Below, piece by piece: positions 1 through 64,000 of a stretch of 64,000 bases of DNA. Position 1 is the stretch's first letter, and every line of letters begins with the position of its first letter. The DNA comes from Rhynchopus sp. YZ270_cl-10 (Eukaryota > Euglenozoa > Diplonemea > Diplonemida > Diplonemidae): the NCBI GenBank assembly GCA_964035575.1, contig OZ037855.1, positions 1,240,001 to 1,304,000 of the forward strand. The letters are read 5' to 3'. Under the pieces are notes generated by a model, which worked only from the letters and a program-made list of their open reading frames with translations, was not told the origin of the DNA and did no database searches. The translations under genes were made by a program, and so were the position numbers.

Positions 1-74
1 GGCGCTGTCTCGTCACAGCTGATGCTGTGTCTGGGCTCGGTTTTTTTTTTTCCCCTGTTATATTCTGCAGTTTC

Positions 75-103
75 AGTGCCTGCGTCCCAGAGGCGTTCGC
101 ACC
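75..103 (+). repeat. Dispersed hairpin repeat, second family (CCAGAGGCG type)
   Basis: The outer arm AGTGC faces GCACC, the inner arm CGTC faces GGCG with one G-U pair, and the loop is CCAGA. ATCAAC and a T-rich tract follow. The same module recurs at 6290-6330, 25116-25147 and 40494-40522, and with an altered inner hairpin at 23646-23685, 30558-30596 and 31292-31323. All these copies are on the + strand. Confidence 0.6.
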
Positions 104-256
104 ATCAACCTTACTTTTAGATGGCCCAATTTTTTTCTTCATCAATCTGTATCCGGATGGGGCTGACATCGTACAGTGGGTCAGTCGGAGGTGCCTGCAT
201 TAATAACTTCACTTTGTATTCCAATAGCAAGTGTGAAAATGCTGTCTCTATCATTA

Positions 257-300
257 GTCTCGGGTTCGATAACACACGGAGCGTCGCCTGCGTGTCCCAG
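257..300 (+). repeat. Degenerate copy of the tRNA T-arm-like dispersed repeat
   Basis: The core CGGGTTCGATAACACACGG resembles the T-arm-like hairpins at 6270-6297, 15719-15754 and 40463-40491. It carries the pol III B-box-like GGTTCGA. The pairing is weaker than in the other copies, and CCTGCGTGTCCCAG follows, echoing the second hairpin family. It is likely a SINE relic or a LINE tail. Confidence 0.45.
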
Positions 301-719
301 ATGAGTGTGTAGCTATCAACGTTATTCCCCCCCTTTTTTTTTGTCAAAATCTTTCAAAAATTTGGTCAAAGGCGGAGCTGAAACAGAATACCCTTTTTTT
401 TTCATTTTGTACCTTTTATTGCATCCCCCCTCTGCTTCTGTTCTTATGAATTGAAAACAGATGAAATCCATTTTTCAACTGCTCCCCCACCTAACACAAA
501 CACACAGAAGAAACAAATACACAAACAAAACCCAAGCATCTTTGCACCTCTGACGATCGCTTACTCTTGCTCTCTCGCATCTTTCCCTTCTGTCTTCTCT
601 TCTCTGCATCTTTCTTTCACTTTCCCCCCCTTTCGCAATATTCTAATGTATTCTCGAGAAGCATAGCACCCTTTTTTCTGCTTTGACATATCCAACTTTT
701 TTTTGACAATAAAGGAGGG

Positions 720-3700
720 ATGTCAGTCCCTGGGGTGAAGAGGAGAAATGAAGGGCGTGCTTCGTCGTTCCGTAGTGCAGCGTCTGATGTGAGTGAACTT
801 GGCACCTCGCTGAGTTCCCGTCCATTTCGTGCACGCGAAGGGTCAATAGGGGGGCTGGAGAGCGGTGCGTATGCTCCTGGAATGTCCACCTCCTTTGGAC
901 AGCGCAGGGCGTCGCACAACCCTTATCTCCAACAGCGTCAGGGGTCGTTGTGTCCGAGCCAATCAAACGACCACATTCTTGCAGGAAAGACACCGGAATG
1001 CTTCCCCGCCTCGCCGCCACGGCAGAAACCGGGGGCGGCCGGAGCGCCCTGCAAATTTCGGGTCCTCTTCACGCATGACGAAGGCGATCAGAAGTTTGTT
1101 CCTTTATTCGACTCTGCGCAGAGTGAGCACAGCGCAAGAGAGAAGAAGGATTCGTTGGGGTTGAGCAAAGGGCAGACGGGGCCGGCATCGGAGAATGATG
1201 CAAGCTCGCAGGCAGCGCCACCGAAGAAGCCTACTCATGCGCAGACGCTTGCGCAGTGGGCGAAGAGCAGCCCAGTAGTGGGGGCGGCGCCTTTTCTGCA
1301 GGACTTCACCATGCAGGAGCTTGTTCTCATGTGTCACGGCTGTCTCCCGCTTCGTCTTGACATTCCAGTAACAAAGAGCCACTGGGTAGAGCTCACAGAA
1401 GACTCCTCTCTTCTCATCGTGACCACGCTGTTCCGCACCTCAGTGAATGTGGAGACGTGCCCAGAGAATGGGAAGAAGATCTCCCTCAAGGTGAGCACCG
1501 GGAGCAAAGAGGCAAGCGCAAACGGCCGCAACGTGCAGTGCCGGACCACCTTCGCCGTCGCAGTCCTCATTGTCATGCAGGACAGAAAGATTCTGCAGTG
1601 TGCACCACCTTCGCCACCTTCAAGCCACGTCCCTTTCACCCCCTTGGGGAGCCACAGCACTTTAGACCACTTTTCCAGCAAGATTCCTGCGTCAAGCATG
1701 GGGAACATCTATGGCAGCAGTGTGCACTCCACGTCGCAGAGTGTGAGCCATGCACTGAACAACAGCTTCAAAAAGCAAGGCTCCTCTTTTAAACACGAAC
1801 GGGAAGGGTCTTTACCGAGGTCGACACAGCAGCTGGCTTCTGGGTCATCTTCGTTTCGGAGAGCCCCTGGGTTTAGCGCAGGGGTGGGCACCTTCTCTGC
1901 GACTGACGACTCTGCTTATATGTACCGCAAAGACATCGATGAGCGCAACTATGAACTGTTTCTGCAAGAGGGCGAATCTCGTTTTTGCTACGACCTCTCT
2001 GGGGTGCCGGCAGAGCTTCTGGAACAGCAGAAGATCCTGACGGACCTACCTGGCCGCAAGCATGTCTCTCGCCTTATGATTGAGAGGGGACGCTTTCTCA
2101 ACAGCCTCAACGACGCTGCAGTCTCACCATCCATCCTACGCAGGGCAAACGAACAGCGTCGTATCCTCCAGCATCAAGAGGAGCAACAAAAGGTGCATCT
2201 TCAGCAACAAAAACTTCTCCGACAAATCAAAGAACAAAATGAACGTGCCGCGAACGCTGCCTCCGCCACAGGCGAACAAGACGAAGATGCCGTCCAATTC
2301 ACACCCTACGTCACCCGAGCCCGATCCCGCAGTGCCCCCGCAGCCTTAACCATGCCCCCTTCACCTGGTGACACCGCGTTTCAACCACAATCCGAGAAGG
2401 AATTCCCCGCACCCAAAATGGAGGAGGACGTACTCCTCCGAGAGCAGGTTCGGGAGAAGATTGAGAGGCACTTCTTTTATGTCATGCATTTGATTGAGGC
2501 TGTCAGTTGTGTTGCTGTCGAGGCGTTGCAGGACCGTTTGAACAGTCTTAACGTGGGCACCTCCTTGAGAAGAGATGTGCCAGAGAAGGCGGGGTCCGAA
2601 GGTCGTTTATTCTCTGCGTCGTACGTCGCGCCGTCCCCTTACTCACAGCAAAGCGGCGAGCTGAACAGCTACGGCTCCGCCATGATGGGACAGAGCCACT
2701 CCTCTCTCAGCTTCCTCCCTGGTGCTGCCGCAGAAGCACCCCACCTCGTCTCCCAATCAACAGGGCTCATAGTCAACAGCGCCTCCCAAGCCAAAATCCG
2801 CCTCCGAACCTTCGACCTCCAAAACTCCCTTCACCTCACAACAAAGATTGCGTCCTTCACCAAAACACTGACCTCCTTTTTGTTTCCGTTGGTGTTGAAT
2901 GGGGTTCCTATAGCGAAGGGGGTGTTTGTCATGCAAAATGAGGAAGGGAAAAAGGAGGAGAAGGGGCTGGACACCAATCCGGTTGGGAGTTGCGAATCCT
3001 CAATTCCGGTAAATGGATTGGGGGCATCTGCTGGAGGGTCATCGTCTCTGTGTTCGGTTGATGTGGATAAACGGGAGTGTTCACCGTCGCCTCCGAACGA
3101 CTCCTTTGTGTTAGGGGCAAATACTGCGACGGTGGCTGGATCGTCGTCCTCTTCGTCATCATCTTCATCCTCTTCCGTCGCCGTGCATTCCCCTCGCATT
3201 ACCTCTAGGGGTGTCAACGCCACTTCGTATCAAAATTTCGTCAAATTTCAGTCCCCATATGCGTCCTTCTTTTATGCACTCAAAGCCACGACCACCAATG
3301 ACATGCGATTCATTTCTTCTATCGTCACCTCCGCGCTGTTCCACCACGGCTGGGTAAAACGGATCCTTCCCGATGATTTCGAAGGAGACAGCTTTCTCCC
3401 AGAGACTTTACAACGCTTTGCAGTACAAGACCAGCACGCTACAACACAGTACTGCCGTTATCTCGTTCTCGGTGCAGATTATACTACCGTCAAAAACATT
3501 GTAACAGTGTTAGCACATTTGATCGCACCTACTGGGTTGGATGAAGTTCATATCGTGGACCTACCAGAGACTCATGGACGACGTGACTCTGAACCTCTTC
3601 TGCCTACTTCATCACCATTGAACTCCCCCATGCAGCTTGAAGGGGAAACGGATTTGGTGGTTGATGCTATGCTAGCAGACGAGAAGACAGTGAACCTTGA

Positions 3701-4760
3701 GAATGAAACACACAAAAGCAATATGATGCAAAACCCTAGGACTATTTCTGATTATTTTGCGAACAATGTGCAGGAGGATGATGATGATGAAGCGAGCTAT
3801 CAACGGAAGAAGGTGACCATCGCTGAGGCTACACAGAGCATTGCAAACAGCGCTGATGACAGCAATCATGGTACCGCTGTGTGCACGGTTCCGAATATCT
3901 CTGTATGCAGCAGCATTGCGGCAACATCCTCTTCCAGCTCCTCCACCGAAGAAGAAGAGTCTTGTCTCTCATGCTTTAAAGGCGAAGACATCAGTTACGG
4001 TATCATAGTTGCCGCGCTCTCAATCATCGCAACCACCGCCGGATCTTCCGTCTGGTTAATCTCCTCCTTATTGGACCTCGAAAAACAGCTGTACGGCTCC
4101 ACATCCAACACAAAAGTAACAAAAGAACACATCGAACTTCCTTCAGGAGAATATTGCCATAATGCAGTTTCCGTCGGAGTCACCGCACTCCCTATGTTAA
4201 TTGCAGGGAGTGTTCAAGCTGGGGTGGTTGACGATGATGTGGCAGAGTTTATTGCAACACCGATGCCTCCTTGGATGCCGGAGAACAAAACACAGCGTTG
4301 TGTTGTCATTGATACAAATGAGCGGAGTTGTGTGATGTACAATAAAGGGGTGAAAACCCCGGTTATTGCGTCGGCGTGTATAGGGCAGACCGTGCGGAAT
4401 GCGGCAACGTGCTTTGCGAATGGGGTGCCTGCAGAGGATTGCATGAAGTCGATGGAGATTGGTCAGATGGAGGTTCTATGCTTTGCTGCAAGCGCAGTGG
4501 ACACTTTGGGAGGAAACCCGCATGGCACCAAGCTCACTTCAGAGCAGCTTCGGTCCCAAATTCTCGACCTTCCAGTCAGTGATCTTCCCTTAGTAATAGA
4601 CATTGCACGCACCCTGGAGCCCTCCCTTCATGTATCTGGTTCTGCAGAAAACCCAATTTATTCCCTCTCGATCTCTACTGAATGTGACACACCGCTTCCT
4701 AGTTCCTTCGAGATGACGCCATCATCAGTGGCTTTGTGCGATACCATAAAGAGCATGTGA
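720..4760 (+). CDS. FNIP-like (folliculin-interacting protein) homologue
   Basis: The product has 1346 residues and no visible intron. It is assigned by ordered matches, recalled from the family, to animal FNIP1/2. These are an N-terminal RVLFTHDEG..PLFDS segment (about residue 112, compare FNIP RLIVYQDCE..VLFDS), FAVAVLIVMQDR, an FFYVMHLIE helix, a segment around FISSIVTSALFHHGWV (compare FLPALITAVLTNHLAWV), YCRYLVLGADYTTV (compare RTVVVGKRQDMV) and a C-terminal CVVIDTNERS..VPAEDCM segment (about residue 1190, compare VCIIADTDKW..LPADFCIM). Between these blocks are long Ser-, Gln- and Pro-rich linkers, including a run of about 15 serines near residue 815. FNIP proteins have longin and DENN domains, pair with folliculin, and in animals and yeast (Lst4) regulate Rag GTPases and TORC1 at lysosome or vacuole. 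No folliculin gene is in the window. The family call is good; orthologue function is inference. Confidence 0.7.
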   Translation: MSVPGVKRRNEGRASSFRSAASDVSELGTSLSSRPFRAREGSIGGLESGAYAPGMSTSFGQRRASHNPYLQQRQGSLCPSQSNDHILAGKTPECFPASPPRQKPGAAGAPCKFRVLFTHDEGDQKFVPLFDSAQSEHSAREKKDSLGLSKGQTGPASENDASSQAAPPKKPTHAQTLAQWAKSSPVVGAAPFLQDFTMQELVLMCHGCLPLRLDIPVTKSHWVELTEDSSLLIVTTLFRTSVNVETCPENGKKISLKVSTGSKEASANGRNVQCRTTFAVAVLIVMQDRKILQCAPPSPPSSHVPFTPLGSHSTLDHFSSKIPASSMGNIYGSSVHSTSQSVSHALNNSFKKQGSSFKHEREGSLPRSTQQLASGSSSFRRAPGFSAGVGTFSATDDSAYMYRKDIDERNYELFLQEGESRFCYDLSGVPAELLEQQKILTDLPGRKHVSRLMIERGRFLNSLNDAAVSPSILRRANEQRRILQHQEEQQKVHLQQQKLLRQIKEQNERAANAASATGEQDEDAVQFTPYVTRARSRSAPAALTMPPSPGDTAFQPQSEKEFPAPKMEEDVLLREQVREKIERHFFYVMHLIEAVSCVAVEALQDRLNSLNVGTSLRRDVPEKAGSEGRLFSASYVAPSPYSQQSGELNSYGSAMMGQSHSSLSFLPGAAAEAPHLVSQSTGLIVNSASQAKIRLRTFDLQNSLHLTTKIASFTKTLTSFLFPLVLNGVPIAKGVFVMQNEEGKKEEKGLDTNPVGSCESSIPVNGLGASAGGSSSLCSVDVDKRECSPSPPNDSFVLGANTATVAGSSSSSSSSSSSSVAVHSPRITSRGVNATSYQNFVKFQSPYASFFYALKATTTNDMRFISSIVTSALFHHGWVKRILPDDFEGDSFLPETLQRFAVQDQHATTQYCRYLVLGADYTTVKNIVTVLAHLIAPTGLDEVHIVDLPETHGRRDSEPLLPTSSPLNSPMQLEGETDLVVDAMLADEKTVNLENETHKSNMMQNPRTISDYFANNVQEDDDDEASYQRKKVTIAEATQSIANSADDSNHGTAVCTVPNISVCSSIAATSSSSSSTEEEESCLSCFKGEDISYGIIVAALSIIATTAGSSVWLISSLLDLEKQLYGSTSNTKVTKEHIELPSGEYCHNAVSVGVTALPMLIAGSVQAGVVDDDVAEFIATPMPPWMPENKTQRCVVIDTNERSCVMYNKGVKTPVIASACIGQTVRNAATCFANGVPAEDCMKSMEIGQMEVLCFAASAVDTLGGNPHGTKLTSEQLRSQILDLPVSDLPLVIDIARTLEPSLHVSGSAENPIYSLSISTECDTPLPSSFEMTPSSVALCDTIKSM

Positions 4761-5292
4761 AAAAAGAGAGCTGGGAAAGGGGGAAGGGTGATGCGGGGGA
4801 GGGGGGGAGGGGAGGGAGAGAGAAGTCAAAGGTAAGGGGGGGGGGGGGGAAGAGAAATGTGTTGCGCAATGAAAAGGATCCCCCAACCATCGCTCGTTTG
4901 TAGAGATGTGGGGGTTGGGTTTGAGATGAAAGAAGAGAGAAAATAATGGGGCGGTTTTGTGATGTTTTTCAAATTATCTGCTCTTTTGGGGGGTGAGGCA
5001 CCGTCTGTGAATATCCTGGCCTCGTTGTGGTGTAATGTTATAGAGCCGTGGTGTGTTTTGACATCGTTGTATACAACAAAATGATGGAGCTTGTCCTGGA
5101 GCGTGTCCACACTAAAACAAATTTACAAAAAAAAAATGGTGTGGCTGAAACCAGCTATTCTACCTCTTAAATTCCACTGGAAGTCCACAAAAGTGTACAT
5201 TTTTTAAGGGGGGGTGTAAAAATTTATTTGGAGAAATGCCTTTTGCCAAAAAACCGTTTCTTTAGCTCAAAAGCTAACTCAGTGCAAAATTC

Positions 5293-5353
5293 CTCCAATG
5301 GATTTATTGGGTGTGTCATACCGCACAATGTGGTCACTCTTCAGACCACCTGG
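5293..5353 (+). repeat. Dispersed repeat shared with 19081-19148
   Basis: TCCAATGGATTTATTGGG, then ACAATGTGGTCA and CTTCAGACCACCTGG, match a segment at 19081-19148 with a few substitutions and small indels. At the second site the 9-bp satellite begins directly after CCACCTGG. Here ordinary sequence follows, so this copy may show the pre-expansion state. Confidence 0.6.
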
Positions 5354-6255
5354 AAAAGTGCACGGTATCTAAAAGTTTCGTGTGTGATCTGGGGGTGAGG
5401 AAGCGTTCCAACTTTTCAACTTCCCCAATTTACCATTCGTGATTTTTTACCTCCCGTTTTTTAGAATCAACAGAGAGAGTGTACGTTAAGATTTCCTTAT
5501 CCTCTCTATGCTTTGACTCCCTTTACCTTACACTGACGTTGACAAAACCCAAGAACTTGTCCATTTCGGCAAATTGACCCCACCACACAACGGACGGATT
5601 CCGGAAATGCAAATGCAGGTGTTTTCGGTGTACCTCCCGCCAGCGAAGCGAGCGAATTTTTTTTTACACCCCCCTAGGTAAAACCCCATTCACCAGAAGC
5701 CCACTTGAAGTCCGCAAAAGTGTACATTTTTTGGGCTCGGCCACACCAAAAAAAAGAAACGAACTGAACCGAAATGAAACGGAAACGGCTTGCCTTCGTT
5801 TTCAGATATTGCAAAAAAAAGGGGGTGTCTGCGTGCCAAAACAAATTTTTTTCGTCAAAAAAAACAAAGTTGAAGAGTGGCTAACTACAAAAATTCCCCC
5901 CCAACAACCTTTTCAAAGGAAATGTTTGCACGTTGTGTCAACTTCGCTTTCTCTGAAAGCAAGTCATGTGGTGCACATCTAATTAAATGCTCATTGTTGG
6001 CGGTTTGTGCTACCCAACCGACATTCGTAAAACCTCCCCCTTTTTTCCCCTTGAGTACGGGTAAATTCTATCTATTCTACCCCCGAAAAAAAAACGTTTT
6101 TAAGCGTTTCGTGCACCTGTTGTGGGCTGGTGTCCCTTTTTTTTTTTGCTATTTCTTCGCTACGCACCAATAAAAAAAATGCCCCATTACACCAAGGTGA
6201 GCAAAGCGCCGTTTGTTTTTAGTGTTTTTTTTTTTTTTTTTGGTTTTTTTTTTTT

Positions 6256-6345
6256 AGCAACTCCCCAACACCCTGAGGTTCGACAACCCGCGGAGTGTCA
6301 GTGTCTCAGCGTCCCAGAGGCGTTTGCACTATCAACTTCATTTTT
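6256..6345 (+). repeat. SINE-like repeat: T-arm-like hairpin plus CCAGAGGCG hairpin
   Basis: GCAACTCC precedes CACCCTGAGGTTCGACAACC, then CGCGGAGTGTC, then the AGTGT..GCACT hairpin with CGTC/GGCG arms and CCAGA loop, then ATCAACTTCA and poly-T. GGTTCGACAACC matches a B-box-like T-arm core. It ends about 12 bp before the outer hAT element's target duplication at 6357. Closely similar to 40463-40530 at the end of the LINE. Confidence 0.6.
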
Positions 6346-6364
6346 TTTTGTGTGACCTCATGAA

Positions 6365-7520
6365 CAGGGGACATTAGTAGTTTGAGATTTTGAAAAAAAA
6401 GCCGGTGTGAGGCAATTTTTTTTCCCCCACACATTTTGGACAGAGACATCCACAACTCTTTCCCCTCCGCGCCCTTGTCTGACCATATATGGCACCAAAA
6501 CTTTTCTGGCGAAGCCACGGTACGCAACATTTCAAAAATTGTGACATAAAATCGCACGCTTTTATAGCCAAACTATGGCATAGGTAGGGTAGAGCTGTGG
6601 GCTACCGCTTGTAATTTTTAGCTGCGCCGCAGGCGCACGGTACGCTACTTTTTTATGAGAGTTGCGAACATCTATTTTCTTTTGATTGAACGGACCGATT
6701 GGTCTTTATGGTGGGGTCACATGCACATACGAAACCACTACAGATGTGGTCGTAGCCTTGTATGAGGAGATAAAATTCAGAAAAAAATTCAAAAATCCGC
6801 CTTTTTCTTTTTTTTTTTTTTTTTTTTTTCCTCAAAATCAGGGGTTAAGTTAGCTTTTTTTTTTTCTCGCTGAGTCGGGTTTTCTGGGTTTTTTCGGGTT
6901 TTCTGGATTTTGCGAAAAATAACCCATTCCCTCCGCGAGCGCAGCGAGCGGGAAAATTTTTAAGGTGCACCTCCGCGAGCGTAGCGAGCGAAATTTTTTT
7001 TTCGCAATTTTTGGGGCAAAGTTCAAAAATCCCACCAAAAAGTGGGGGACCCTGGGGGGTTTTTGGATTTGTCCTAACAATTTTGGAGCATAAATTTGAA
7101 GAACAGGACTGGTGTACCCCTCACCGACCTCAGTTCCCACGTCCTGCCTCACCCGCACTCTCGCAACACTAGTACTGAACCCGAAGTTCGCCAGAGATCC
7201 CTGTTGCCTCTTCATATGAATAATTCCCAGTTCTGACGGGGGGTTTGTTTGGGTCGGGGGAATTTTTTTCTTAGAGGGTGGGGTGGGAGGGGCTCCGCCC
7301 ACCCCTACCCCACCTTCCCAGCCTACACCACCCAAAAATTTGGATTTTTTTTTTTTTTTTTTCAGATTCCATTTTTTTTTTTTTTTTTTGAAAAACCCGA
7401 AAACCCGAAAACCGGGTTTTGAAAACCCAGAAACCCGCCCTAACTTAACCCCTGCTCAAAATCCCACACCGGCTTATCCGGTGTGGCCACACCGGCACAC
7501 CGGCATACTAATGTCCCCTG
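6365..7520. mobile_element. Non-autonomous hAT-type DNA transposon (outer element)
   Basis: The left end CAGGGGACATTAGTA is an exact inverted copy of the right end TACTAATGTCCCCTG. The 8-bp target duplication CTCATGAA flanks it exactly (6357-6364 and 7521-7528). CAGGG-type ends and an 8-bp duplication are typical of the hAT superfamily. No transposase frame is visible inside. A GCCGGTGTG motif lies near both ends in inverted orientation. The internal segment near 6440-6740 is homologous, in reverse orientation, to about 16690-17110 in another hAT-type element. A second element at 6839-7454 is inserted in it; without that and its duplication the element is about 530 bp. Confidence 0.85.
6839..7454. 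mobile_element. hAT-type MITE nested in the outer element
   Basis: The terminal inverted repeats are CAGGGGTTAAGTTAG and its exact complement CTAACTTAACCCCTG. The 8-bp target duplication CTCAAAAT is exact (6831-6838 and 7455-7462). Length is 616 bp. The interior has poly-T tracts and inverted GGGTTTTC / GAAAACCC blocks just inside the ends, but no protein I recognise. Its exact duplication inside the outer element orders the events: the outer element inserted first. Confidence 0.9.
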
Positions 7521-8348
7521 CTCATGAAGGAGGAAATAGAAACAAAGCATTTTGAACACACTTTGCGGTTCTGAGGACGAACCGCGCTGCAGAGCCACTC
7601 CTCACCAAACAGGTCGGGGTGTGTGCGTTTCACAACCTCTCCCATGGGTTTTATCGTGTGATGAGTGATAAGTTTTTGTTTTTTGTTTTGTGCAATCCGT
7701 TTGAGGTGTTGATGTTGCATCTATGAAAATCTGCCCTCCCCGTTGGGTTTGTTTGTTCCTCAGTTGTCTGCTACATTTTTCTTTTAAAAGGTGACTAAAC
7801 CACATCTTACACAAACTTTTTTTAACCCTCCCCCCTTCTGCTGCTTGCCGGCAGGGGATCTGGTAGCCCTGCGTTTGTGAAGAGCGTTCGTCCTACAAAA
7901 AGACCCCTTCACCTAATTCTTTCACAAGTTTGTACTGACAGCGTCGTTTATTATATTAACCCCAAAACTCGCTTGTGCCAAAAAAAAGCAAAATAAAACA
8001 AAACAAAAGGATGTGGGGTGTCCCGGGGCCAGCCCCCCCAGAGCCCACCTGAGCCCGATTTCACCCGGATTTCACCGGGGCTGGGGACACAGCCAATGGG
8101 AGCACAGCCTCGAAGGGCTAAACTATTTCGTTTCAAAAAAAAGGGGGTGTTCAAAAAGGCGCCATTTTGAGTACTGATCTTTTATACAAAAAAAAATACA
8201 AAAAACACTCCCAAATCCGAATTCAGTTGTTGACAAAAAACCCCCATTTCGCCCCACACGATTTTACTGAAATGCGAACAACAATCCCCAAACTCCTCCA
8301 CAGGATTGGGGGCACTGCGAGAAAAACAGCAACATAAAAAAAAAAACA

Positions 8349-9845
8349 ATGCCCGAAAATGCTCCTGACGGGACTGCCCCGCTACCTATTGAAGGTGCTT
8401 CTGCAGATGCGTCAACACCTCCGCTACCAACGGATACTGAGGCATTGTCGTACTTTGGGGTGGGGGGTGAGGAGAGTGATGAGTCATCGGACAGCGGTGG
8501 GGATGTGGACGATGCTACGGCCACAGAAGAGGTGGATGCAGATGCTGCCCGCATAGTGGGGTTCGCAATCAACGTTCCGTTTGAAGTTCTGACCGTACCC
8601 TGCCCGGCGGGATATAAAGGATTGGTGGAAATGTTGGCAGAGAGAAAGGTTGCAGACACTCCAAGGGTTCTGAAGGAATGCAGTTTGAACGGATTCGCAG
8701 ATCACCTCCGTACCTGCCGTAATGTAGTGGTAATGACCGGAGCTGGTATCAGTTGTGCTGCAGGCATTCCCGATTTCCGCTCCAAAAACGGTCTGTATGC
8801 GCAGCTTGGTGCGAACAATCCGTTTTCCCTCCCCCATCCGGAGTCTCTTTTTGATATCCACTTCTTCAAAAAACGGCCGCACGCATTTTATCGATTCTGC
8901 GAAAACCTTTGGCCTGGACAATATGAGCCCACAGAGGTTCATAAGGCAATAAAAACACTGCAAGATAAACAGTGTTTACGAAGGGTATATACTCAGAACA
9001 TTGATGGGTTGGAACGGCAGGCGGGGGTTGGGGGTGGGAGCTTGGTGGAGGCGCATGGTAATATGGAGAGCGCGCATTGTGTGGATTGCGATGCGCCGTA
9101 TCCAGCAGCTTTTGTGAAAACCAGAATTGACCAAGGGTGTTTGCCGCAATGTAGAATTTGCTCTCCAGGGGAGAACACGCCTTTGGAGGATCTGCCTGAA
9201 AAGAAGACATCTGAAGGTGAGACCGGCACAGCAATAGATGAGGGAGTCGTCACGACAGCGGAGTTGCCTGATATCCGAGGCCTCGTGAAGCCCCGTATCA
9301 CCTTCTTCCATGAGGCGCTTCCCCCGCTCTTCGCACGAAGTGTGGACCAGGACCTGACCTCTGCAGATGCACTCATCATCATCGGCACGTCGCTCACAGT
9401 CGCGCCCTTCTGCAAGCTTCCAGACATCGTCCCAGACAGCTGCCCACGCATCCTCATCAACAACGTAGGAGATGTGGCTGCGCGTGCAGGCTTCGTTATG
9501 TCACAGAAATATGGCTACAGAGACGTGGTATGGGAAGGTGACTGTCAGGTCGGGGTGGTCGAGCTTCTCAAAGCTGCAGGGTATGTCTCTTTTAATTCGA
9601 TCTCTTTGAAGCAATTTAGCGAAAAAATCTTCGTTTCTGCATTCGGTAGTGGTAAAGATCTGTACGGTGTATAGAAATTTAAGGGTGGCTATATTTGACC
9701 TAATACCGAAACAAACGACAACAGGTGGTGTGAAGAAGGTAGCAAAGAAGAGACGCCTGCAGTCAGCAAAACTACAGACACTGTGGCAGGGGAGGAGGAG
9801 GAGGCCTCAAGCATCGCAGGCAAGCGTAGTAGGGAGGACAACTAA
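8349..9845 (+). CDS. Sirtuin, NAD-dependent protein deacylase
   Basis: A SIR2-family enzyme removes acyl groups from lysine using NAD. Motifs in order are VVVMTGAGISCAAGIPDFRS (NAD-binding, near residue 125), TQNIDGLERQAG, the catalytic HGNMESAHC with a Zn site HCVDC..CRIC, a phenylalanine-rich LVKPRITFFHE, IIGTSLTVAPF and ILINNVGD. This is closest to the eukaryotic class I group (SIRT1-3, Hst). The first roughly 115 residues are an acidic extension absent from most family members. The genomic frame ends at 9674, but a GT-AG intron at 9581-9724 (GTATGTCTC..CAACAG) joins a second exon at 9725-9845. That exon reads in frame into a Glu/Ser-rich tail ending GKRSREDN, a possible weak nuclear signal. 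The spliced product has 450 residues. The family is certain; substrate and location are not. Confidence 0.92.
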
Positions 9846-10260
9846 CTAACCCCAAGAATCTGCCCTTATTTTAACGAGCGCGCCCCCCTTTTGTTTTTTT
9901 TTCTTCTTTTTTTTCCCGGTCTGCAGTGGTTATTTATCGTTATCCAAGATGAACCTTAGGCTTCATTTTACCAACCTTTTCTCAGACCCGAAAACGAAAC
10001 ATTCCCCATCCCCTTTTTCTCTTCCAAAATCCAAACTCCAAAACCCAAAACCCACCAAAAACCCAAACCCTCCAAAAAAAAAAAAAAATCAACCCCATTT
10101 CAGGCAAAACACACAAAGGGTCATTGGGGGGGCTTTTAAAAAACCTACCCCGACTCTTCTCTCTTCGTTTTATTTCTCTTTCTTTCTCCCTTTTTTGAAT
10201 ATTTTTTGTTTTTTGTTTTTTTTTTTTGTTTATTTCCTCTGAAGGTCCTTCTGCAATGCG
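9846..10260. other. Intergenic region upstream of the receptor kinase
   Basis: It is rich in T and A runs with no coding signal. Near 9948-9982, AAGATGAACCTTAGGCTTCA resembles the dispersed CTAAGC hairpin in reverse orientation, the only possible minus-strand copy I noticed. The 100 bases before the ATG at 10261 are a long pyrimidine tract, followed by CTGCAATGCG. Confidence 0.5.
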
Positions 10261-13200
10261 ATGAAGGGGTGGGGTGTGATTTGGGCCTTGTTGGTGATTG
10301 GTGTGCCACTGTGCAGTAGTGTCACCGACGAGGCCAATCCGGTGTACTTTAAGGGGTGCGGGTATGTGCAGAAGTGGTCGCAGCAGCGTGCGGCGGATCT
10401 CAGCGCGCCTTTGCAGGTAGTGGACAGCCGGATCTATTTCTACCGTGCGAACAGCAGCTATGGAAAATCCTCTGTCGAGGTGCTAGACGCTAGCTCTGGT
10501 GCCTTCATATGGGAAGGCACCACTCTTACCCCTCCGGGTGGACCGTTGATCATGCCTACTGTCTTCTCTGCAGGAGATGTGCATACAACGATCGCAATGT
10601 CCGGTCCATCGCAACAAACCTCGGTGGTAGCGTTCAGTGATGCGGATCACAGCACCGCACCCAGCATTCCGTGGAGTTATCTGATTCAGACGGACCAAAC
10701 GGTGTCACAAAGCGCGGTCTCAGCAGAGGAAGGGTGGGTGTACGTCGCAGATGGGGAGAAGGTGATGTGTCTTGACGCGGACACATCGAAAATAAAGGGT
10801 GCGTTGTTGTGGAGCTATGCGATCTCGGGGGCGATGTCGCCTGCGGTTCTTGATGGGCTTATCATTGTGCCTTCTAGTACGGGGTTGTTCGCGTTGTCTG
10901 CGGTTGGTGCGGAAACGGAAATGACGGTGACGATGAAATGGCATCTTCCGGTGTATTCGTTTTACTATATTGAGAGCGGGAGGAAGAGTTCACCACCCCC
11001 GGTTGTTTATGAGGGGCGGATCTACCTCGCAGCGCAAAGCGGTGCAGAAGACAGCGAAACCGTCGGCGAACAGATTCTCTGTATCAACCCCGACGGCACC
11101 ATTGAATGGCGGGTTCTCCTCGCAGATTTGCTTCCAGACGTACGCGAGGTGCGTGCACTTCCCGTTGTAGTCTCCGAAGGCCACGTCGTTTTCACAACAT
11201 ACAGCCCAATAGACGCCAAATCATATCTCGTCCGATTAGACCGACTGACCGGAGACACCTCCTGGATGAAATCCTCTTCAACCCGCTATGGGGTGCCAAC
11301 CATTGCAGATCAGCAGGTCTTTGTGCCCACATTTGAGGCAACGAAGATCAAGATAGACATCTACACGGAAGAGGACGGGAACTATCGATGTCAACCCCAG
11401 GTCGATACCGGCGCAATGCAGACAGCTCCGCCCCTCGCCGTGCCCTGGGTGGTGGCACACAATCAATACGTATCGGTGGTCGCGCAGACGGAGGGTGGCG
11501 GCCTGCGTCTTGTAACTGCGTCAAGCGATGGCTCGTTGCTTATCACCTCTGCCCCCGACACCGCTGCCCCCATCCTGAAAACCAAATCCCCAAGATCGGA
11601 CTCTCAGGAGGAAGGGTTTGGGGTCACGGAGCTTGCCTTGCTGGTTGTAGGCTGTGTTGGCTGTGTGTTGCTGACGGCGTGCATATTCGCGATGCTTATC
11701 CGCGAAAAACGGAGAGTTCCACGCAATCGCAAAAACCCTGGGGCCTCCAAAAGCAAATACAAAGTTATGAAAGAGCTAGGCCGTGGTGCGTTTGGTGTTG
11801 TCTATTTGGTGCAACGCAAGGCGGATGGGGAGTTGCTTGCAATGAAGTATCTACAGTGCAAGGACGACCACGCGCAGGAGGAGGCGTTGACCGAGTTCAA
11901 ATTTTTGAGGCAGTTTCAGGGACATCCGAACATGGTCGGCGTGGTCGAGACGTTCATGTCATGGACGTCGTCGCCGACAGGGAAAGGTGACGGTCTGATC
12001 GACTCCAACCGCTATGTGTGCTTGGTCATGCCGTACTACAAGCGTGGCGACCTCAAGCAGTTCGTGGTCAGCTACCCAGACGACTGCCTGCCCGAGGAGA
12101 TGCTTCTCCGCATGACGGAACAGCTCTGCTCGCTGCTGCACTACCTCCACTTCCGCCAGCCGCCCCTCATCCACCGCGACCTCAAGCCCGAGAACGTCCT
12201 CATCTCTGACGACGGGCGCCCCATCGTCGCAGACTTCGGCCTCGCAAAGAACCTTGAAACCATGTACTGCGCAACCCGCGCAGGCACCGCAGCCTTCCTT
12301 GCACCGGAATGCTGGGGGAAACACTACGGAATTGAGGTATTTCAGTTTTTAATAAAAGGATATATTTCCCCTTTTGAAATTTTGAAAGTTTACATTTTTA
12401 CACCACTCAATCAGGTCGACATTTGGGCAGTCGGATGCATTCTCTATGCCTCTGCAACACGGCGGGTCCGTTCTGACAACATCCGCGTTATGTTCAGCGA
12501 CTGCGCGAAGCCTGGCTTCACACAAGACATAATGTCCGACTTGGTATGCACAACCACATCCCACATCTCCCACATCCCACATCCACCACCCCACCCACCA
12601 CAGAGCGGAAGGGGGTATTCGAAGGTGTTCTGCGATTTGGTGATGTCGATGCTTGAGTTTGATTATCACAAACGGCCGAAGGCGTACGACATTGTGTCGT
12701 CCCTGCGAAGGCGTCGTGAGGGTGGTGGCACCACCACCTCCGACACAAGCAACACCGACGCACTGCCGGTCCCGATCCTGACACCGTCGCCTCCACCTCA
12801 GCTGCCTTCTGGGAACTGCGCAGGGTCGCCACAATGTCGAAAACCAATGTTCGACTCGCAGGCAACAGTGTACACATCAACCGACCTGCAACGCCCCCTG
12901 CTCGGTGCAGACCAGCAGCCAGGATCGGACTCTTTGTCAAGCAGTGCAGAGGTCGAAGGAAACACAGTCAGCTCGACACAGCATATGCTCATTGTCCCGC
13001 CCCGTGCTGGCAACCAAACCATCGACTCGCCCTACCAAAACTGCAACATGAACGTTCTCAGCAAAGACAGCCAGGCCACCTGCTACATCACCTCTTCGGG
13101 CGCAACGGAACGCCCCAGGCAGCTGCTGCACAACCCTCTTCAGCACCACGTCGCGCATGCGTGCAGCAACCCACCACCCAGCAACCAATGCAGCCACGAG

Positions 13201-13704
13201 GAGATGACCGTCGTAGATTCGCAGGCGACGGTGCTTCTCAGCTCTGAAATGCCGTCCTCAGTACAGCTCCAATCAGAACGATGCGAGCAGCTCACCGGAG
13301 CACACATTGACTACAATGTGTCACCCGTCCCTGTTGAAGCGCATGCTTTGATCACCCCCAATGGTATTGGTGCGCCTGCAGTTCCTGACGACACAACGAT
13401 CGGATCGCAAGCCACAGTCCTGATAAGCGAAGAAAGCAGTTTCAACCAGGTGCACGATACGTTGGTGCAGATGCAGCCGTTCCCACCAGCACAATGCATG
13501 CCTTTGATCTACGATACTGTCAGGGAAGGCGTTGCTTTAGTCATTTCGGACAACGAAAAAGCTGCGAAAGAAGCCCAACGAAGTGGACTGGATGACACAG
13601 CTTCTGATGAGGTAATCGGGTTGATCCGTGCAGGATCCGGGCTAACCGTCGAACGCACCGACTCGACACGAACGTCCAGCAGTTGCGGGGCTGACAGTCG
13701 GTAA
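10261..13704 (+). CDS. Receptor-type Ser/Thr kinase with PQQ-like propeller and SQAT repeat tail
   Basis: A signal peptide ([16 protein letters not shown]..) is followed by about 430 residues resembling a PQQ-type beta-propeller (repeated [15 protein letters not shown]- and [12 protein letters not shown]-like strands). A single membrane helix lies at about 458-480, then basic residues and a kinase domain from about 500. Kinase landmarks are [29 protein letters not shown] and [11 protein letters not shown]. Two in-frame introns, 12337-12414 (78 nt) and 12544-12603 (60 nt), interrupt the kinase domain, so the mature product is about 1101 residues. The propeller-membrane-kinase order recalls IRE1/PERK stress sensors, but no IRE1-type RNase domain follows. 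The tail instead carries four spaced copies of (D/G)SQAT(V/C)(Y/L). The kinase is certain; a role as ER or surface sensor is inference. Confidence 0.85.
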
Positions 13705-16206
13705 AAATAAAAGGGAAAAAGGGGATACCCATAGGGGTAAGGATTTGGGTGGGGTAGGGGAGGTATAAGGTTTTCAATACTATCGGGGTGCGAAAGGGGG
13801 GAGGTGGGTAAGTACGTATTCGTCATGAGAAAAAAAAAAAAAGGTCTGGTGTGTTTCGTTCTGTTTGTTTATTTCGTATGTTTATATTCCCCACAAAGAT
13901 GCGTTGGTCCAGATGCAAGAGAGCCATCTCTTTTTAGCCTTTCTTTGCTATTTTTTTTGTGCTTTGATTCTATGGATCCTGTGGATGGCTGGCATCATAC
14001 GTTGGTCGGTCGGAGGTGCCTGCATCAATTTTAATAGCTATTCCCCCCTTTTTTTTCCCTTTCAAGATTTCATGGTTTACCTTGTGGTGACTCTTAGGTT
14101 AATCTTTTTGATTCTCTTTTCTTTGCCCCCTTCTTTAACCCCCCCAGGATCCTTTGGACGTAGATCACTGTATTTGAGTTCATTTACGGCATACCCAATG
14201 GCGCTGTGCAGCTACTGTCAGCTCTGGTGCCAACAACCCTGGCAGGCATAGTTCCTGGGATGCAGTTTTAGGTGTCCACGACCTTACCGTGGAATCGGAT
14301 GAAGGAAATGATATGGGTCAATCATGACGTCAATTCATATGCGAAGGGGGCAGAGGCAAGGAAACACACTTGTATGTCATCATGTTTTTTTGTTGACGCC
14401 GCTCCGTTACAGGTAGTCCTACCTTAATAGGTCCCACCTGCACCATCCCCAGCACTGATTCTAGTGCAAACTAGTCAAACTAGATGCCGAAGGGTCCCCC
14501 TATGCGTCCCCGGCACAAGGCCTTCGCGCGGTCAAGAGAATCCCGTTGTTGAGCCCCTACCTACTAGGAACGTACCTCCACGACTGGATGTAGTTTTGCG
14601 TCATACCCAAGACGAAGAACTGCACGTGCCCGTGGAGGAGACATCTTTCACAGTTTTCCGTTTTATTCGTTCTGAAGATGAGTGTGTTTCATTCATCTCA
14701 TGTTTTCCGTTTTGTTCCCTTGTTTTCATCAGATGTCGTCCTCGAGATTGGTTGGGGTCCACCGGGCTGTGTACTTCAAGTCAAATTTTCTTCCCGTTTG
14801 GTTATGTGCGATGCACACCATTCACTTTTTTATTTCTGTTATCGGAGTGACTAAGTATTTTTCTTTTGTTAGCCGACGACTGGAAAATGACTTGATATTA
14901 ATGTCATACAAAATGAGTTGCCGATTTCTCTAAAATCACACTTCGGTGTAATCGAGAACTAGCGTGCACAAAACAAGATAAGTGAAGACCATCTGAACGG
15001 CAGTTACACCCCAGCACCGGAGTGTCATTGCCTAAACTATGATTCTTTTTTTTTTTTGCAGCTTTTGCTGTATTTCGGACACCCACCGACCCGCTCACCC
15101 CAAAAATGCCTTTGTGCAAAAATAAATATAAATAGTGGAGCTCATCCTCGGGTGTCTACACTAATACAACCAAGTTTTCAAAAACAAAAAATACTAAAAA
15201 TTACAGGACGACACCTGCAAAATGCATCCTTCCCTCACAGCGTTATTGTTTTGTTTTGATTTTTGTTTGTTTTTTCATTCATTTGATTTTATTTGTCTCC
15301 CCCCCTGTACGTTGTAAGAGCAGTCGGGTACCTTTATATTTTGGTCTCGATCTATCTCAATGAAAGAATGTTGCATTTCCCACCCCACACCCCTTTTATG
15401 TATCGTCGTTTTTGTCGCAACCGAGAGGGAAATGGCCATCACCCACGATACGGCATTGGTGTGGTTTGGGTGTTGCAAAGGGGAGGAAAAAAAACGAATT
15501 TGTTTTCTGAACGATGTCCTAACTTTTCTTTTTCTTCTTTTTTTCGACTGAAATGCGTTTTCGCACTTTTCAACTATTTTATGGAGATGGTTGAGAACAT
15601 TACCTACCCCTTTGGTGGGCGATTTTACAACAAAAGCGTGTATTCTCCTTTGAGTGATTTATGGGGGGATAATCTCACCAACTTTTCTCCCTTTTTTTTG
15701 CAACTCCGTAGGGGAAAAGACACTCGGGGTTCGATACCCCCACAGAGTGTCAGTGACTGCTGCCCCCTCCCCCCCAAAGGCATTTTGCACGATTTAATTT
15801 CACTTTCCCCCCCTGCCCGGCAAGGGGGGTTTTTATTCAATTCCTCAATTTTAGTTTGGGAGATGGTGTATGTACGTGAGGCATAATATTATATTATACT
15901 TCTTTCAAGTTTTCTTTCGTGAGAGAGCGTATTGACCTTGAAATGATGTTGGGGTCCACCCGGTGTCGCAGCCATGTACCAAGGTACACTGTTACGAGAG
16001 GGCTTCGTATTTCAAGTCAAATTTTGGTTTAGCCGTGTGGGACATTATTCAATTAACCACCCATCGGCGATAGCGACTCCTTTTGTTGGAAAGAGGGAGA
16101 AAGCAAAATAAAATAGAATAAACTTTGTGCAAAGAACCCGTCCTCGGACAGGTGAATTGTCGAAACTACAAAAAAAAAAAAAAAAAAAAAAAATGACAAT
16201 GGCAAT
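13705..16206. other. Intergenic repeat-rich region
   Basis: No gene is supportable. Contents are a GGTGCCTGCAT repeat at about 14003-14035 shared with 165-225, a coding-like but broken patch at about 14200-14660 that I cannot assign, two copies of a GGGGTCCACC..TTCAAGTCAAATTTT repeat (about 14750-14800 and 15950-16025, with a related copy at 53268-53330), a GTATGT/GCATAA hairpin at 15861-15890 with loop ACGTGAG, and the T-arm-like hairpin at 15719-15754. A poly-A run precedes the hAT element. Confidence 0.5.
15719..15754 (+). repeat. tRNA T-arm-like hairpin repeat
   Basis: GACACTC pairs with GAGTGTC around an inner stem-loop of GGGG, TTCGATA, CCCC. The 7-base TTCGATA loop on a 4-bp stem has the form of a tRNA T-arm and matches the pol III B box. 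No anticodon or D-arm is visible upstream, so this is not a tRNA gene. The related hairpin at 40463-40491 has CACTCCG/CGGAGTG arms, so the outer arm differs with pairing kept. Confidence 0.55.
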
Positions 16207-17401
16207 CAGGGCTGTTCCTAAGTGAGAATGAGAATAAGGGATTCTGATTTTTGAGTTTTTTTTCCTTTTTTTTTTTCCTTTTTTCCTTCGTTGGGTTTTA
16301 GCCTGCTTCTACTAGGTTAGGAGCCAAAATTTTGTACACCACTGGTCGGGGTGGTATGCAAACAAGCCAAAGATCAGGTTTTCGGGTGGGGGAAAAAAAA
16401 AAATCCCCCCCCCCCCCCCCCAAAAAAAAAAAATCCGCCTGCGGCGCAGGCTTTTCCCCATATATGCCTCCCAAAATGCGGATTTTAGATTTTGGTATGC
16501 CGCACCGAAGGAATTTTCGTGGTTGCACTTTTTTTTCGCCTAAGGGGGAAGGTATGTAGGCACTTCTGTCTGGGAAAATGACCAGGAAAAAATGTTGGGG
16601 TCCCATGCTCCAAATGTGCGAAATAAGCAAAAAAAAGTATTCTGTGCACTGTAGTTGTAGCTATTCTGTGTTTGACAGTAAAAGTATGCAATTTTGAGCA
16701 ACATTTTTTTGAAATGTTGCGTACCGCGGCTTCGCCAAAAACTTTCGTTTTAGCAAAACAGGGAAGTAAAATTTATGGAAACTTACGATAATTACCGACG
16801 ACAGTGCCATTTTATGTCAACATTTTTTAGAAATGTTGCGTACCGTGGCTTCGCCAGGAACCTTTGGGTGCCATGACCGCCGTTTCTTTTGTAAATGTAC
16901 TGAGGTTACTGATAATTCGTGCACCACGCGTGCTTGGTGCAATTCTTTCGCAGACCGGACTAAACCAGAGAACCTCATAGTTCATAGTGAGGGTACTTTA
17001 GAGTGTTTTTGCACACACATGTGACCCCACCGTGGAGAGCAATCGGCTCGCGCAATCAAAAGAAAGCAGAGAAAAAGGAAAAGACAAAAAGACAAAAGTT
17101 GGGTACCGTGCGCCTGCGGCGCTACCTGTTCCCAGTCAACAACACCATAATTTCATCTGAAGTTGGGTTTTCAGACTGAAAATGACCCTTGTTTACGAGT
17201 ATGGGTTCATATTTTGTGAAAATTTAAGTCACTAAAATTTTGTCCATTTTTCCGTATTTCCCCCACCACAGAACGGGATTGGCTCAAATCTGGCAAAAAT
17301 GCAGGAAAAACCTGCCTCTGCGGGTTTAAAAAAAAAAGGAAAAAAACGAGAATAAAACCAGCGATTTTTGGGGGAAAAAACGAGAATAAGGAACAGCCCT
17401 G
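16207..17401. mobile_element. Non-autonomous hAT-type DNA transposon
   Basis: The ends are CAGGGCTGTTCCT and its exact complement AGGAACAGCCCTG. The 8-bp target duplication ATGGCAAT is exact at 16199-16206 and 17402-17409. The 1195-bp interior has no transposase frame. It contains ATGTTGCGTACCG.GGCTTCGCC twice (about 16715 and 16835) and a long segment homologous, in reverse, to about 6440-6740 in the outer hAT element. A GTCCA..CCCCACCAC segment near 17240-17290 recurs near 5556-5600 and 18650-18690. Confidence 0.88.
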
Positions 17402-18003
17402 ATGGCAATGCAACGAATCGTTTGTCACTGTATGTCCAAGTAATGAGACCGTGTTATTTTTATTGTTAAAGCTGACTAAGCACAGAGAGGCTTAGGTTCA
17501 TTTCATAATCCCCTTTTTTTATTTCTCCCTTTTTTTTTTTTTTTGCCACACACATTTTTTGTGTGTGCATCCGCGAATATTTCATCATCTTTCATCTTCG
17601 TTTTTTTGTGTTTATTTTGTTTTGTTTTTTGGGGTTTTTTTTTGTATTAAAGAAGCGATGTTACGTTGTGTTGTGAAGAAGATGTGATGTTGCGTGAGAG
17701 AGCAACATATGGGGGGAAGAGAAAAAGTAGGATATTTTGCACACAATAAAAGTTTGCGCTATTTCCAATATTTCCCGGAAAAAAAGGAGAGCGAAAAGAA
17801 CAAAAAAAAAAAAAAAAAACGAGATTCTTGATGTGGCTGAATGGGGTACACAAAGTACGCAATGAAGTGCAAATCAACCCTTCACCCACCACCGAAATAC
17901 AAAAAAAAAAAATTCCATAAAATCCCCCCCATTGTAGATCCTCCTCTCAAAGCTGTTGTGCTCTGGGTGATTGCTGTTGGGGTACCTTTTTTTAAAAATG
18001 GTT
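17402..18003. other. Intergenic DNA between the hAT element and the 12-mer array
   Basis: It begins with the right-hand hAT target duplication, then a CTAAGC/GCTTAG hairpin at 17469-17504. The rest is poly-T and poly-A rich DNA with no coding signal. I see no other structure. Confidence 0.5.
17469..17504 (+). repeat. Dispersed hairpin, CTAAGC/GCTTAG type
   Basis: The inner arms are CTAAGC and GCTTAG with loop ACAGAGAG, and the outer arms AAGCTGA and TCATTT pair imperfectly. It is the same family as 21278-21312 and 62224-62259. Confidence 0.6.
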
Positions 18004-18190
18004 AGCCACCTGATTTTGACACTGAGTTTACCGGTGTTTACCACAGTGTTTACCACAGTGTTTACCACAGTGTTTACCACAGTGTTTACCACAGTGTTTA
18101 CCACAGTGTTTACCACAGTGTTTACCACAGTGTTTACCGGTGTTGTGCGTTGGTAAATACCGGCAAACTCAGGGTCAATATCAGATGGGT
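18004..18190. mobile_element. Inverted-repeat element with an internal 12-bp minisatellite
   Basis: About 38 bases at 18004-18042 (with CACTGAGTTTACCGGTG) recur inverted at 18152-18190 (with CCGGCAAACTCAGGGTC), with roughly five differences. Between them lie about nine perfect copies of the 12-mer GTGTTTACCACA. This looks like a short foldback element whose centre expanded, or one that captured a minisatellite. No target duplication was identified. Confidence 0.6.
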
Positions 18191-18423
18191 TAGGTGACGA
18201 AGCACGAAAGGCCTAGCTTTATCGTGTCTATCTCTTCTTCTATAGCAGACATGACGTCTTTCCTCAAAAGAGAGGATGAGGATACAGTGGTGTGGGTATT
18301 GTGAAAAAAAAAATCCCCCCGTAACAACGGTGCGTATTTTTATTTTGTTTTTTTTGGGGGGTGGTGGTGGGGTAAAACAAGGCGTATCTTTGACTGGTTC
18401 TATTATTTTTTTTATTTTTTTAG

Positions 18424-18456
18424 AAGATGTGTGTGCACGTGAGGCAGATTCATCTT
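18424..18456 (+). repeat. Dispersed hairpin, TGTGC/GCACA type (variant)
   Basis: The outer arms AAGATG and CATCTT are perfect. The inner arms are TGTGC and GCAGA (one mismatch) with loop ACGTGAG. A pyrimidine-rich tract follows. It is the same family as 30168-30200. Confidence 0.6.
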
Positions 18457-18789
18457 TCAACTTTTCAACTTACCTTCCTTCACCCCCCTGTAAGGGCAAC
18501 CGTAGGTGAAGTAAGGTATAGTATTGAAATCGATGTGGGGGGGGAGTAAAGGGTCAATTTTACAAAACCAGATTTTGAGGAAAATTTTAGCCGAAAATGG
18601 GCCCCACGTATAAGCAACCGGGCTCATATTTCTCAAAATTTAAGTGGTCAAAAAATTGTCCAATTTTCGAGATTGACCCCACCACTGCACGGGCGGAGCC
18701 CAAAAATGCAAATAAGGACCCTTTTAAATTTGTTCTCTTGAAATGTGTAATTTTGGGTGATCTATGAACGGGGAGAGATTTTTTTACTA

Positions 18790-19004
18790 GCTCTCAGTAA
18801 GCTCTCACAGGCTCTCACAGACTCTCACAAGCTCTCACAAGGTCTCACAGGCTCTCACAAGCTCTCACAGGCTCTCACAGACTCTCACAAGCTCTCACAA
18901 GCTCTCACAGGCTCTCACAAGGTCTCACAGGCTCTCACAGCTCTCACTAACTCTCACTAAGCTCTCACAGGCTCTCACAAGCTCTCACAGGCTCTCACTA
19001 ACTC
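18790..19004 (+). repeat. Tandem array of 10-mers (CTCTCACAGG / CTCTCACAAG)
   Basis: About 20 near-identical 10-base units follow one another with small variations. The same array type resumes at 19915-20190 on the other side of the 9-bp satellite, so the two blocks are probably one locus that was split. Confidence 0.85.
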
Positions 19005-19154
19005 TGAGGGGTTTTTTGTTAGTGGTGTGGTGTGGCTGGCAACATGTATTCTGTGGTGGTCAAACGTGAAATATTCCTTCTTCAATGGATTTATTGGGCG
19101 TATGTTATACTGGGACAATGTGGTCAGATCACTCTTCAGACCACCTGGCGTTTG

Positions 19155-19908
19155 TATTGTGTATACTGTGTATACTGTGTATACTGTGTATACTGTGTAT
19201 ACTGTGTATACTGTGTATACTGTGTATACTGTGTATACTGTGTATACTGTGTATACTGTGTATACTGTGTATACTGTGTATACTGTGTATACTGTGTATA
19301 CTGTGTATACTGTGTATACTGTGTATACTGTGTATACTGTGTATACTGTGTATACTGTGTATACTGTGTATACTGTGTATACTGTGTATACTGTGTATAC
19401 TGTGTATACTGTGTATACTGTGTATACTGTGTATACTGTGTATACTGTGTATACTGTGTATACTGTGTATACTGTGTATACTGTGTATACTGTGTATACT
19501 GTGTATACTGTGTATACTGTGTATACTGTGTATACTGTGTATACTGTGTATACTGTGTATACTGTGTATACTGTGTATACTGTGTATACTGTGTATACTG
19601 TGTATACTGTGTATACTGTGTATACTGTGTATACTGTGTATACTGTGTATACTGTGTATACTGTGTATACTGTGTATACTGTGTATACTGTGTATACTGT
19701 GTATACTGTGTATACTGTGTATACTGTGTATACTGTGTATACTGTGTATACTGTGTATACTGTGTATACTGTGTATACTGTGTATACTGTGTATACTGTG
19801 TATACTGTGTATACTGTGTATACTGTGTATACTGTGTATACTGTGTATACTGTGTATACTGTGTATACTGTGTATACTGTGTATACTGTGTATACTGTGT
19901 ATACTGTA
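19155..19908 (+). repeat. Homogeneous 9-bp satellite (TATACTGTG), about 83 copies
   Basis: About 750 bases repeat the unit TATACTGTG with no interruption that I can see. The unit contains the palindrome GTATAC. Because 9 is divisible by 3 and no phase makes a stop, several frames on both strands stay open for about 250 codons (YTV, VYC, CIL, IHS and QYT repeats). These are artefacts, not genes. The uniformity implies recent expansion or continual homogenisation, and the true copy number may differ from the assembly. Confidence 0.95.
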
Positions 19909-19914
19909 GGTCAT

Positions 19915-20190
19915 CAGCTCTCAGTAAGCTCTCACAGCTCCCACTAGCTCCCACTAACTCTCACTAACTCCCAGTAAGCTCTCACAAGCTCTCACTAAGC
20001 TCGCACAGCTCCCACTAGCTCTCACTAGCTCTCACTAGCTCTCACTAACTCTCACTAGCTCTCAGTAAGCTCTCACAGGCTCTCACAAGCTCTCACAAGG
20101 TCTCACAGGCTCTCACAAGGTCTCACAAGCTCTCACAGGCTCTCACAGACTCTCACAAGCTCTCACAAGCTCTCACAAGGTCTCACAGCC
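19915..20190 (+). repeat. Second block of CTCTCACAAG-type 10-mers
   Basis: It is the same unit family as 18790-19004, with more variants at its left end (CTCCCACTAG, CTCTCACTAA) and regular CTCTCACAAG or CTCTCACAGG units on the right. It ends at about 20190, before CCTGTTACGTG. Confidence 0.85.
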
Positions 20191-20379
20191 TGTTACGTGT
20201 CCCACGGAGACGATCATAGATCACCCAAATTTCATGTTTTCGCGAAAAAAATAACAACTGATCCTACGAGGGTTGAAGGAAGGTGGTTGAAAACAACAAT
20301 AACAACAAGGACAAGTAATTGCTAAGAAAAATGCGGGGTGTGCTGTGGAAAACTCCGCGCGATTTTCGAAACCACCGTA

Positions 20380-20745
20380 GCATCCTGGCGATTTGCTGGA
20401 GGTGCTGATGCGCCTGGTGTGATCGATGTGTTGTAGTCTGTGCATTCTGTGTTCCTTCCGCACTGCTCCAACGACGACGACAATGTGGGGAGCCTGTGGA
20501 CAAAAACGAGCTGGACCACGCCGAGCCTGCCGAGCGGGCGTCCAACAACGCTATCGAGCAGATGGTGCTGGACGAAGAGGACAGCCCCCCTTCTTGAACG
20601 TTTCAGATGCTGGCGTCCCAGTGGGTCTGGCAGCGTACGAAGAGCGTTAGCAGACCTGCAGAAGAGCAGAATGCTGGGCGTGTTGTAGATTATTTCTACA
20701 GGATGGAGTTCCACATCACACCCCGTTTTTTTTCCGATAGCAATT
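20380..20745 (+). pseudogene. Degraded Helitron-like Rep fragment
   Basis: One frame near 20600-20735 reads RPAEEQNAGRVVDYFYRMEF, and the minus strand at 50325-50480 carries the related YEERSRMPAEEQ and AVDYFYRVEFQEHGPHIH. A YFYRVEFQ.RG.PHIH pattern is characteristic of the Helitron-like N-terminal (HUH Rep) domain, where PHIH holds the metal-binding histidines. In this copy the PHIH part is lost and a stop follows an acidic stretch (ASNNAIEQMVLDEEDSPPS). It is a fragment only. The family call rests on one motif. Confidence 0.45.
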
Positions 20746-21277
20746 ACTTGTTTTTCTTCTTCTTTTTTTCTTTTGGTGAGCCACCGTGACTAAGAGACAA
20801 ATAGGACCATCTTACCAAAGTTTTCTTTATTATTATTTACCCTACCCCCCACCCCCCCCACCGAATCTGTTCTTTTGTTTTACGGTTTTTTTTTCCTTCT
20901 TTTTTTTTTGTTTGTTTTCCTTTCCTCTCAAAAAAAGCAACCAGAAAAAAAAAAACACATGATAAATAGGGGAAAGTTTAGGTGACGCGCTCCCCTTTTT
21001 TTGGAGTGCTTTTTTTTGCAATGATACAAAAAAAAGCCAAGGTTTCCACAAAAAAAACGCAACACAAAATACAAAGATACTCCACAGTTTTGAAATATAT
21101 CCTTCTCTGCCAGATATTCCTTACAGCACCTCTGAGGGGTTCTATAGTATCACGGAACGGATCCTATTAATTGATCAACATCACTTTCTCTCTTCCCTTT
21201 CATTTAAAATGACATCACCCCTGACAACAAACTTGTAGAAGCCAGCGCAGCTGATGCTATGCGATAACGAATATGAT

Positions 21278-21312
21278 AAGGTGACTAAGCACGAGAGGCT
21301 TAGGATCATCTT
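21278..21312 (+). repeat. Dispersed hairpin, CTAAGC/GCTTAG type (near-consensus copy)
   Basis: The outer arms AAGGTGA and TCATCTT (one G-U pair) and the inner arms CTAAGC and GCTTAG enclose the loop ACGAGAG. Two unpaired bases lie on the 3' side. ATAA and a pyrimidine-rich stretch follow. It sits 240 bases upstream of the UBL-WD gene. Confidence 0.7.
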
Positions 21313-21551
21313 ATAAACTTTCATTTGAAATGCCGCTTCCGCCGAAAGAATTCACCCCCCTTCTTACGAACCCTCCCTTCCTCTCCAACTCCACGGCAAC
21401 AAAACTATCAAGCAAAATTAAAGAGAGCACAAAGCACTTTCAAAACATACAAAAAAAACATTTTCAAGCACCATCCTTTTGACTACAGAACAATACACAA
21501 CTCTCAGTAGAATGGAACAATGAGATCATAGATTTCTGTTCTGTTCCTGAG

Positions 21552-22754
21552 ATGGAGCTTGTCTGCAAATGCACGGACACAGGGCGAACGGAGCTGCTCG
21601 ATATATCCGCAGAGGATACTGTACGGCGTTTGCGTGAGGCGGTGTCGGAGCTGTTTGCGTTTGAGAGGGGCGCGTCTTTTGATATTGTGCTCTCCGATGG
21701 GGTAATGCTGGATGAGCCTGCACACCCCATAGAACAATGCAACCTGCAGAGTGGGGATGAGCTGAGCGTGCGGCTCAACCCGGATTTGTTTTCTCCATTT
21801 GAGATTGCGAGGGACACTCGGGTGGCTTCTCTTGCCGTCTCACCTTGTGGTACCCGGATGTACTCTGTGGATGGCGACCATATCCGCTCATGGAATGCCC
21901 TCAACGGAGAAAACCTCCATTGGCAGCGCTGTCCACACAACCGTCTTTGTGTGTCCAGCTGTGGTGCGTATATTTCAGTATGGACGGCAGACTCCGATCA
22001 GTTCTGTGTCTTCTCAGACACCCTCATCCCCACACCACACGGCGAAGGTGTGTCCTCGGGGCCCATCCGCTCGCTGCTTTGTGAAGCAGGCATGCTCATT
22101 GTCCTCTCAGCCAACCGCTGCCAGGTCTACAACCTCCCGACACTGACGTGCAGCAAACGCATCGACAGCCTTGCTGCAGTGGACCCTACACAGTGCCTTA
22201 TGTCATCCTGCGGGACCACTCTGTTCATCATCGGCAAGGGAGGTATCAAAGCTGTGCGCACTGCAGACTGGGTGGAGGCGTATTCTGTGGTAGGTAGTTT
22301 TGCGATGATGTCGCTTGCAGGGTCTGGCGAGCTGGCGTATACGGTGACACATTCAAGGCCGTGTATTGTGCAGAGGTGGCGGGTAGGGGTGGATGGGTTT
22401 CATGAAGAGGCGAGGAGGGAGGTGCCGTTCCGTGCGCTGCGTGGGTTTGCGGTGTCTGCGTGCGGGAGTTGGATCTTTTGTGCTCAGAATGTGATGTGCA
22501 TTCTGGATGCAGCGACGCTCAAGTGTGCTTCGCGGAAGTCTCTTGGAAAGTATCTTGCCTTCGCCGTCCCTCCACAAGCTACAGGCCTTTGGAGTGGTGG
22601 TAAAGTCGCCTGCGTCACTGCCAATCAACTCTACATCCACAGCGCCGAGGAGATGGCACGTCTCCACCCACCCCCGCGTAGCGGCGTCTCCGCAGTCTCA
22701 GCAGCAGCCACCACAGGGTGCAAACGAACGCGACGGGGCTGTGTCATAGCATAA
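21552..22754 (+). CDS. Ubiquitin-like/WD-propeller protein with CaaX-type C-terminus (paralogue 1)
   Basis: The product has 400 residues. Residues 1-76 resemble a ubiquitin-like fold (LREAVSELF helix, SGDELSVRL final strand) without a terminal Gly-Gly. A WD-like propeller of degenerate repeats follows, each around a VS.CG or LAVSPCGTRMY motif. The C-terminus KRTRRGCVIA is a basic patch followed by Cys-Val-Ile-Ala, a good CaaX prenylation signal of the Ras/Rho kind. A second gene at 40667-41896 has the same order of parts. I know no named family with this order. The prediction is a membrane-tethered scaffold; the propeller is assigned by pattern and the lipid anchor by motif only. Confidence 0.65.
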   Translation: MELVCKCTDTGRTELLDISAEDTVRRLREAVSELFAFERGASFDIVLSDGVMLDEPAHPIEQCNLQSGDELSVRLNPDLFSPFEIARDTRVASLAVSPCGTRMYSVDGDHIRSWNALNGENLHWQRCPHNRLCVSSCGAYISVWTADSDQFCVFSDTLIPTPHGEGVSSGPIRSLLCEAGMLIVLSANRCQVYNLPTLTCSKRIDSLAAVDPTQCLMSSCGTTLFIIGKGGIKAVRTADWVEAYSVVGSFAMMSLAGSGELAYTVTHSRPCIVQRWRVGVDGFHEEARREVPFRALRGFAVSACGSWIFCAQNVMCILDAATLKCASRKSLGKYLAFAVPPQATGLWSGGKVACVTANQLYIHSAEEMARLHPPPRSGVSAVSAAATTGCKRTRRGCVIA

Positions 22755-23452
22755 GATTGCAAGAAGGGCTCCCAGCTTTCATATTTTTGTATTATAGGTT
22801 TGGGGGGGTGGGGTGGTTTTTGTTCTCAATTTTTTCCCCCTGTTATATATTAAGGTAGCGTGGATGCTCCCCTAACCCTCTCCCAAAGGTGTGGTTCTGT
22901 GTGGATGTGTGGTGCGGAGCACGGAGTGTGGCTGCACTGTTTCCAAAATATATTATTTCAGTAATAATCTGATTCAATCAAGCATTTTGTTTCCCGGGAG
23001 TCTTCCTGAGGTGTGTTACTCAAGTATTACTTGACTTTTATTCCGGCTGCCCCCTAAGGGCCAAGCCTGGTGACACCGAAGGTGTAATCCCAGCACCACC
23101 GGCGATGTCAATAGAATTGTTACACCACCGCCTGCTGGTTTGTGCCATCTAAATATTTCAAAAAATAAAATAAAAACAGCAGCTTTTATTGACGCGTTTC
23201 GTAGAAAACGCTGCATATTGCGAACCTCTGAGATATCGTACACTCAACTGCCTGTGTGGCAAATAGTGCATTGTGTTGAACACATGCTACACTGAACTTT
23301 ACTCTGCTAGCGCCTTTGTTTAAGTGAAGCAACCCCCACCCCCTTCCCCTTGTAGGATATACCCCAACTCCCCAACTTGGTGCTTTTAATTGTGCTGTCT
23401 AAACTATGTACAGTGATTCCAATCGTTTTGGCTGTCCCTTTTTGTTGGGATC

Positions 23453-23484
23453 AAGGTGACTAAGCTCGAGCTTAGGTTCATCTT
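23453..23484 (+). repeat. Dispersed hairpin, CTAAGC type with shortened loop
   Basis: The outer arms AAGGTGA and TCATCTT enclose CTAAG, CTCGAG, CTTAG. The loop differs from the usual ACGAGAG while both arms are kept. Confidence 0.6.
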
Positions 23485-23842
23485 ATAAATCTTAAAAGTT
23501 ATTTGTGCTCTCGTCTCGATCCGGTGTTGTACGTGGGTCAGTTGGACCTGCATCAATCAAGGCCCGGTTCCTGCGTACACAGACAGACAGAGGCGTTTTT
23601 TTTTTCTTCTTGCATTTTGCACTTTCAACTTCCATTTTTGTTGCCAGTGCTTGGGTCCGCCGATGAACGGTGAGGCGTTTGCACTGTCAACTTCTCTTTG
23701 TTTTTTCTTCCCCCCAACTGAACTGATGATTTGATGAATTCTCATCACATTTTTCGACGGAATGTGAGAATGTGAAACCGAAAAAAAAAACTAAAAGCTT
23801 TTTGTTCTTTGAGGAGCGATCCCAAACCACCCCCCACACTTT

Positions 23843-23875
23843 AAGGCGACTAGGCACGAGAGGCTTCGGTCATCT
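23843..23875 (+). repeat. Dispersed hairpin, CTAGGC variant
   Basis: AAGGCGA faces TCATCTC, and CTAGGC faces GCTTCG, around the usual loop ACGAGAG. The arms are partly decayed. Confidence 0.5.
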
Positions 23876-23978
23876 CACAATCTTTTTTATTTGAATACAT
23901 GGTTGACGAAGGGCGAGCACTGAGGGCTTAGGTTTACCGCAAGCTTTTCTTTATCCCACCCCCTTTTTTTATATGACC

Positions 23979-24013
23979 AAGGTGACTAAGCACGAGAGGC
24001 TTAGGGCCATCTT
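23979..24013 (+). repeat. Dispersed hairpin, CTAAGC/GCTTAG type (near-consensus copy)
   Basis: AAGGTGA/TCATCTT-type outer arms (here with GGCCATCTT on the 3' side), CTAAGC/GCTTAG inner arms and loop ACGAGAG, followed by ATAAA and poly-T. Confidence 0.6.
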
Positions 24014-24674
24014 ATAAATTTTTTTTTGTTGCTGTTGAGCCACATTCCCCATTCAGGTTCTCCCTGCATTTAATTCCCCCAGACACATCCTCTGAGGCTG
24101 CTACAGCATTTGCCCACCTTATCGATCGCCCTTAATTGTTCATTTTACCCTTCAAAACTTTCCTCCCAAACAAAACGAAACAACCGGTGTGTCCCAATTA
24201 TCTCACCCCTCAATCTCCGGATGGTGCTCTGTAAATACCCTGGCCTTTCTCATGGTATCTGAATTGTGTTCTGGTCGTGCACCAAACACTGTCACGAAAT
24301 GGCTTTTTTTTTTTGTATTTTCAAAATCGCACCTGAGTCGTCATGAACCTCTCCGGGACGATTTGGTATAGTAAATCACTTTTTTTCCCAGCGTTTTTGA
24401 CATAGTGGCTGAATGATATCAGATTTTAAATTTCTGCTTTATTTTTCAAATAAACCCCCCCCTCTCATCTTTAACATTAAAAAGCGAAAACCTATCTTCT
24501 TTTGCCCCCTCCCCTCCTCCTCTCCTCTCCTCTTCTCCTCCCCAACCAATGATACGCGGACGCCGTATTATACGCCAAATACAACATAGAATTTTTGTTT
24601 GTTTTTTTTACCACTTTTTTTATTACCCCCTCTTACTTTCACTCCTGACAGACACAAAAAAAAATCTTTTAGAA

Positions 24675-25007
24675 ATGGAGGCGAAACCAAAGAAGTCTGG
24701 GAGTTTGAAGCTGAAGGGGAAGGCGCTTCCTGTGTCAGGGAAGGTTGTGAAGAAGAAGACGGGTGGGACGGGGTCTGCGGCACCTGCAGATATTGCAGCG
24801 AAGCTTGGACTGGAGGCGACGACGTCGAAGCCGAAGACAGATGCCGAAATGAAGTTCGACCTGCAACGCAAACGGCGTCTCGAGAAGCACGCTGAGGAGC
24901 TCGCAAAGCTTTCCTACAGAGAACGCCTTGAAAAAGAGAACATCAAACTCTCAAAAAAAACCGAACTCAATGACATCCCCAAGGTCACATACCGTACCAA
25001 CAAATAG
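24675..25007 (+). CDS. FAM32A-like spliceosome-associated protein
   Basis: The product has 110 residues, very close to human FAM32A (112). The match is ordered: MEAKPKKSGSLKLKGKA at the N-terminus (compare GPLKLKG), a lysine-rich stretch, a helical charged middle (DAEMKFDLQRKRRLEKHAEE) and the C-terminal signature DIPKVTYRTNK (compare DIPKVSWTK). FAM32A sits in the human C* spliceosome, where its C-terminal tail reaches towards the active site and helps 3' splice-site ligation; conservation of that tail supports the same role. I chose the ATG at 24675 because homology begins there. An open frame extends upstream to 24549 without similarity, and a pyrimidine tract ending in ACAG at 24651 is a good acceptor. 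Confidence 0.85.
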   Translation: MEAKPKKSGSLKLKGKALPVSGKVVKKKTGGTGSAAPADIAAKLGLEATTSKPKTDAEMKFDLQRKRRLEKHAEELAKLSYRERLEKENIKLSKKTELNDIPKVTYRTNK

Positions 25008-25424
25008 TACCTCTTCTGCAGGGGATGGGGAAGAGCTGAGGTAGGGCCGTTGTGTTCTATTTTTTTCTTCTTCCCCAAATGCATTTCCTTCCCAGTAAGG
25101 CGTTTTGAATTTTTTGGTGCCATGCTCCCCAGAGAGGCGTTTGCACCATCAACTTCACTCTTCTTATCGGGTTTGGGTAGGGGGGGGAGGAGGGAGGGGG
25201 GGGGGGGAGTTTGAGGAAATATTCACAGTTTCCTTTTCATAAAATGCACACCACTCAAATTCTAGCATGATGTGGGGGGGTTTTTTTTTGATTCAATTTG
25301 ATGATGAAGCACGAAAGGCTCAAATGACTATCTTACTTTTTCAAGCATTATCTTATCCACCCCTCCCTCCCTCTCCTCTCCAACCCTCTTAAAACCCCCC
25401 AGAGACACCTTTTTTTCATTCAAA
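25008..25424. other. Intergenic region between the FAM32A-like and first GNAT genes
   Basis: It holds the second-family hairpin at 25116-25147, a G-rich tract at 25178-25210, and a degenerate hairpin near 25301-25343 (GAAGCACGAAAGGCTC). A pyrimidine tract with CCCCCCAG at 25402 lies before the ATG. Confidence 0.55.
25116..25147 (+). repeat. Second-family hairpin with compensatory outer arm (GGTGC/GCACC)
   Basis: The outer arms here are GGTGC and GCACC, where other copies have AGTGC and GCACT, a compensatory pair change. CCCAGAGAGGCGTTT lies between and ATCAACTTCACT follows, as in the other copies. Confidence 0.6.
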
Positions 25425-26066
25425 ATGTCTACCGAAAAACCTTCTTTCTCGATAATCAAATTCGACCCTGCAGTGCACCATGAACAAGCCCTTGATGCCT
25501 TGGAAACCGCCTTTGCTGAGGACCCTTTCATGCTTGAGATGTGGAAAGGGGATCAACGCGTGGTAGGTCGAAAGGCCTTTTTGGAGGCAGTTTTGGTGGT
25601 CAAAAAGGACGAAACAATGGTGATGGTCGATGATGAAGATGGCGCGGTTGTGGGGGTGTTGTCCTGGCAGTCACGCGAACCAGGGTTTCTTCAGGAGGAG
25701 ATCGCCATCGGACGGCTGTCCATACGGTACTGTGGACTGTGGGGTGCTTTGGGGACCTTGTGGAACTACATCAATGGTGTCGCGTCTTTGATGATTGGGC
25801 TTCGTCGTGATTACGGAAAGAACCGGCTGTATCTGAAGCTCGTTGGGATTCACTCCCGCTACCACGGTAAGGGCTGTGGAACGCAGCTGCTGCAACAGGC
25901 CCTCGAGGAGGTGGACAACACCACAGGGGCGTCGATCTACCTCGAATCCTCCAACGAGAAGAACCTCCGGTTCTACCAAAGACACGGCTTTGAGTTGCAT
26001 GAGAAGAGGCTCTGGCATGGCGCAGCATTGTACCCGATGGTGAGACCCGGTAAGACGTTTCAGTGA
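25425..26066 (+). CDS. GNAT-family N-acetyltransferase (copy 1 of a tandem pair)
   Basis: The product has 213 residues. GNAT enzymes move an acetyl group from acetyl-CoA to an amine. The acetyl-CoA loop is visible as RYHGKGCGTQLLQQALEEV (about residues 146-164), followed by a GASIYLESSNEKNLRFYQRH block with the usual Asn and Tyr, and GFELHEKRLW as the final strand. This resembles the single-domain acetyltransferases in which the substrate cannot be read from sequence. The gene at 28416-29057 has the same length and nearly the same sequence. A pyrimidine tract and CCAG at 25402 precede the ATG by 22 bases. Confidence 0.85.
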   Translation: MSTEKPSFSIIKFDPAVHHEQALDALETAFAEDPFMLEMWKGDQRVVGRKAFLEAVLVVKKDETMVMVDDEDGAVVGVLSWQSREPGFLQEEIAIGRLSIRYCGLWGALGTLWNYINGVASLMIGLRRDYGKNRLYLKLVGIHSRYHGKGCGTQLLQQALEEVDNTTGASIYLESSNEKNLRFYQRHGFELHEKRLWHGAALYPMVRPGKTFQ

Positions 26067-26121
26067 GAAGGGTGTGAATGAGACATAGTTCATTTAGTGG
26101 TGAAAAAAAAAGAAACATAAT

Positions 26122-26492
26122 GGAGAGAGATTCTGAGTCGAAGCATCTACAACGTTTTCTGATGTTGATACTAAAAATCTACAGAAAAAAAAGAGTTGAG
26201 AACAACTTTGCATTATCTAGATTATTTCAGTACAACATCCTTCATGTTGAGGAAGAGATGCTAGGCACAATAAAGGAAATACCAACAAACCCCTACGTTG
26301 AGCTGAGTCACAGACAAAATTGCTCCTCTAACTACGCCCTATCCTTTTGGTTGATTTGTTTGACTGCGGAGACGTTTTTTGCTGGGTGCAAAACGGTTGA
26401 AGTGACAATTCCCGCAGCAGCAAAATGGTGGAATGATATCGTACTGCCCCAAAGCGATATTGATGATCGTGTGAGAGTAGTGTCAAACCAGA
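26122..26492 (+). repeat. Duplicated intergenic module, copy 1 (copy 2 at 29450-29832)
   Basis: From GAGAGAGATTCTG to GTAGTGTCA the two copies align with a few indels. Both hold the same small open patch (LTAETFFAGCK, IPAAAKWWNDI), broken in copy 2 by an early stop and too short to assign. Each copy follows a GNAT gene, so gene and module were probably duplicated together. Confidence 0.75.
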
Positions 26493-26783
26493 GTTGCTCC
26501 AGGTGACATTGCGTACAGAATCCACACACCCCAGTGAGCGTATACCAATCCTGCAGTGTTTCCGCGACCCAAAAATCGGACGAAGTTCGTCCGGTAGGGA
26601 AAAAAAAAAAAAAACTGCCGGACGAAGTTCGTCCGGGGAGTGGGAAAAATGGGTGGGGAGAGGGCCCGGGGTACATTGTAAAGTGGACGAGTGGGGTGCG
26701 GCCCCGCAGGGGACGCACCCCACCCCGTATAGAAAAATAAAGGCCTCCCCTCTTTGGCGTCGCGCAGATCTGCGGCCGCACTT

Positions 26784-27238
26784 ATGGTATCCCCCTCTAT
26801 CATTCCCCTCAAACCCTTTGCGGGTTTGCGCACGGAGTACAGCATTGAACAGCTAGGCAGATTGTATGACCAGTTCTTCACCCCCCACAAACTGTCCTAC
26901 ATGCATCAGATGTCGTGGGTGGGGATGCGCTGAAGCCGGTGTACAGCGACACCGCTGAACGGAAGCAGTTCCAGACAGCCAGTATTGTGCAGGGGGTTGA
27001 ATTCAGTGACCTGTTGGCAGAGTGGCAAGAGCTCAAGTCGGTGTTGAGGGTGTGCACCTCAATGACAACTCTTCATGACGTTCTGATGTATGTTGAGCTC
27101 AATGAGGAAGGTGACACCGAGTACCCTCAGATGGGGACGTTACTCCGTCTCTTGTTTACTCTTCCTGTGGGTACAAGCACAGCTGAGCGCTTATTCCACC
27201 ACCCGCCACGCTTTGTTTTCGAGTATCTCGTAACGTGA
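26784..27238 (+). pseudogene. hAT transposase C-terminal (dimerisation) relic
   Basis: The frame at 26915-27238 ends with YPQMGTLLRLLFTLPVGTST and AERLF, the conserved C-terminal dimerisation motif of hAT transposases (typically fPnl..LL.tlPvttasaERsFS). The upstream part, LRTEYSIEQLGRLYDQFF at 26784-26930, continues the homology-like stretch in another frame, so at least one frameshift separates them. The N-terminal catalytic part is absent. This is the only sign of transposase-coding sequence for the hAT-type elements in the window. Confidence 0.65.
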
Positions 27239-27615
27239 GTTTCTCACCTGTTGTGTCTCACGAAAGACCGTGAGGCGAGACAACTCCGCCGGAGGCCCCC
27301 GACCCGGCGCGCGAAGCGCGCCGGGCTCGACCTGTATTGTGTTAAGCACTAGTAAAAAAAAAATTTTTGGGGGGGGAAAAAAACTCGTCCGCCCCCTTCG
27401 AAAACACCGGAAGAACGCGGAAACCCTGCCAATCCTGCGCAAAAAAAAAAAAAAATACAAAAATCAGAAATGCACGCAAGTGCCGCACCTCCAATAAACG
27501 TAAAAAAGAAGAAGAAAAAAAACCTAAGTTCGCGTGAGACATGATCACCGTTCAAGTTTCCCCCCTCCCTTTTAGTGTGGAGCTTCGTCCACCGTATGCC
27601 TTCCTTTTTGTTAAA

Positions 27616-27640
27616 ATATGTGTGCACGAGAGGCACATTT
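27616..27640 (+). repeat. Dispersed hairpin, TGTGC/GCACA type (outer arm lost)
   Basis: TGTGC, loop ACGAGAG and GCACA are intact, followed by TTTCCC. The AAGATG/CATCTT outer arm of the family is not present. The module around it is related to the copies at 30120-30200 and 30880-30915. Confidence 0.55.
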
Positions 27641-27666
27641 CCCAAGTTTCCCCCCTCCTTTTTATT

Positions 27667-27950
27667 TCCGCACATAGAAAATGTGATATCAAAGCAAAGT
27701 AACAACAAAAAACTGTGATCCGTCGAAGCAAGTTAAGCGTCATCAGTGTGTCATCTGCCACACAGGTGATATCGTCGTGTTCATCAGTAGTTACGTACAA
27801 GCATTTGGTATAGTGAAGGTAGTCTTCGATGTCTGCACTAATACAAGATTTTCAAAAAAGCAAACGATCAGAGTTTCCAATCAGGTGCACATCTACCTAT
27901 TTGGATGTGTGCACTGTCTGCTAAGCTTGAGTAGTTGCATTGTGTGTTTT
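27667..27950 (+). repeat. Triplicated intergenic module, copy a (b 30245-30660, c 30945-31400)
   Basis: All three copies share AACTGTGATCCG.CGAAGC, CGTCATCAGTGTGTCATCTG, CCACACAGGTGATATCGTCG and GTGTGCACTGTCTGCTAAGC in order, with a few substitutions. TCATCTG/CAGGTGA can pair around CCACA. Copies b and c also share about 160 bases further right, including a second-family hairpin and an AAGATGA..TCATCT hairpin. No long coding frame is conserved. Confidence 0.8.
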
Positions 27951-28189
27951 TTTTCAGAAAATGAGAAGCTTGGTATCTGTTCAAACCTTCTTCTTCTTCT
28001 TCTTTTTTCTCTCTTTTTTTTGACGCTCATTGTTTACGATACAAACACTCGCAAAACTTTTCCCGTATGGCATTTAGACGGTTGTTGAAGGACATTCCCT
28101 ATTGAATTAGGGAGCCTTTCAACGTATGGACATCGCCTGTTTCGCCATTTATGTCTATTTCGTTCAAAAAAAAAAGAAAGAAACTTTTC

Positions 28190-28216
28190 AGATTTGCGCT
28201 AGAGTCGCATTCATCT
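28190..28216 (+). repeat. Dispersed hairpin, TGCG/CGCA variant
   Basis: The outer AGAT and ATCT and the inner TGCG and CGCA arms enclose the loop CTAGAGT, then a TTTTAAGGTTCTCTTTT tract. A decayed copy is at 31770-31793. The inner arm differs from the TGTGC/GCACA and CTAAGC/GCTTAG types but still pairs. Confidence 0.5.
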
Positions 28217-28415
28217 TTTAAGGTTCTCTTTTTTTTTTTATAACCTCCACCCTCCTGTATGCGATACAAGTTAAAGAAAGCACACAGCACTTCCCTGTTT
28301 TTTCAAGCATTTTCTTTATACCCTCCCCTGCTCTCCCATACTCTTAAAACCCTACAGAGACACCTTATTGTTTCCACAAATTCACAGGTTTGCAACTCTT
28401 TTTTTTTCATTCAAA

Positions 28416-29057
28416 ATGTCCACCGAAAACTCTTCTTTCTCGATAGTCAAATTCGACCCTGCAGTGCACCATGAACAAGCCCTTGAGGCCTTGGAAACCG
28501 CCTTTGCTGAGGACCCTTTCATGCTTGAGATGTGGAAGGGGGATCAACGCGTGGTCGGGAAGAAGACCTTCCTGGAGGCAGTTTTGGTGGTCAAAAAGGA
28601 CGAAACAAGAGTGATGATCGATGATGAAGATGGGACGGTTGTTGGGGTGTTGTGCTGGCAGTCACGCGAACCAGGGTTTCTTCAGGAGGAGCGCACCGTT
28701 GCACGGCTGTCCATGCGGTACTGTGGAGTGCGTGGTACTTGGGGGACCTTGCGAAACTATGTCAGCGGTGTGGCGTCTTTGATGAGTGGGCTTCGTCGTG
28801 ATTACGGAAAGAACCGGTTGTATCTGAAGCTCGTTGGGATTCACTCCCGCTACCACGGTAAGGGCTGTGGAACGCAGCTGCTGCAACAGGCCCTCGAGGA
28901 GGTGGACAACACCACAGGGGCGTCTATCTACCTCGAATCCTCCAACGAGAAGAACCTCCGGTTCTACCAAAGACACGGCTTTGAGTTGCATGAGAAGAGG
29001 CTCTGGCATGGCGCAGCATTGTACCCGATGGTGAGACCCGGTAAGACGGAAAAGTAA
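28416..29057 (+). CDS. GNAT-family N-acetyltransferase (copy 2 of a tandem pair)
   Basis: The product has 213 residues, the same length as copy 1. I start at the ATG at 28416 (MSTENSSFSIVKFDP), which matches the copy 1 start; the frame is open upstream to 28368 without similarity. The acetyl-CoA loop RYHGKGCGTQLL and the final NLRFYQRHGFELHEKRLW are identical to copy 1. Differences cluster in the first two thirds, mainly around residues 38-125 (for example VVGKKTFLEA for VVGRKAFLEA and TVARLSMRYCGVRGTWGTLR for IAIGRLSIRYCGLWGALGTLW). The last roughly 260 bases look almost identical, which suggests recent duplication or gene conversion. Substrate unknown. Confidence 0.85.
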   Translation: MSTENSSFSIVKFDPAVHHEQALEALETAFAEDPFMLEMWKGDQRVVGKKTFLEAVLVVKKDETRVMIDDEDGTVVGVLCWQSREPGFLQEERTVARLSMRYCGVRGTWGTLRNYVSGVASLMSGLRRDYGKNRLYLKLVGIHSRYHGKGCGTQLLQQALEEVDNTTGASIYLESSNEKNLRFYQRHGFELHEKRLWHGAALYPMVRPGKTEK

Positions 29058-30167
29058 GAGGCGTGTGCACTTTCAAATTCACCTTGACCCTGCCTGGTTT
29101 TATTCGTACAGGCTGTCAGCCCAGAGTCGATGGACTCTGCCACACCTTGGGGGGAGGTGTGCGGGCTGTACCCCCACTATGTTTCCCCCTCACCACACTT
29201 CATCTTTTACCACAAGGGCGGCCTCAAAAACCGTAACCTAAGCAATCCCTTGACAGGCATGAAGTACCAGAGTGTTCCACGCTCGCGAGAACCTTAGCCT
29301 GGGAAAGGGTTTTCATAATAGTTTTCAAGGGATTAGGACAACTGACTATACCTTCCGTAGTACAAAGGCTTCGGCAAGCATTGAGTACAGACCCTAGGTT
29401 CCCCAAGCGGGTCCTAGGCGATTGCCATCACAGCAAGAAGAACAACAATAGAGAGAGATTCTCCGGAGTCGAAGCACCTACAACGTTTTCTACTACAAAT
29501 CTACAGGGGGGAAAGTTGGGGACGACTTGGCGTACTACTATTGCATAATTATCTAGATTATTTCAGTACAATAGCCTTCGTGTGATGTTGAGGAAGAGAT
29601 GCTAGACACAATAAGAATAAAGGAAATACCAACAAACCCCTACGTTGAGCTGGGTCACAGACAAAATTGCTCCTCTAACTACGCCCTATCCTTTTAGTTG
29701 ATTTGTTTGACTGCGGAGACGTTTTTTGCTGGGTGCAAAACGATTGAAGGGACAATTCCCGCAGCAGCAAAATGGTGGAATGATATCCTGCTGCCCCAAA
29801 GAAATATTGATGATTGTGCGAGTAGTGTCAGACACCCACACCCCAAAAAAGTTGTCAAGTCAAAATTTGAAAATTTCAAAATGTCATTTTTCGCTATTTT
29901 GGTCTGTTCCCCGAGGAAAAGTGTACATTTTTTTTGGAAGAATTTGTCACAAATTTGCTATACTTTCTATGACTGACCTACTCCCTCACTTTACTCCCCT
30001 AGAAACGCCAAAAATCCTGCGCAAAAAAATCAGAAAACAAAAGTGCCGCGCCTCCAATAAAAGGAAAGAAAGAAAACGTAAGTTCGCGTGAGACATGATC
30101 ACCGTCAAGTTTCCTCCCTCCCTTTTAGTGTGGAGCTTCGTCCACCCTTTTTGTTTGTTATTTTGAT

Positions 30168-30200
30168 AAGATGTGTGTGCACGAGAGGCACATTCATCTT
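30168..30200 (+). repeat. Dispersed hairpin, TGTGC/GCACA type (reference copy)
   Basis: The outer arms AAGATG and CATCTT (6 bp) and the inner arms TGTGC and GCACA (5 bp) are both perfect, with a 2x2 internal loop (TG against TT) and loop ACGAGAG. A TCAAGTTCTCTTTTG tract follows. Compared with the CTAAGC type, the inner arm is wholly different yet fully paired and the loop is identical. Confidence 0.7.
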
Positions 30201-30612
30201 TCAAGTTCTCTTTTGTTTTTTTTCCCCTTCCTTTTTTTCTTTTCGCAGCAACAAAAAACTGTGATCCGGCGAAGCAAGTTAAGCGTCATCAGTGTGTCAT
30301 CTGCCACACAGGTGATATCGTCGTGTTCATCAGTAGTTACGTACAAGCGTGTGGTATAGTGGGGGTCATCTTCGATGTCTGCACTAATACAAGGTTTTCA
30401 AAAAAGCAACGATCAGAGTTTCCAAGCAGGTGCACATCTACCTATTTGGATGTGTGCACTGTCTGCTAAGCTTGAGTAGTTGCATTGTGTGTTTTTTATA
30501 CAAACGTTACTTTTTAAAATATACAGAGATATCCAGTGTTCCTGGGTTTTCTTATTCAGTGCCTGCGTCCGCCGATGGCGTTTGCATTTTCAAGTTTTCT
30601 TTGTTTCAGCTC

Positions 30613-30642
30613 AAGATGACTAAGCAGAAGCTTGGTATCATC
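30613..30642 (+). repeat. Dispersed hairpin with AGAA loop (copy in module b)
   Basis: AGATGA faces TCATCT, and CTAAGC faces GCTTGG with one U-G pair, around the 4-base loop AGAA. In the paralogous copy at 31346-31375 the inner arm is CCAAGC/GCTTGG, turning the wobble into a Watson-Crick pair. Confidence 0.6.
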
Positions 30643-31345
30643 TGTACGAACCTTTTCCCCCACAACCTTCCTTCACCCCCTCCCATGTGGCGATCTTCCC
30701 CCCAGCATCCAAAGTGCACTCAGATGTGCAAAAGTTTTCGATTGTTGCTCCTTTTGAAAGATTGGCTCGAAATGTTTCTCAAAAAAAAAAAAAAGTGTTT
30801 TTACGAAAATGAGTAGGACCTGCATCAGAGCATGTTGTCCACAGATCGTAGGATAAGCTTTTGCCCCCGCTCTCCCCCTTTTTTTGTGCACGAGATGCAC
30901 ATTTTCCCAGGTTTTTTCCCCTCCATTTTTTTTGATTTTCGCACATAGAAAATGTGATATCAAAGCAAGTAACAACAAAAAACTGTGATCCGGCGAAGCA
31001 AGTTAAGCGTCATCAGTGTGTCATCTGCCACACAGGTGATATCGTCGTGTTCATCAGTAGTTACGTACAAGCGTGTGGTATAGTGAAGGTAGTCTTCGGG
31101 TGTCTGCACTAATACAAGGTTTTCAAAAAAGCAACGATATCAGATCAGAGTTTCCAAGCAGGTGCACATCTACCTATTTGGATGTGTGCACTGTCTGCTA
31201 AGCTTGAGTAGTTGCATTGTGTGTTTTTTTATACAAACGTTACCTTTTTAAAATATACAGAGATATCCAGTGTTCCTGGGTTTTCTTATTCAGTGCCTGC
31301 GTCCGCCGATGGCGTTTGCACTTTCCAGTTTTCTTTATTTCATCT

Positions 31346-31375
31346 AAGATGACCAAGCAGAAGCTTGGTATCATC
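31346..31375 (+). repeat. Dispersed hairpin with AGAA loop (copy in module c)
   Basis: AGATGA/TCATCT outer arms and CCAAGC/GCTTGG inner arms, all Watson-Crick, with loop AGAA. It differs from the module b copy by the single T-to-C that improves pairing. Confidence 0.6.
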
Positions 31376-32104
31376 TGTACGAACCTTTTTCCCCACAACC
31401 TTCCTTCGTATTCCAACTCCCTTCATTTTTTCTATTCTGGGGCGGGTTGGAGTAGAGCCACACTTCACCGACAGGTCGAGGTGTGTGTGTTTCACCACAA
31501 CCTCTCCCTTTTGTCTTTATTGTTTTTATTGTTTTATTGCTTGCGGGGGTAGGGGAACAACAAAAAAAAGGAAAAGTAGGAGTGCGGTTTCAATTCTGGC
31601 GTGCTCATTTTTTATCGATACAAACACTCGTAAAAATATTTTCTGATTGGCACTTAGACGGTTGTTGAAGTACATTACATTGCCCATTGAATTAGGGGAC
31701 TTGCCCCTTTCAACGTATGGACATCACCTGTTTCGCCCTTTTATTGTTCTTTCAAAAAAGAAACTTTTCAGATTTGCGCGAGCTGCATTCATTTAAAGTT
31801 CTCTCTTTTTTTTATTACCGTTCTTTTATATTTTCTATACCCCAGCATTCCAGCATTTCAGCACATGCCTCCACCCTCCTGCATGCTAGGCATTTTAAAA
31901 AGAAGCACACACCACCTCCCTCTAAGTACGTTACTATATATATCACGCTCTACGATCGAACCAAGAAGTGTCTTCTGCTACAGCGTATCTGTATCTGCAC
32001 CATCCCAGCAAATGGCAAGACAGATCATTTCCTCCTCCTCATCCTCATCCCCTTCGTGCAGACCTTTTCTTCATTTTTTGAAGGTTTTTTAGAACACATT
32101 CATA

Positions 32105-33238
32105 ATGGGCTGCTGTCAAAGCACAGCAGTCTTGGGAGATGAGGAGGAACGTGCGCCGCTTCGGCAGGCAGAGATCGACCGCATCAAGTCGCGCATGAAC
32201 GACAAGGTGAACGACACACCGGCGCCTGCAGTAGAGTCTGCGATGCCACCGCCGCCGGCACCTTTGACGCAGAAGAAGGACACGAACAACACTTCCACGT
32301 CTTCCGTTTCAAACCCCACGACACCAGACCGCTACGTGAAGAAGTCCAAGCTCGGCAAAGGAGCCTTTGGAGTCGTCTGGAAGGCTATGGACACCCGCGC
32401 CGACAAATACGTGGCGATCAAGATCATCCAAAAAGAGTCACTGTCTTTAGACGAAGGCAACCGTGAACGTCTTACCCGCGAAGTGTCGATCATGAAGAGC
32501 CTTACACACCCGAACCTCGTCACCCTGTATGGCTTCATCCCGAATGATGCGCAGAAGGAGGTGTGGATGATTGTGGAGTACATTGACGGGTCGGATCTGA
32601 TGCAAAAGGTGGAGAAGCAGGGCAAGCTGACAGAGCCTATGTCGCGTGACTACTTCCAACAGATGCTCGTCGGAATGAACTATGTGCACTCACAAAACGT
32701 AGTCCACAGAGACCTTAAGCCAGACAACATCCTTATTGAACGCTCGGGGATTGTCAAAATCACTGATTTTGGTCTTTCCAATGTTCAAAAAACGGACGCA
32801 GATGGTGGTATTCAAAAGGGCTTCTCGCTGAAGACCTGCTGTGGTACGCCCTACTACGTTGCGCCTGAGGTGATTCAGTTGACGGACACGCAGGGTTACA
32901 GTGGGTTTACGTGTGATATTTGGTCGCTTGGGATTATTTTGTTTGTGATGTTGACAGGAGAAACGCCGTTCAGTGGGGAAAACCTTTCGAAGCTGCTGGA
33001 GAACATCACGAAGGGGGTGTACTTCTTCCCGCAGAATGTGTCGCTCAGCTCGTCTGCGAAGCAGTGCATTCGTTCGATTTTGGTGGGAGCTGACAAGCGT
33101 GTCACCCTGAAGGAGCTTGCCAGCGACCCCTGGGTGTCTGTCGCGTTCGACAAAAGCCAGATGGAAAACGTCAAAAAGGTTGTCCAAAAGGACGACCCTG
33201 CTCTCTATGCCACCATCAAAACTATTAGAAATTGGTGA
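32105..33238 (+). CDS. Ser/Thr protein kinase with N-myristoylation/palmitoylation signal (CAMK-like)
   Basis: The product has 377 residues. The N-terminus MGCCQSTAV fits an N-myristoylation site (Gly2, Ser6) with two adjacent cysteines for palmitoylation, so the kinase is probably held at a membrane. After a Pro/Thr-rich linker the kinase domain runs from about 76 to 345: GKGAFGVVWKA, AIKII (Lys near 106), VHRDLKPDNILI (near 200), DFGLSN, an activation loop TCCGTPYYVAPEV, and DIWSLGIILFVMLTGETPF. The motifs point to the CAMK/SNF1-like group; no calmodulin site is evident. No intron is seen. The upstream 200 bases are pyrimidine-rich, with several AGs. Catalysis is certain; substrates and the lipid anchor are predictions. 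Confidence 0.9.
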   Translation: MGCCQSTAVLGDEEERAPLRQAEIDRIKSRMNDKVNDTPAPAVESAMPPPPAPLTQKKDTNNTSTSSVSNPTTPDRYVKKSKLGKGAFGVVWKAMDTRADKYVAIKIIQKESLSLDEGNRERLTREVSIMKSLTHPNLVTLYGFIPNDAQKEVWMIVEYIDGSDLMQKVEKQGKLTEPMSRDYFQQMLVGMNYVHSQNVVHRDLKPDNILIERSGIVKITDFGLSNVQKTDADGGIQKGFSLKTCCGTPYYVAPEVIQLTDTQGYSGFTCDIWSLGIILFVMLTGETPFSGENLSKLLENITKGVYFFPQNVSLSSSAKQCIRSILVGADKRVTLKELASDPWVSVAFDKSQMENVKKVVQKDDPALYATIKTIRNW

Positions 33239-34598
33239 TTTAATAACTTGACGCTTTTTTTTGGGGGGGAAATATTGGGAAATATGGGGGAGAATAAAAA
33301 AACAATACCTTGGGGTTTTTTCAACATATCTCGTGTGTACAACAATTTGCATTTCTTTTTTTTCTGCGGTTTTTTTCTGTTTTGTTTTGTTTTTGTTTTA
33401 GCAAAATTCTTTTCCCCCCCTGCTCAAGTGGTTCTCATGTTTTAATCGGCAGGGAGAACACGATAGCTATAATGAGAGAGAGAGAGAAAATGTGCCTTTT
33501 TTTTAAACAACGTTGTGATATGTTGTCATTTCCCCCCCTGGCCCCCTTGCGTGGGAGTGCTTCTCTTCATTGATTCGAACAATATTGGCACGTGTAAGAA
33601 AGGGCCGTGTAGGTGGTATTTTTATTTTGGGAATCTGGTCAAACGATTGGCGTTCTCAACATTAATACAGGGCGCACCCGAATGTACGGTGGAGAGAACA
33701 CACAGCGTTGCTTTACCCACCTCAATAGCCCTAGGAAATAGTACCGGTGGGCGAAATTTTTGGGTGAATTTCTTGAAGGCATGGTTACCCTGCAGAGGGT
33801 AGCTGTGACTCCCTCCAACTTCAAATCTATTTCTTTAAAAGTGTCGGCGTTCGCCAGTGTAGCTGCGCTTTGTTTTTTCCTTTTTTTGCACTTCAAAAAT
33901 TATCCCATTAAAAAATATTGTGTTCGTCCTTCCCCAGATAGCAATTACTTTTTTTTTGGCTAAAAGACTACACATAGTGAATCACCTTCTTGAACAAAAA
34001 TACATGTGGAGGGCTGTTGTATAGCCTTTTGGATACACTAAACCACCCAAAACAGCTTGCCCCAGCTTGACCCCACAGTTCAAAAACGAGACGATGATTC
34101 AATTGAACAAAAAAATATCCATTGACAGCAAATATTCAAAAATTAATTCCAAAAATGAAACAGAGATAGGTGATGGCAGCATGCAGACAATTTTATTTTT
34201 GCGTGATCTGCCCCCTTTTTTTTTCCAGATTATTTGAAGGAGCGGAAGTTCCATTTCTATCTATAGGGGCTGGATAATGAGGTGCCGATGGCGGCTCCCT
34301 CTTTATCGGATAAGATATTCTTTTTTAGAAAAAAATGGGAAAAAATGAGGGAAAGAAAACGGGGGAGAAATTCTTGCCCACGCGTGGGGAGCAATCCCCC
34401 CCCTTTTTTTGTGTGTGTTTTTTTTTGTGTCCCCCTTCCTCCATTCTCTTTCTCCCTCTCATTCCCAAACCAAAAACCCCAACCTTTCTCTCTTTTTTTT
34501 TATACTGTACTTCATTGGTATACACATCACACACCCCACACGACCGTCCCCCCGGTTCTTTCCTTGTGGCGCATCTGCCTGGGTCCTCTCCCCCTCAG
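33239..34598. other. Intergenic region between the kinase and LINE ORF1
   Basis: No gene is supportable. It has T-rich tracts, a GAGAGAGAGAGAGA microsatellite at about 33472-33486 and, in its second half, probably the 5' untranslated part of the LINE, whose left edge I cannot place. A pyrimidine tract ends in CCCTCAG directly before the ORF1 start at 34599. Confidence 0.5.
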
Positions 34599-34899
34599 AT
34601 GTCGCTCCTAGCGAAAGCCAGAGAGACCTACGACCGTGCGCAAGCACTGGTCCTAGCGTCGAACTCAGAGGAGACCAAGATCCTTGCACTACAGTGCATT
34701 GATCTCTGCCTGAGTGTCCTGGGTGCCCCCCAGCCTAATCCCCCACATGGTGCTGATAACAGCAACGGCAGCAGCAGGACCGCATTTGGCGGCGGCAGCA
34801 GCAACAGCAACATCAACAGCAGCAGCAACAACTACAACAACAACAACAACAACAATTCCAACAGAAACAGCAACAGAAACAGCAACAGCAACAACAACG

Positions 34900-34941
<42 letters not shown>

Positions 34942-36482
34942 ACAATGGCAACAGCAACAGCAACGGCAACAGCAACAGCAACGGCAGCAACAATAGAAAC
35001 CGCTCTGCATGGGTGCAGGTCCCCGGCAAGAACAGCGGCAGCAACAACAACAACAGCAACAGCAACGGCAACAACAACAACAGCAACAGCAACAGAAACA
35101 ACAGATACAGTCCGCTGAGTGGCACGCGCGGTGAACGTGGAGAGGAGGATGGCGTCAACGACGACGAAGGACGCGACGGCGAGGAGCCCTCGCAGGAATG
35201 GGCACACGTGGTGAGAGGCAGCAGGCAGAAACAGAGGCTGCAGAAGTTTTCGGAGTACCGGCGCATTGCTGAGGAGGAGCCGGATACAGTACGAACGACG
35301 TTTTCGCTTATGCGGAGCCAATTCGGGGGCGCCCCAATTTGCCGGGACGTGGACTTGGTGATGACGGCGATGGACTTGGCGTTCATTGCAGATAACGCAG
35401 ACGAGGCGAGACTCGCTTGGGAGGCCGTGCTGACACGCGAGGAGGACATCCGGAACGAGGCTGCCTTCCCGAGGATCGCCGTGTACGCGAAGAAGCGCTT
35501 CTGTTCGCGGTGTGTGGCAGTTACGCTGCGGTCGGAGAATAAGACTCTCAAGCAGCAACGCGATGAGACTTGGTACGCGTGCTACTCCCTACTATGGGTG
35601 ACGGAGATGACGGAGGCGATGCCGAAGACGGTACACGTGAATGCACGACCCTCCACCGCAGTACTCATCTGCACGTTATCGGAGAAGTTTGCGGATGCAA
35701 CGACATGGAGACAAGCGGAGCGCAACCCTGGCATTATGATGCCGAGACTGCTGACAGATCTGTGCAAGGTAGTGCAGCACGTGGTGAAGCCCAGCAACGT
35801 GTGGGACTACTTCCGCAGAGAGAACGAACATGGGAATGGGCATGAAATTAGCCTACGCGTACCGGTGAGTAAGGTGGAGCAGCTGCTGTCGCTGTCGGGG
35901 AAACAGGGGCTTTTTCTCAAGCCTCTGAAGTGGCACTGTGGCGGCGACCAGTACCCTGTGGCCTGGCTGGACCGGTCCGTGACGCTCGAGAGAGCACTAG
36001 ATTTGAACACACGGAACCCCAACTCCTGCATAGGGCTGGCTGTGGGAGTGAGTGGGGGTTTGGCCCTAAGGATGAAGCAAGGGGTTGACTTGGACACCGT
36101 TCGCAGAGAGCTGCACGGGTCTCTCGCGCCCATGTCGAACGATCCCTCTCTGGTGAGGTACACAGTGTCGGGTGCACGGCACTACGAGGAGGCGGCAGAC
36201 GTCATGTCCGTTCTGCAGAGCACGAGCTGGCCATGCACACAGCTGGCAACATACAAGCGCAAAGGACAGACGTGGCTGATCGTGGCCGCGAGCACCGCCC
36301 CGCACTTCACCAACATTGAGCGCCCAGGCCAGTCCATGGTCACAGTCAGGCCAGCATCGTCTGCGGACAGCCACCGCCCCCGCACTAACAGGTTCACTGG
36401 CAAATTGGTGTTCCCATCAGAGTCATCCGAGATGGAGACGGAAGTCGTTGAGCCAGAGGCGACAGTAGAGCCCGTGTTGTGA
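34599..36482 (+). CDS. LINE ORF1 protein, Asn/Ser-rich
   Basis: I start at the ATG at 34599 (MSLLAKARETYDRAQ), after CCCTCAG; the frame is also open upstream to 34335 but with low-complexity sequence. The product has about 627 residues. Residues about 50-165 are an Asn/Ser run built from AAC and AGC codons. A charged segment follows (VVRGSRQKQRLQKFSEYRR), then a folded-looking domain to the end with no motif I recognise: no CCHC knuckle and no clear RRM. By position it is the RNA-binding ORF1 protein of a LINE; the role is inference. The frame ends in UGA followed directly by CGG, with ORF2 continuing in the same frame. Confidence 0.7.
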
Positions 36483-39400
36483 CGGAGCGAGAAGCGTGAC
36501 CCCGAGTCGCTCGCAGCCCACAACTACGAGCAGCTTCCCCGCGAATGCATAGAAACACGCCCTGGTCCCCGCCACTTCCCAAACCGAGCCTCCACATCAT
36601 CATCATCATCATCATCATTTTCTCCTCGCCCCTTTTTCCCTCCGTCACTCTCAGACACATCTTCTTCCTCTGCTTCCTCTTCTTCCTCCTCCTCTTCAAC
36701 GGATAGATCCTCCTCCTCACGTACGTGCTGCTCTGATGCTGAGAACACGCTTACCCTAACGACGATCAACTGCACATCCCTGCAGAACTACGCGCACACA
36801 ATCCGCGACCTTCAGTGCGATATCGTCTGTCTACAAGAGACAAAGTTGACCGAGTCCAAGATATTTGAGATGCAAGACTTCTTCACCACAGTATGGTCCC
36901 CAGAGTGGGGCCCCCCCATGGATGGCGCACTCGTCCATGGCATCCGCAGTCCACACATTGGGGAACGTGGGGGAGTGGCCACCATGCTGAAGAGACCGGG
37001 CATCATGTTCCTGGACACCGAACTGACGTCTTCTCTGAAACCCACGCTGCGGAAACGTGTGGTGCACACACGTGTGGCGCTTGGTTCCGGCCGTCTGTTC
37101 CTGCATGTGGTGAATGTGTACGCCCCGTCAGGTGACACGCCAAGAGCTACAGTTGCTTCCCGCGAAGAACTCCTCCACACAGTGCTTGTGAAGTTTCGAG
37201 AAGCCCTGGGTAACGTTCCGTTGATTGTGTGCGGCGACCTCAACACCGATGTGGAAAGATCACCAACATTGCGGAAAGCACTCGCCAATGACTGGTGCGA
37301 CGTCGCGCTCCTGGGCAACACTGGGGATGACGGCAAGCCCCCTGTCACGTTCACTCGCAAAGACTCAGCAGGAACCCGTATCGACTACATCTTGCTGAAT
37401 AGCGTCGCCGCACATGCCATCCATAGCTGTTGGACACAGAGCATTAACTGCATTCCCAGCCACAAGTCCGTCAACGTACGGCTCTGCCTCTCAGTGTTTA
37501 CAGAGTCGACACTCCGTTACACTATTCCCAAACAGATGCCAGAGCTTGGAATTGTGGTGAATGCTGAGACAGTCGGCAGGAATCTTCTACGACAACACAA
37601 CTGTGCCGCTGCACTTGCGTCCGGTGATATTGACGATGCGTGGGAAGCGATCGCATTGGCTGGGGAAGGGTTTCTCCTGCTCGCGGCAAAGGCAGCTGGT
37701 GACACGCTCTCCAAAGGGTTCTGTGGCCGCTCCAAGGTTCCCCAGCCGGTGTTGAAGCCGATGTGTGCACCTACACGACCGGCGTCTGTTGGTGGGTCTT
37801 CCCCCCGACAGGACCAGCTTGCTAAATTCGAATACAAACTCACGGATCTCATTGCAAAGACAGAATCTTGTCCTGGTGGGGTGATGGAGAATCCTGTGCG
37901 CAATGCCTGGGGTAAAGTGTTCCGCACCGCAATTACGCTCAAACTGCTGAGGTCCGAAGAGACGACAATCCCACCCGCGCTCGAAAAGCAGCTACAGATC
38001 CTTAACTCTCTGCTGGACAAGTCCAAGATGCTTATAAACCTTGAGATACGCAACACCCGTCTACAACGCGAGAAGCAGTACACCACCAAGCTGAAGGTAG
38101 ATTTTAGCAGCGAACGACGAAAACTCACGGCGTGGTGCATGGGTAAACAGGGTGTTCCTATTTCCGCCCTGCGGGGCGAGGATGGCGTGGTTACGGCCAA
38201 CCACAGGGAGATGGACAAACTACTGCGTGATGAATGGAAATCAGTGTTCAACTTATACGACCACGACCATCCCGAGCCAACTCTCACCTCTTTCGAGCAA
38301 CGTTTCGGCAGCTTCGTCGCACATTCCCCGATGTCCCTAGACCCGCTAAGTGGTGCTGACTTGCGCAGAACGCTTGACAAGAAAGGTAAGCGCACGGACG
38401 CCTGCGGAACTGATGGCTGGCGCTCATTGGAGCTTCATGCGATGCCCCTGTGCATACTGGACGGTTTTGCCCGAGTGTTCAACGCGATAGAGACGAACGG
38501 TGTGTGGCCGCAAGCGCTGTTGACCGCCCTGGTGACGCTCCTTCCCAAAGGCGAAGACCAGTCCCCCTTGAAGCTACGTCCTGTGACAGTGACCAGTGCG
38601 GTATACCGGTTGTGGGCCTGCGCACGCCTGCAGGCAGTTCAACAATGGCAGGAACAATGGGTACACCCGTCGCAACATGGCTTCCGCCCAAAGCACAGCA
38701 CGAACGACGTCTTGTATGACGTCTTCACACAGATGGAGGACGCTCTGCTCGGTGGCGAACCGCTGCACGGTCTGGCGCTCGACTTTGCGAAGTGCTTCGA
38801 CCGCGTACCACAGGGCCTCACCTTGGATCTTGTGGAGAAGATGGGGCTTCACCCCAGGATCATGACACCTCTGCGAGCGATGTACGCCAAGCTGAGACGG
38901 CGGTTCAAGCTGCCCTCCGGCGTAGGAGAGGCGTACTCCGTGACGAATGGGATTCTGCAGGGGTGCCCCCTCTCTGTGGTGCTCATCAACGCCCTGATAT
39001 CAGTCCTGACACACTGCGTCACAGCGGAAATACCTGAGGCGTTTGTACGGTCGTTTGCTGACGACGCATACCTTTTGTCTCGCCATAGTGAAGCTTCGGT
39101 GGGGGCATGCCTGCTGCGAGTGGAGGACTTCTGCCGCATCACAGGCATGCGCCTCAACATGGCGAAGACCTTTGCCTTCTCATCATTGAAGAACCACAAA
39201 TGCAAGCTGAAGTCTGAGGACAACCATGTGTTCCAGACAACAGAGTCGCTCCGCTCACTCGGCGTGATGATGTACAGCTCCCTGCGACGCAAGGGGCGAT
39301 ACAACGCTACGGTATACCAGTCAGCCGTGAGGGCGCTCTCATGTTTGGGTGCGACACCGCTCTCCTTCTCCCAGAAGGTGTCTATTGCCACATCTGCCAT

Positions 39401-40480
39401 CCTCCCTTCAGTGTTATACGAGTCCGCCTTCAACATGCCCCCTCGGTCAGTGATGAATGGGATGATCTGCAGAGTAAACGCCCTACGTACGACGGCATAA
39501 ACGACGGCATTGACACCCGAGCCACCAATGCCCTGTGGCGCAATCTACAATACCACGACCCCCTCAAGGCTTTCCGGATGCGACGTGTTCTGTGTGGCGG
39601 AATCCTCTTCTGCCACCCAGCAGGGCTCAAACGCAGTGGCTTCCCCGAGGCGGACTTCAGCGATAAATGCCCCTTATGCCTCGTCCAGGTTACATGCCAC
39701 ACACGCCACCTACTGTGGCACTGCAGCATAGTGCACACACCAGCGTTCACTGCCCTACATGAGTCGGCCATCAGCCTCTATGGCAAAGGGCTTCCCACCT
39801 GCTTTGTGCTGCACGGCATTGTACCCTCCAATGTGAGCAAGGTAACGGTGAAGGCGGTACAGTCTCTTCTCCTCGATGCCGTCACCACGATCGACACAAC
39901 CCTCTCAAAAGCTGTGGATGTGGCCCCGGCTGTACATCCTTGGGATCTCACATTTGCTGCCTCCAAACGGGATACCCCCTTCCGCACATATCTGACCAAG
40001 CTGCAACCTAGTTTTTCCTCCACCTATAGGGAGGCGTTCACTTTGAAAGCTTTCCTGTGGTGGGTGATTACGCTCGAGTGGAGCAAAGAACCCCGCGACG
40101 TGTCGTGTGTCGAGCTCGCGGTCGACTTCGAATTGCGCACAAGGGTCTTCCTCGCCAAACAGACCTCTAATATCCGCGAGCGTGGGCGGGCCATGCAAAG
40201 GCTCATCGTCAAGACCAACATGCGGGCTTTAACAGCGAAACTCCGCCGCGCCCCATTCCCGGGTGTGAAAAAGGATCGTGTGCACTCCCTCCGTTCCGTC
40301 GGCGCCCCAGCGCTCATTGGATTCAGCAGACGCCCAGTGTTGTGTGCTAAAACACGTGCTTTTCTTGAATCTTTAAATCATGTTGTCCCCCCTTCCCGGT
40401 CAGGGTGGGGTAATGAATGTATACCTGCTTACAGCTTCCCTGTAAACCAATCCCAAGCGCAACACTCCGGGGTTCGATAA
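36483..40480 (+). CDS. LINE ORF2: EEP endonuclease, reverse transcriptase, zinc knuckle (one frame change)
   Basis: The frame is open immediately after the ORF1 UGA. A Ser-rich linker leads to the endonuclease: TINCTSLQ, QCDIVCLQETKL, VVNVYAPSGD, IVCGDLNTD, GTRIDYILLN and a PSHKSVNVRL close. The reverse transcriptase follows, with LLPKGED, LRPVTVTSAVYRL, QHGFRPKHSTND, ALDFAKCFDRVP, NGILQGCPLSVVL and RSFADDAYLL (the active-site aspartates). There is no ATG between the UGA and the start of the endonuclease; the first is near 36873, inside it. The reading shifts frame between about 39440 and 39500, after which CPLCLVQVTCHTRHLLWHC gives a CCHC-like knuckle. The stop at 40478-40480 lies inside the T-arm-like hairpin. 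The frame change could be damage or a sequencing error. Confidence 0.8.
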
Positions 40481-40530
40481 CCCACGGAGTGCCAGTGCCT
40501 GCGTCCCAGAGGCGTTTGCACTATCAACTT
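40463..40530 (+). repeat. T-arm-like hairpin plus CCAGAGGCG hairpin at the LINE 3' end
   Basis: CACTCCG and CGGAGTG pair around GGGTTCGATAACCC. The second hairpin follows: AGTGC/GCACT, CGTC/GGCG, loop CCAGA, then ATCAACTTCACTTT. The stop codon of LINE ORF2 lies inside the first hairpin. Copies without the LINE are at 6256-6345 and, in part, at 75-119, 257-300 and 15719-15754. Either this is the shared tail by which a SINE uses the LINE machinery, or the solo copies are 5'-truncated LINEs. Confidence 0.65.
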
Positions 40531-40666
40531 CACTTTATATCCCATCCACCCCTCTATTTCCCCCTCAAACTTCTCCACCAGCACATACACTTCCCCCTCA
40601 TCCCCTCTTCCTCCTCCTCCCCTCACCCCCCCCTTTCCCCCCCTTTGCGATTTAAATTAATTTTCA

Positions 40667-41896
40667 ATGGAGGTGGGGGTAGAATGTGCAGGGAAGGTGT
40701 GCACTGTTGTGGTTAAGGTTGACGATACGGTGGCAGATTTGACGCGCCGTGCGGGACGGGCACTGGGTGTGGAAGGGATTACGCTACTTCTTCCGTCACA
40801 TGGGGACAACGGGCCCTCCCCCTCCTCCTCCTCTTCACCTTCTGCATCACCCCACTCACACCCGCTCCCTCTAGGGGAGGATGAAACTCTGATCAGCGAG
40901 ACTCCCCTCTGCTCTGGTGACACCCTCACTGCAGTCCCTGTACAAACCGCCGCACCAGAAGAAGTGCATACCCAGCACGGAGGTACATTCATGTCTCTTT
41001 CACCGTGTGGTGAGTTGGCGGTGTGTGGTGCGCCTTTGCTTACACATGATGTGTACACCACAAATTTGACTACCGGGGAATGCTCGCGGGCAGCAAGAGG
41101 GGGCATCGCTGCAGTGCATTGCACCGCACAGTACATTGCGTATATTGTGTGCGGAGGGAGCACTGTGCATCTTATCGACAGCACATTGTTCACAGAAATA
41201 CGGACTCTCGGATGTCCCTGCAAAGCTACCGGAGTGTCTGCGACGGCAGATGGGGAACACATTGTGGTGTGTTCTGCCGATGGCTTGCGTATTTTTAACA
41301 GCTCAACAGGAATTTGTGTGAGGCGGAGGTTCTGTTTAGGGTACAAAGTGGTTGTGGTGCCGCCTAGGGGTAAATGGGTTGCGGCATTGGGAACCAAAGG
41401 GTTGGATCTGCTTTCGTTTGATGCGTTGGAGCGGAGACAGTCCTTCTTTGTGAAGCGGCCGGACTGTGCGTGTTTGCCCGCATTTTCTCCGTGCGTTGCG
41501 TTGCTTGCTTGCGCATCGCGAGGGGGTGTGGTGTCGGTGTTCGACCGGAGCGGTACAGTGTTGAGTCCCCTCACCATGGCGACAGTGCAGAGCGGTGTGA
41601 CATCGCTGGTTTTTAGTGGGTGTTCGAAGTATTTGTTTTCAAGTTCGTATGACGGGCGTCTCGTGAGGTGGGACGTGCGCAGTCGTGTCTGTGTCACCGT
41701 GCTCCGCTTAGAGGAAACCATCTACCGTGCCGCACTGCGCACCAGAACAACCGCAGTCGTCCTCACCCGCAGTGGCATCGCCGTGCGCACGCTTCACTTC
41801 CACGGCGGTGGGGAGGAGTACACAGATATGACTGTCGTCCACACACCCAGCACGCTAGAGATATGCACACCCTCTTGTGCCTGTTGCTGCAGTTGA
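40667..41896 (+). CDS. Ubiquitin-like/WD-propeller protein with Cys-rich C-terminus (paralogue 2)
   Basis: The product has 409 residues. Residues 1-85 are ubiquitin-like (VVVKVDDTVADLTRRAGRAL, LCSGDTLTAVPV), interrupted by a Ser/Pro-rich insert. A propeller of WD-like repeats follows (LSPCGELAVCGAP, VTSLVFSGCSKYLFSSSYDG with LVRWDVRSRVCV as the clearest repeat). The protein ends ICTPSCACCCS, five cysteines in the last eight residues and a poor CaaX fit, which suggests multiple palmitoylation rather than the prenylation predicted for paralogue 1. Order and length match 21552-22754, though sequence identity is low. The LINE tail ends about 140 bases upstream, so it lies in or near this gene's 5' region. 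Function unknown. Confidence 0.65.
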   Translation: MEVGVECAGKVCTVVVKVDDTVADLTRRAGRALGVEGITLLLPSHGDNGPSPSSSSSPSASPHSHPLPLGEDETLISETPLCSGDTLTAVPVQTAAPEEVHTQHGGTFMSLSPCGELAVCGAPLLTHDVYTTNLTTGECSRAARGGIAAVHCTAQYIAYIVCGGSTVHLIDSTLFTEIRTLGCPCKATGVSATADGEHIVVCSADGLRIFNSSTGICVRRRFCLGYKVVVVPPRGKWVAALGTKGLDLLSFDALERRQSFFVKRPDCACLPAFSPCVALLACASRGGVVSVFDRSGTVLSPLTMATVQSGVTSLVFSGCSKYLFSSSYDGRLVRWDVRSRVCVTVLRLEETIYRAALRTRTTAVVLTRSGIAVRTLHFHGGGEEYTDMTVVHTPSTLEICTPSCACCCS

Positions 41897-41956
41897 AGAA
41901 GGCGCAATAAATCATAAAAAACTTTTGGTGTCGGTTTTGCCTTCTTTTTATCACAA

Positions 41957-41987
41957 AAGGTGACTAAGCAAGAGGCTGGGTCATCTT
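41957..41987 (+). repeat. Dispersed hairpin, CTAAGC type (short loop)
   Basis: AAGGTGA faces TCATCTT, CTAAGC faces GCTGGG, and the loop is shortened to AAGAG. It lies 60 bases after the stop of the UBL-WD gene, within the likely 3' untranslated or intercistronic region. Confidence 0.55.
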
Positions 41988-42514
41988 ATAATGTTCTTTT
42001 ATTTCGGTTATCCGCAGATGTTTTTGCGTCGCAGAGTAGTATTATGCAGGTGTGCTTTAGATGGTTGTGCGTGAGACGGTTTGCGGGTTATCTTACGATT
42101 TTTCACGAAAAAAAAACAGGCATTTTATTTTTTAGCATATCCCGAGTTAAAACCTCGAGGGTTCCAGAGCGACTCCAATCGTATTCTCCCTAGATGTGTT
42201 TGGCGGTTCAGAAGCGTGATAAATGCGCTCAATGTTTTGTTTATGATAAACTCCCAGAGGGGAGGCAGAAAATTAAATACCCGCAGAGCTGAGAAGCAAC
42301 TGGTGTATTTTTTTTTATTTTTTACGCACACTACTTTTGTGAGCGGAAAGTGTCACGCCGTTCACCCAACCGCGCAACACCACCCAACAGATGAGAGAGA
42401 GTGTGTGGAAGCGTCAACGCATCAAACCACTACAAGAAGGGAGGGGTGAGGGAACGACACTTTTCTTTCGATGGAATTTTTTTTACAGCTTTAACCTTGT
42501 GAGTGTTTTATTCT

Positions 42515-42602
42515 AGATGTGTTACGAGAGGCACATTCATCTTTCAAATTTTCTCTTTTTTTCTAAGGTGGCTAATAAGCACGAGAGGCTTAGGATCATC
42601 TT
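42515..42602 (+). repeat. Two adjacent dispersed hairpins of different arm type
   Basis: At 42515-42543, AGATGTG and CACATTCATCT pair with ACGAGAG in the loop (TGTG/CACA type). At 42565-42602, AAGGTGGCTAATAAGC and GCTTAGGATCATCTT pair with the same loop ACGAGAG (TAAGC/GCTTA type). Having both types 20 bases apart, in the same orientation and with one loop sequence, is the clearest sign that they are one family. Confidence 0.7.
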
Positions 42603-43399
42603 ATAATTTTTTCTTTTTTCTCTACAGTCTTCTCATGCACAGGAGTCTACGAAGGCAGACTTATGTTGCCATGGGATGTGTGTTGCGTCCGAAACAAAAC
42701 TGTCGTCCTTTTAACAGCGTTTCAGGAAAGTTTTTAATTTCCCTTCTTTTTTTGTCTTTTTTTTCTTTCTCCAACAGCTTGTTCCCGTACAATATCGAGG
42801 ATGTGCACGAAGCGACACATTTTCATCGTTTACGTTATTCGTTCTTTTTTTGCTTTTGCTTGTGTCAGGTTTCATTCAATATTGTCAAAAGCTTTCTTTT
42901 TTTTTTCTATCATCTTCACTTTTTTTTTTCAAAAAAAAAATACTATCTCGGTTTTCTTCTCTCCACCCCCCTTTCTTTTGATAGGGGCTTGGCCCCTTCC
43001 ACAGCCGCTTCATCACCACAATTTTTTTTCCTCAACCTTTTGAATTTGCGAGAATCCTTCTTTTTTTTTTTTTTTCGTGTGTCAAAAAGCTTAAAAAAAC
43101 GTACTCTCCCTTCCCCTCCTTTCAAACAAACCAATACTTTCAGGCGGACCCCTCTCAACACCTTCCATCGTTTATGTTGGTATGGCGTTAATTCCACATA
43201 AAACCGAGGAAGTAACGCCAACTTTAAGTACCGTCTGGACTGTATGCTACACAGAATAACGTTAAAGACCTCTCGACAGTACCTTACGCTTTGTTTGTGG
43301 TATTTTGTTTAATACCACAAGTAGCTTCCTACTTCATGTTTTTCACTTCACTCTAATAGTCCCCAAACCCTCAAACCCCCAAACCACCACCCCACAGAG

Positions 43400-46300
43400 A
43401 TGGATGTCAACATCTGCATCGCATGTGAATACACGGCAGAAGGGTTTTCTGAAGCATTTCGAAACTGGGAAAAGGCAGTATCCGGCCTCCGCATCCGAGA
43501 CAGCTATTGCGCATATGGTGACGTGCTCGGTGCGATTACACGAGGCGAGCTGACCGGGACCACCTCCACCACCTGCACGATCCTCAGCCTCCCTGAACAC
43601 ACCACCGCCACCACCTCCGTCGACAGCATCTCCGTCAAAACCCTTCCCGATGATGCCACACACATCCGTTTCCTTGACGTCCTCAGGGCCGCGGTATCTA
43701 CAGCAGACATTGTCCTTTTGACCGACAGCCGCCATGTTGTAGCCAAAAGGCAGGACCTGAAACAACGTCGCGAACGCGAAACCGCTTCCGCCAGGCAGCA
43801 CCGTGTTGCACAGGAACGGATGCTCCGGGTGGAAACGGTGCTGGCAGGGCGGGTGTACCTGCCGGTGGATGTGCAGAAGCTGTATCCATACAATACGAAG
43901 CAAATCTTTTTGGATGAAACGCTGTCCGACAAGACAGGCGTCCCCTATGTCGCCGCACAGTACGAACGCCTCGCAGCGTTTCTCCTCCGCAAGCTCCTCT
44001 CCACGGTGCTCCGCGACTCTGTAAAGGCGTTCTTCCTTGACTGCGACTACACGCTTTGGGACGGTGTGCTCTCTGAGCTCGAAGACGATGCTGTGGGAAC
44101 ACAACTTAAGCCGTACACAGCACTGCAAAAGAAGACGCTTGCAGTCAGGGAGGCAGGAAGACTGCTCTGCATTGTATCCAAAAACGATGAAGACCGTGTG
44201 AAGCGGGTGTTCGAGACGCATCCGAAGATGGTGCTGAAGGATTCGCATATTTCGCAGTGGGGAGTGCACTTTGTGACGAAGAAGGCAGTGTTCGTTGAAG
44301 AGATTTGCAATAGATTGGAGTTGTCTCTGAACAGCGCCGTCTTCATTGATGACAACCCAGGAGAGGTTGTCGAGATGCAGCTTGCGCATCCTGAGGTGCG
44401 CTCCTTTTTGGTTTCAGATGCGAACCGGAAGAGCTTTGTGAAGCACTGCTGGCTTCTCGACACCGATTTCACGTTGACAGCAGCGGACACACAGCGGAAC
44501 CAAAGCTATGCAGAAAACGCACAACGGCAGACCCTTCTCACTGAAATGCATGCAAAAGGCGACGAAAGCAAGCTTGCTACGTACCTTGCTTTCATGGAGC
44601 GCCTTGCCCTTCAGGTCTCTATCACACCCATACCAGACGACTCTGAGTCGCTCGGACGCGCCTCACAACTGACTCTCCGAACGAACCAGTTTAACAGCAA
44701 CCACACCCTCCGCCTTCACAGCCACGAGATCGCAGCCTTCCTAGGCACCCCAGGGCAAGGCGGCTTCTCCGTCTCCGTGAAGGACAGCTTTGGTGACTAC
44801 GGAACCGTGGGTGTCGTTTTGTATAAGGTTTCTTCGGTGGCGTTGCACTCTGTTATCCCAGAGACGTCGCTGACCGAATGTGTGGACAGCACGGTGTTGG
44901 AGGTGATGCAGTTTTGTATGTCCTGCCGTGTATTGAATCGAGGAATTGAGCATCAGCTGTTCCGCGAAATGGCGAGGATATGTTCAGAGGTGCAGAGAGG
45001 TGACGATGTGAAGCGTGTCTGCACTGTGAGGCGCAATATCGTGCGTTTTCCGATTTGCTCAACAGAGAAGAATGTTACGCTGCGCAATGTGATGCGCAAG
45101 GTTGCGAAGTGGTATGCAGAAGTCAGCACCGTGGAGGACGAGGTTTACCAAGAAACCGAGTCGGGCTGTGTGTACAGCTTCCGTGCGGAGATTCTTGCGA
45201 CGATCTGCTTTGAAAGCACATTCCACATCGAGGAGGAGAGCAAAAAGGAGGCCACAGAACACAGCAGCATTGCCCCCAAGGAGACTGTTCTCAGAGGCAT
45301 AGTGCAAAAGGCGTTGGATTTTGGCGATAGTCCTCTCTTTGCGGCGGCGCTTCCAGTTTTCGAAGATTTTGTCTCTTTTTTTGAAGGGTTCATGCAGCGA
45401 ATTGTCACAACCTTCAGCATTGCAACGCATGGTAGCAGTACATTAATGCAGCTTGGGGTATCATCCATGCAGTTGGTGCAGTTTATGAGCGGGTTGGGGT
45501 CTGTTGCGGCAGGGGATACAGATTTTTTTCTTCGTGATCCAACTGTGGATGAAATCTGTTCGCGGTACACTAATGCTACACCGGGAACACCTGAAATTCA
45601 TCAGGACCGAACCAATCAAAATTATCGCAAAATTGTTGCAGAAATTTGCGCTGTGCTGACAACGTTAGGGATCCCTGGAGAGGTGCACCTGGACACACTG
45701 CTTCTCGATTTACCCCGCTTTGATGAAATGCTTTTACATGAGTTTTTTGATGCAGTGCAAATTCGGGTAACGTCGTTGTACGCAGCGGAGGGTATCGAAG
45801 TGCCTCTTCCTCCTCATTGGATGGCTCCGACGGCGTCTGCGTTGTTGACAGTCAATAAGATTGTGGAGGAGTGTCTTCGGATCGTAAAGAAACGGATGAC
45901 GACGCAAACCGCGAATCATGTATTTGCCTCCGCTTCTGACCCTTCCTCGCCTCTGCACGCTGCAAAGGAAGGGAACCTCATTGCACTGCAATCCTTCTGC
46001 TCTGATCTGAACCTCTCTGCAGTGGCTTCTATCAAAGACCGTCAGGGGCTTGGTATTCTTGCTTGGGGTGCAGGCTATGGGCATTCTCATATCATTGAAG
46101 AAGCTTGCAGGATTGGTCTCGACCCAAATGAAGGCAGCAGAGACGGACGAACTCCATTAATGTGGGCATGTCGAAATGGGCATGGTAACGCTGTGAAAAC
46201 CCTTCTCCGTCTTGGCGCTGAGGTGCGTGCAGTGAGTGCAAAAGGAAACCTTTGTTTGCATTGGGCAATATGGGGTGGTGCTGTGGAGGTAGCGCGGCTA

Positions 46301-46714
46301 CTTCTTCGAGAGTACAACCTTAGTGTACATGACACAAATCACTCTGGGTGTTGTAGTGCAATATGGGCAGCGACAGCAGGAGATCTACAGGTCTGTGAAT
46401 GGGTGCGTTCTGAAGGGGGCGACTTCGCGAGGTTGAACTTCTGGGGACACGGCTGTATCGTAAAGGCCGCCTGGAGAAACAATCTTCCACTTCTTCGATG
46501 GCTTCTGGAGGGTGTACCAGGTGGAAGGCAACCACTCTGCCCAGAACAACACCTTTTCTATCGCGATGCAGATAAAAAGCTGCCAATAGAGCTCGCTAAG
46601 GGACGTGGTCATACAGACGTTGTTGCGTATCTTTCGACTATCATGGCAAATGCAGAATGCACGCTAATGGACGCACCCTCTATCAAGGAAGGCATGGGTG
46701 CGATTGAGATGTAA
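43400..46714 (+). CDS. FkbH-like HAD protein fused to an acyl-carrier domain and ankyrin repeats
   Basis: The product has 1104 residues. An N-terminal segment of about 200 residues precedes an FkbH-type HAD domain: FFLDCDYTLWDG (Asp214, Asp216), CIVSKNDE (near 262) and VFIDDNPGE (near 315). The FkbH C-terminal part follows (RASQLTLRTNQFN, FGDYGTVGV, SCRVLNRGIE). Bacterial FkbH proteins load a three-carbon unit from 1,3-bisphosphoglycerate onto a carrier protein as glyceryl-ACP. Here a carrier-like domain follows directly, with LGVSSMQLVQFM giving the phosphopantetheine Ser at about 689 (usual motif DSL, here SSM). Ankyrin repeats fill about 852-1085 (DGRTPLMWACRNGHGNAVKT, GNLCLHWAIWGGAVEVARLL). 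No intron is seen. The domains are clear; the fusion's activity and bacterial origin are inference. Confidence 0.85.
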   Translation: MDVNICIACEYTAEGFSEAFRNWEKAVSGLRIRDSYCAYGDVLGAITRGELTGTTSTTCTILSLPEHTTATTSVDSISVKTLPDDATHIRFLDVLRAAVSTADIVLLTDSRHVVAKRQDLKQRRERETASARQHRVAQERMLRVETVLAGRVYLPVDVQKLYPYNTKQIFLDETLSDKTGVPYVAAQYERLAAFLLRKLLSTVLRDSVKAFFLDCDYTLWDGVLSELEDDAVGTQLKPYTALQKKTLAVREAGRLLCIVSKNDEDRVKRVFETHPKMVLKDSHISQWGVHFVTKKAVFVEEICNRLELSLNSAVFIDDNPGEVVEMQLAHPEVRSFLVSDANRKSFVKHCWLLDTDFTLTAADTQRNQSYAENAQRQTLLTEMHAKGDESKLATYLAFMERLALQVSITPIPDDSESLGRASQLTLRTNQFNSNHTLRLHSHEIAAFLGTPGQGGFSVSVKDSFGDYGTVGVVLYKVSSVALHSVIPETSLTECVDSTVLEVMQFCMSCRVLNRGIEHQLFREMARICSEVQRGDDVKRVCTVRRNIVRFPICSTEKNVTLRNVMRKVAKWYAEVSTVEDEVYQETESGCVYSFRAEILATICFESTFHIEEESKKEATEHSSIAPKETVLRGIVQKALDFGDSPLFAAALPVFEDFVSFFEGFMQRIVTTFSIATHGSSTLMQLGVSSMQLVQFMSGLGSVAAGDTDFFLRDPTVDEICSRYTNATPGTPEIHQDRTNQNYRKIVAEICAVLTTLGIPGEVHLDTLLLDLPRFDEMLLHEFFDAVQIRVTSLYAAEGIEVPLPPHWMAPTASALLTVNKIVEECLRIVKKRMTTQTANHVFASASDPSSPLHAAKEGNLIALQSFCSDLNLSAVASIKDRQGLGILAWGAGYGHSHIIEEACRIGLDPNEGSRDGRTPLMWACRNGHGNAVKTLLRLGAEVRAVSAKGNLCLHWAIWGGAVEVARLLLREYNLSVHDTNHSGCCSAIWAATAGDLQVCEWVRSEGGDFARLNFWGHGCIVKAAWRNNLPLLRWLLEGVPGGRQPLCPEQHLFYRDADKKLPIELAKGRGHTDVVAYLSTIMANAECTLMDAPSIKEGMGAIEM

Positions 46715-46825
46715 ACAATCTCATTTAAAAATTTCTCTGAATGATTCAATCGTCTCAAAAAAAAGAGTTTCTTTTAAATTTCACTTTTTTTCAACAAATT
46801 CAACACAGGGAAAAAATCCCAAAAA

Positions 46826-49800
46826 ATGGAACGCTGGGTGTGGGATAAAATAGAATGTACCCGCGATGAGATGCTGCGTGAATGGGAGAAGTACGCCGCC
46901 CTAGCAGGCAATATAGGATGTGAGAAGTCCTACATCCGCTGCTGTGCTGCAGAGTGCAAAATGCATTGGGAGGAGCTAGCCAAATCTATCCCCGAAAAGA
47001 AAGACGTTGTGTCGACTGCCATTCCTGAGGAACGATACGAAAACCTCCAAAAACTTTGCACAAAACTGCGTGAACGCGTCCGCACGCAGAACCAAATGGC
47101 CTACGAGGTTCTTGAAGTTCTAAAAGGAAAATACCAACGCCAGGAAACGACGCTCGACTACATACACAACGCACTGCAGAAAGAGGTTGTCCTGCTCCGA
47201 GAACAGCTCTTCCGGTCTCGCCACCGACATGGTGAATCTGAGTTCAGCGCGGAAGACTTTTCTCTTGTCGACTTCGTCCGATTCGCTGAGAACAACGTTG
47301 TGGAAACGGCCAAGGCTATGAAGGATTTTCTCCAGGACAACAAAACATTTGACACTGAGGTCTCCCTTACCCTACAAGAGGAAGGGTCTCGGGGGAGGGA
47401 AGCGGAGTGGCGGGATCGGTTGGAGAGGGAAAGGGAGTCGCATGGGAAAGAGCTGCGTAGTACTATGGTGCAGCTGGAGGCGGCGAAGACGAAGTTGCAT
47501 ATGAGATCATCAGAGCTAAGCACACTCCGTTCGATACATGAAAATGACGCAAAAAGGATGCTCGCCCAAGTAGAAGAACTCACTGCCGCCAATTCTGATT
47601 TAGATTCACAACTCAAAACAATCACAAAAGCGTTGCAGACCTCGCAACTCCTCCAAGACACAGCGATCTCTAAAAGAAAGCCCAGCGTTTCTGGGGACGA
47701 ACCAGCACAACCCCCGACCCCAACAAACGACGTAGAAGGCTTACAACACCTTCTCGAAGGAGTGCAAGGGGAATGCAAGCAAAACGAAGTGCTCGCAGGC
47801 ATAAAACTGCAGGAATTGAATTTGAAAACGCAGACCCTTTTTAAATCATTTGAGGACTCTCGGAAGAAGGAGGTGAAGGAACTTATGGGGCAAAACGATG
47901 AACTCTTTCAAAAATGCTGCTCCATGCGGAATGAACTAGACGTACAACGCGACCTCCACGCCGCTGCACAACTCGAGGTCCAGGTTGCAACCAAAGAAGA
48001 ATGCGCACGAATGTTCTCAAAGCAAGCACAACGCTACGAAACCGCAGCAAAGGACCGCCGTGCACTTGAAGACCGCATCGAAGCTCTTGTCCTCAAATCC
48101 TGCGAATCACAAGCAAACGAAGCCACCCTCGAACAAGAACGCACCCGCCTCACCCGCACCCTACAAGAGAAGAACACCCTTATAGACATGCTCTGCAAGG
48201 AGTCAGAATCGCTCAAGCAAACCCTCGCCTCACGACCCGCCATCACAGAAGCACCGCCACCACCCCCCATCGACGCAAGCCAGGACACCCCCATCCACAC
48301 CCTCGAACGCAGCGACTCTCTTCTCCATGAGCATGACAATCTCAAAGCCGAATTCAAAAACCGGAAACGCGAGCTCGACGCAAGCCAAATCCGTTGCCTC
48401 GCCCTGGAAGAGGAGAAAGCCGCACTGTCCTCTGCGCTGGAAGAATCGAGAGCAAGAGAGATGCAGAAAGGCGACCGCATCGAAAAGATCACCGCCGAGC
48501 TTGAGCGAGGACAACGGGAACACGCAACACTACAACACCGTGCCACCAAGCTAGAAGACGACCTCCGCACCGCCACAGAAGGCTTTTCTTCACGACGCAC
48601 CGAGCTCGAAGCCGAGGTCACCTCCTTGCAAGACAAAGTCACGAAACTCCTCGACCTCTCCCCAGCCACTTCCTCCGACACCTCCACTGCAGAACGAACC
48701 GAACACGTTAGTCGCCTTCTTTCCTCCCTCAAAACACTTCCTGCTGGGGAAATGGACCACAAACTAGCAGTACTCCGCCACCAAGACGAGGTTGCTGCAC
48801 TCAAGAAGGATTCCACCACATTGCAGGAACGTCTTACCGAATCGGAGGCACGGTGCGCTGAACTGGAAGCCGGCTACAAAGGGGTATCTCTCGAGGACGC
48901 ATCTGTACAAGCCGATGTTCCTGATGACAGTAGCACCGATGTTGTTATCACCAACCTGGAGACCCTTGGAGAAGAAAAAGACAAAGAGATTGCGGATCTT
49001 ATTGCCCGCAACCATAACCTCGAAGCACAACGTGAAGGCACAGAGCAAGCCCTGCTCTCAGAGCAGGCACTGCGAGACGTTGAAACAACGCACCTCCACA
49101 CTCACATCGAGATGACCCACCGCATGCACATTCAACAATCACACCACCTCTTCACAGAATGGGAGGAAGCGGCGAGGGAAACTACAATTCTCAGCGAAGA
49201 GATTGATTCACATCCTCTTTCTTTGGTTCATGAATTTATTCTTTCCAAAAGCGGGATAGAAACGGCGGTGAGGACACGACGCCCGGTGAGAAAAATTGAA
49301 AATTGTGAGAAAGATGAGTTGGTATCGGATGCGATGGATCGATGGCAAAAGAAAGTGACACAGGCACAGGTTTATGACAATGTCTTTGAGGTGATTGACC
49401 GGAGCATGCAAACTATCCTCAAATGCGTTGACTCAGACCGCCGTCCGAGCACAGCAGAAATCCAAGACAAACGCCGCCGATCCACCGCTCTCATCAAAGC
49501 ACCCCCACTCAACGAATACCAACCACGCACCGACTCCCTCTTTGAAGATTCCATGCACTACTCCACACCGTTTGACGACTACAACGCGCCTTTCGACAGC
49601 ACCCCACGACACCCCGATCAAGGCGGCACCCGCTCCATCCTCAAAAAAAAACAAAAGGAGACACCAGAGCGGAGACTCTCCTCCATCGTTCCGTCTCCGG
49701 AGATGGAAGCACCGCAGCCCCCTCCGCTGGCAAAGCCGAAGCGGGCGTCGGTGAAGGAAATTCTTATGGGGTCTTTTTCGTCGAAAACTGGGTCAGGAGG

Positions 49801-50101
49801 GGGGTCCGTCATTGTGACCAGTGTAGTGGATCGGAACAAGGTGAATGTGGCGAAGAGGGGTAGTGGCAGTGATGGTGGTGTTGCGGCGGGTGTAGGTGTC
49901 TCCTGTGTAGAAGGTGCGTCCTCACAGCAATTCAATATGGACACCGTGCCCGTTCTCCCCACCCCTCCTCTGCGCAAGCCCGGCAATGTTCCTGCAGTGG
50001 CAATCAAACATGCCGCAAGGAAAAAAGAGCGTTTCAACCCAAAGCGACCCTCCGAGCAGTGGGATATTGAGGAGCTTGAGGATGTGGTGCAGGCTTTTTG
50101 A
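46826..50101 (+). CDS. Large coiled-coil protein of unknown function
   Basis: The product has 1091 residues. Residues 1-60 form a small Trp- and Cys-containing region (MERWVWDKIECTRDEMLREW). Long charged heptad-like stretches run from about 70 to 840, rich in Glu, Lys, Leu and Gln and interrupted by a Pro-rich linker near 490 (ITEAPPPPP). The C-terminal 200 residues are low complexity: a Pro-rich segment, a basic TRSILKKKQKETPERR patch, a Gly-rich segment and a final DIEELEDVVQAF. I recognise no named family; a cytoskeletal or scaffold role would be a guess. CAACACAG ends 17 bases before the ATG. It follows the FkbH fusion by 111 bases. Confidence 0.75.
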   Translation: MERWVWDKIECTRDEMLREWEKYAALAGNIGCEKSYIRCCAAECKMHWEELAKSIPEKKDVVSTAIPEERYENLQKLCTKLRERVRTQNQMAYEVLEVLKGKYQRQETTLDYIHNALQKEVVLLREQLFRSRHRHGESEFSAEDFSLVDFVRFAENNVVETAKAMKDFLQDNKTFDTEVSLTLQEEGSRGREAEWRDRLERERESHGKELRSTMVQLEAAKTKLHMRSSELSTLRSIHENDAKRMLAQVEELTAANSDLDSQLKTITKALQTSQLLQDTAISKRKPSVSGDEPAQPPTPTNDVEGLQHLLEGVQGECKQNEVLAGIKLQELNLKTQTLFKSFEDSRKKEVKELMGQNDELFQKCCSMRNELDVQRDLHAAAQLEVQVATKEECARMFSKQAQRYETAAKDRRALEDRIEALVLKSCESQANEATLEQERTRLTRTLQEKNTLIDMLCKESESLKQTLASRPAITEAPPPPPIDASQDTPIHTLERSDSLLHEHDNLKAEFKNRKRELDASQIRCLALEEEKAALSSALEESRAREMQKGDRIEKITAELERGQREHATLQHRATKLEDDLRTATEGFSSRRTELEAEVTSLQDKVTKLLDLSPATSSDTSTAERTEHVSRLLSSLKTLPAGEMDHKLAVLRHQDEVAALKKDSTTLQERLTESEARCAELEAGYKGVSLEDASVQADVPDDSSTDVVITNLETLGEEKDKEIADLIARNHNLEAQREGTEQALLSEQALRDVETTHLHTHIEMTHRMHIQQSHHLFTEWEEAARETTILSEEIDSHPLSLVHEFILSKSGIETAVRTRRPVRKIENCEKDELVSDAMDRWQKKVTQAQVYDNVFEVIDRSMQTILKCVDSDRRPSTAEIQDKRRRSTALIKAPPLNEYQPRTDSLFEDSMHYSTPFDDYNAPFDSTPRHPDQGGTRSILKKKQKETPERRLSSIVPSPEMEAPQPPPLAKPKRASVKEILMGSFSSKTGSGGGSVIVTSVVDRNKVNVAKRGSGSDGGVAAGVGVSCVEGASSQQFNMDTVPVLPTPPLRKPGNVPAVAIKHAARKKERFNPKRPSEQWDIEELEDVVQAF

Positions 50102-50679
50102 ATGGGCGGATTGGAATGATTTTTTTTCTTTTGAATTTTTTTGGACTTTACAGTCAAAAAAAAGATATGAATGCGTCCAAACGATGAGGGAAATTGTTGT
50201 ATCTTTTCGTTAACTTTCTCTGGGGGCACAGGGGCGAATAAAGCAACGTGTTTTATTATGCGTCCCTACACTTCAGATGCTGAAGATACAAAAGAAGGAA
50301 AAAGCAAAGTAATTACCATCGAAGCAAAAAACGGGGTGTGCTGTGGATATGGGGACCATGCTCCTGGAACTCCACCCTGTAGAAATAATCTACAGCACGC
50401 TCAGCACTCTGCTCTTCTGCAGGCATGCGAGAACGCTCTTCGTACTCTGCACCAGAATGGTTTATAGGTCGATCGCACCACGCGCATCAGCACCACCCAG
50501 GTGAGAGTCACACTTGGTGTAGGGTTTTGGCTAATATTCTGGTATCCTGGCTGCGGTGTCTGTACTTCCCCCCCTTGCCTACTGGACGAGTAATAGGCGG
50601 CATTTAAGTATAGTGTTGACGAGTAAGAAATTGGATTTTGTTTTGTTTTTGCAGGATTGTTAAAAAGAAAAGACTTAAA
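50102..50679. other. Intergenic region with a Helitron-like fragment
   Basis: Contains the minus-strand Helitron-like relic at 50320-50560, then a T-rich tract ending in TTTTTGCAG at 50654, 25 bases before the PP2C start. Nothing else is recognised. Confidence 0.5.
50320..50560 (-). pseudogene. Helitron-like Rep domain fragment
   Basis: On the minus strand the frame reads YEERSRMPAEEQ, AVDYFYRVEFQEHGPHIHS, with the HUH-type PHIH motif after VEFQ, as in the Helitron-like N-terminal domain. A further stretch, SQNPTPSVTLTW, may match the upstream PT.F.TL motif, in another frame. The + strand copy at 20600-20735 shares the same stretch without PHIH. It is a truncated relic. Confidence 0.5.
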
Positions 50680-52190
50680 ATGGGCAAGAAGGGAAAAGGA
50701 GGAGCGAAAGCGGCAGCGGCGGGCAACCAGAAGAAGAACAAAGTCGTCCAGGAGTCGAAGGAGGATTTCATGGACATGCTGAACCAGCTCAAGTCTGCTA
50801 CTGAGAACAACACTGCCCTCGTTGCTGCCTCGAAAACCGAGACCAAGAAAGAGCGCAAGGACAAGCTTGCCCTGCTTCGCAGTATGTGTCCTGAGGCTCA
50901 ACCCCCACGTCACCTCCCAACCCCTCCAACCACTTCCTCAACACCCCTCACCCGCCACAGAAGAAAACGAGGAGAAGGCACAAGAAGAAGTGCAGCGACG
51001 CCAACAGGTGCAGAGATTCATGGAACTGCTCAAGGTATAGTTTCACCCTGTTTTCCTACCCCCGACGGTGGGTTGATAACTGTGGGGTTGGTGACTGCTG
51101 TCCTGTGTTTTGCACTATCAGTTTCATTTCCCCTCTCTTCCGTCCATTCCTCAAACACTATTTCAAACAGAAACAAGTGGCAACACAACAATCAGACTAC
51201 CTTGAGGTGCCCAAGACGGACAAGGAGGTTGATGAGAAGGCGGACGACCTTGTCACGGCGAGTGCGGTGTGGATGCAGGGGTGGAGACGGTCGCAGGAGG
51301 ACGCACACATTGTGCAGCTCCCGGAGGACGGGCTTGGTGTGTACAGCGTCTTCGACGGACACAGTGGGGCAACCGTGTCTGCGTACGCGGCAGACCACTT
51401 CGTCGAGGTGCTGAAGGCGACCGACGGCTTCAAGGCACGCGACTTCGAGAAGGCACTCCCCCTTGCCTTCATGAAGCTCGACAGCGACATCCGCGAAGCA
51501 AAGCTGGATGCAGGCACTACCGCCACCGTTGTCGTTGTCGACCACGAGAAGAACAAGATCTACTGCGCAAACGCAGGAGACTCGCGTGCAGTGATGTGCG
51601 TGGGCGGCAAGTGTGTCGCGCTCTCAGAAGACCACAAGCCCAACGCAGAGGTCGAACAGACGCGTATCGAGGCTGCCGGAGGCACCGTTGAGGACGCAAG
51701 CGGTGTGCCACGTGTCAATGGAATGCTTGCAGTGTCCAGAGGCTTTGGCGACTTTAAGTTCAAAGACAACGAGGACATCCCCGCAGAGGCGCAGGCCGTG
51801 ACAGCCCTCCCCGACGTCACCACACACGACCTCACAGACGACGTTCAGTTCATCGTTGTCGCCTGCGACGGCATCTGGGACTGTCTCGAGTCGCATCAGG
51901 TATGCAGTTTAAATACTAACGTAGACAATTTATCAACTCGCAGGTTGTCGAGAAAATGTTGGCGCCCGTCAACACCGCGGAGAACGTCGAGCCAATCACA
52001 CAGGCGACGAAGGACCTCTTCATGTCGATCTTGGTATGCATATTATACAACCTTGGCACCTTGACGATGCTATCTACCTCTTCAAAACACACACCCACAG
52101 GCCGAACGCCCGCAGATGTACGGAGCAGACAACATGTCGATGGTCACGATGCGGTTCAACAAGAACTGCTCTGCGGCAAACGTAGCTTAA
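50680..52190 (+). CDS. PP2C-type protein phosphatase, five exons
   Basis: Exons are 50680-50881, 50961-51034, 51171-51899, 51944-52033 and 52101-52190. All introns are GT-AG, of 79, 136, 44 and 67 nt, and the joins keep frame, giving 394 residues. PP2C enzymes are metal-dependent Ser/Thr phosphatases. Motifs are MQGWRRSQEDAH, SVFDGHSGATVS (metal-binding Asp and Gly), NAGDSRAVMC, LSEDHKPN, VSRGFGDFKFK, ACDGIWDCLES (metal Asp) and the final DNMSMVTMRF. The first roughly 110 residues are a basic, then Gln/Glu-rich, extension (MGKKGKGGAKAAAAGNQKKN) not found in most PP2Cs. An uninterrupted reading of the genome would break the C-terminus, so the small exons 4 and 5 matter. TTTTTGCAG lies 25 bases before the ATG. 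Confidence 0.93.
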
Positions 52191-52696
52191 GCAAGGAAGT
52201 ATATTTTTATTTTCATTCCGTTTTCATAACATTTTTGTCTTTTAAAGATTTGGTTTATGAAACTGTCTTTTCAAGATTTTATTTTTTATTTTTATTTTGC
52301 ACGGGACCATGGAGTATTTTTTTTCTCAGAGTGCAGTTACATAACGATAGGGAGTGGTGTACGAGCGGGAAGCAGGTCGAAGCGGGTATTACAAATAAAA
52401 GACATTTTTTTTTGTCAACCCATTTCATCCTGCATGTCCCCTGCTAAGACAGGTGTCGGGTATTTGCACAACAGAGTTGCGGCAACTCGACGCTTTGTTC
52501 CAATTAAAAAAGATAAAAAAAAACAGATCTCACGGAATATCTGGCTTTCCTCGTGGAGCTACCACAGCACCAAGAAGCGAGGAAAGTCTCCAAGTAGTTA
52601 AAAAATGTGATGGGGAATGCAACGCACAATTGAATTTTTTTGCTGCTTTTTCCCCAACACAATTTCTGAAAGAGGGACCACCTTGCCCTCCTTTTT

Positions 52697-52729
52697 AAAA
52701 GATGTATGTGTATGGCACATTCATCTTTT
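52697..52729 (+). repeat. Dispersed hairpin, TGTG/CACA type
   Basis: AAAAGATG faces CATCTTTT (8 bp), and TGTG faces CACA, with a changed loop (TATGG). It lies 500 bases after the PP2C stop. Confidence 0.55.
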
Positions 52730-52812
52730 CACGTTTTTCTTTTGACTTTTTACGATTTGTTACAAAAAAACTATGGACGGCTTTTTTGTTTTTTTCTCAT
52801 TTGGGGTAACTC

Positions 52813-52967
52813 TATACAATGCAGCGAGGTCGAACCAGCCTCGCTAAGGCCTGATACAGGCGTGGCTGAGGCGGTATTTTATTAGTATGACCTCAGCCAC
52901 GCCTCAGATAGATTTTCCAGACGTGCCTATGTTCAGGCGTAGTCGGCCTCGTTGCAGTGTATGTAGT
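52813..52967. mobile_element. Foldback MITE flanked by GTAACTC direct repeats
   Basis: A 14-bp perfect central stem (AGGCGTGGCTGAGG and its complement) surrounds a loop of about 19 bases. Imperfect inverted repeats extend to the ends (TATACAATGCAGCGAGG against CCTCGTTGCAGTGTATG). GTAACTC stands on both sides, at 52806-52812 and 52968-52974. Length 155 bp, no coding capacity. The 7-bp duplication leaves the superfamily open. Confidence 0.7.
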
Positions 52968-53788
52968 GTAACTCATACCCGGTTTTTTTTTTGGGGGCTT
53001 CTGAGGGTTTCCCCAAGAATTACCGTTAACTGCAAGAGAGAGAGAGAGTGTGTGTGAACCGGTTACTTGACGATGAGTGAGCGGTTTCTTTGTTGCTGTC
53101 ATTAAAACTATTAACAGAGAGTGCACGTGGAGACTGCACACGGAGCGGTGTTTTCAAAAGCATTTTGCTCCAAAAAATTTCTATAACTTTTTGATCCCCC
53201 AAAAAATACAACTGTATACCACCAGAGAGGAACGAGGAGGAGGGCCTCCACCCCATTTTTGTTAATTAAGGTACACTGTTCACGAGAAGGGCTTTGTATC
53301 TCAAGTCAACTTTGTTATATGGGACATTGCCCACACCACTCAAAAGCCCTCTGCCAAAACCCAACGTGCTGCGCCGTGCTTCGGCGGGCAAAACTTTAAA
53401 AAAAAACCCCCCTCAAAAAGACCCCGTTCCTCGCGTTCGGGATCTGCTTTCCTTCGTAGAGCTACCACAGCACTCGCACGGAAAGTTCCCCCCTCAACAA
53501 ACAAAAAAACAAAAACCGAATACTTACGCTAACAGCGAAAATAATAATAAAAAAAAGCCTTTTTTTCTCAATTCACCCCTTTACCCCCTCCACTGTGTTT
53601 CAAACCCATTTTTCTTAAATTAATGTACACTACCCTACCTTTGTATTTCAAGCCACATATTTCCCCCCCACAATCTATCCGCACGCTTTCATTCATCACG
53701 CGATGCCTACAAACTAACCACTTTCTGACTAACCGACTTAGATTCTTTTTTATTCCCCAAACATTTTCTCTTCACGACAGGATACACG

Positions 53789-56065
53789 ATGGGGTATCGG
53801 AGTCGATCGATACACGATGAGATTCTGTTTGCGAAGACACGCAATGCGCATCTACGTCAACAGCTCCGTCATACCAACGCCTCAAACGGGCGACACACCG
53901 CACCCTGTATACTGCCATACGGCACCACCACCACCACCACCACACCCCCACGCAACCTCTCCCCGAACACCACATTGACCGAAGACGAATGCCACGCCTC
54001 AGAAGGCTCTTCGATATCACAGCCCCTCCCTGCCCCTCCCCGCCATGTGGCCTGGGAGGTTGCGGAGCAGTCATCACCCTTTAGCGTCCCTGACGTTGTG
54101 TACCCTGGAGACGTTCTGCGTGCAGAAGGCGCCGTCTGGTGTTGCTTCGACTCTCTCCCAGATGCGTTGTTGGACCAAGCGGAGATGTGTCTCACCATGA
54201 CCCCCTCAGAGATGTCCGAGATGGTGGAGGCTGAGGAACGCAGTGGCGGTGATGCGTTGGAGCTGCAGCGGTTTTTCTCTGGAGGCGAAGAGATTGATAG
54301 CGCCTACGGAAAACGCCGTCTTGCGTCGGATTCTGGCGTGCTTTGTGTCCCTGCAGGCTGTTGTGGTAGGTTTCTTAGTGCATTTCTCCCTCTCCCTCAA
54401 ATTACATTGTATTTGCTGCATATCGTTCGATTTAGAACTCCGGTAATCAAAAATATCCAGATTCTTCGTACAGCAAATTCTCCACCATTCGAAATCGAAG
54501 AAATTTTATACGAAATGAACACACCTGATGCATCTTCTGGAAAAATCATGGTAGGGGAACGGATGACCTTTCGGTACTACCTAGAAAATTCGGGAGAAGA
54601 TGAAGAAGGCCCACCCGAGGTGACATGGTTTGCAGGTGGACTGGAGGTCGCGCACAATACCCTGGAGTATACTGCAGTACACTCTGACATCGGCAAACCC
54701 ATTGCGTTAGAGCTGTGCACAACAACCCCTTTAGGCGATCTTTCTCCAGCATGTCTCGTGGAGACGACCCTCATTGTCGCACCCCCTCAACCACATCTCA
54801 CTTCTTTGTCGATCTGCGGGGATCCAACGGTGGGGCAGACATTGAGTGCGTCCTTGACGGGGAGGCTTCTCCATCAACACAGCCCTCCTATAGCTTTGGT
54901 ATGGGATACTGGGAACAAAACGGTTCAGTCTGATTCGGTTGTCATCGATGCGGAGGATGCGGGACTGAGGTATAGGGTGTCATGTGTACAGTATCCTGGC
55001 GTTGCAGCAGAGACGGCGGAGATTCGGAATAATCTTCGTGTTGTTCCTTCTGTTCCGTATGTGGAGGAGGAGGTTTATGTGGTAGGAATTCCAGAAGAAT
55101 GTGAGGTACGTTGGTATCGAGTGTTGAAAGGGATAAAAGGGGATAAAAAACTGTTGGTTTCGAAGGATGCATCGTACACACCGACAGAGGAGGATCAAGG
55201 TGCGGTGCTGGAGGTGCGTTGTGTATGTGAAGATGAACACATCCCATACCTTCCATTCGCCCAATCTGAGCCTGTAGAGTATCCACCGAAACGTGCAATA
55301 TACCCTGATGCAAAGCCTTCTACATTGGTATTGGATTGGGGGGTTGTGGATAAAAGCAAGGTATTCTTTCCAGAGCAAATCCGCTTGGATGTGGACGACA
55401 TACCACCCAATATGGTGTGGGAGGCTTCTGTGGATGGGTGTGTAACGTGGCAGCGTATCAAAGAAAACAGTAGTAGTGTCCAAACCCCTACTGCCGATGA
55501 TTTGCTTGCATCGTTCCGCGCAACAGAAGGTGCCACTGTATTAGGCCAGCACACATTTCTTTTATCAAAGAATGCAAAAGAGGAGTTGATTGGATGCCTT
55601 CGGTTAGGGGTGGCAGGGTTTATTGTTGAATACGAAGGAAATGTTGCGCAATTGGCGTTAACCTCAACGGGGTTTAAATTATATCGTATGGATACAACCG
55701 ATAAGGTACCGTTCTTCAAGGCCAGGTGGAGAAAGGATGTGACGGTCAAATGCCAAGAAGAGAGGGCATGTGTTGTGTCGGCAGGGGGCGCTGTGGTGGT
55801 GCTTTCGTTCGCAAAGAGGGGGCTGCGGGACCGTGTGGTGGTGACGTTTAATGTATTTCTCGGGATGGGGTATTCCCGGTGTAGTGTAGTACCTAAGGAA
55901 GTGAAGAGAGCGTGGGTGCGTGGACGGTGCCACGGACAGAATGCTGACCCAAGTGCTGCAGTCGCCTTCGACGCATTCCTTCAGCCCAATAGAACCCAGG
56001 AACGTCCACGCCCCCCTCTCTTTAGCCACCATAGCAACGCTCTTCACGCACTCTTTCTTTACTAA
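53789..56065 (+). CDS. AIR9-like protein with A9/Ig-like repeats
   Basis: The product is up to 758 residues. An N-terminal low-complexity part (Thr-rich run near 48-58) leads to repeated beta-rich modules of the A9 kind: EVTWFAGGLEVAHNTLEYTA, then ALVWDTGNKTV, then EVRWYRVLKGIKGDKKLL followed by YTPTEEDQGAVLEVRC. Pairs of W.R and Y.P...D.G are typical of AIR9 A9 repeats. The C-terminal part (VPFFKARWRKD) resembles the closing domain of AIR9 proteins. AIR9 is a microtubule-associated protein in plants, with relatives in excavate protists including trypanosomatids. The leucine-rich repeats of plant AIR9 are absent. A hydrophobic stretch near residues 190-220 might hide an unspliced intron. The assignment rests on the repeat pattern. 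Confidence 0.5.
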   Translation: MGYRSRSIHDEILFAKTRNAHLRQQLRHTNASNGRHTAPCILPYGTTTTTTTPPRNLSPNTTLTEDECHASEGSSISQPLPAPPRHVAWEVAEQSSPFSVPDVVYPGDVLRAEGAVWCCFDSLPDALLDQAEMCLTMTPSEMSEMVEAEERSGGDALELQRFFSGGEEIDSAYGKRRLASDSGVLCVPAGCCGRFLSAFLPLPQITLYLLHIVRFRTPVIKNIQILRTANSPPFEIEEILYEMNTPDASSGKIMVGERMTFRYYLENSGEDEEGPPEVTWFAGGLEVAHNTLEYTAVHSDIGKPIALELCTTTPLGDLSPACLVETTLIVAPPQPHLTSLSICGDPTVGQTLSASLTGRLLHQHSPPIALVWDTGNKTVQSDSVVIDAEDAGLRYRVSCVQYPGVAAETAEIRNNLRVVPSVPYVEEEVYVVGIPEECEVRWYRVLKGIKGDKKLLVSKDASYTPTEEDQGAVLEVRCVCEDEHIPYLPFAQSEPVEYPPKRAIYPDAKPSTLVLDWGVVDKSKVFFPEQIRLDVDDIPPNMVWEASVDGCVTWQRIKENSSSVQTPTADDLLASFRATEGATVLGQHTFLLSKNAKEELIGCLRLGVAGFIVEYEGNVAQLALTSTGFKLYRMDTTDKVPFFKARWRKDVTVKCQEERACVVSAGGAVVVLSFAKRGLRDRVVVTFNVFLGMGYSRCSVVPKEVKRAWVRGRCHGQNADPSAAVAFDAFLQPNRTQERPRPPLFSHHSNALHALFLY

Positions 56066-56413
56066 TTTTTTTTTTTGTTCATCGAAAAAAAAAAATATTC
56101 TTTTGTTTCAAAAAGGTGATTATTAAGGTAGTGAGCCTTATGATCTGACCCTGTACTGTTTAAATTCCAAATTAGACAAAAAGTTGCTCTTTTTGATAGC
56201 AGCGCATCTTTTTCAACACAGCGTTCTCTCTTTTTTTTAGATTCCACTGGAAGGAACGTCAGCGAAACCTCCACAAAGTCATTTTTTTCTCTCTTTTATA
56301 CCTTTTGTTCTTTGTTCGTTCCTTTCTCCTGATCCCCTCTCCATCTCTCTCTGCATCTCCACCCCCTCTCCTCACCTGAACCAGGCATCAAAGAAAAGAG
56401 GTGTGTTGAGAAG
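56066..56413. other. Intergenic region upstream of NAA15
   Basis: T-rich with a degenerate hairpin at 56115-56146 (TAAGG/CCTTA with loop TAGTGAG) and TTCCACTGGAAG near 56243, shared with 5165. A pyrimidine tract runs to about 56370. No coding signal. Confidence 0.5.
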
Positions 56414-59182
56414 ATGTCCACAACCCCGGTGGTCCCGGCAGACCAGGTTTTGAACAAGGAGGATGAGCGGGCACTCAAACAGGTCATGGTATGATATATT
56501 TTTTTTTATTTGATGTGCAGCATCTATTGTGATACAAGGTGCCAAGGTGAGAGGCTGAAGTTCATCTTAAACTTTTCCCTTTTATTCTGCAGAAACTGTA
56601 CGAAGGCAAGCAGATGAAGAAGGCCCTCAAAGCCGTGCAAGGCATATTAGATGCGAACCCCATCCACGGAGAGTCGCTTGCGATGAAGGGGCTGATCCTC
56701 AGCTCTGCGCCGTACAACAAGAAGGAGGAGGCACACAAGCTTGTGAAGGAGGGGCTTGTGAAGAACTTCAAAAGTCTTGTATGCTGGCATGTGTACGGGC
56801 TGCTCTACAGGAGCGACGCAAACTACCCAGAGGCCATCAAATGCTACAAGCAGGCGTCGCGCATCGACGACTCGAACCTCTCCATCCTGAGAGACCTCAG
56901 CATGCTCCAAATACACTCCCGCGACATTGCGACGCTGACGGACACACGCCAGCGCCTTCTTGAGCTCAAGCCACACAACAAGACGAACTGGATTGGGTTC
57001 GCACTGGCCCACCACCTTCAGGTATGATTTCTTTGCGATTCCGTACACCCACCTCACATCTCACATCTCACATACTGTAAACTTGTTTAAGTAGCTTTGC
57101 TACGCCAGGGGGGTCTCTAGGATAAAATATGTCGCGAATAAGAAAGTCTTTTCCCCCTCCCCCTTTTTCGCTATGTATATATTTTTTTTGCGCGTACCAT
57201 TTATCTTTTGCTACGTGCCCTTTTTGTTGTTATTGCTTACCACTTGCTTCGGCAAGGTTGGTTGAGGACGTTACGGGGAAATCTCACCGTGTTTCCCCAG
57301 TCTCGCCCTCATGACCACATACCTCACTGCCGTTTTTTCGGCGCTATTAACCAAAAAAGACCTTTCCCCCCATATTTTATCCTAAAGAGACCCCCATCTC
57401 ACATCTCACATCTCACAGGGCAACCACGAGTGCGCACAGGCCATCCTCGAGGCGTATGAGTCGACTATGGGCCTCCCCCCCACACCGTACGAGGTCTCGG
57501 AGTTCTACAGCTACAGAGTGCAGGTCAAATTGGAAGGCCAGGACTGGAAGGGCACGCTTGCGATGATGGAGAGCCTTAAGGACAAGGTATGTGGTGATAC
57601 ACGGTGCATGTTCCGGGATTTTCCCGAGACGCAATGATGTAACAACTGTCCAACACTCTTTAACAGCTGCGCGACCGGGAGTTTGTCCTGTGCACAAAGG
57701 GAGAGTGCTACGAGAACCTGAAGCAGTTCGACAAGGCTGTGGAGTGCTACGCAGAGCTTGTGGACAACAACTCCGAAAGCAAAGAGTTCCTCGATGCGTA
57801 CGTCACAGCGAAAAAGGACGGCGACAAGACCTGCACGGACTTCTCCGTGTACAAGGAGCTTAGGGAGAAGTACCCGAAGTCGCAGGCGATTGAGGTACCC
57901 CACACACACTCTTCCACATCACCACACCACATACCACATACCACAGAAATACCAAGCAGACTACTCCTCAGGAGACGACTTCAAGGCGCTCATCAAGCAG
58001 TTCATCAAGAGATATATCCTGAAGTGCATCCCCTCCCTCAGCTCTGCGGTGAAGAGCTACTACCAGTCTGAGGAGAAGGCACAGATCATCTTCCAGGTAC
58101 TCAGCGAGTTCAAGAAGGAGTTTGACAAGAAGCAGACGATTGACGGCACGCCGGCGAACAAGAACATCAAATTCTGGATTCTCCTTGCATTCGGCGCGCA
58201 CTTCTTTAGAACAAAGAAGTTCGAGACTGCGCTGGACTATGTTGAGCAGGCACGGAAACATACCCCCACTATTGAGATTGTGTATGCACACAAGGCACGG
58301 GTGCTGAAGAAGCTTGGCAGGTTTGAGGAGGCGGCGGCGGAAATAGAAACGGCGAGGAAGATGGACCTTGCCGACAGATACTTCAACAACAAGACGGCCA
58401 AGTACCAGATGCGTGCGGGGAAGTGGTTGGAGGCGGAGGAGACGTTCACGCTGTTCACCTACGCCAAGCAGCACGAGACATGGTCGACCATCCTTGAGAT
58501 GCAATGCATGTGGTACGAGCTCGAGCTCGCAGACTGCTTCTACCGTAAGGGCGACGTCGAGGCTGCACTGTCGCGCTACCTTCTTGTGGACCGCCACTTC
58601 CACGACATTGTTGAGGACCAGCTTGACTTCCACCACTACCTCTCGAAGAAGAACAACGTGCGTGCCTACATCAACATGCTCCGCTACATGGACACTGCGA
58701 GAAGCCACCACTTCTTCTGCCGCGCGGCGAGGAACATTGTTCGTTGCTACCTTGACATCCACACCGCCGGAAAGGAGGAGATCGAGAAGGGCAAGCTCCC
58801 CGAGCTCGCAGACTACGTTGCCAACCGTGAATCGCTGCTTACAAAGGAGCAGAAGGAGAAGGAGGAGGACTACATCATGACCATTGAGTGGGAGAAGCCG
58901 CTGCCGACCGCAGAGAAGTTCATCAAGGAGCTTCTCAAGTACCGGGCGCAGGAACTGCCAACCCAGACCCTTGCTGTGGAGCTCTACACAACCATGAACC
59001 TCCCGATCAAGGCACTGCAGAACATCAAGCAGGCGTTCACGATTGACGGTGCCTCCAAGTGCATGTCCTTCAAGAAGCAGGTCCTCGCCTTCTTCGCCGC
59101 CCAAGACAAGGCAGAGCTCCACCCTCTCGTCAAGGCCACCGTTGAGGAGGTAAAGGCCGAGGTCCTCCCTAAGTTCAAATAG
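56414..59182 (+). CDS. NAA15: NAA15, auxiliary subunit of the NatA N-terminal acetyltransferase
   Basis: Five exons at 56414-56488, 56593-57021, 57419-57586, 57667-57894 and 57947-59182 join in frame to 711 residues (human NAA15 866). NAA15 is a TPR superhelix that anchors the catalytic subunit NAA10 to the ribosome for co-translational acetylation of N-termini. Family stretches are MKLYEGKQMKKALKAVQGIL, HGESLAMKGL, CWHVYGLLYRSD, YPEAIKCYKQA, GNHECAQAIL, NIKFWILLAFGAHFFRTKKF, DLADRYFNNKTAKYQMRA and CMWYELELADCFYRKGD. The C-terminus is shorter than in animals. Intron 1 carries a relic of the dispersed hairpin (56536-56568); intron 2 (397 nt) carries a MITE-like insertion, while introns 3 and 4 are 80 and 52 nt. 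Introns 2 and 4 have CAC-rich 3' ends. Confidence 0.92.
57109..57395. mobile_element. MITE-like insertion in NAA15 intron 2
   Basis: GGGGGTCTCTAGGATAAA continuing to ATATG at the left recurs inverted at 57371-57395 (ending TAAAGAGACCCCC), with a 2-base gap, giving inverted ends of about 23-25 bp. The 287-bp element explains why this intron is about 400 nt when its neighbours are 50-105 nt. CATCTCACATCTCACA stands on both sides, which may be original intron repeat or part of a duplication; no clean target duplication was found. Confidence 0.7.
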
Positions 59183-60759
59183 AGAAGAAAGGGGAAGCTG
59201 ATAATCTCAAAAAAATTTTTTAAAAAAAGAGCCTCAAAAAAGGTGAAAGGAAGAGGAAGGGGTTCACGACGTTGAAGTAAATTACTTTACTTGTGGTTTT
59301 ACATGTCATTTTTTTTACTTGTGTCCAAGCTGTACGCTTACGTTTTTACGTGTGCCACAAGTAAACTATTTTCACAAGTAAAATTACATGTAAAACCACA
59401 AGCAAAGTACTTTACTTCAACGTCGTGTTAGGGGGGGAGGGGGAGGGGGTGTTTTTTCTCTTCCTCGGCTTTGATAAGCCCAAGTGGATGGGGTTGTGTG
59501 GAGATTTTTTTTTTTTGTTGAATCTCATAAATGGGGGGGAGGGCATCGTGGGGGGGTTTTTTTTTGGAGATGTGTGTTGTTGTGTTGTGAGGCTCAGTTC
59601 ATCTCTCAAAAAATGTTTGTTTGTTGTTTTTTTAAATCTACTCTTTTCAAGATGTGCGGGTCCTGTGGACACATTGCCAAATTTTTCAAAAGGAAAAAAA
59701 AATGACATGCTGATTTACAGCATGTGATCTTTTTCTCAGCCTGACAGAAGTGGCACCCTCGAGGTGTACGCACGGTTATCAAATTCAGTTTCTGTGGTTA
59801 GTCTCATGTTACCGAAAAACAACCAAACTTTCTTGGTAAAGTTTTGAACAAAGAAAAAACCAGGCAAAACGTGTGCCCATCACAGCACGTTTTCAAATAA
59901 AAATAGTGAAAAAAAGGAGTGAAAGTTTTTTTTTTCCAGAATAAAAATTAGCAATAAAATATAAAATATAGGGTGGTTTTGAACAAACGGGGGAATGTGA
60001 CGATTACCGCATTCTTTTCCTTCTCTCTGCTGATCTCGAGTGATCCGAGACTCTTGTTGTGTCATTTTTTGCGGTTTAAACTAATACTATTCCAACGAGT
60101 TTTGCAGGGAAGCTGTGGGGGTCGGTAACTGTTATTTTTTTTTTGAACCCTCCCACACCCTCGTGAGATCAAAACAAGATTTTTTCTTAAAAGTCTCAGT
60201 CCAAAAAAAGGTGGGCAAAAAGAGCAAACGTAAACGCAGGAGAAAGGGAGGGGGTGGGAAGAAATGCAAAAAGAGGAAAAAAAGAATAAGTTATCCAAGA
60301 AAACAAATATACGAGGAAAAGAAGTCACTTCCCCCCCCCTGAGTGGGAACTTGTGGGTGGAATACGGCCCGTGTTATCCGCAGTCCCCCCCTCCCCCAAA
60401 ATGTGACTCGAATTTATAACCAAAGAAACTCCCCTTGTTCCCACAGCGCTTTTTCAAGTTTACCTCATTTCGCAAGGTGGCACAGTCTGTCATATCTTTC
60501 GATTTTTTTAGTGAAACGCAGGAGTTGAATCACTTACCCTTCATAGACATGCATGCCATTACTTACCCCATGCCTGGTCAAGGTGGCTCTCCTCTCTCTC
60601 TCTCCATCGCTTCAGTACGTTACTACCAACACATTTTCTGCCCTCACATAAGCGGACGTTCACAGAGGCACATCCATCATTCAAGTTTCCTACCCCACAC
60701 ACACACACACCGTACCCTTTGCAGACAACCCCTTCAAACAACCCCCCACACACAACACA
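59183..60759. other. Intergenic region between NAA15 and ATP synthase delta
   Basis: Contains the foldback element at 59265-59427 and a degenerate hairpin at 59577-59606. The rest is homopolymer-rich with no coding signal. The end has a CACACACACACAC tract, then CCCTTTGCAG at 60724, 35 bases before the start of the next gene. Confidence 0.55.
59265..59427. mobile_element. Foldback MITE with 42-bp inverted ends
   Basis: The ends begin CACGACGTTGAAGTAAA, and the 42-base arms (59265-59306 and 59386-59427) differ at about two positions. Further pairing inside (TTTTACTTGTG against CACAAGTAAAA) makes it nearly one long hairpin. The 163-bp element lies 82 bases after the NAA15 stop, so it may be in that gene's 3' untranslated region. 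The flanks share TT only, so no clear duplication. Confidence 0.8.
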
Positions 60760-61530
60760 ATGTTCCGCAGAGTCGCACCCACCCTCATCCAGGCCACCAA
60801 GCCTGTCTTCGCGAGGAACCTTGCATCTGGCTGGGAGTACACCGCAAGCCCGACTGACATCAACACCGCCGCCACGGTCGAGCAGCCGACCGACCTGCTC
60901 CTTACCCTGACCCGTCAGGACGAGTTCCTCATGGCCGCGGAGACCGTTGTCTCCGTGACGATCCCCACCGAGAACGGTGTGATGGGAGTCCTCCCCGGAC
61001 ACGAGTACGTCATCGAGAAGGTGCTCCCCGGAGTGATCGACGTGAAGAGGAAGGGATCCGACGGCAAGGAGGAGGACGTCCAGTACGCAACCGCAGGAGG
61101 GTTCGCGCACGTCAACACCGATGGGTCCGTCGACCTCCAGCTTGCAGAATGCGTGCCGATCGCGAGCATGGACCTCGCCAACTGCGAGAAGGAGCTGGCA
61201 GCGGCACAGGTATGAGGGAAGGGAACCACCAACTTTATTTTTTTCGGGAAGGGTGTCGTCTGAATAGGGATTTTCATAAATTTCCGCTGTTTTTCCATAC
61301 TTTCCTGCAATTATTTTGCATACAAGAGACTTAGAGGGGGTTTTTTTTGGGGGAATGGTTCGAAAAAGTTTAAAACCATCCTTTTCAACCACGTCGCATC
61401 ACGCAAAGCAAAAAATACCCACCTTTCTTTTTTCCAGGAGCTCGTGAGGGCGGGTGACGACGCTGGAAAGGTCCGTGGTGCTATTGGAGTTGCCACCATG
61501 GAGCCCATCATCACAGCGCTCAAGGCATGA
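60760..61530 (+). CDS. Mitochondrial F1-ATP synthase delta subunit (bacterial epsilon homologue)
   Basis: Exons at 60760-61209 and 61438-61530 join in frame to 180 residues. The subunit belongs to the central rotor stalk of the F1 complex. The N-terminus MFRRVAPTLIQATKPVFARN is a typical mitochondrial presequence (basic, no acids). The mature beta-sandwich is clear: VVSVTIPTENGVMGVLPGHE, a conserved family block, then YATAGGFAHVNTDGSVDLQL and the small C-terminal helical part (LANCEKELAAAQ..ELVRAGDDAGKVRGAIGVA). The 228-nt intron splits that helical hairpin. A candidate acceptor (TTTGCAG) lies 35 bases before the ATG. Confidence 0.95.
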
Positions 61531-62356
61531 TCAGTTTTAACAAAAACCCAAAAAAAAATACAAAAAAATACAAAAAAATAAAATAAAGTAAACGAATACC
61601 GAGCTTCCCAATAGGAGATAGTTCACTGGGTCGGGGGAGGGAGGGGGACCCGCACAACGAAGAGTTTTGTTCAAGAACAAGAAAAATAAAAGGAAAAAAT
61701 GGGTGTACGGTGGAGTTACCGTATTTTTTTTTTTTCTCTGTCAAGTTTTGTTGTTGAGGGTGAAAAAAAAAATGGGCGATAAACTTTTGACAGCAGAAAA
61801 AAAAGGGAGAGAGACTTGTTCAAACAATGTGCTGGTAAGGGGGGGGGCGAAAAAAAGAAGAAAAAAAGCAAGGGTACAGCAAGAAAGCCAATGCATGTCT
61901 ATTGTATTTCTTGGATGAGAGGAAGAAAATAAAACTCCCGAAAAAAAGGGGGGGTGGAAAAAGGGGTAGAGGGGGTTTAGGGGTAGGGCCATTTTTTTTT
62001 TTTTTGTTGTGTGTAATGGGTTTATGTGATACCCATTGAAAAAAAAGTGAGAGGGAAAAAAAAATCAAAAAAAAATACCCCTGAAGTGCATTCCTTCACG
62101 AACGGTAAATAAAATAGACGACTTTATTTCAATTCTCCTCCATTTTTGATCCCTCACCATATACTATCAATTTATTGATTGCATATGATGGAAATAATTC
62201 TCCTCCAACTGCTGTGATGCGCAAAGGTGACTAAGCACAGAGAGGCTTAGGTTCATCTTATATTCTCTTTCTTTGAATGGGCAAGGAAATAGCTACCTCA
62301 ATTACCACCAATCCCAATCCAGTACGCCCCAAGCACCACTTACCCACGCTTCTAAA
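61531..62356. other. Intergenic region between ATP synthase delta and the DnaJ gene
   Basis: Homopolymer-rich, with an AATGGGT/ACCCATT inverted pair near 62016-62040 and a good CTAAGC-type hairpin at 62224-62259, 98 bases upstream of the start codon. No gene is supportable. Confidence 0.55.
62224..62259 (+). repeat. Dispersed hairpin, CTAAGC/GCTTAG type, near the DnaJ start
   Basis: AAGGTGA faces TCATCTT and CTAAGC faces GCTTAG, with loop ACAGAGAG. The loop carries the same 2-base difference as 17469-17504, while both arms are consensus. It could lie in the 5' untranslated region or just upstream of it. Confidence 0.65.
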
Positions 62357-64000
62357 ATGAAAATTTTCTTACGAGCACTGACCGTGATGGTGCTCTTCGC
62401 AGTGGGCACAGTTGCGGCGGATGACGACAAGGATTTGTACGCGATCCTTGAGATTACGGTATGTCTTTTTATCTTTTTCCCAAGCAAGGGTACTTTGTAG
62501 CACCCTATGCCTTCTTTTCGTAAGAAGAGAATGTATATGAAATAGCGTTTTCCCCTTTCCCACAGTGTTACTAAAAACCCGAATAATATAGCCAACGTTT
62601 AATCACCCGACGTAGACAATTTTCTCTGCCCTCCCGTTACATTGCGTCAATTCAGATCTCAGACACTGTTTGGCTGCGAAAAATAATCTTCCCCTTTCCT
62701 AGTCGAGTTATCTGGTGGCGACCGTAAAAGTCTGGTTTTTATCGTTTTCTTTTTTAATACTGTCGCGGTGTTCTTATCAATGCTTAAAAAAATCCATCCT
62801 TTTTCAGACTGGGGCAGACACACCGGACAGCGAAATAAAAAAAAAGTACAAGAAGCTGAGCCGAGCACTGCACCCTGACTTGAACCCGGGGCAGAGCGAA
62901 GAGGACCGCCAGCGGTACAAGGACGTGCAGGAGGCGAATGCGGTGCTGTCGGACAGAAAAAAGCGGCGTGTGTACGACATGATGGGCAACGAGGGCCTCA
63001 AGCAGCTTGGGGCGCAGGGCGGGGGGCGGCGGCAAAGGGACCCGTTCGCAGCCTTCTTTGGAGGCGGAGGCGACGGTGGCCCCGAGAGAGGACCTGACAT
63101 CACCCTCACCATGCGTGTGACGCTTGACGACATCTACAACGGAGCTGACCACGTCGTCCCGCTCACAAAGCAGAAGCTTAAGAACTTCGATGTCGTCAAG
63201 AAGTGCATGAAGTGCAAGGCGCAGAAGCCTAAGATGCAGCGTGTTCAGGTATTTCATTGAACGATGGATTTTTTGGAGAAAATCAATAAAAAAATACAAC
63301 AAACAAACAACAACAACAGATCGGACCCGGCATGGTGATGCAGCAGGAGGTCCCTCCGGACTGCCGTCGTCAGTGCAGCGCCAACTCCGCAGTCAAGAGG
63401 AAGCAGGTATGCTACACCAATGCACCCTACACCATGTCTTGACACCCCAGCCTATTAGGAAGCACGTCTAACCCCTTGGGATATTTTGTACATAAGAATT
63501 TCCCAACTGACCAGCACATCAGCACATCAGAGGTCGATACATTAACTGTAGTACAGTTCTTTGTTAGGCCACCTTTGAAACGTCACAAAAAATGACGACT
63601 CACCCACACCAACCCACAGGTCGACATGGAGGTGAACCTCGAGTCCGGTACCCCCGAAGGCCACGAGCTGAAGTACGAGCTTGAGGCGGATGAGTACCCC
63701 GACAAGCTCCCCGGAGACGTGAAGTTCCTTGTCGAGACGTCCCCGCACAAGACCTTTGTGCGCCGTGGTGACGACCTTGAGATGACGATCAAGATCTCGC
63801 TGCTTGAGGCGCTCATCGGCTTCGAGAAGGTCTTCAAGCACATGGACGACCACGAGGTGCACGTCGAGCGCACGGTGCCGACAGAGCACGGCTTCCAGAT
63901 GACGCTCGAGGGCGAGGTATGCTGACGGTCTTTAGGGTGGGTTGCCAACCTTATGGGAAGTGACTGAGGCTAGGTTCATCTTAAATGATGTGGTAGTGTT
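62357..64000 (+). CDS. ER-lumenal DnaJ, ERdj3/DNAJB11-like (runs off the right edge)
   Basis: Exons at 62357-62458, 62808-63248, 63320-63406 and 63620-63916 join in frame; a fourth intron begins at 63917 and the rest lies beyond the window. ERdj3 is a co-chaperone of the ER Hsp70 BiP. A signal peptide (MKIFLRALTVMVLFAVGTVA) precedes the J-domain, which has KKYKKLSRALHPDLNPG with the essential HPD, then a Gly-rich linker. The C-terminal substrate-binding part has the ERdj3-type cysteines in CMKCKAQ, the block RVQIGPGMVMQQEVPPDC, and LIGFEKVFKHMDDHEVHVER (compare LVGFEMDITHLDGHKVHI). A retention signal, if any, is outside. Introns are 349, 71 and 213 nt. The visible start of intron 4 holds a decayed hairpin (63958-63983). 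Confidence 0.9.

Follow-up and report, generated by a model that had tools for sequence, protein, structure and literature searches.

Dispersed hairpins of a diplonemid-like genome as probable LINE 3' stem-loops, mostly inserted as the hairpin alone

The short hairpins dispersed through the window (the whole stretch of 64,000 nt analysed, C23:1240001-1304000, from a genome of 152 Mb in 126 contigs) are best explained as stem-loops from the 3' ends of non-LTR retrotransposons (LINEs) of the stringent type in a diplonemid-like genome, with most copies inserted as the hairpin alone. We give this reading a probability of about 0.86. Hairpins of type A form the 3' terminus of a LINE. For type B a LINE origin is suggested by three related upstream stretches (L094, L095 and L104) and by a likeness, judged by eye, to the type A C-terminus.

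The hairpin family in the window and in the genome

The window contains all ten hairpin sequences listed in a preliminary description of this DNA, each no more than a few bases from the position given there. The dispersed stem-loop family that it had proposed was also found genome-wide, as covariance model matches outside the window and as 1,449 exact copies of the type A core (a 23-mer; 728 on the + strand and 721 on the - strand, with 0 copies of the reversed control). Two subtypes dominate, A (AAGGTGACTAAGCACGAGAGGCTTAGGATCATCTTATAAAC) and B (AAGATGTGTGTGCACGAGAGGCACATTCATCTTTCAA), the latter with 22 exact genome copies as a 35-mer, and both fold more stably than their shuffled sequences (z of -3.3 for type A and -3.7 for type B). 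The hairpins of the window are listed below with their covariance model scores.

17469..17510, + strand: type A, hairpin-only, without LINE sequence upstream (53.8 bits)
18424..18462, + strand: type B (48 bits)
21278..21318, + strand: type A, preceded by about 71 nt of a LINE 3' end, at about 21207-21277 by extension analysis (63.5 bits)
23453..23490, + strand: type A, hairpin-only, loop TCGA (49.3 bits)
23843..23882, + strand: type A, hairpin-only (46.9 bits)
23979..24019, + strand: type A, hairpin-only (60 bits)
27613..27647, + strand: type B, without outer stem (22.4 bits, E 0.087)
30168..30206, + strand: type B (51.8 bits)
30614..30651, + strand: type A, hairpin-only, loop AGAA (40.8 bits)
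31347..31384, + strand: type A, CCAAGC/GCTTGG, loop AGAA, within a local duplicate of the 30614 stretch as judged from the flanks (41.7 bits)
41957..41993, + strand: type A, hairpin-only (41.8 bits)
42515..42549, + strand: type B (37.6 bits)
42565..42608, + strand: type A, immediately 3' of a type B hairpin, outside the model training set (44.4 bits)
52699..52733, + strand: type B, degenerate (29.8 bits)
62224..62265, + strand: type A, hairpin-only, loop ACAGAGAG (58 bits)

The sequence at 28190 differs from these in having CAGATT where AAGATG is expected and in its loop, and the model does not match it at E ≤ 1. The loop, which had been described as kept between types, varies: ACGAGAG, ACAGAGAG, AGAA and TCGA all occur. 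The covariance model that the preliminary description had called for was trained on 13 window copies and gave 14 matches in the window at E ≤ 0.05, all on the + strand, 13 of them being its own training rows. It also matched beyond these copies, with 14 matches at E ≤ 0.05 in 20 other stretches of 10 kb (200 kb), a density of 70/Mb or, by extrapolation from stretches chosen by hand and not drawn at random, about 10,700 genome-wide. At E ≤ 1 there were 43 matches in 293 kb. The type B hairpin at 27613 was compared with its duplicates: a remnant is kept in all three duplicate units of the window, so that there is no empty site among them, and the outer stem is gone in two of the three.

The window gave no match to Rfam at gathering thresholds. 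A tRNA origin was considered and rejected, as no tRNA was found in the window and the T-arm-like GGTTCGATAACCC belongs to the hairpin that spans the stop codon in the C-type LINE described below. A mechanical hairpin scan of the DNA was too noisy to use. Among other features of this genome are 30 matches to the Flagellar_rod family, against none in 14 control genomes, and 674 copies of a spliced-leader-like motif.

Parent LINEs and hairpin-only copies

In one type A copy (L090+L044) the open frame, 621 aa or longer, is an ORF2 with the Pfam domains Exo_endo_phos and RVT_1, and it is followed by the stop codon, 10 nt and the A hairpin. Lengthened by 17 bases on its upstream side, A gives a 62-mer of which the genome has at least 40 identical copies (scored for 40 of 787 candidates). 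At 16 of these 40 loci, fetched for sharing the 62-mer, the upstream similarity ends at varying points and the longer ones have coding sequence in common; the six loci that were translated have near-identical protein C-termini. Moreover, 23 A LINE ends among the matches listed are identical over 119 aa. The first reverse transcriptase relative with an organism name is from Diplonema papillatum (about 49% identical), after closer matches of 97% and 54%. Two features of stringent-type LINEs are present, namely an ORF for endonuclease and reverse transcriptase (in L090 and in the LINE of the window) and a 3' stem-loop common to long and truncated copies. Among the explanations first offered for the family, that of a very small structured retroelement gained support, as a LINE ends 3' in the A hairpin and the hairpin-only A copies have the duplication signal given below. 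What had been named as a refutation, that the copies are fragments of one longer transposon, is in part the case.

The window also contains a LINE of its own:

34335..36482, + strand: ORF1 of the window LINE (37% identity over 168 aligned positions to ORF1 of L090; no Pfam match)
36870..40480, + strand: ORF2 of the window LINE, endonuclease and reverse transcriptase (Pfam RVT_1, Exo_endo_phos)
40463..40536, + strand: 3' end of the window LINE, two C-type hairpins, the first across the stop codon (fold z -4.57)

This element is related to the type A LINE (44% identity over 879 aligned positions between its ORF2 and that of L090) but terminates in a pair of hairpins of another kind. Its ORF2 is broken into two overlapping frames (36870-39500 and 39341-40480), and the ORF2 C-terminus was matched at C23:1280100-1280429. 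The double-hairpin tail of C-type is common to the window LINE and ten fetched relatives (L107-L115 and L120), and no hairpin-only form was seen in the 3 C-type matches found. For type B no intact parent was found among the matches listed (150 of 434 candidates), in which the longest open frame has 288 aa.

The 5' ends of type A were studied in 40 copies fetched from the first 100 listed of the exact cores; two of these copies, L080 and L081, are one duplicated insertion. In 31 of the 40, LINE similarity reaches no further than the hairpin base, 0-6 nt before the core, and the other nine are LINE-extended by 8 to at least 160 nt. In a gapped comparison of the 31 with five LINE ends the upstream similarity was at the level of shuffled flanks. 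Most of the fetched A copies are therefore hairpin-only insertions of about 46 nt, made up of the hairpin and about 11 nt (TATAAACTTTTC). The same form was seen in 10 of the 11 window A copies examined and in 8 of 10 A copies of the sampled stretches; L011:4038 proved to be LINE-extended in the gapped comparison, having been missed by ungapped extension. As for type B, 13 of 16 copies fetched (of 22) have no clear common upstream sequence and three have it (L094, L095 and L104), and the 5' start resembles the start pattern of type A.

It is conceivable, although we consider it unlikely, that the hairpin-only copies belong to an independent micro-SINE, which has a source gene of its own and borrows the LINE machinery. 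Such an element would have the sharp 5' end seen at the hairpin base and would account for the prevalence of hairpin-only copies in the fetched, sampled and window sets alike, and the hairpin copies do have the LINE-like tail of a SINE. However, the bulge and loop variants of the hairpin-only copies recur in LINE-extended copies, which suggests several LINE sources. Moreover, an RNA-gene head (tRNA, 7SL or 5S, with a pol III promoter) was not found, the window having no tRNA or Rfam match and 31 of the 40 fetched copies starting at the hairpin.

Insertion sites and orientation

The flanks of hairpin-only A copies are rich in T, with frequencies of about 0.7 at positions -1, -2 and -6 to -8 (32 copies) against 0.255 in the sampled DNA. 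A statistical signal of target-site duplication, as in stringent-type LINEs, was found for type A only: when the upstream flank was compared with the sequence that begins at offsets of 19-21 nt after the core, the mean match in 29 copies was 2.66 versus 1.48 (sd 0.29; 0 of 2000 permutations), these offsets having been picked after a scan of the same copies, and the unpicked range of 8-24 gave 1 of 300. The signal is absent at offsets 13-16 and 24-27 in the same 29 copies, and its position indicates that the type A element ends at about TATAAACTTTTC. Single duplications are short and T-rich, and a match of at least 5 nt was seen in only 8 of the 29 copies (e.g. TTTTATTTC, TTTGTTTTT and TTTGTTT). 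In 14 type B copies, including the extended L104, no duplication signal was found.

The gene-sense orientation that had been reported for nearly all copies was seen in every one of the 26 model matches (E ≤ 0.05; window and sampled loci with a called gene strand), so that the hairpins are not equally common on both strands relative to genes. The gene strand was decided by a vote in which ORFs counted by their length; the narrowest vote was that of L017 (0.66). Two + matches of L011, where this vote was minus, were excluded from the count because the sole long ORF there appeared by eye to be tyrosine recombinase-like and the strand of the host genes was thus not established. A pooled set of 279 listed places, partly overlapping (40 copies of the 62-mer, 22 of B, 97 of 100 A cores and 120 rows of LINE ends), covers 79 contigs and has 23 strand switches in 200 neighbouring pairs. 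The contigs read - (31), + (26), - then + (21) and, in one case, +-+. Along chromosome arms the LINEs point the same way as the hairpins, in the gene direction where this was checked.

The strand asymmetry of T-tracts was considered as the cause and rejected. Away from the hairpins, T-rich 16-mers number 238 in sense and 220 in antisense; with hairpins unmasked, the sense and antisense counts are 211 and 200 for T runs of at least 8, 806 and 836 for TTYTTTTY, 176 and 120 for pyrimidine runs of 14 bases, 16 and 8 for CTTTTCTTT and 72 and 35 for TTTTCTTT. A bias from parity to about 2:1 was judged too small for the orientation seen, and the target letters alone seem insufficient to set it. We would expect selection to act only weakly against antisense copies as short as 46 nt. 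The best reading is that co-orientation follows the direction of transcription or of replication, the two being confounded here.

Covariation, mechanism and known systems

The covariation of the arms is mainly the difference between the A and B lineages. Placed on the structure of the model itself, 42 distinct matches have 91.6% of their cells paired, versus 86.1% when shuffled, and 21 cells changed on both sides, versus 6.4 expected (0 of 500 shuffles). Pairs with a two-sided change number 5 versus 3.4 expected (65 of 500 shuffles). The claim that the arms change together holds mainly for the A/B difference. Within A most arm changes break or wobble pairs: across 33 rows, single changes break a pair in 25 cases and leave a wobble in 13, and double changes are compensated in 6 cases and uncompensated in 1. 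Pairing that varies by lineage and decays in inserted copies fits each LINE protein keeping its own tail.

That the hairpins are selected host RNA signals (for processing, trans-splicing or the 3'-UTR), one of which was later taken up as a LINE tail, is very unlikely. The gene-sense orientation, the two-sided changes between A and B and the T-rich tract 3' of the hairpins would be expected of such signals; against them are the excess of breaks and wobbles over compensated doubles inside A, the loss of the outer stem in two of the three window duplicates and the duplication signal, which favours insertion. The preliminary description had offered processing or trans-splicing signals as an option, and nothing beyond location speaks for it. 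The association with splice acceptors is weak: the first AG within 50 nt is a pyrimidine-AG for 17 of 37 hairpins and 93 of 238 control T-tracts, without clear enrichment. Still less probable is an introner-like, intron-making element starting at AAG|GTGA and ending with TATAAAC, a pyrimidine tract and AG. Splice-like letters were seen by eye at both A ends and introns are numerous in diplonemids according to the available text of PMC12621601, but the preceding bases are a T-rich tract and not exon-like, and type B has no GT at the corresponding place. A foldback or MITE-like DNA transposon is hardly credible, for despite the near-perfect inverted repeat the 5'-truncated series is continuous with a reverse transcriptase ORF.

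If the hairpins are LINE 3' stem-loops, the ORF2 protein would bind the stem-loop, by analogy with the stringent-type LINEs of zebrafish, nick the purine-rich strand of a T-tract and copy the RNA from its hairpin end. Copying would usually be limited to the hairpin, either because the template is cut or trimmed to the part bound by protein or because the enzyme stops after it. Types A and B would be the tails of two LINE lineages, each with its own under a similar loop, and the inserted copies would then decay. A protein that reads the loop, as had been suggested, is plausible for loop or stem, but by the same analogy that role would fall to the ORF2 protein of the LINE itself. Tentatively, and with less than even confidence, LINE insertion may be steered by transcription or fork direction through strand information absent from the T-tract DNA (e.g. 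in nascent U-rich RNA or in the template strand that trails the polymerase), with a protein-protected 3' hairpin retroposon of about 46 nt as its usual product. No account of a mechanism for hairpin-only copies was seen among the open-licence papers listed, and those listed for diplonemid retrotransposon hairpins were off topic by title and start of abstract.

Retroposons that consist of the hairpin alone would be unusually small, and would offer a natural readout of the recognition needs of a LINE enzyme. Co-orientation beyond the strand bias of the target raises the question of how a retrotransposon learns the direction of transcription, for which the polycistronic Euglenozoa make an easy test. 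There is also a caution, as transposon tails can turn up as 'structured RNA families' in searches that rely on covariation.

In the available text of PMC4176376, the stringent-type LINEs UnaL2, ZfL2-1 and ZfL2-2 and their partner SINEs have a stem-loop in the 3' tail. The elements described here are like them in having an ORF2 with endonuclease and reverse transcriptase, a 3' stem-loop and a tail common to short copies. They differ in a tail that closes with TATAAACTTTTC and is followed by a T-rich tract, in the hairpin-only form of most fetched copies and in a single orientation per chromosome arm. Diplonema papillatum, which has the first organism-named reverse transcriptase relatives, is described in the available part of PMC10161547 as having many retrotransposon ORFs and unidirectional gene clusters, and its main text has 0 occurrences of 'hairpin' or 'stem-loop'. 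The SIDER retroposons of Leishmania, as far as the available text of PMC2689281 describes them, are likewise euglenozoan and truncated and lie in sense within 3'UTRs; they are extinct and also occur in antisense between polyadenylation and trans-splicing sites. Unlike them, the present family has units of about 46 nt and, among the matches listed, its 23 A LINE ends with identical C-termini.

Strand layout of the chromosomes

The strands of the LINE copies and hairpins listed genome-wide (279 places on 79 contigs, some of them the same copies) change at most once on 78 of the 79 contigs, and where a switch is present on these 78 it always runs from minus to plus. It is as if each chromosome were made of two divergent arms.

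Spliced-leader-like arrays and other ORFs

A spliced-leader-like motif has 674 exact matches in the genome. Those listed lie on contigs C1, C2, C3, C9, C11, C13, C17 and C22, many of them in arrays with recurrent spacings of about 419, 434, 579 and 741 bases. Other features were:

Window 18746-20237, long tandem repeat arrays of 9- and 10-base units
Window 25425-26066 and 28416-29057, two highly alike ORFs within a local duplication
L011 (a stretch elsewhere in the genome) 4860-5933, minus strand, 357-aa ORF

One ORF of the pair matched GNAT acetyltransferases. Judged by eye, the 357-aa ORF resembles a tyrosine recombinase and is putatively that of a mobile element.

Further tails and the stop-codon hairpin

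Window 15994 and 187-219, also stretches L118, L101 and L028, two more repeated tails
Window 40463-40491, also stretches L107-L115 and L120, hairpin CACTCCGGGGTTCGATAACCC(A/G)CGGAGTG over the LINE stop codon

The two tails, GTACCAAGGTACAC...CACGAGAGGGCTTTGTATTTCAAC and GGATGGCTGGCAT...GGTGCCTGCAT...AACT, look like further LINE 3' ends and are candidates for such. The stop-codon hairpin has an altered base in one relative (L112); it has the appearance of a tRNA T-arm on an acceptor stem.
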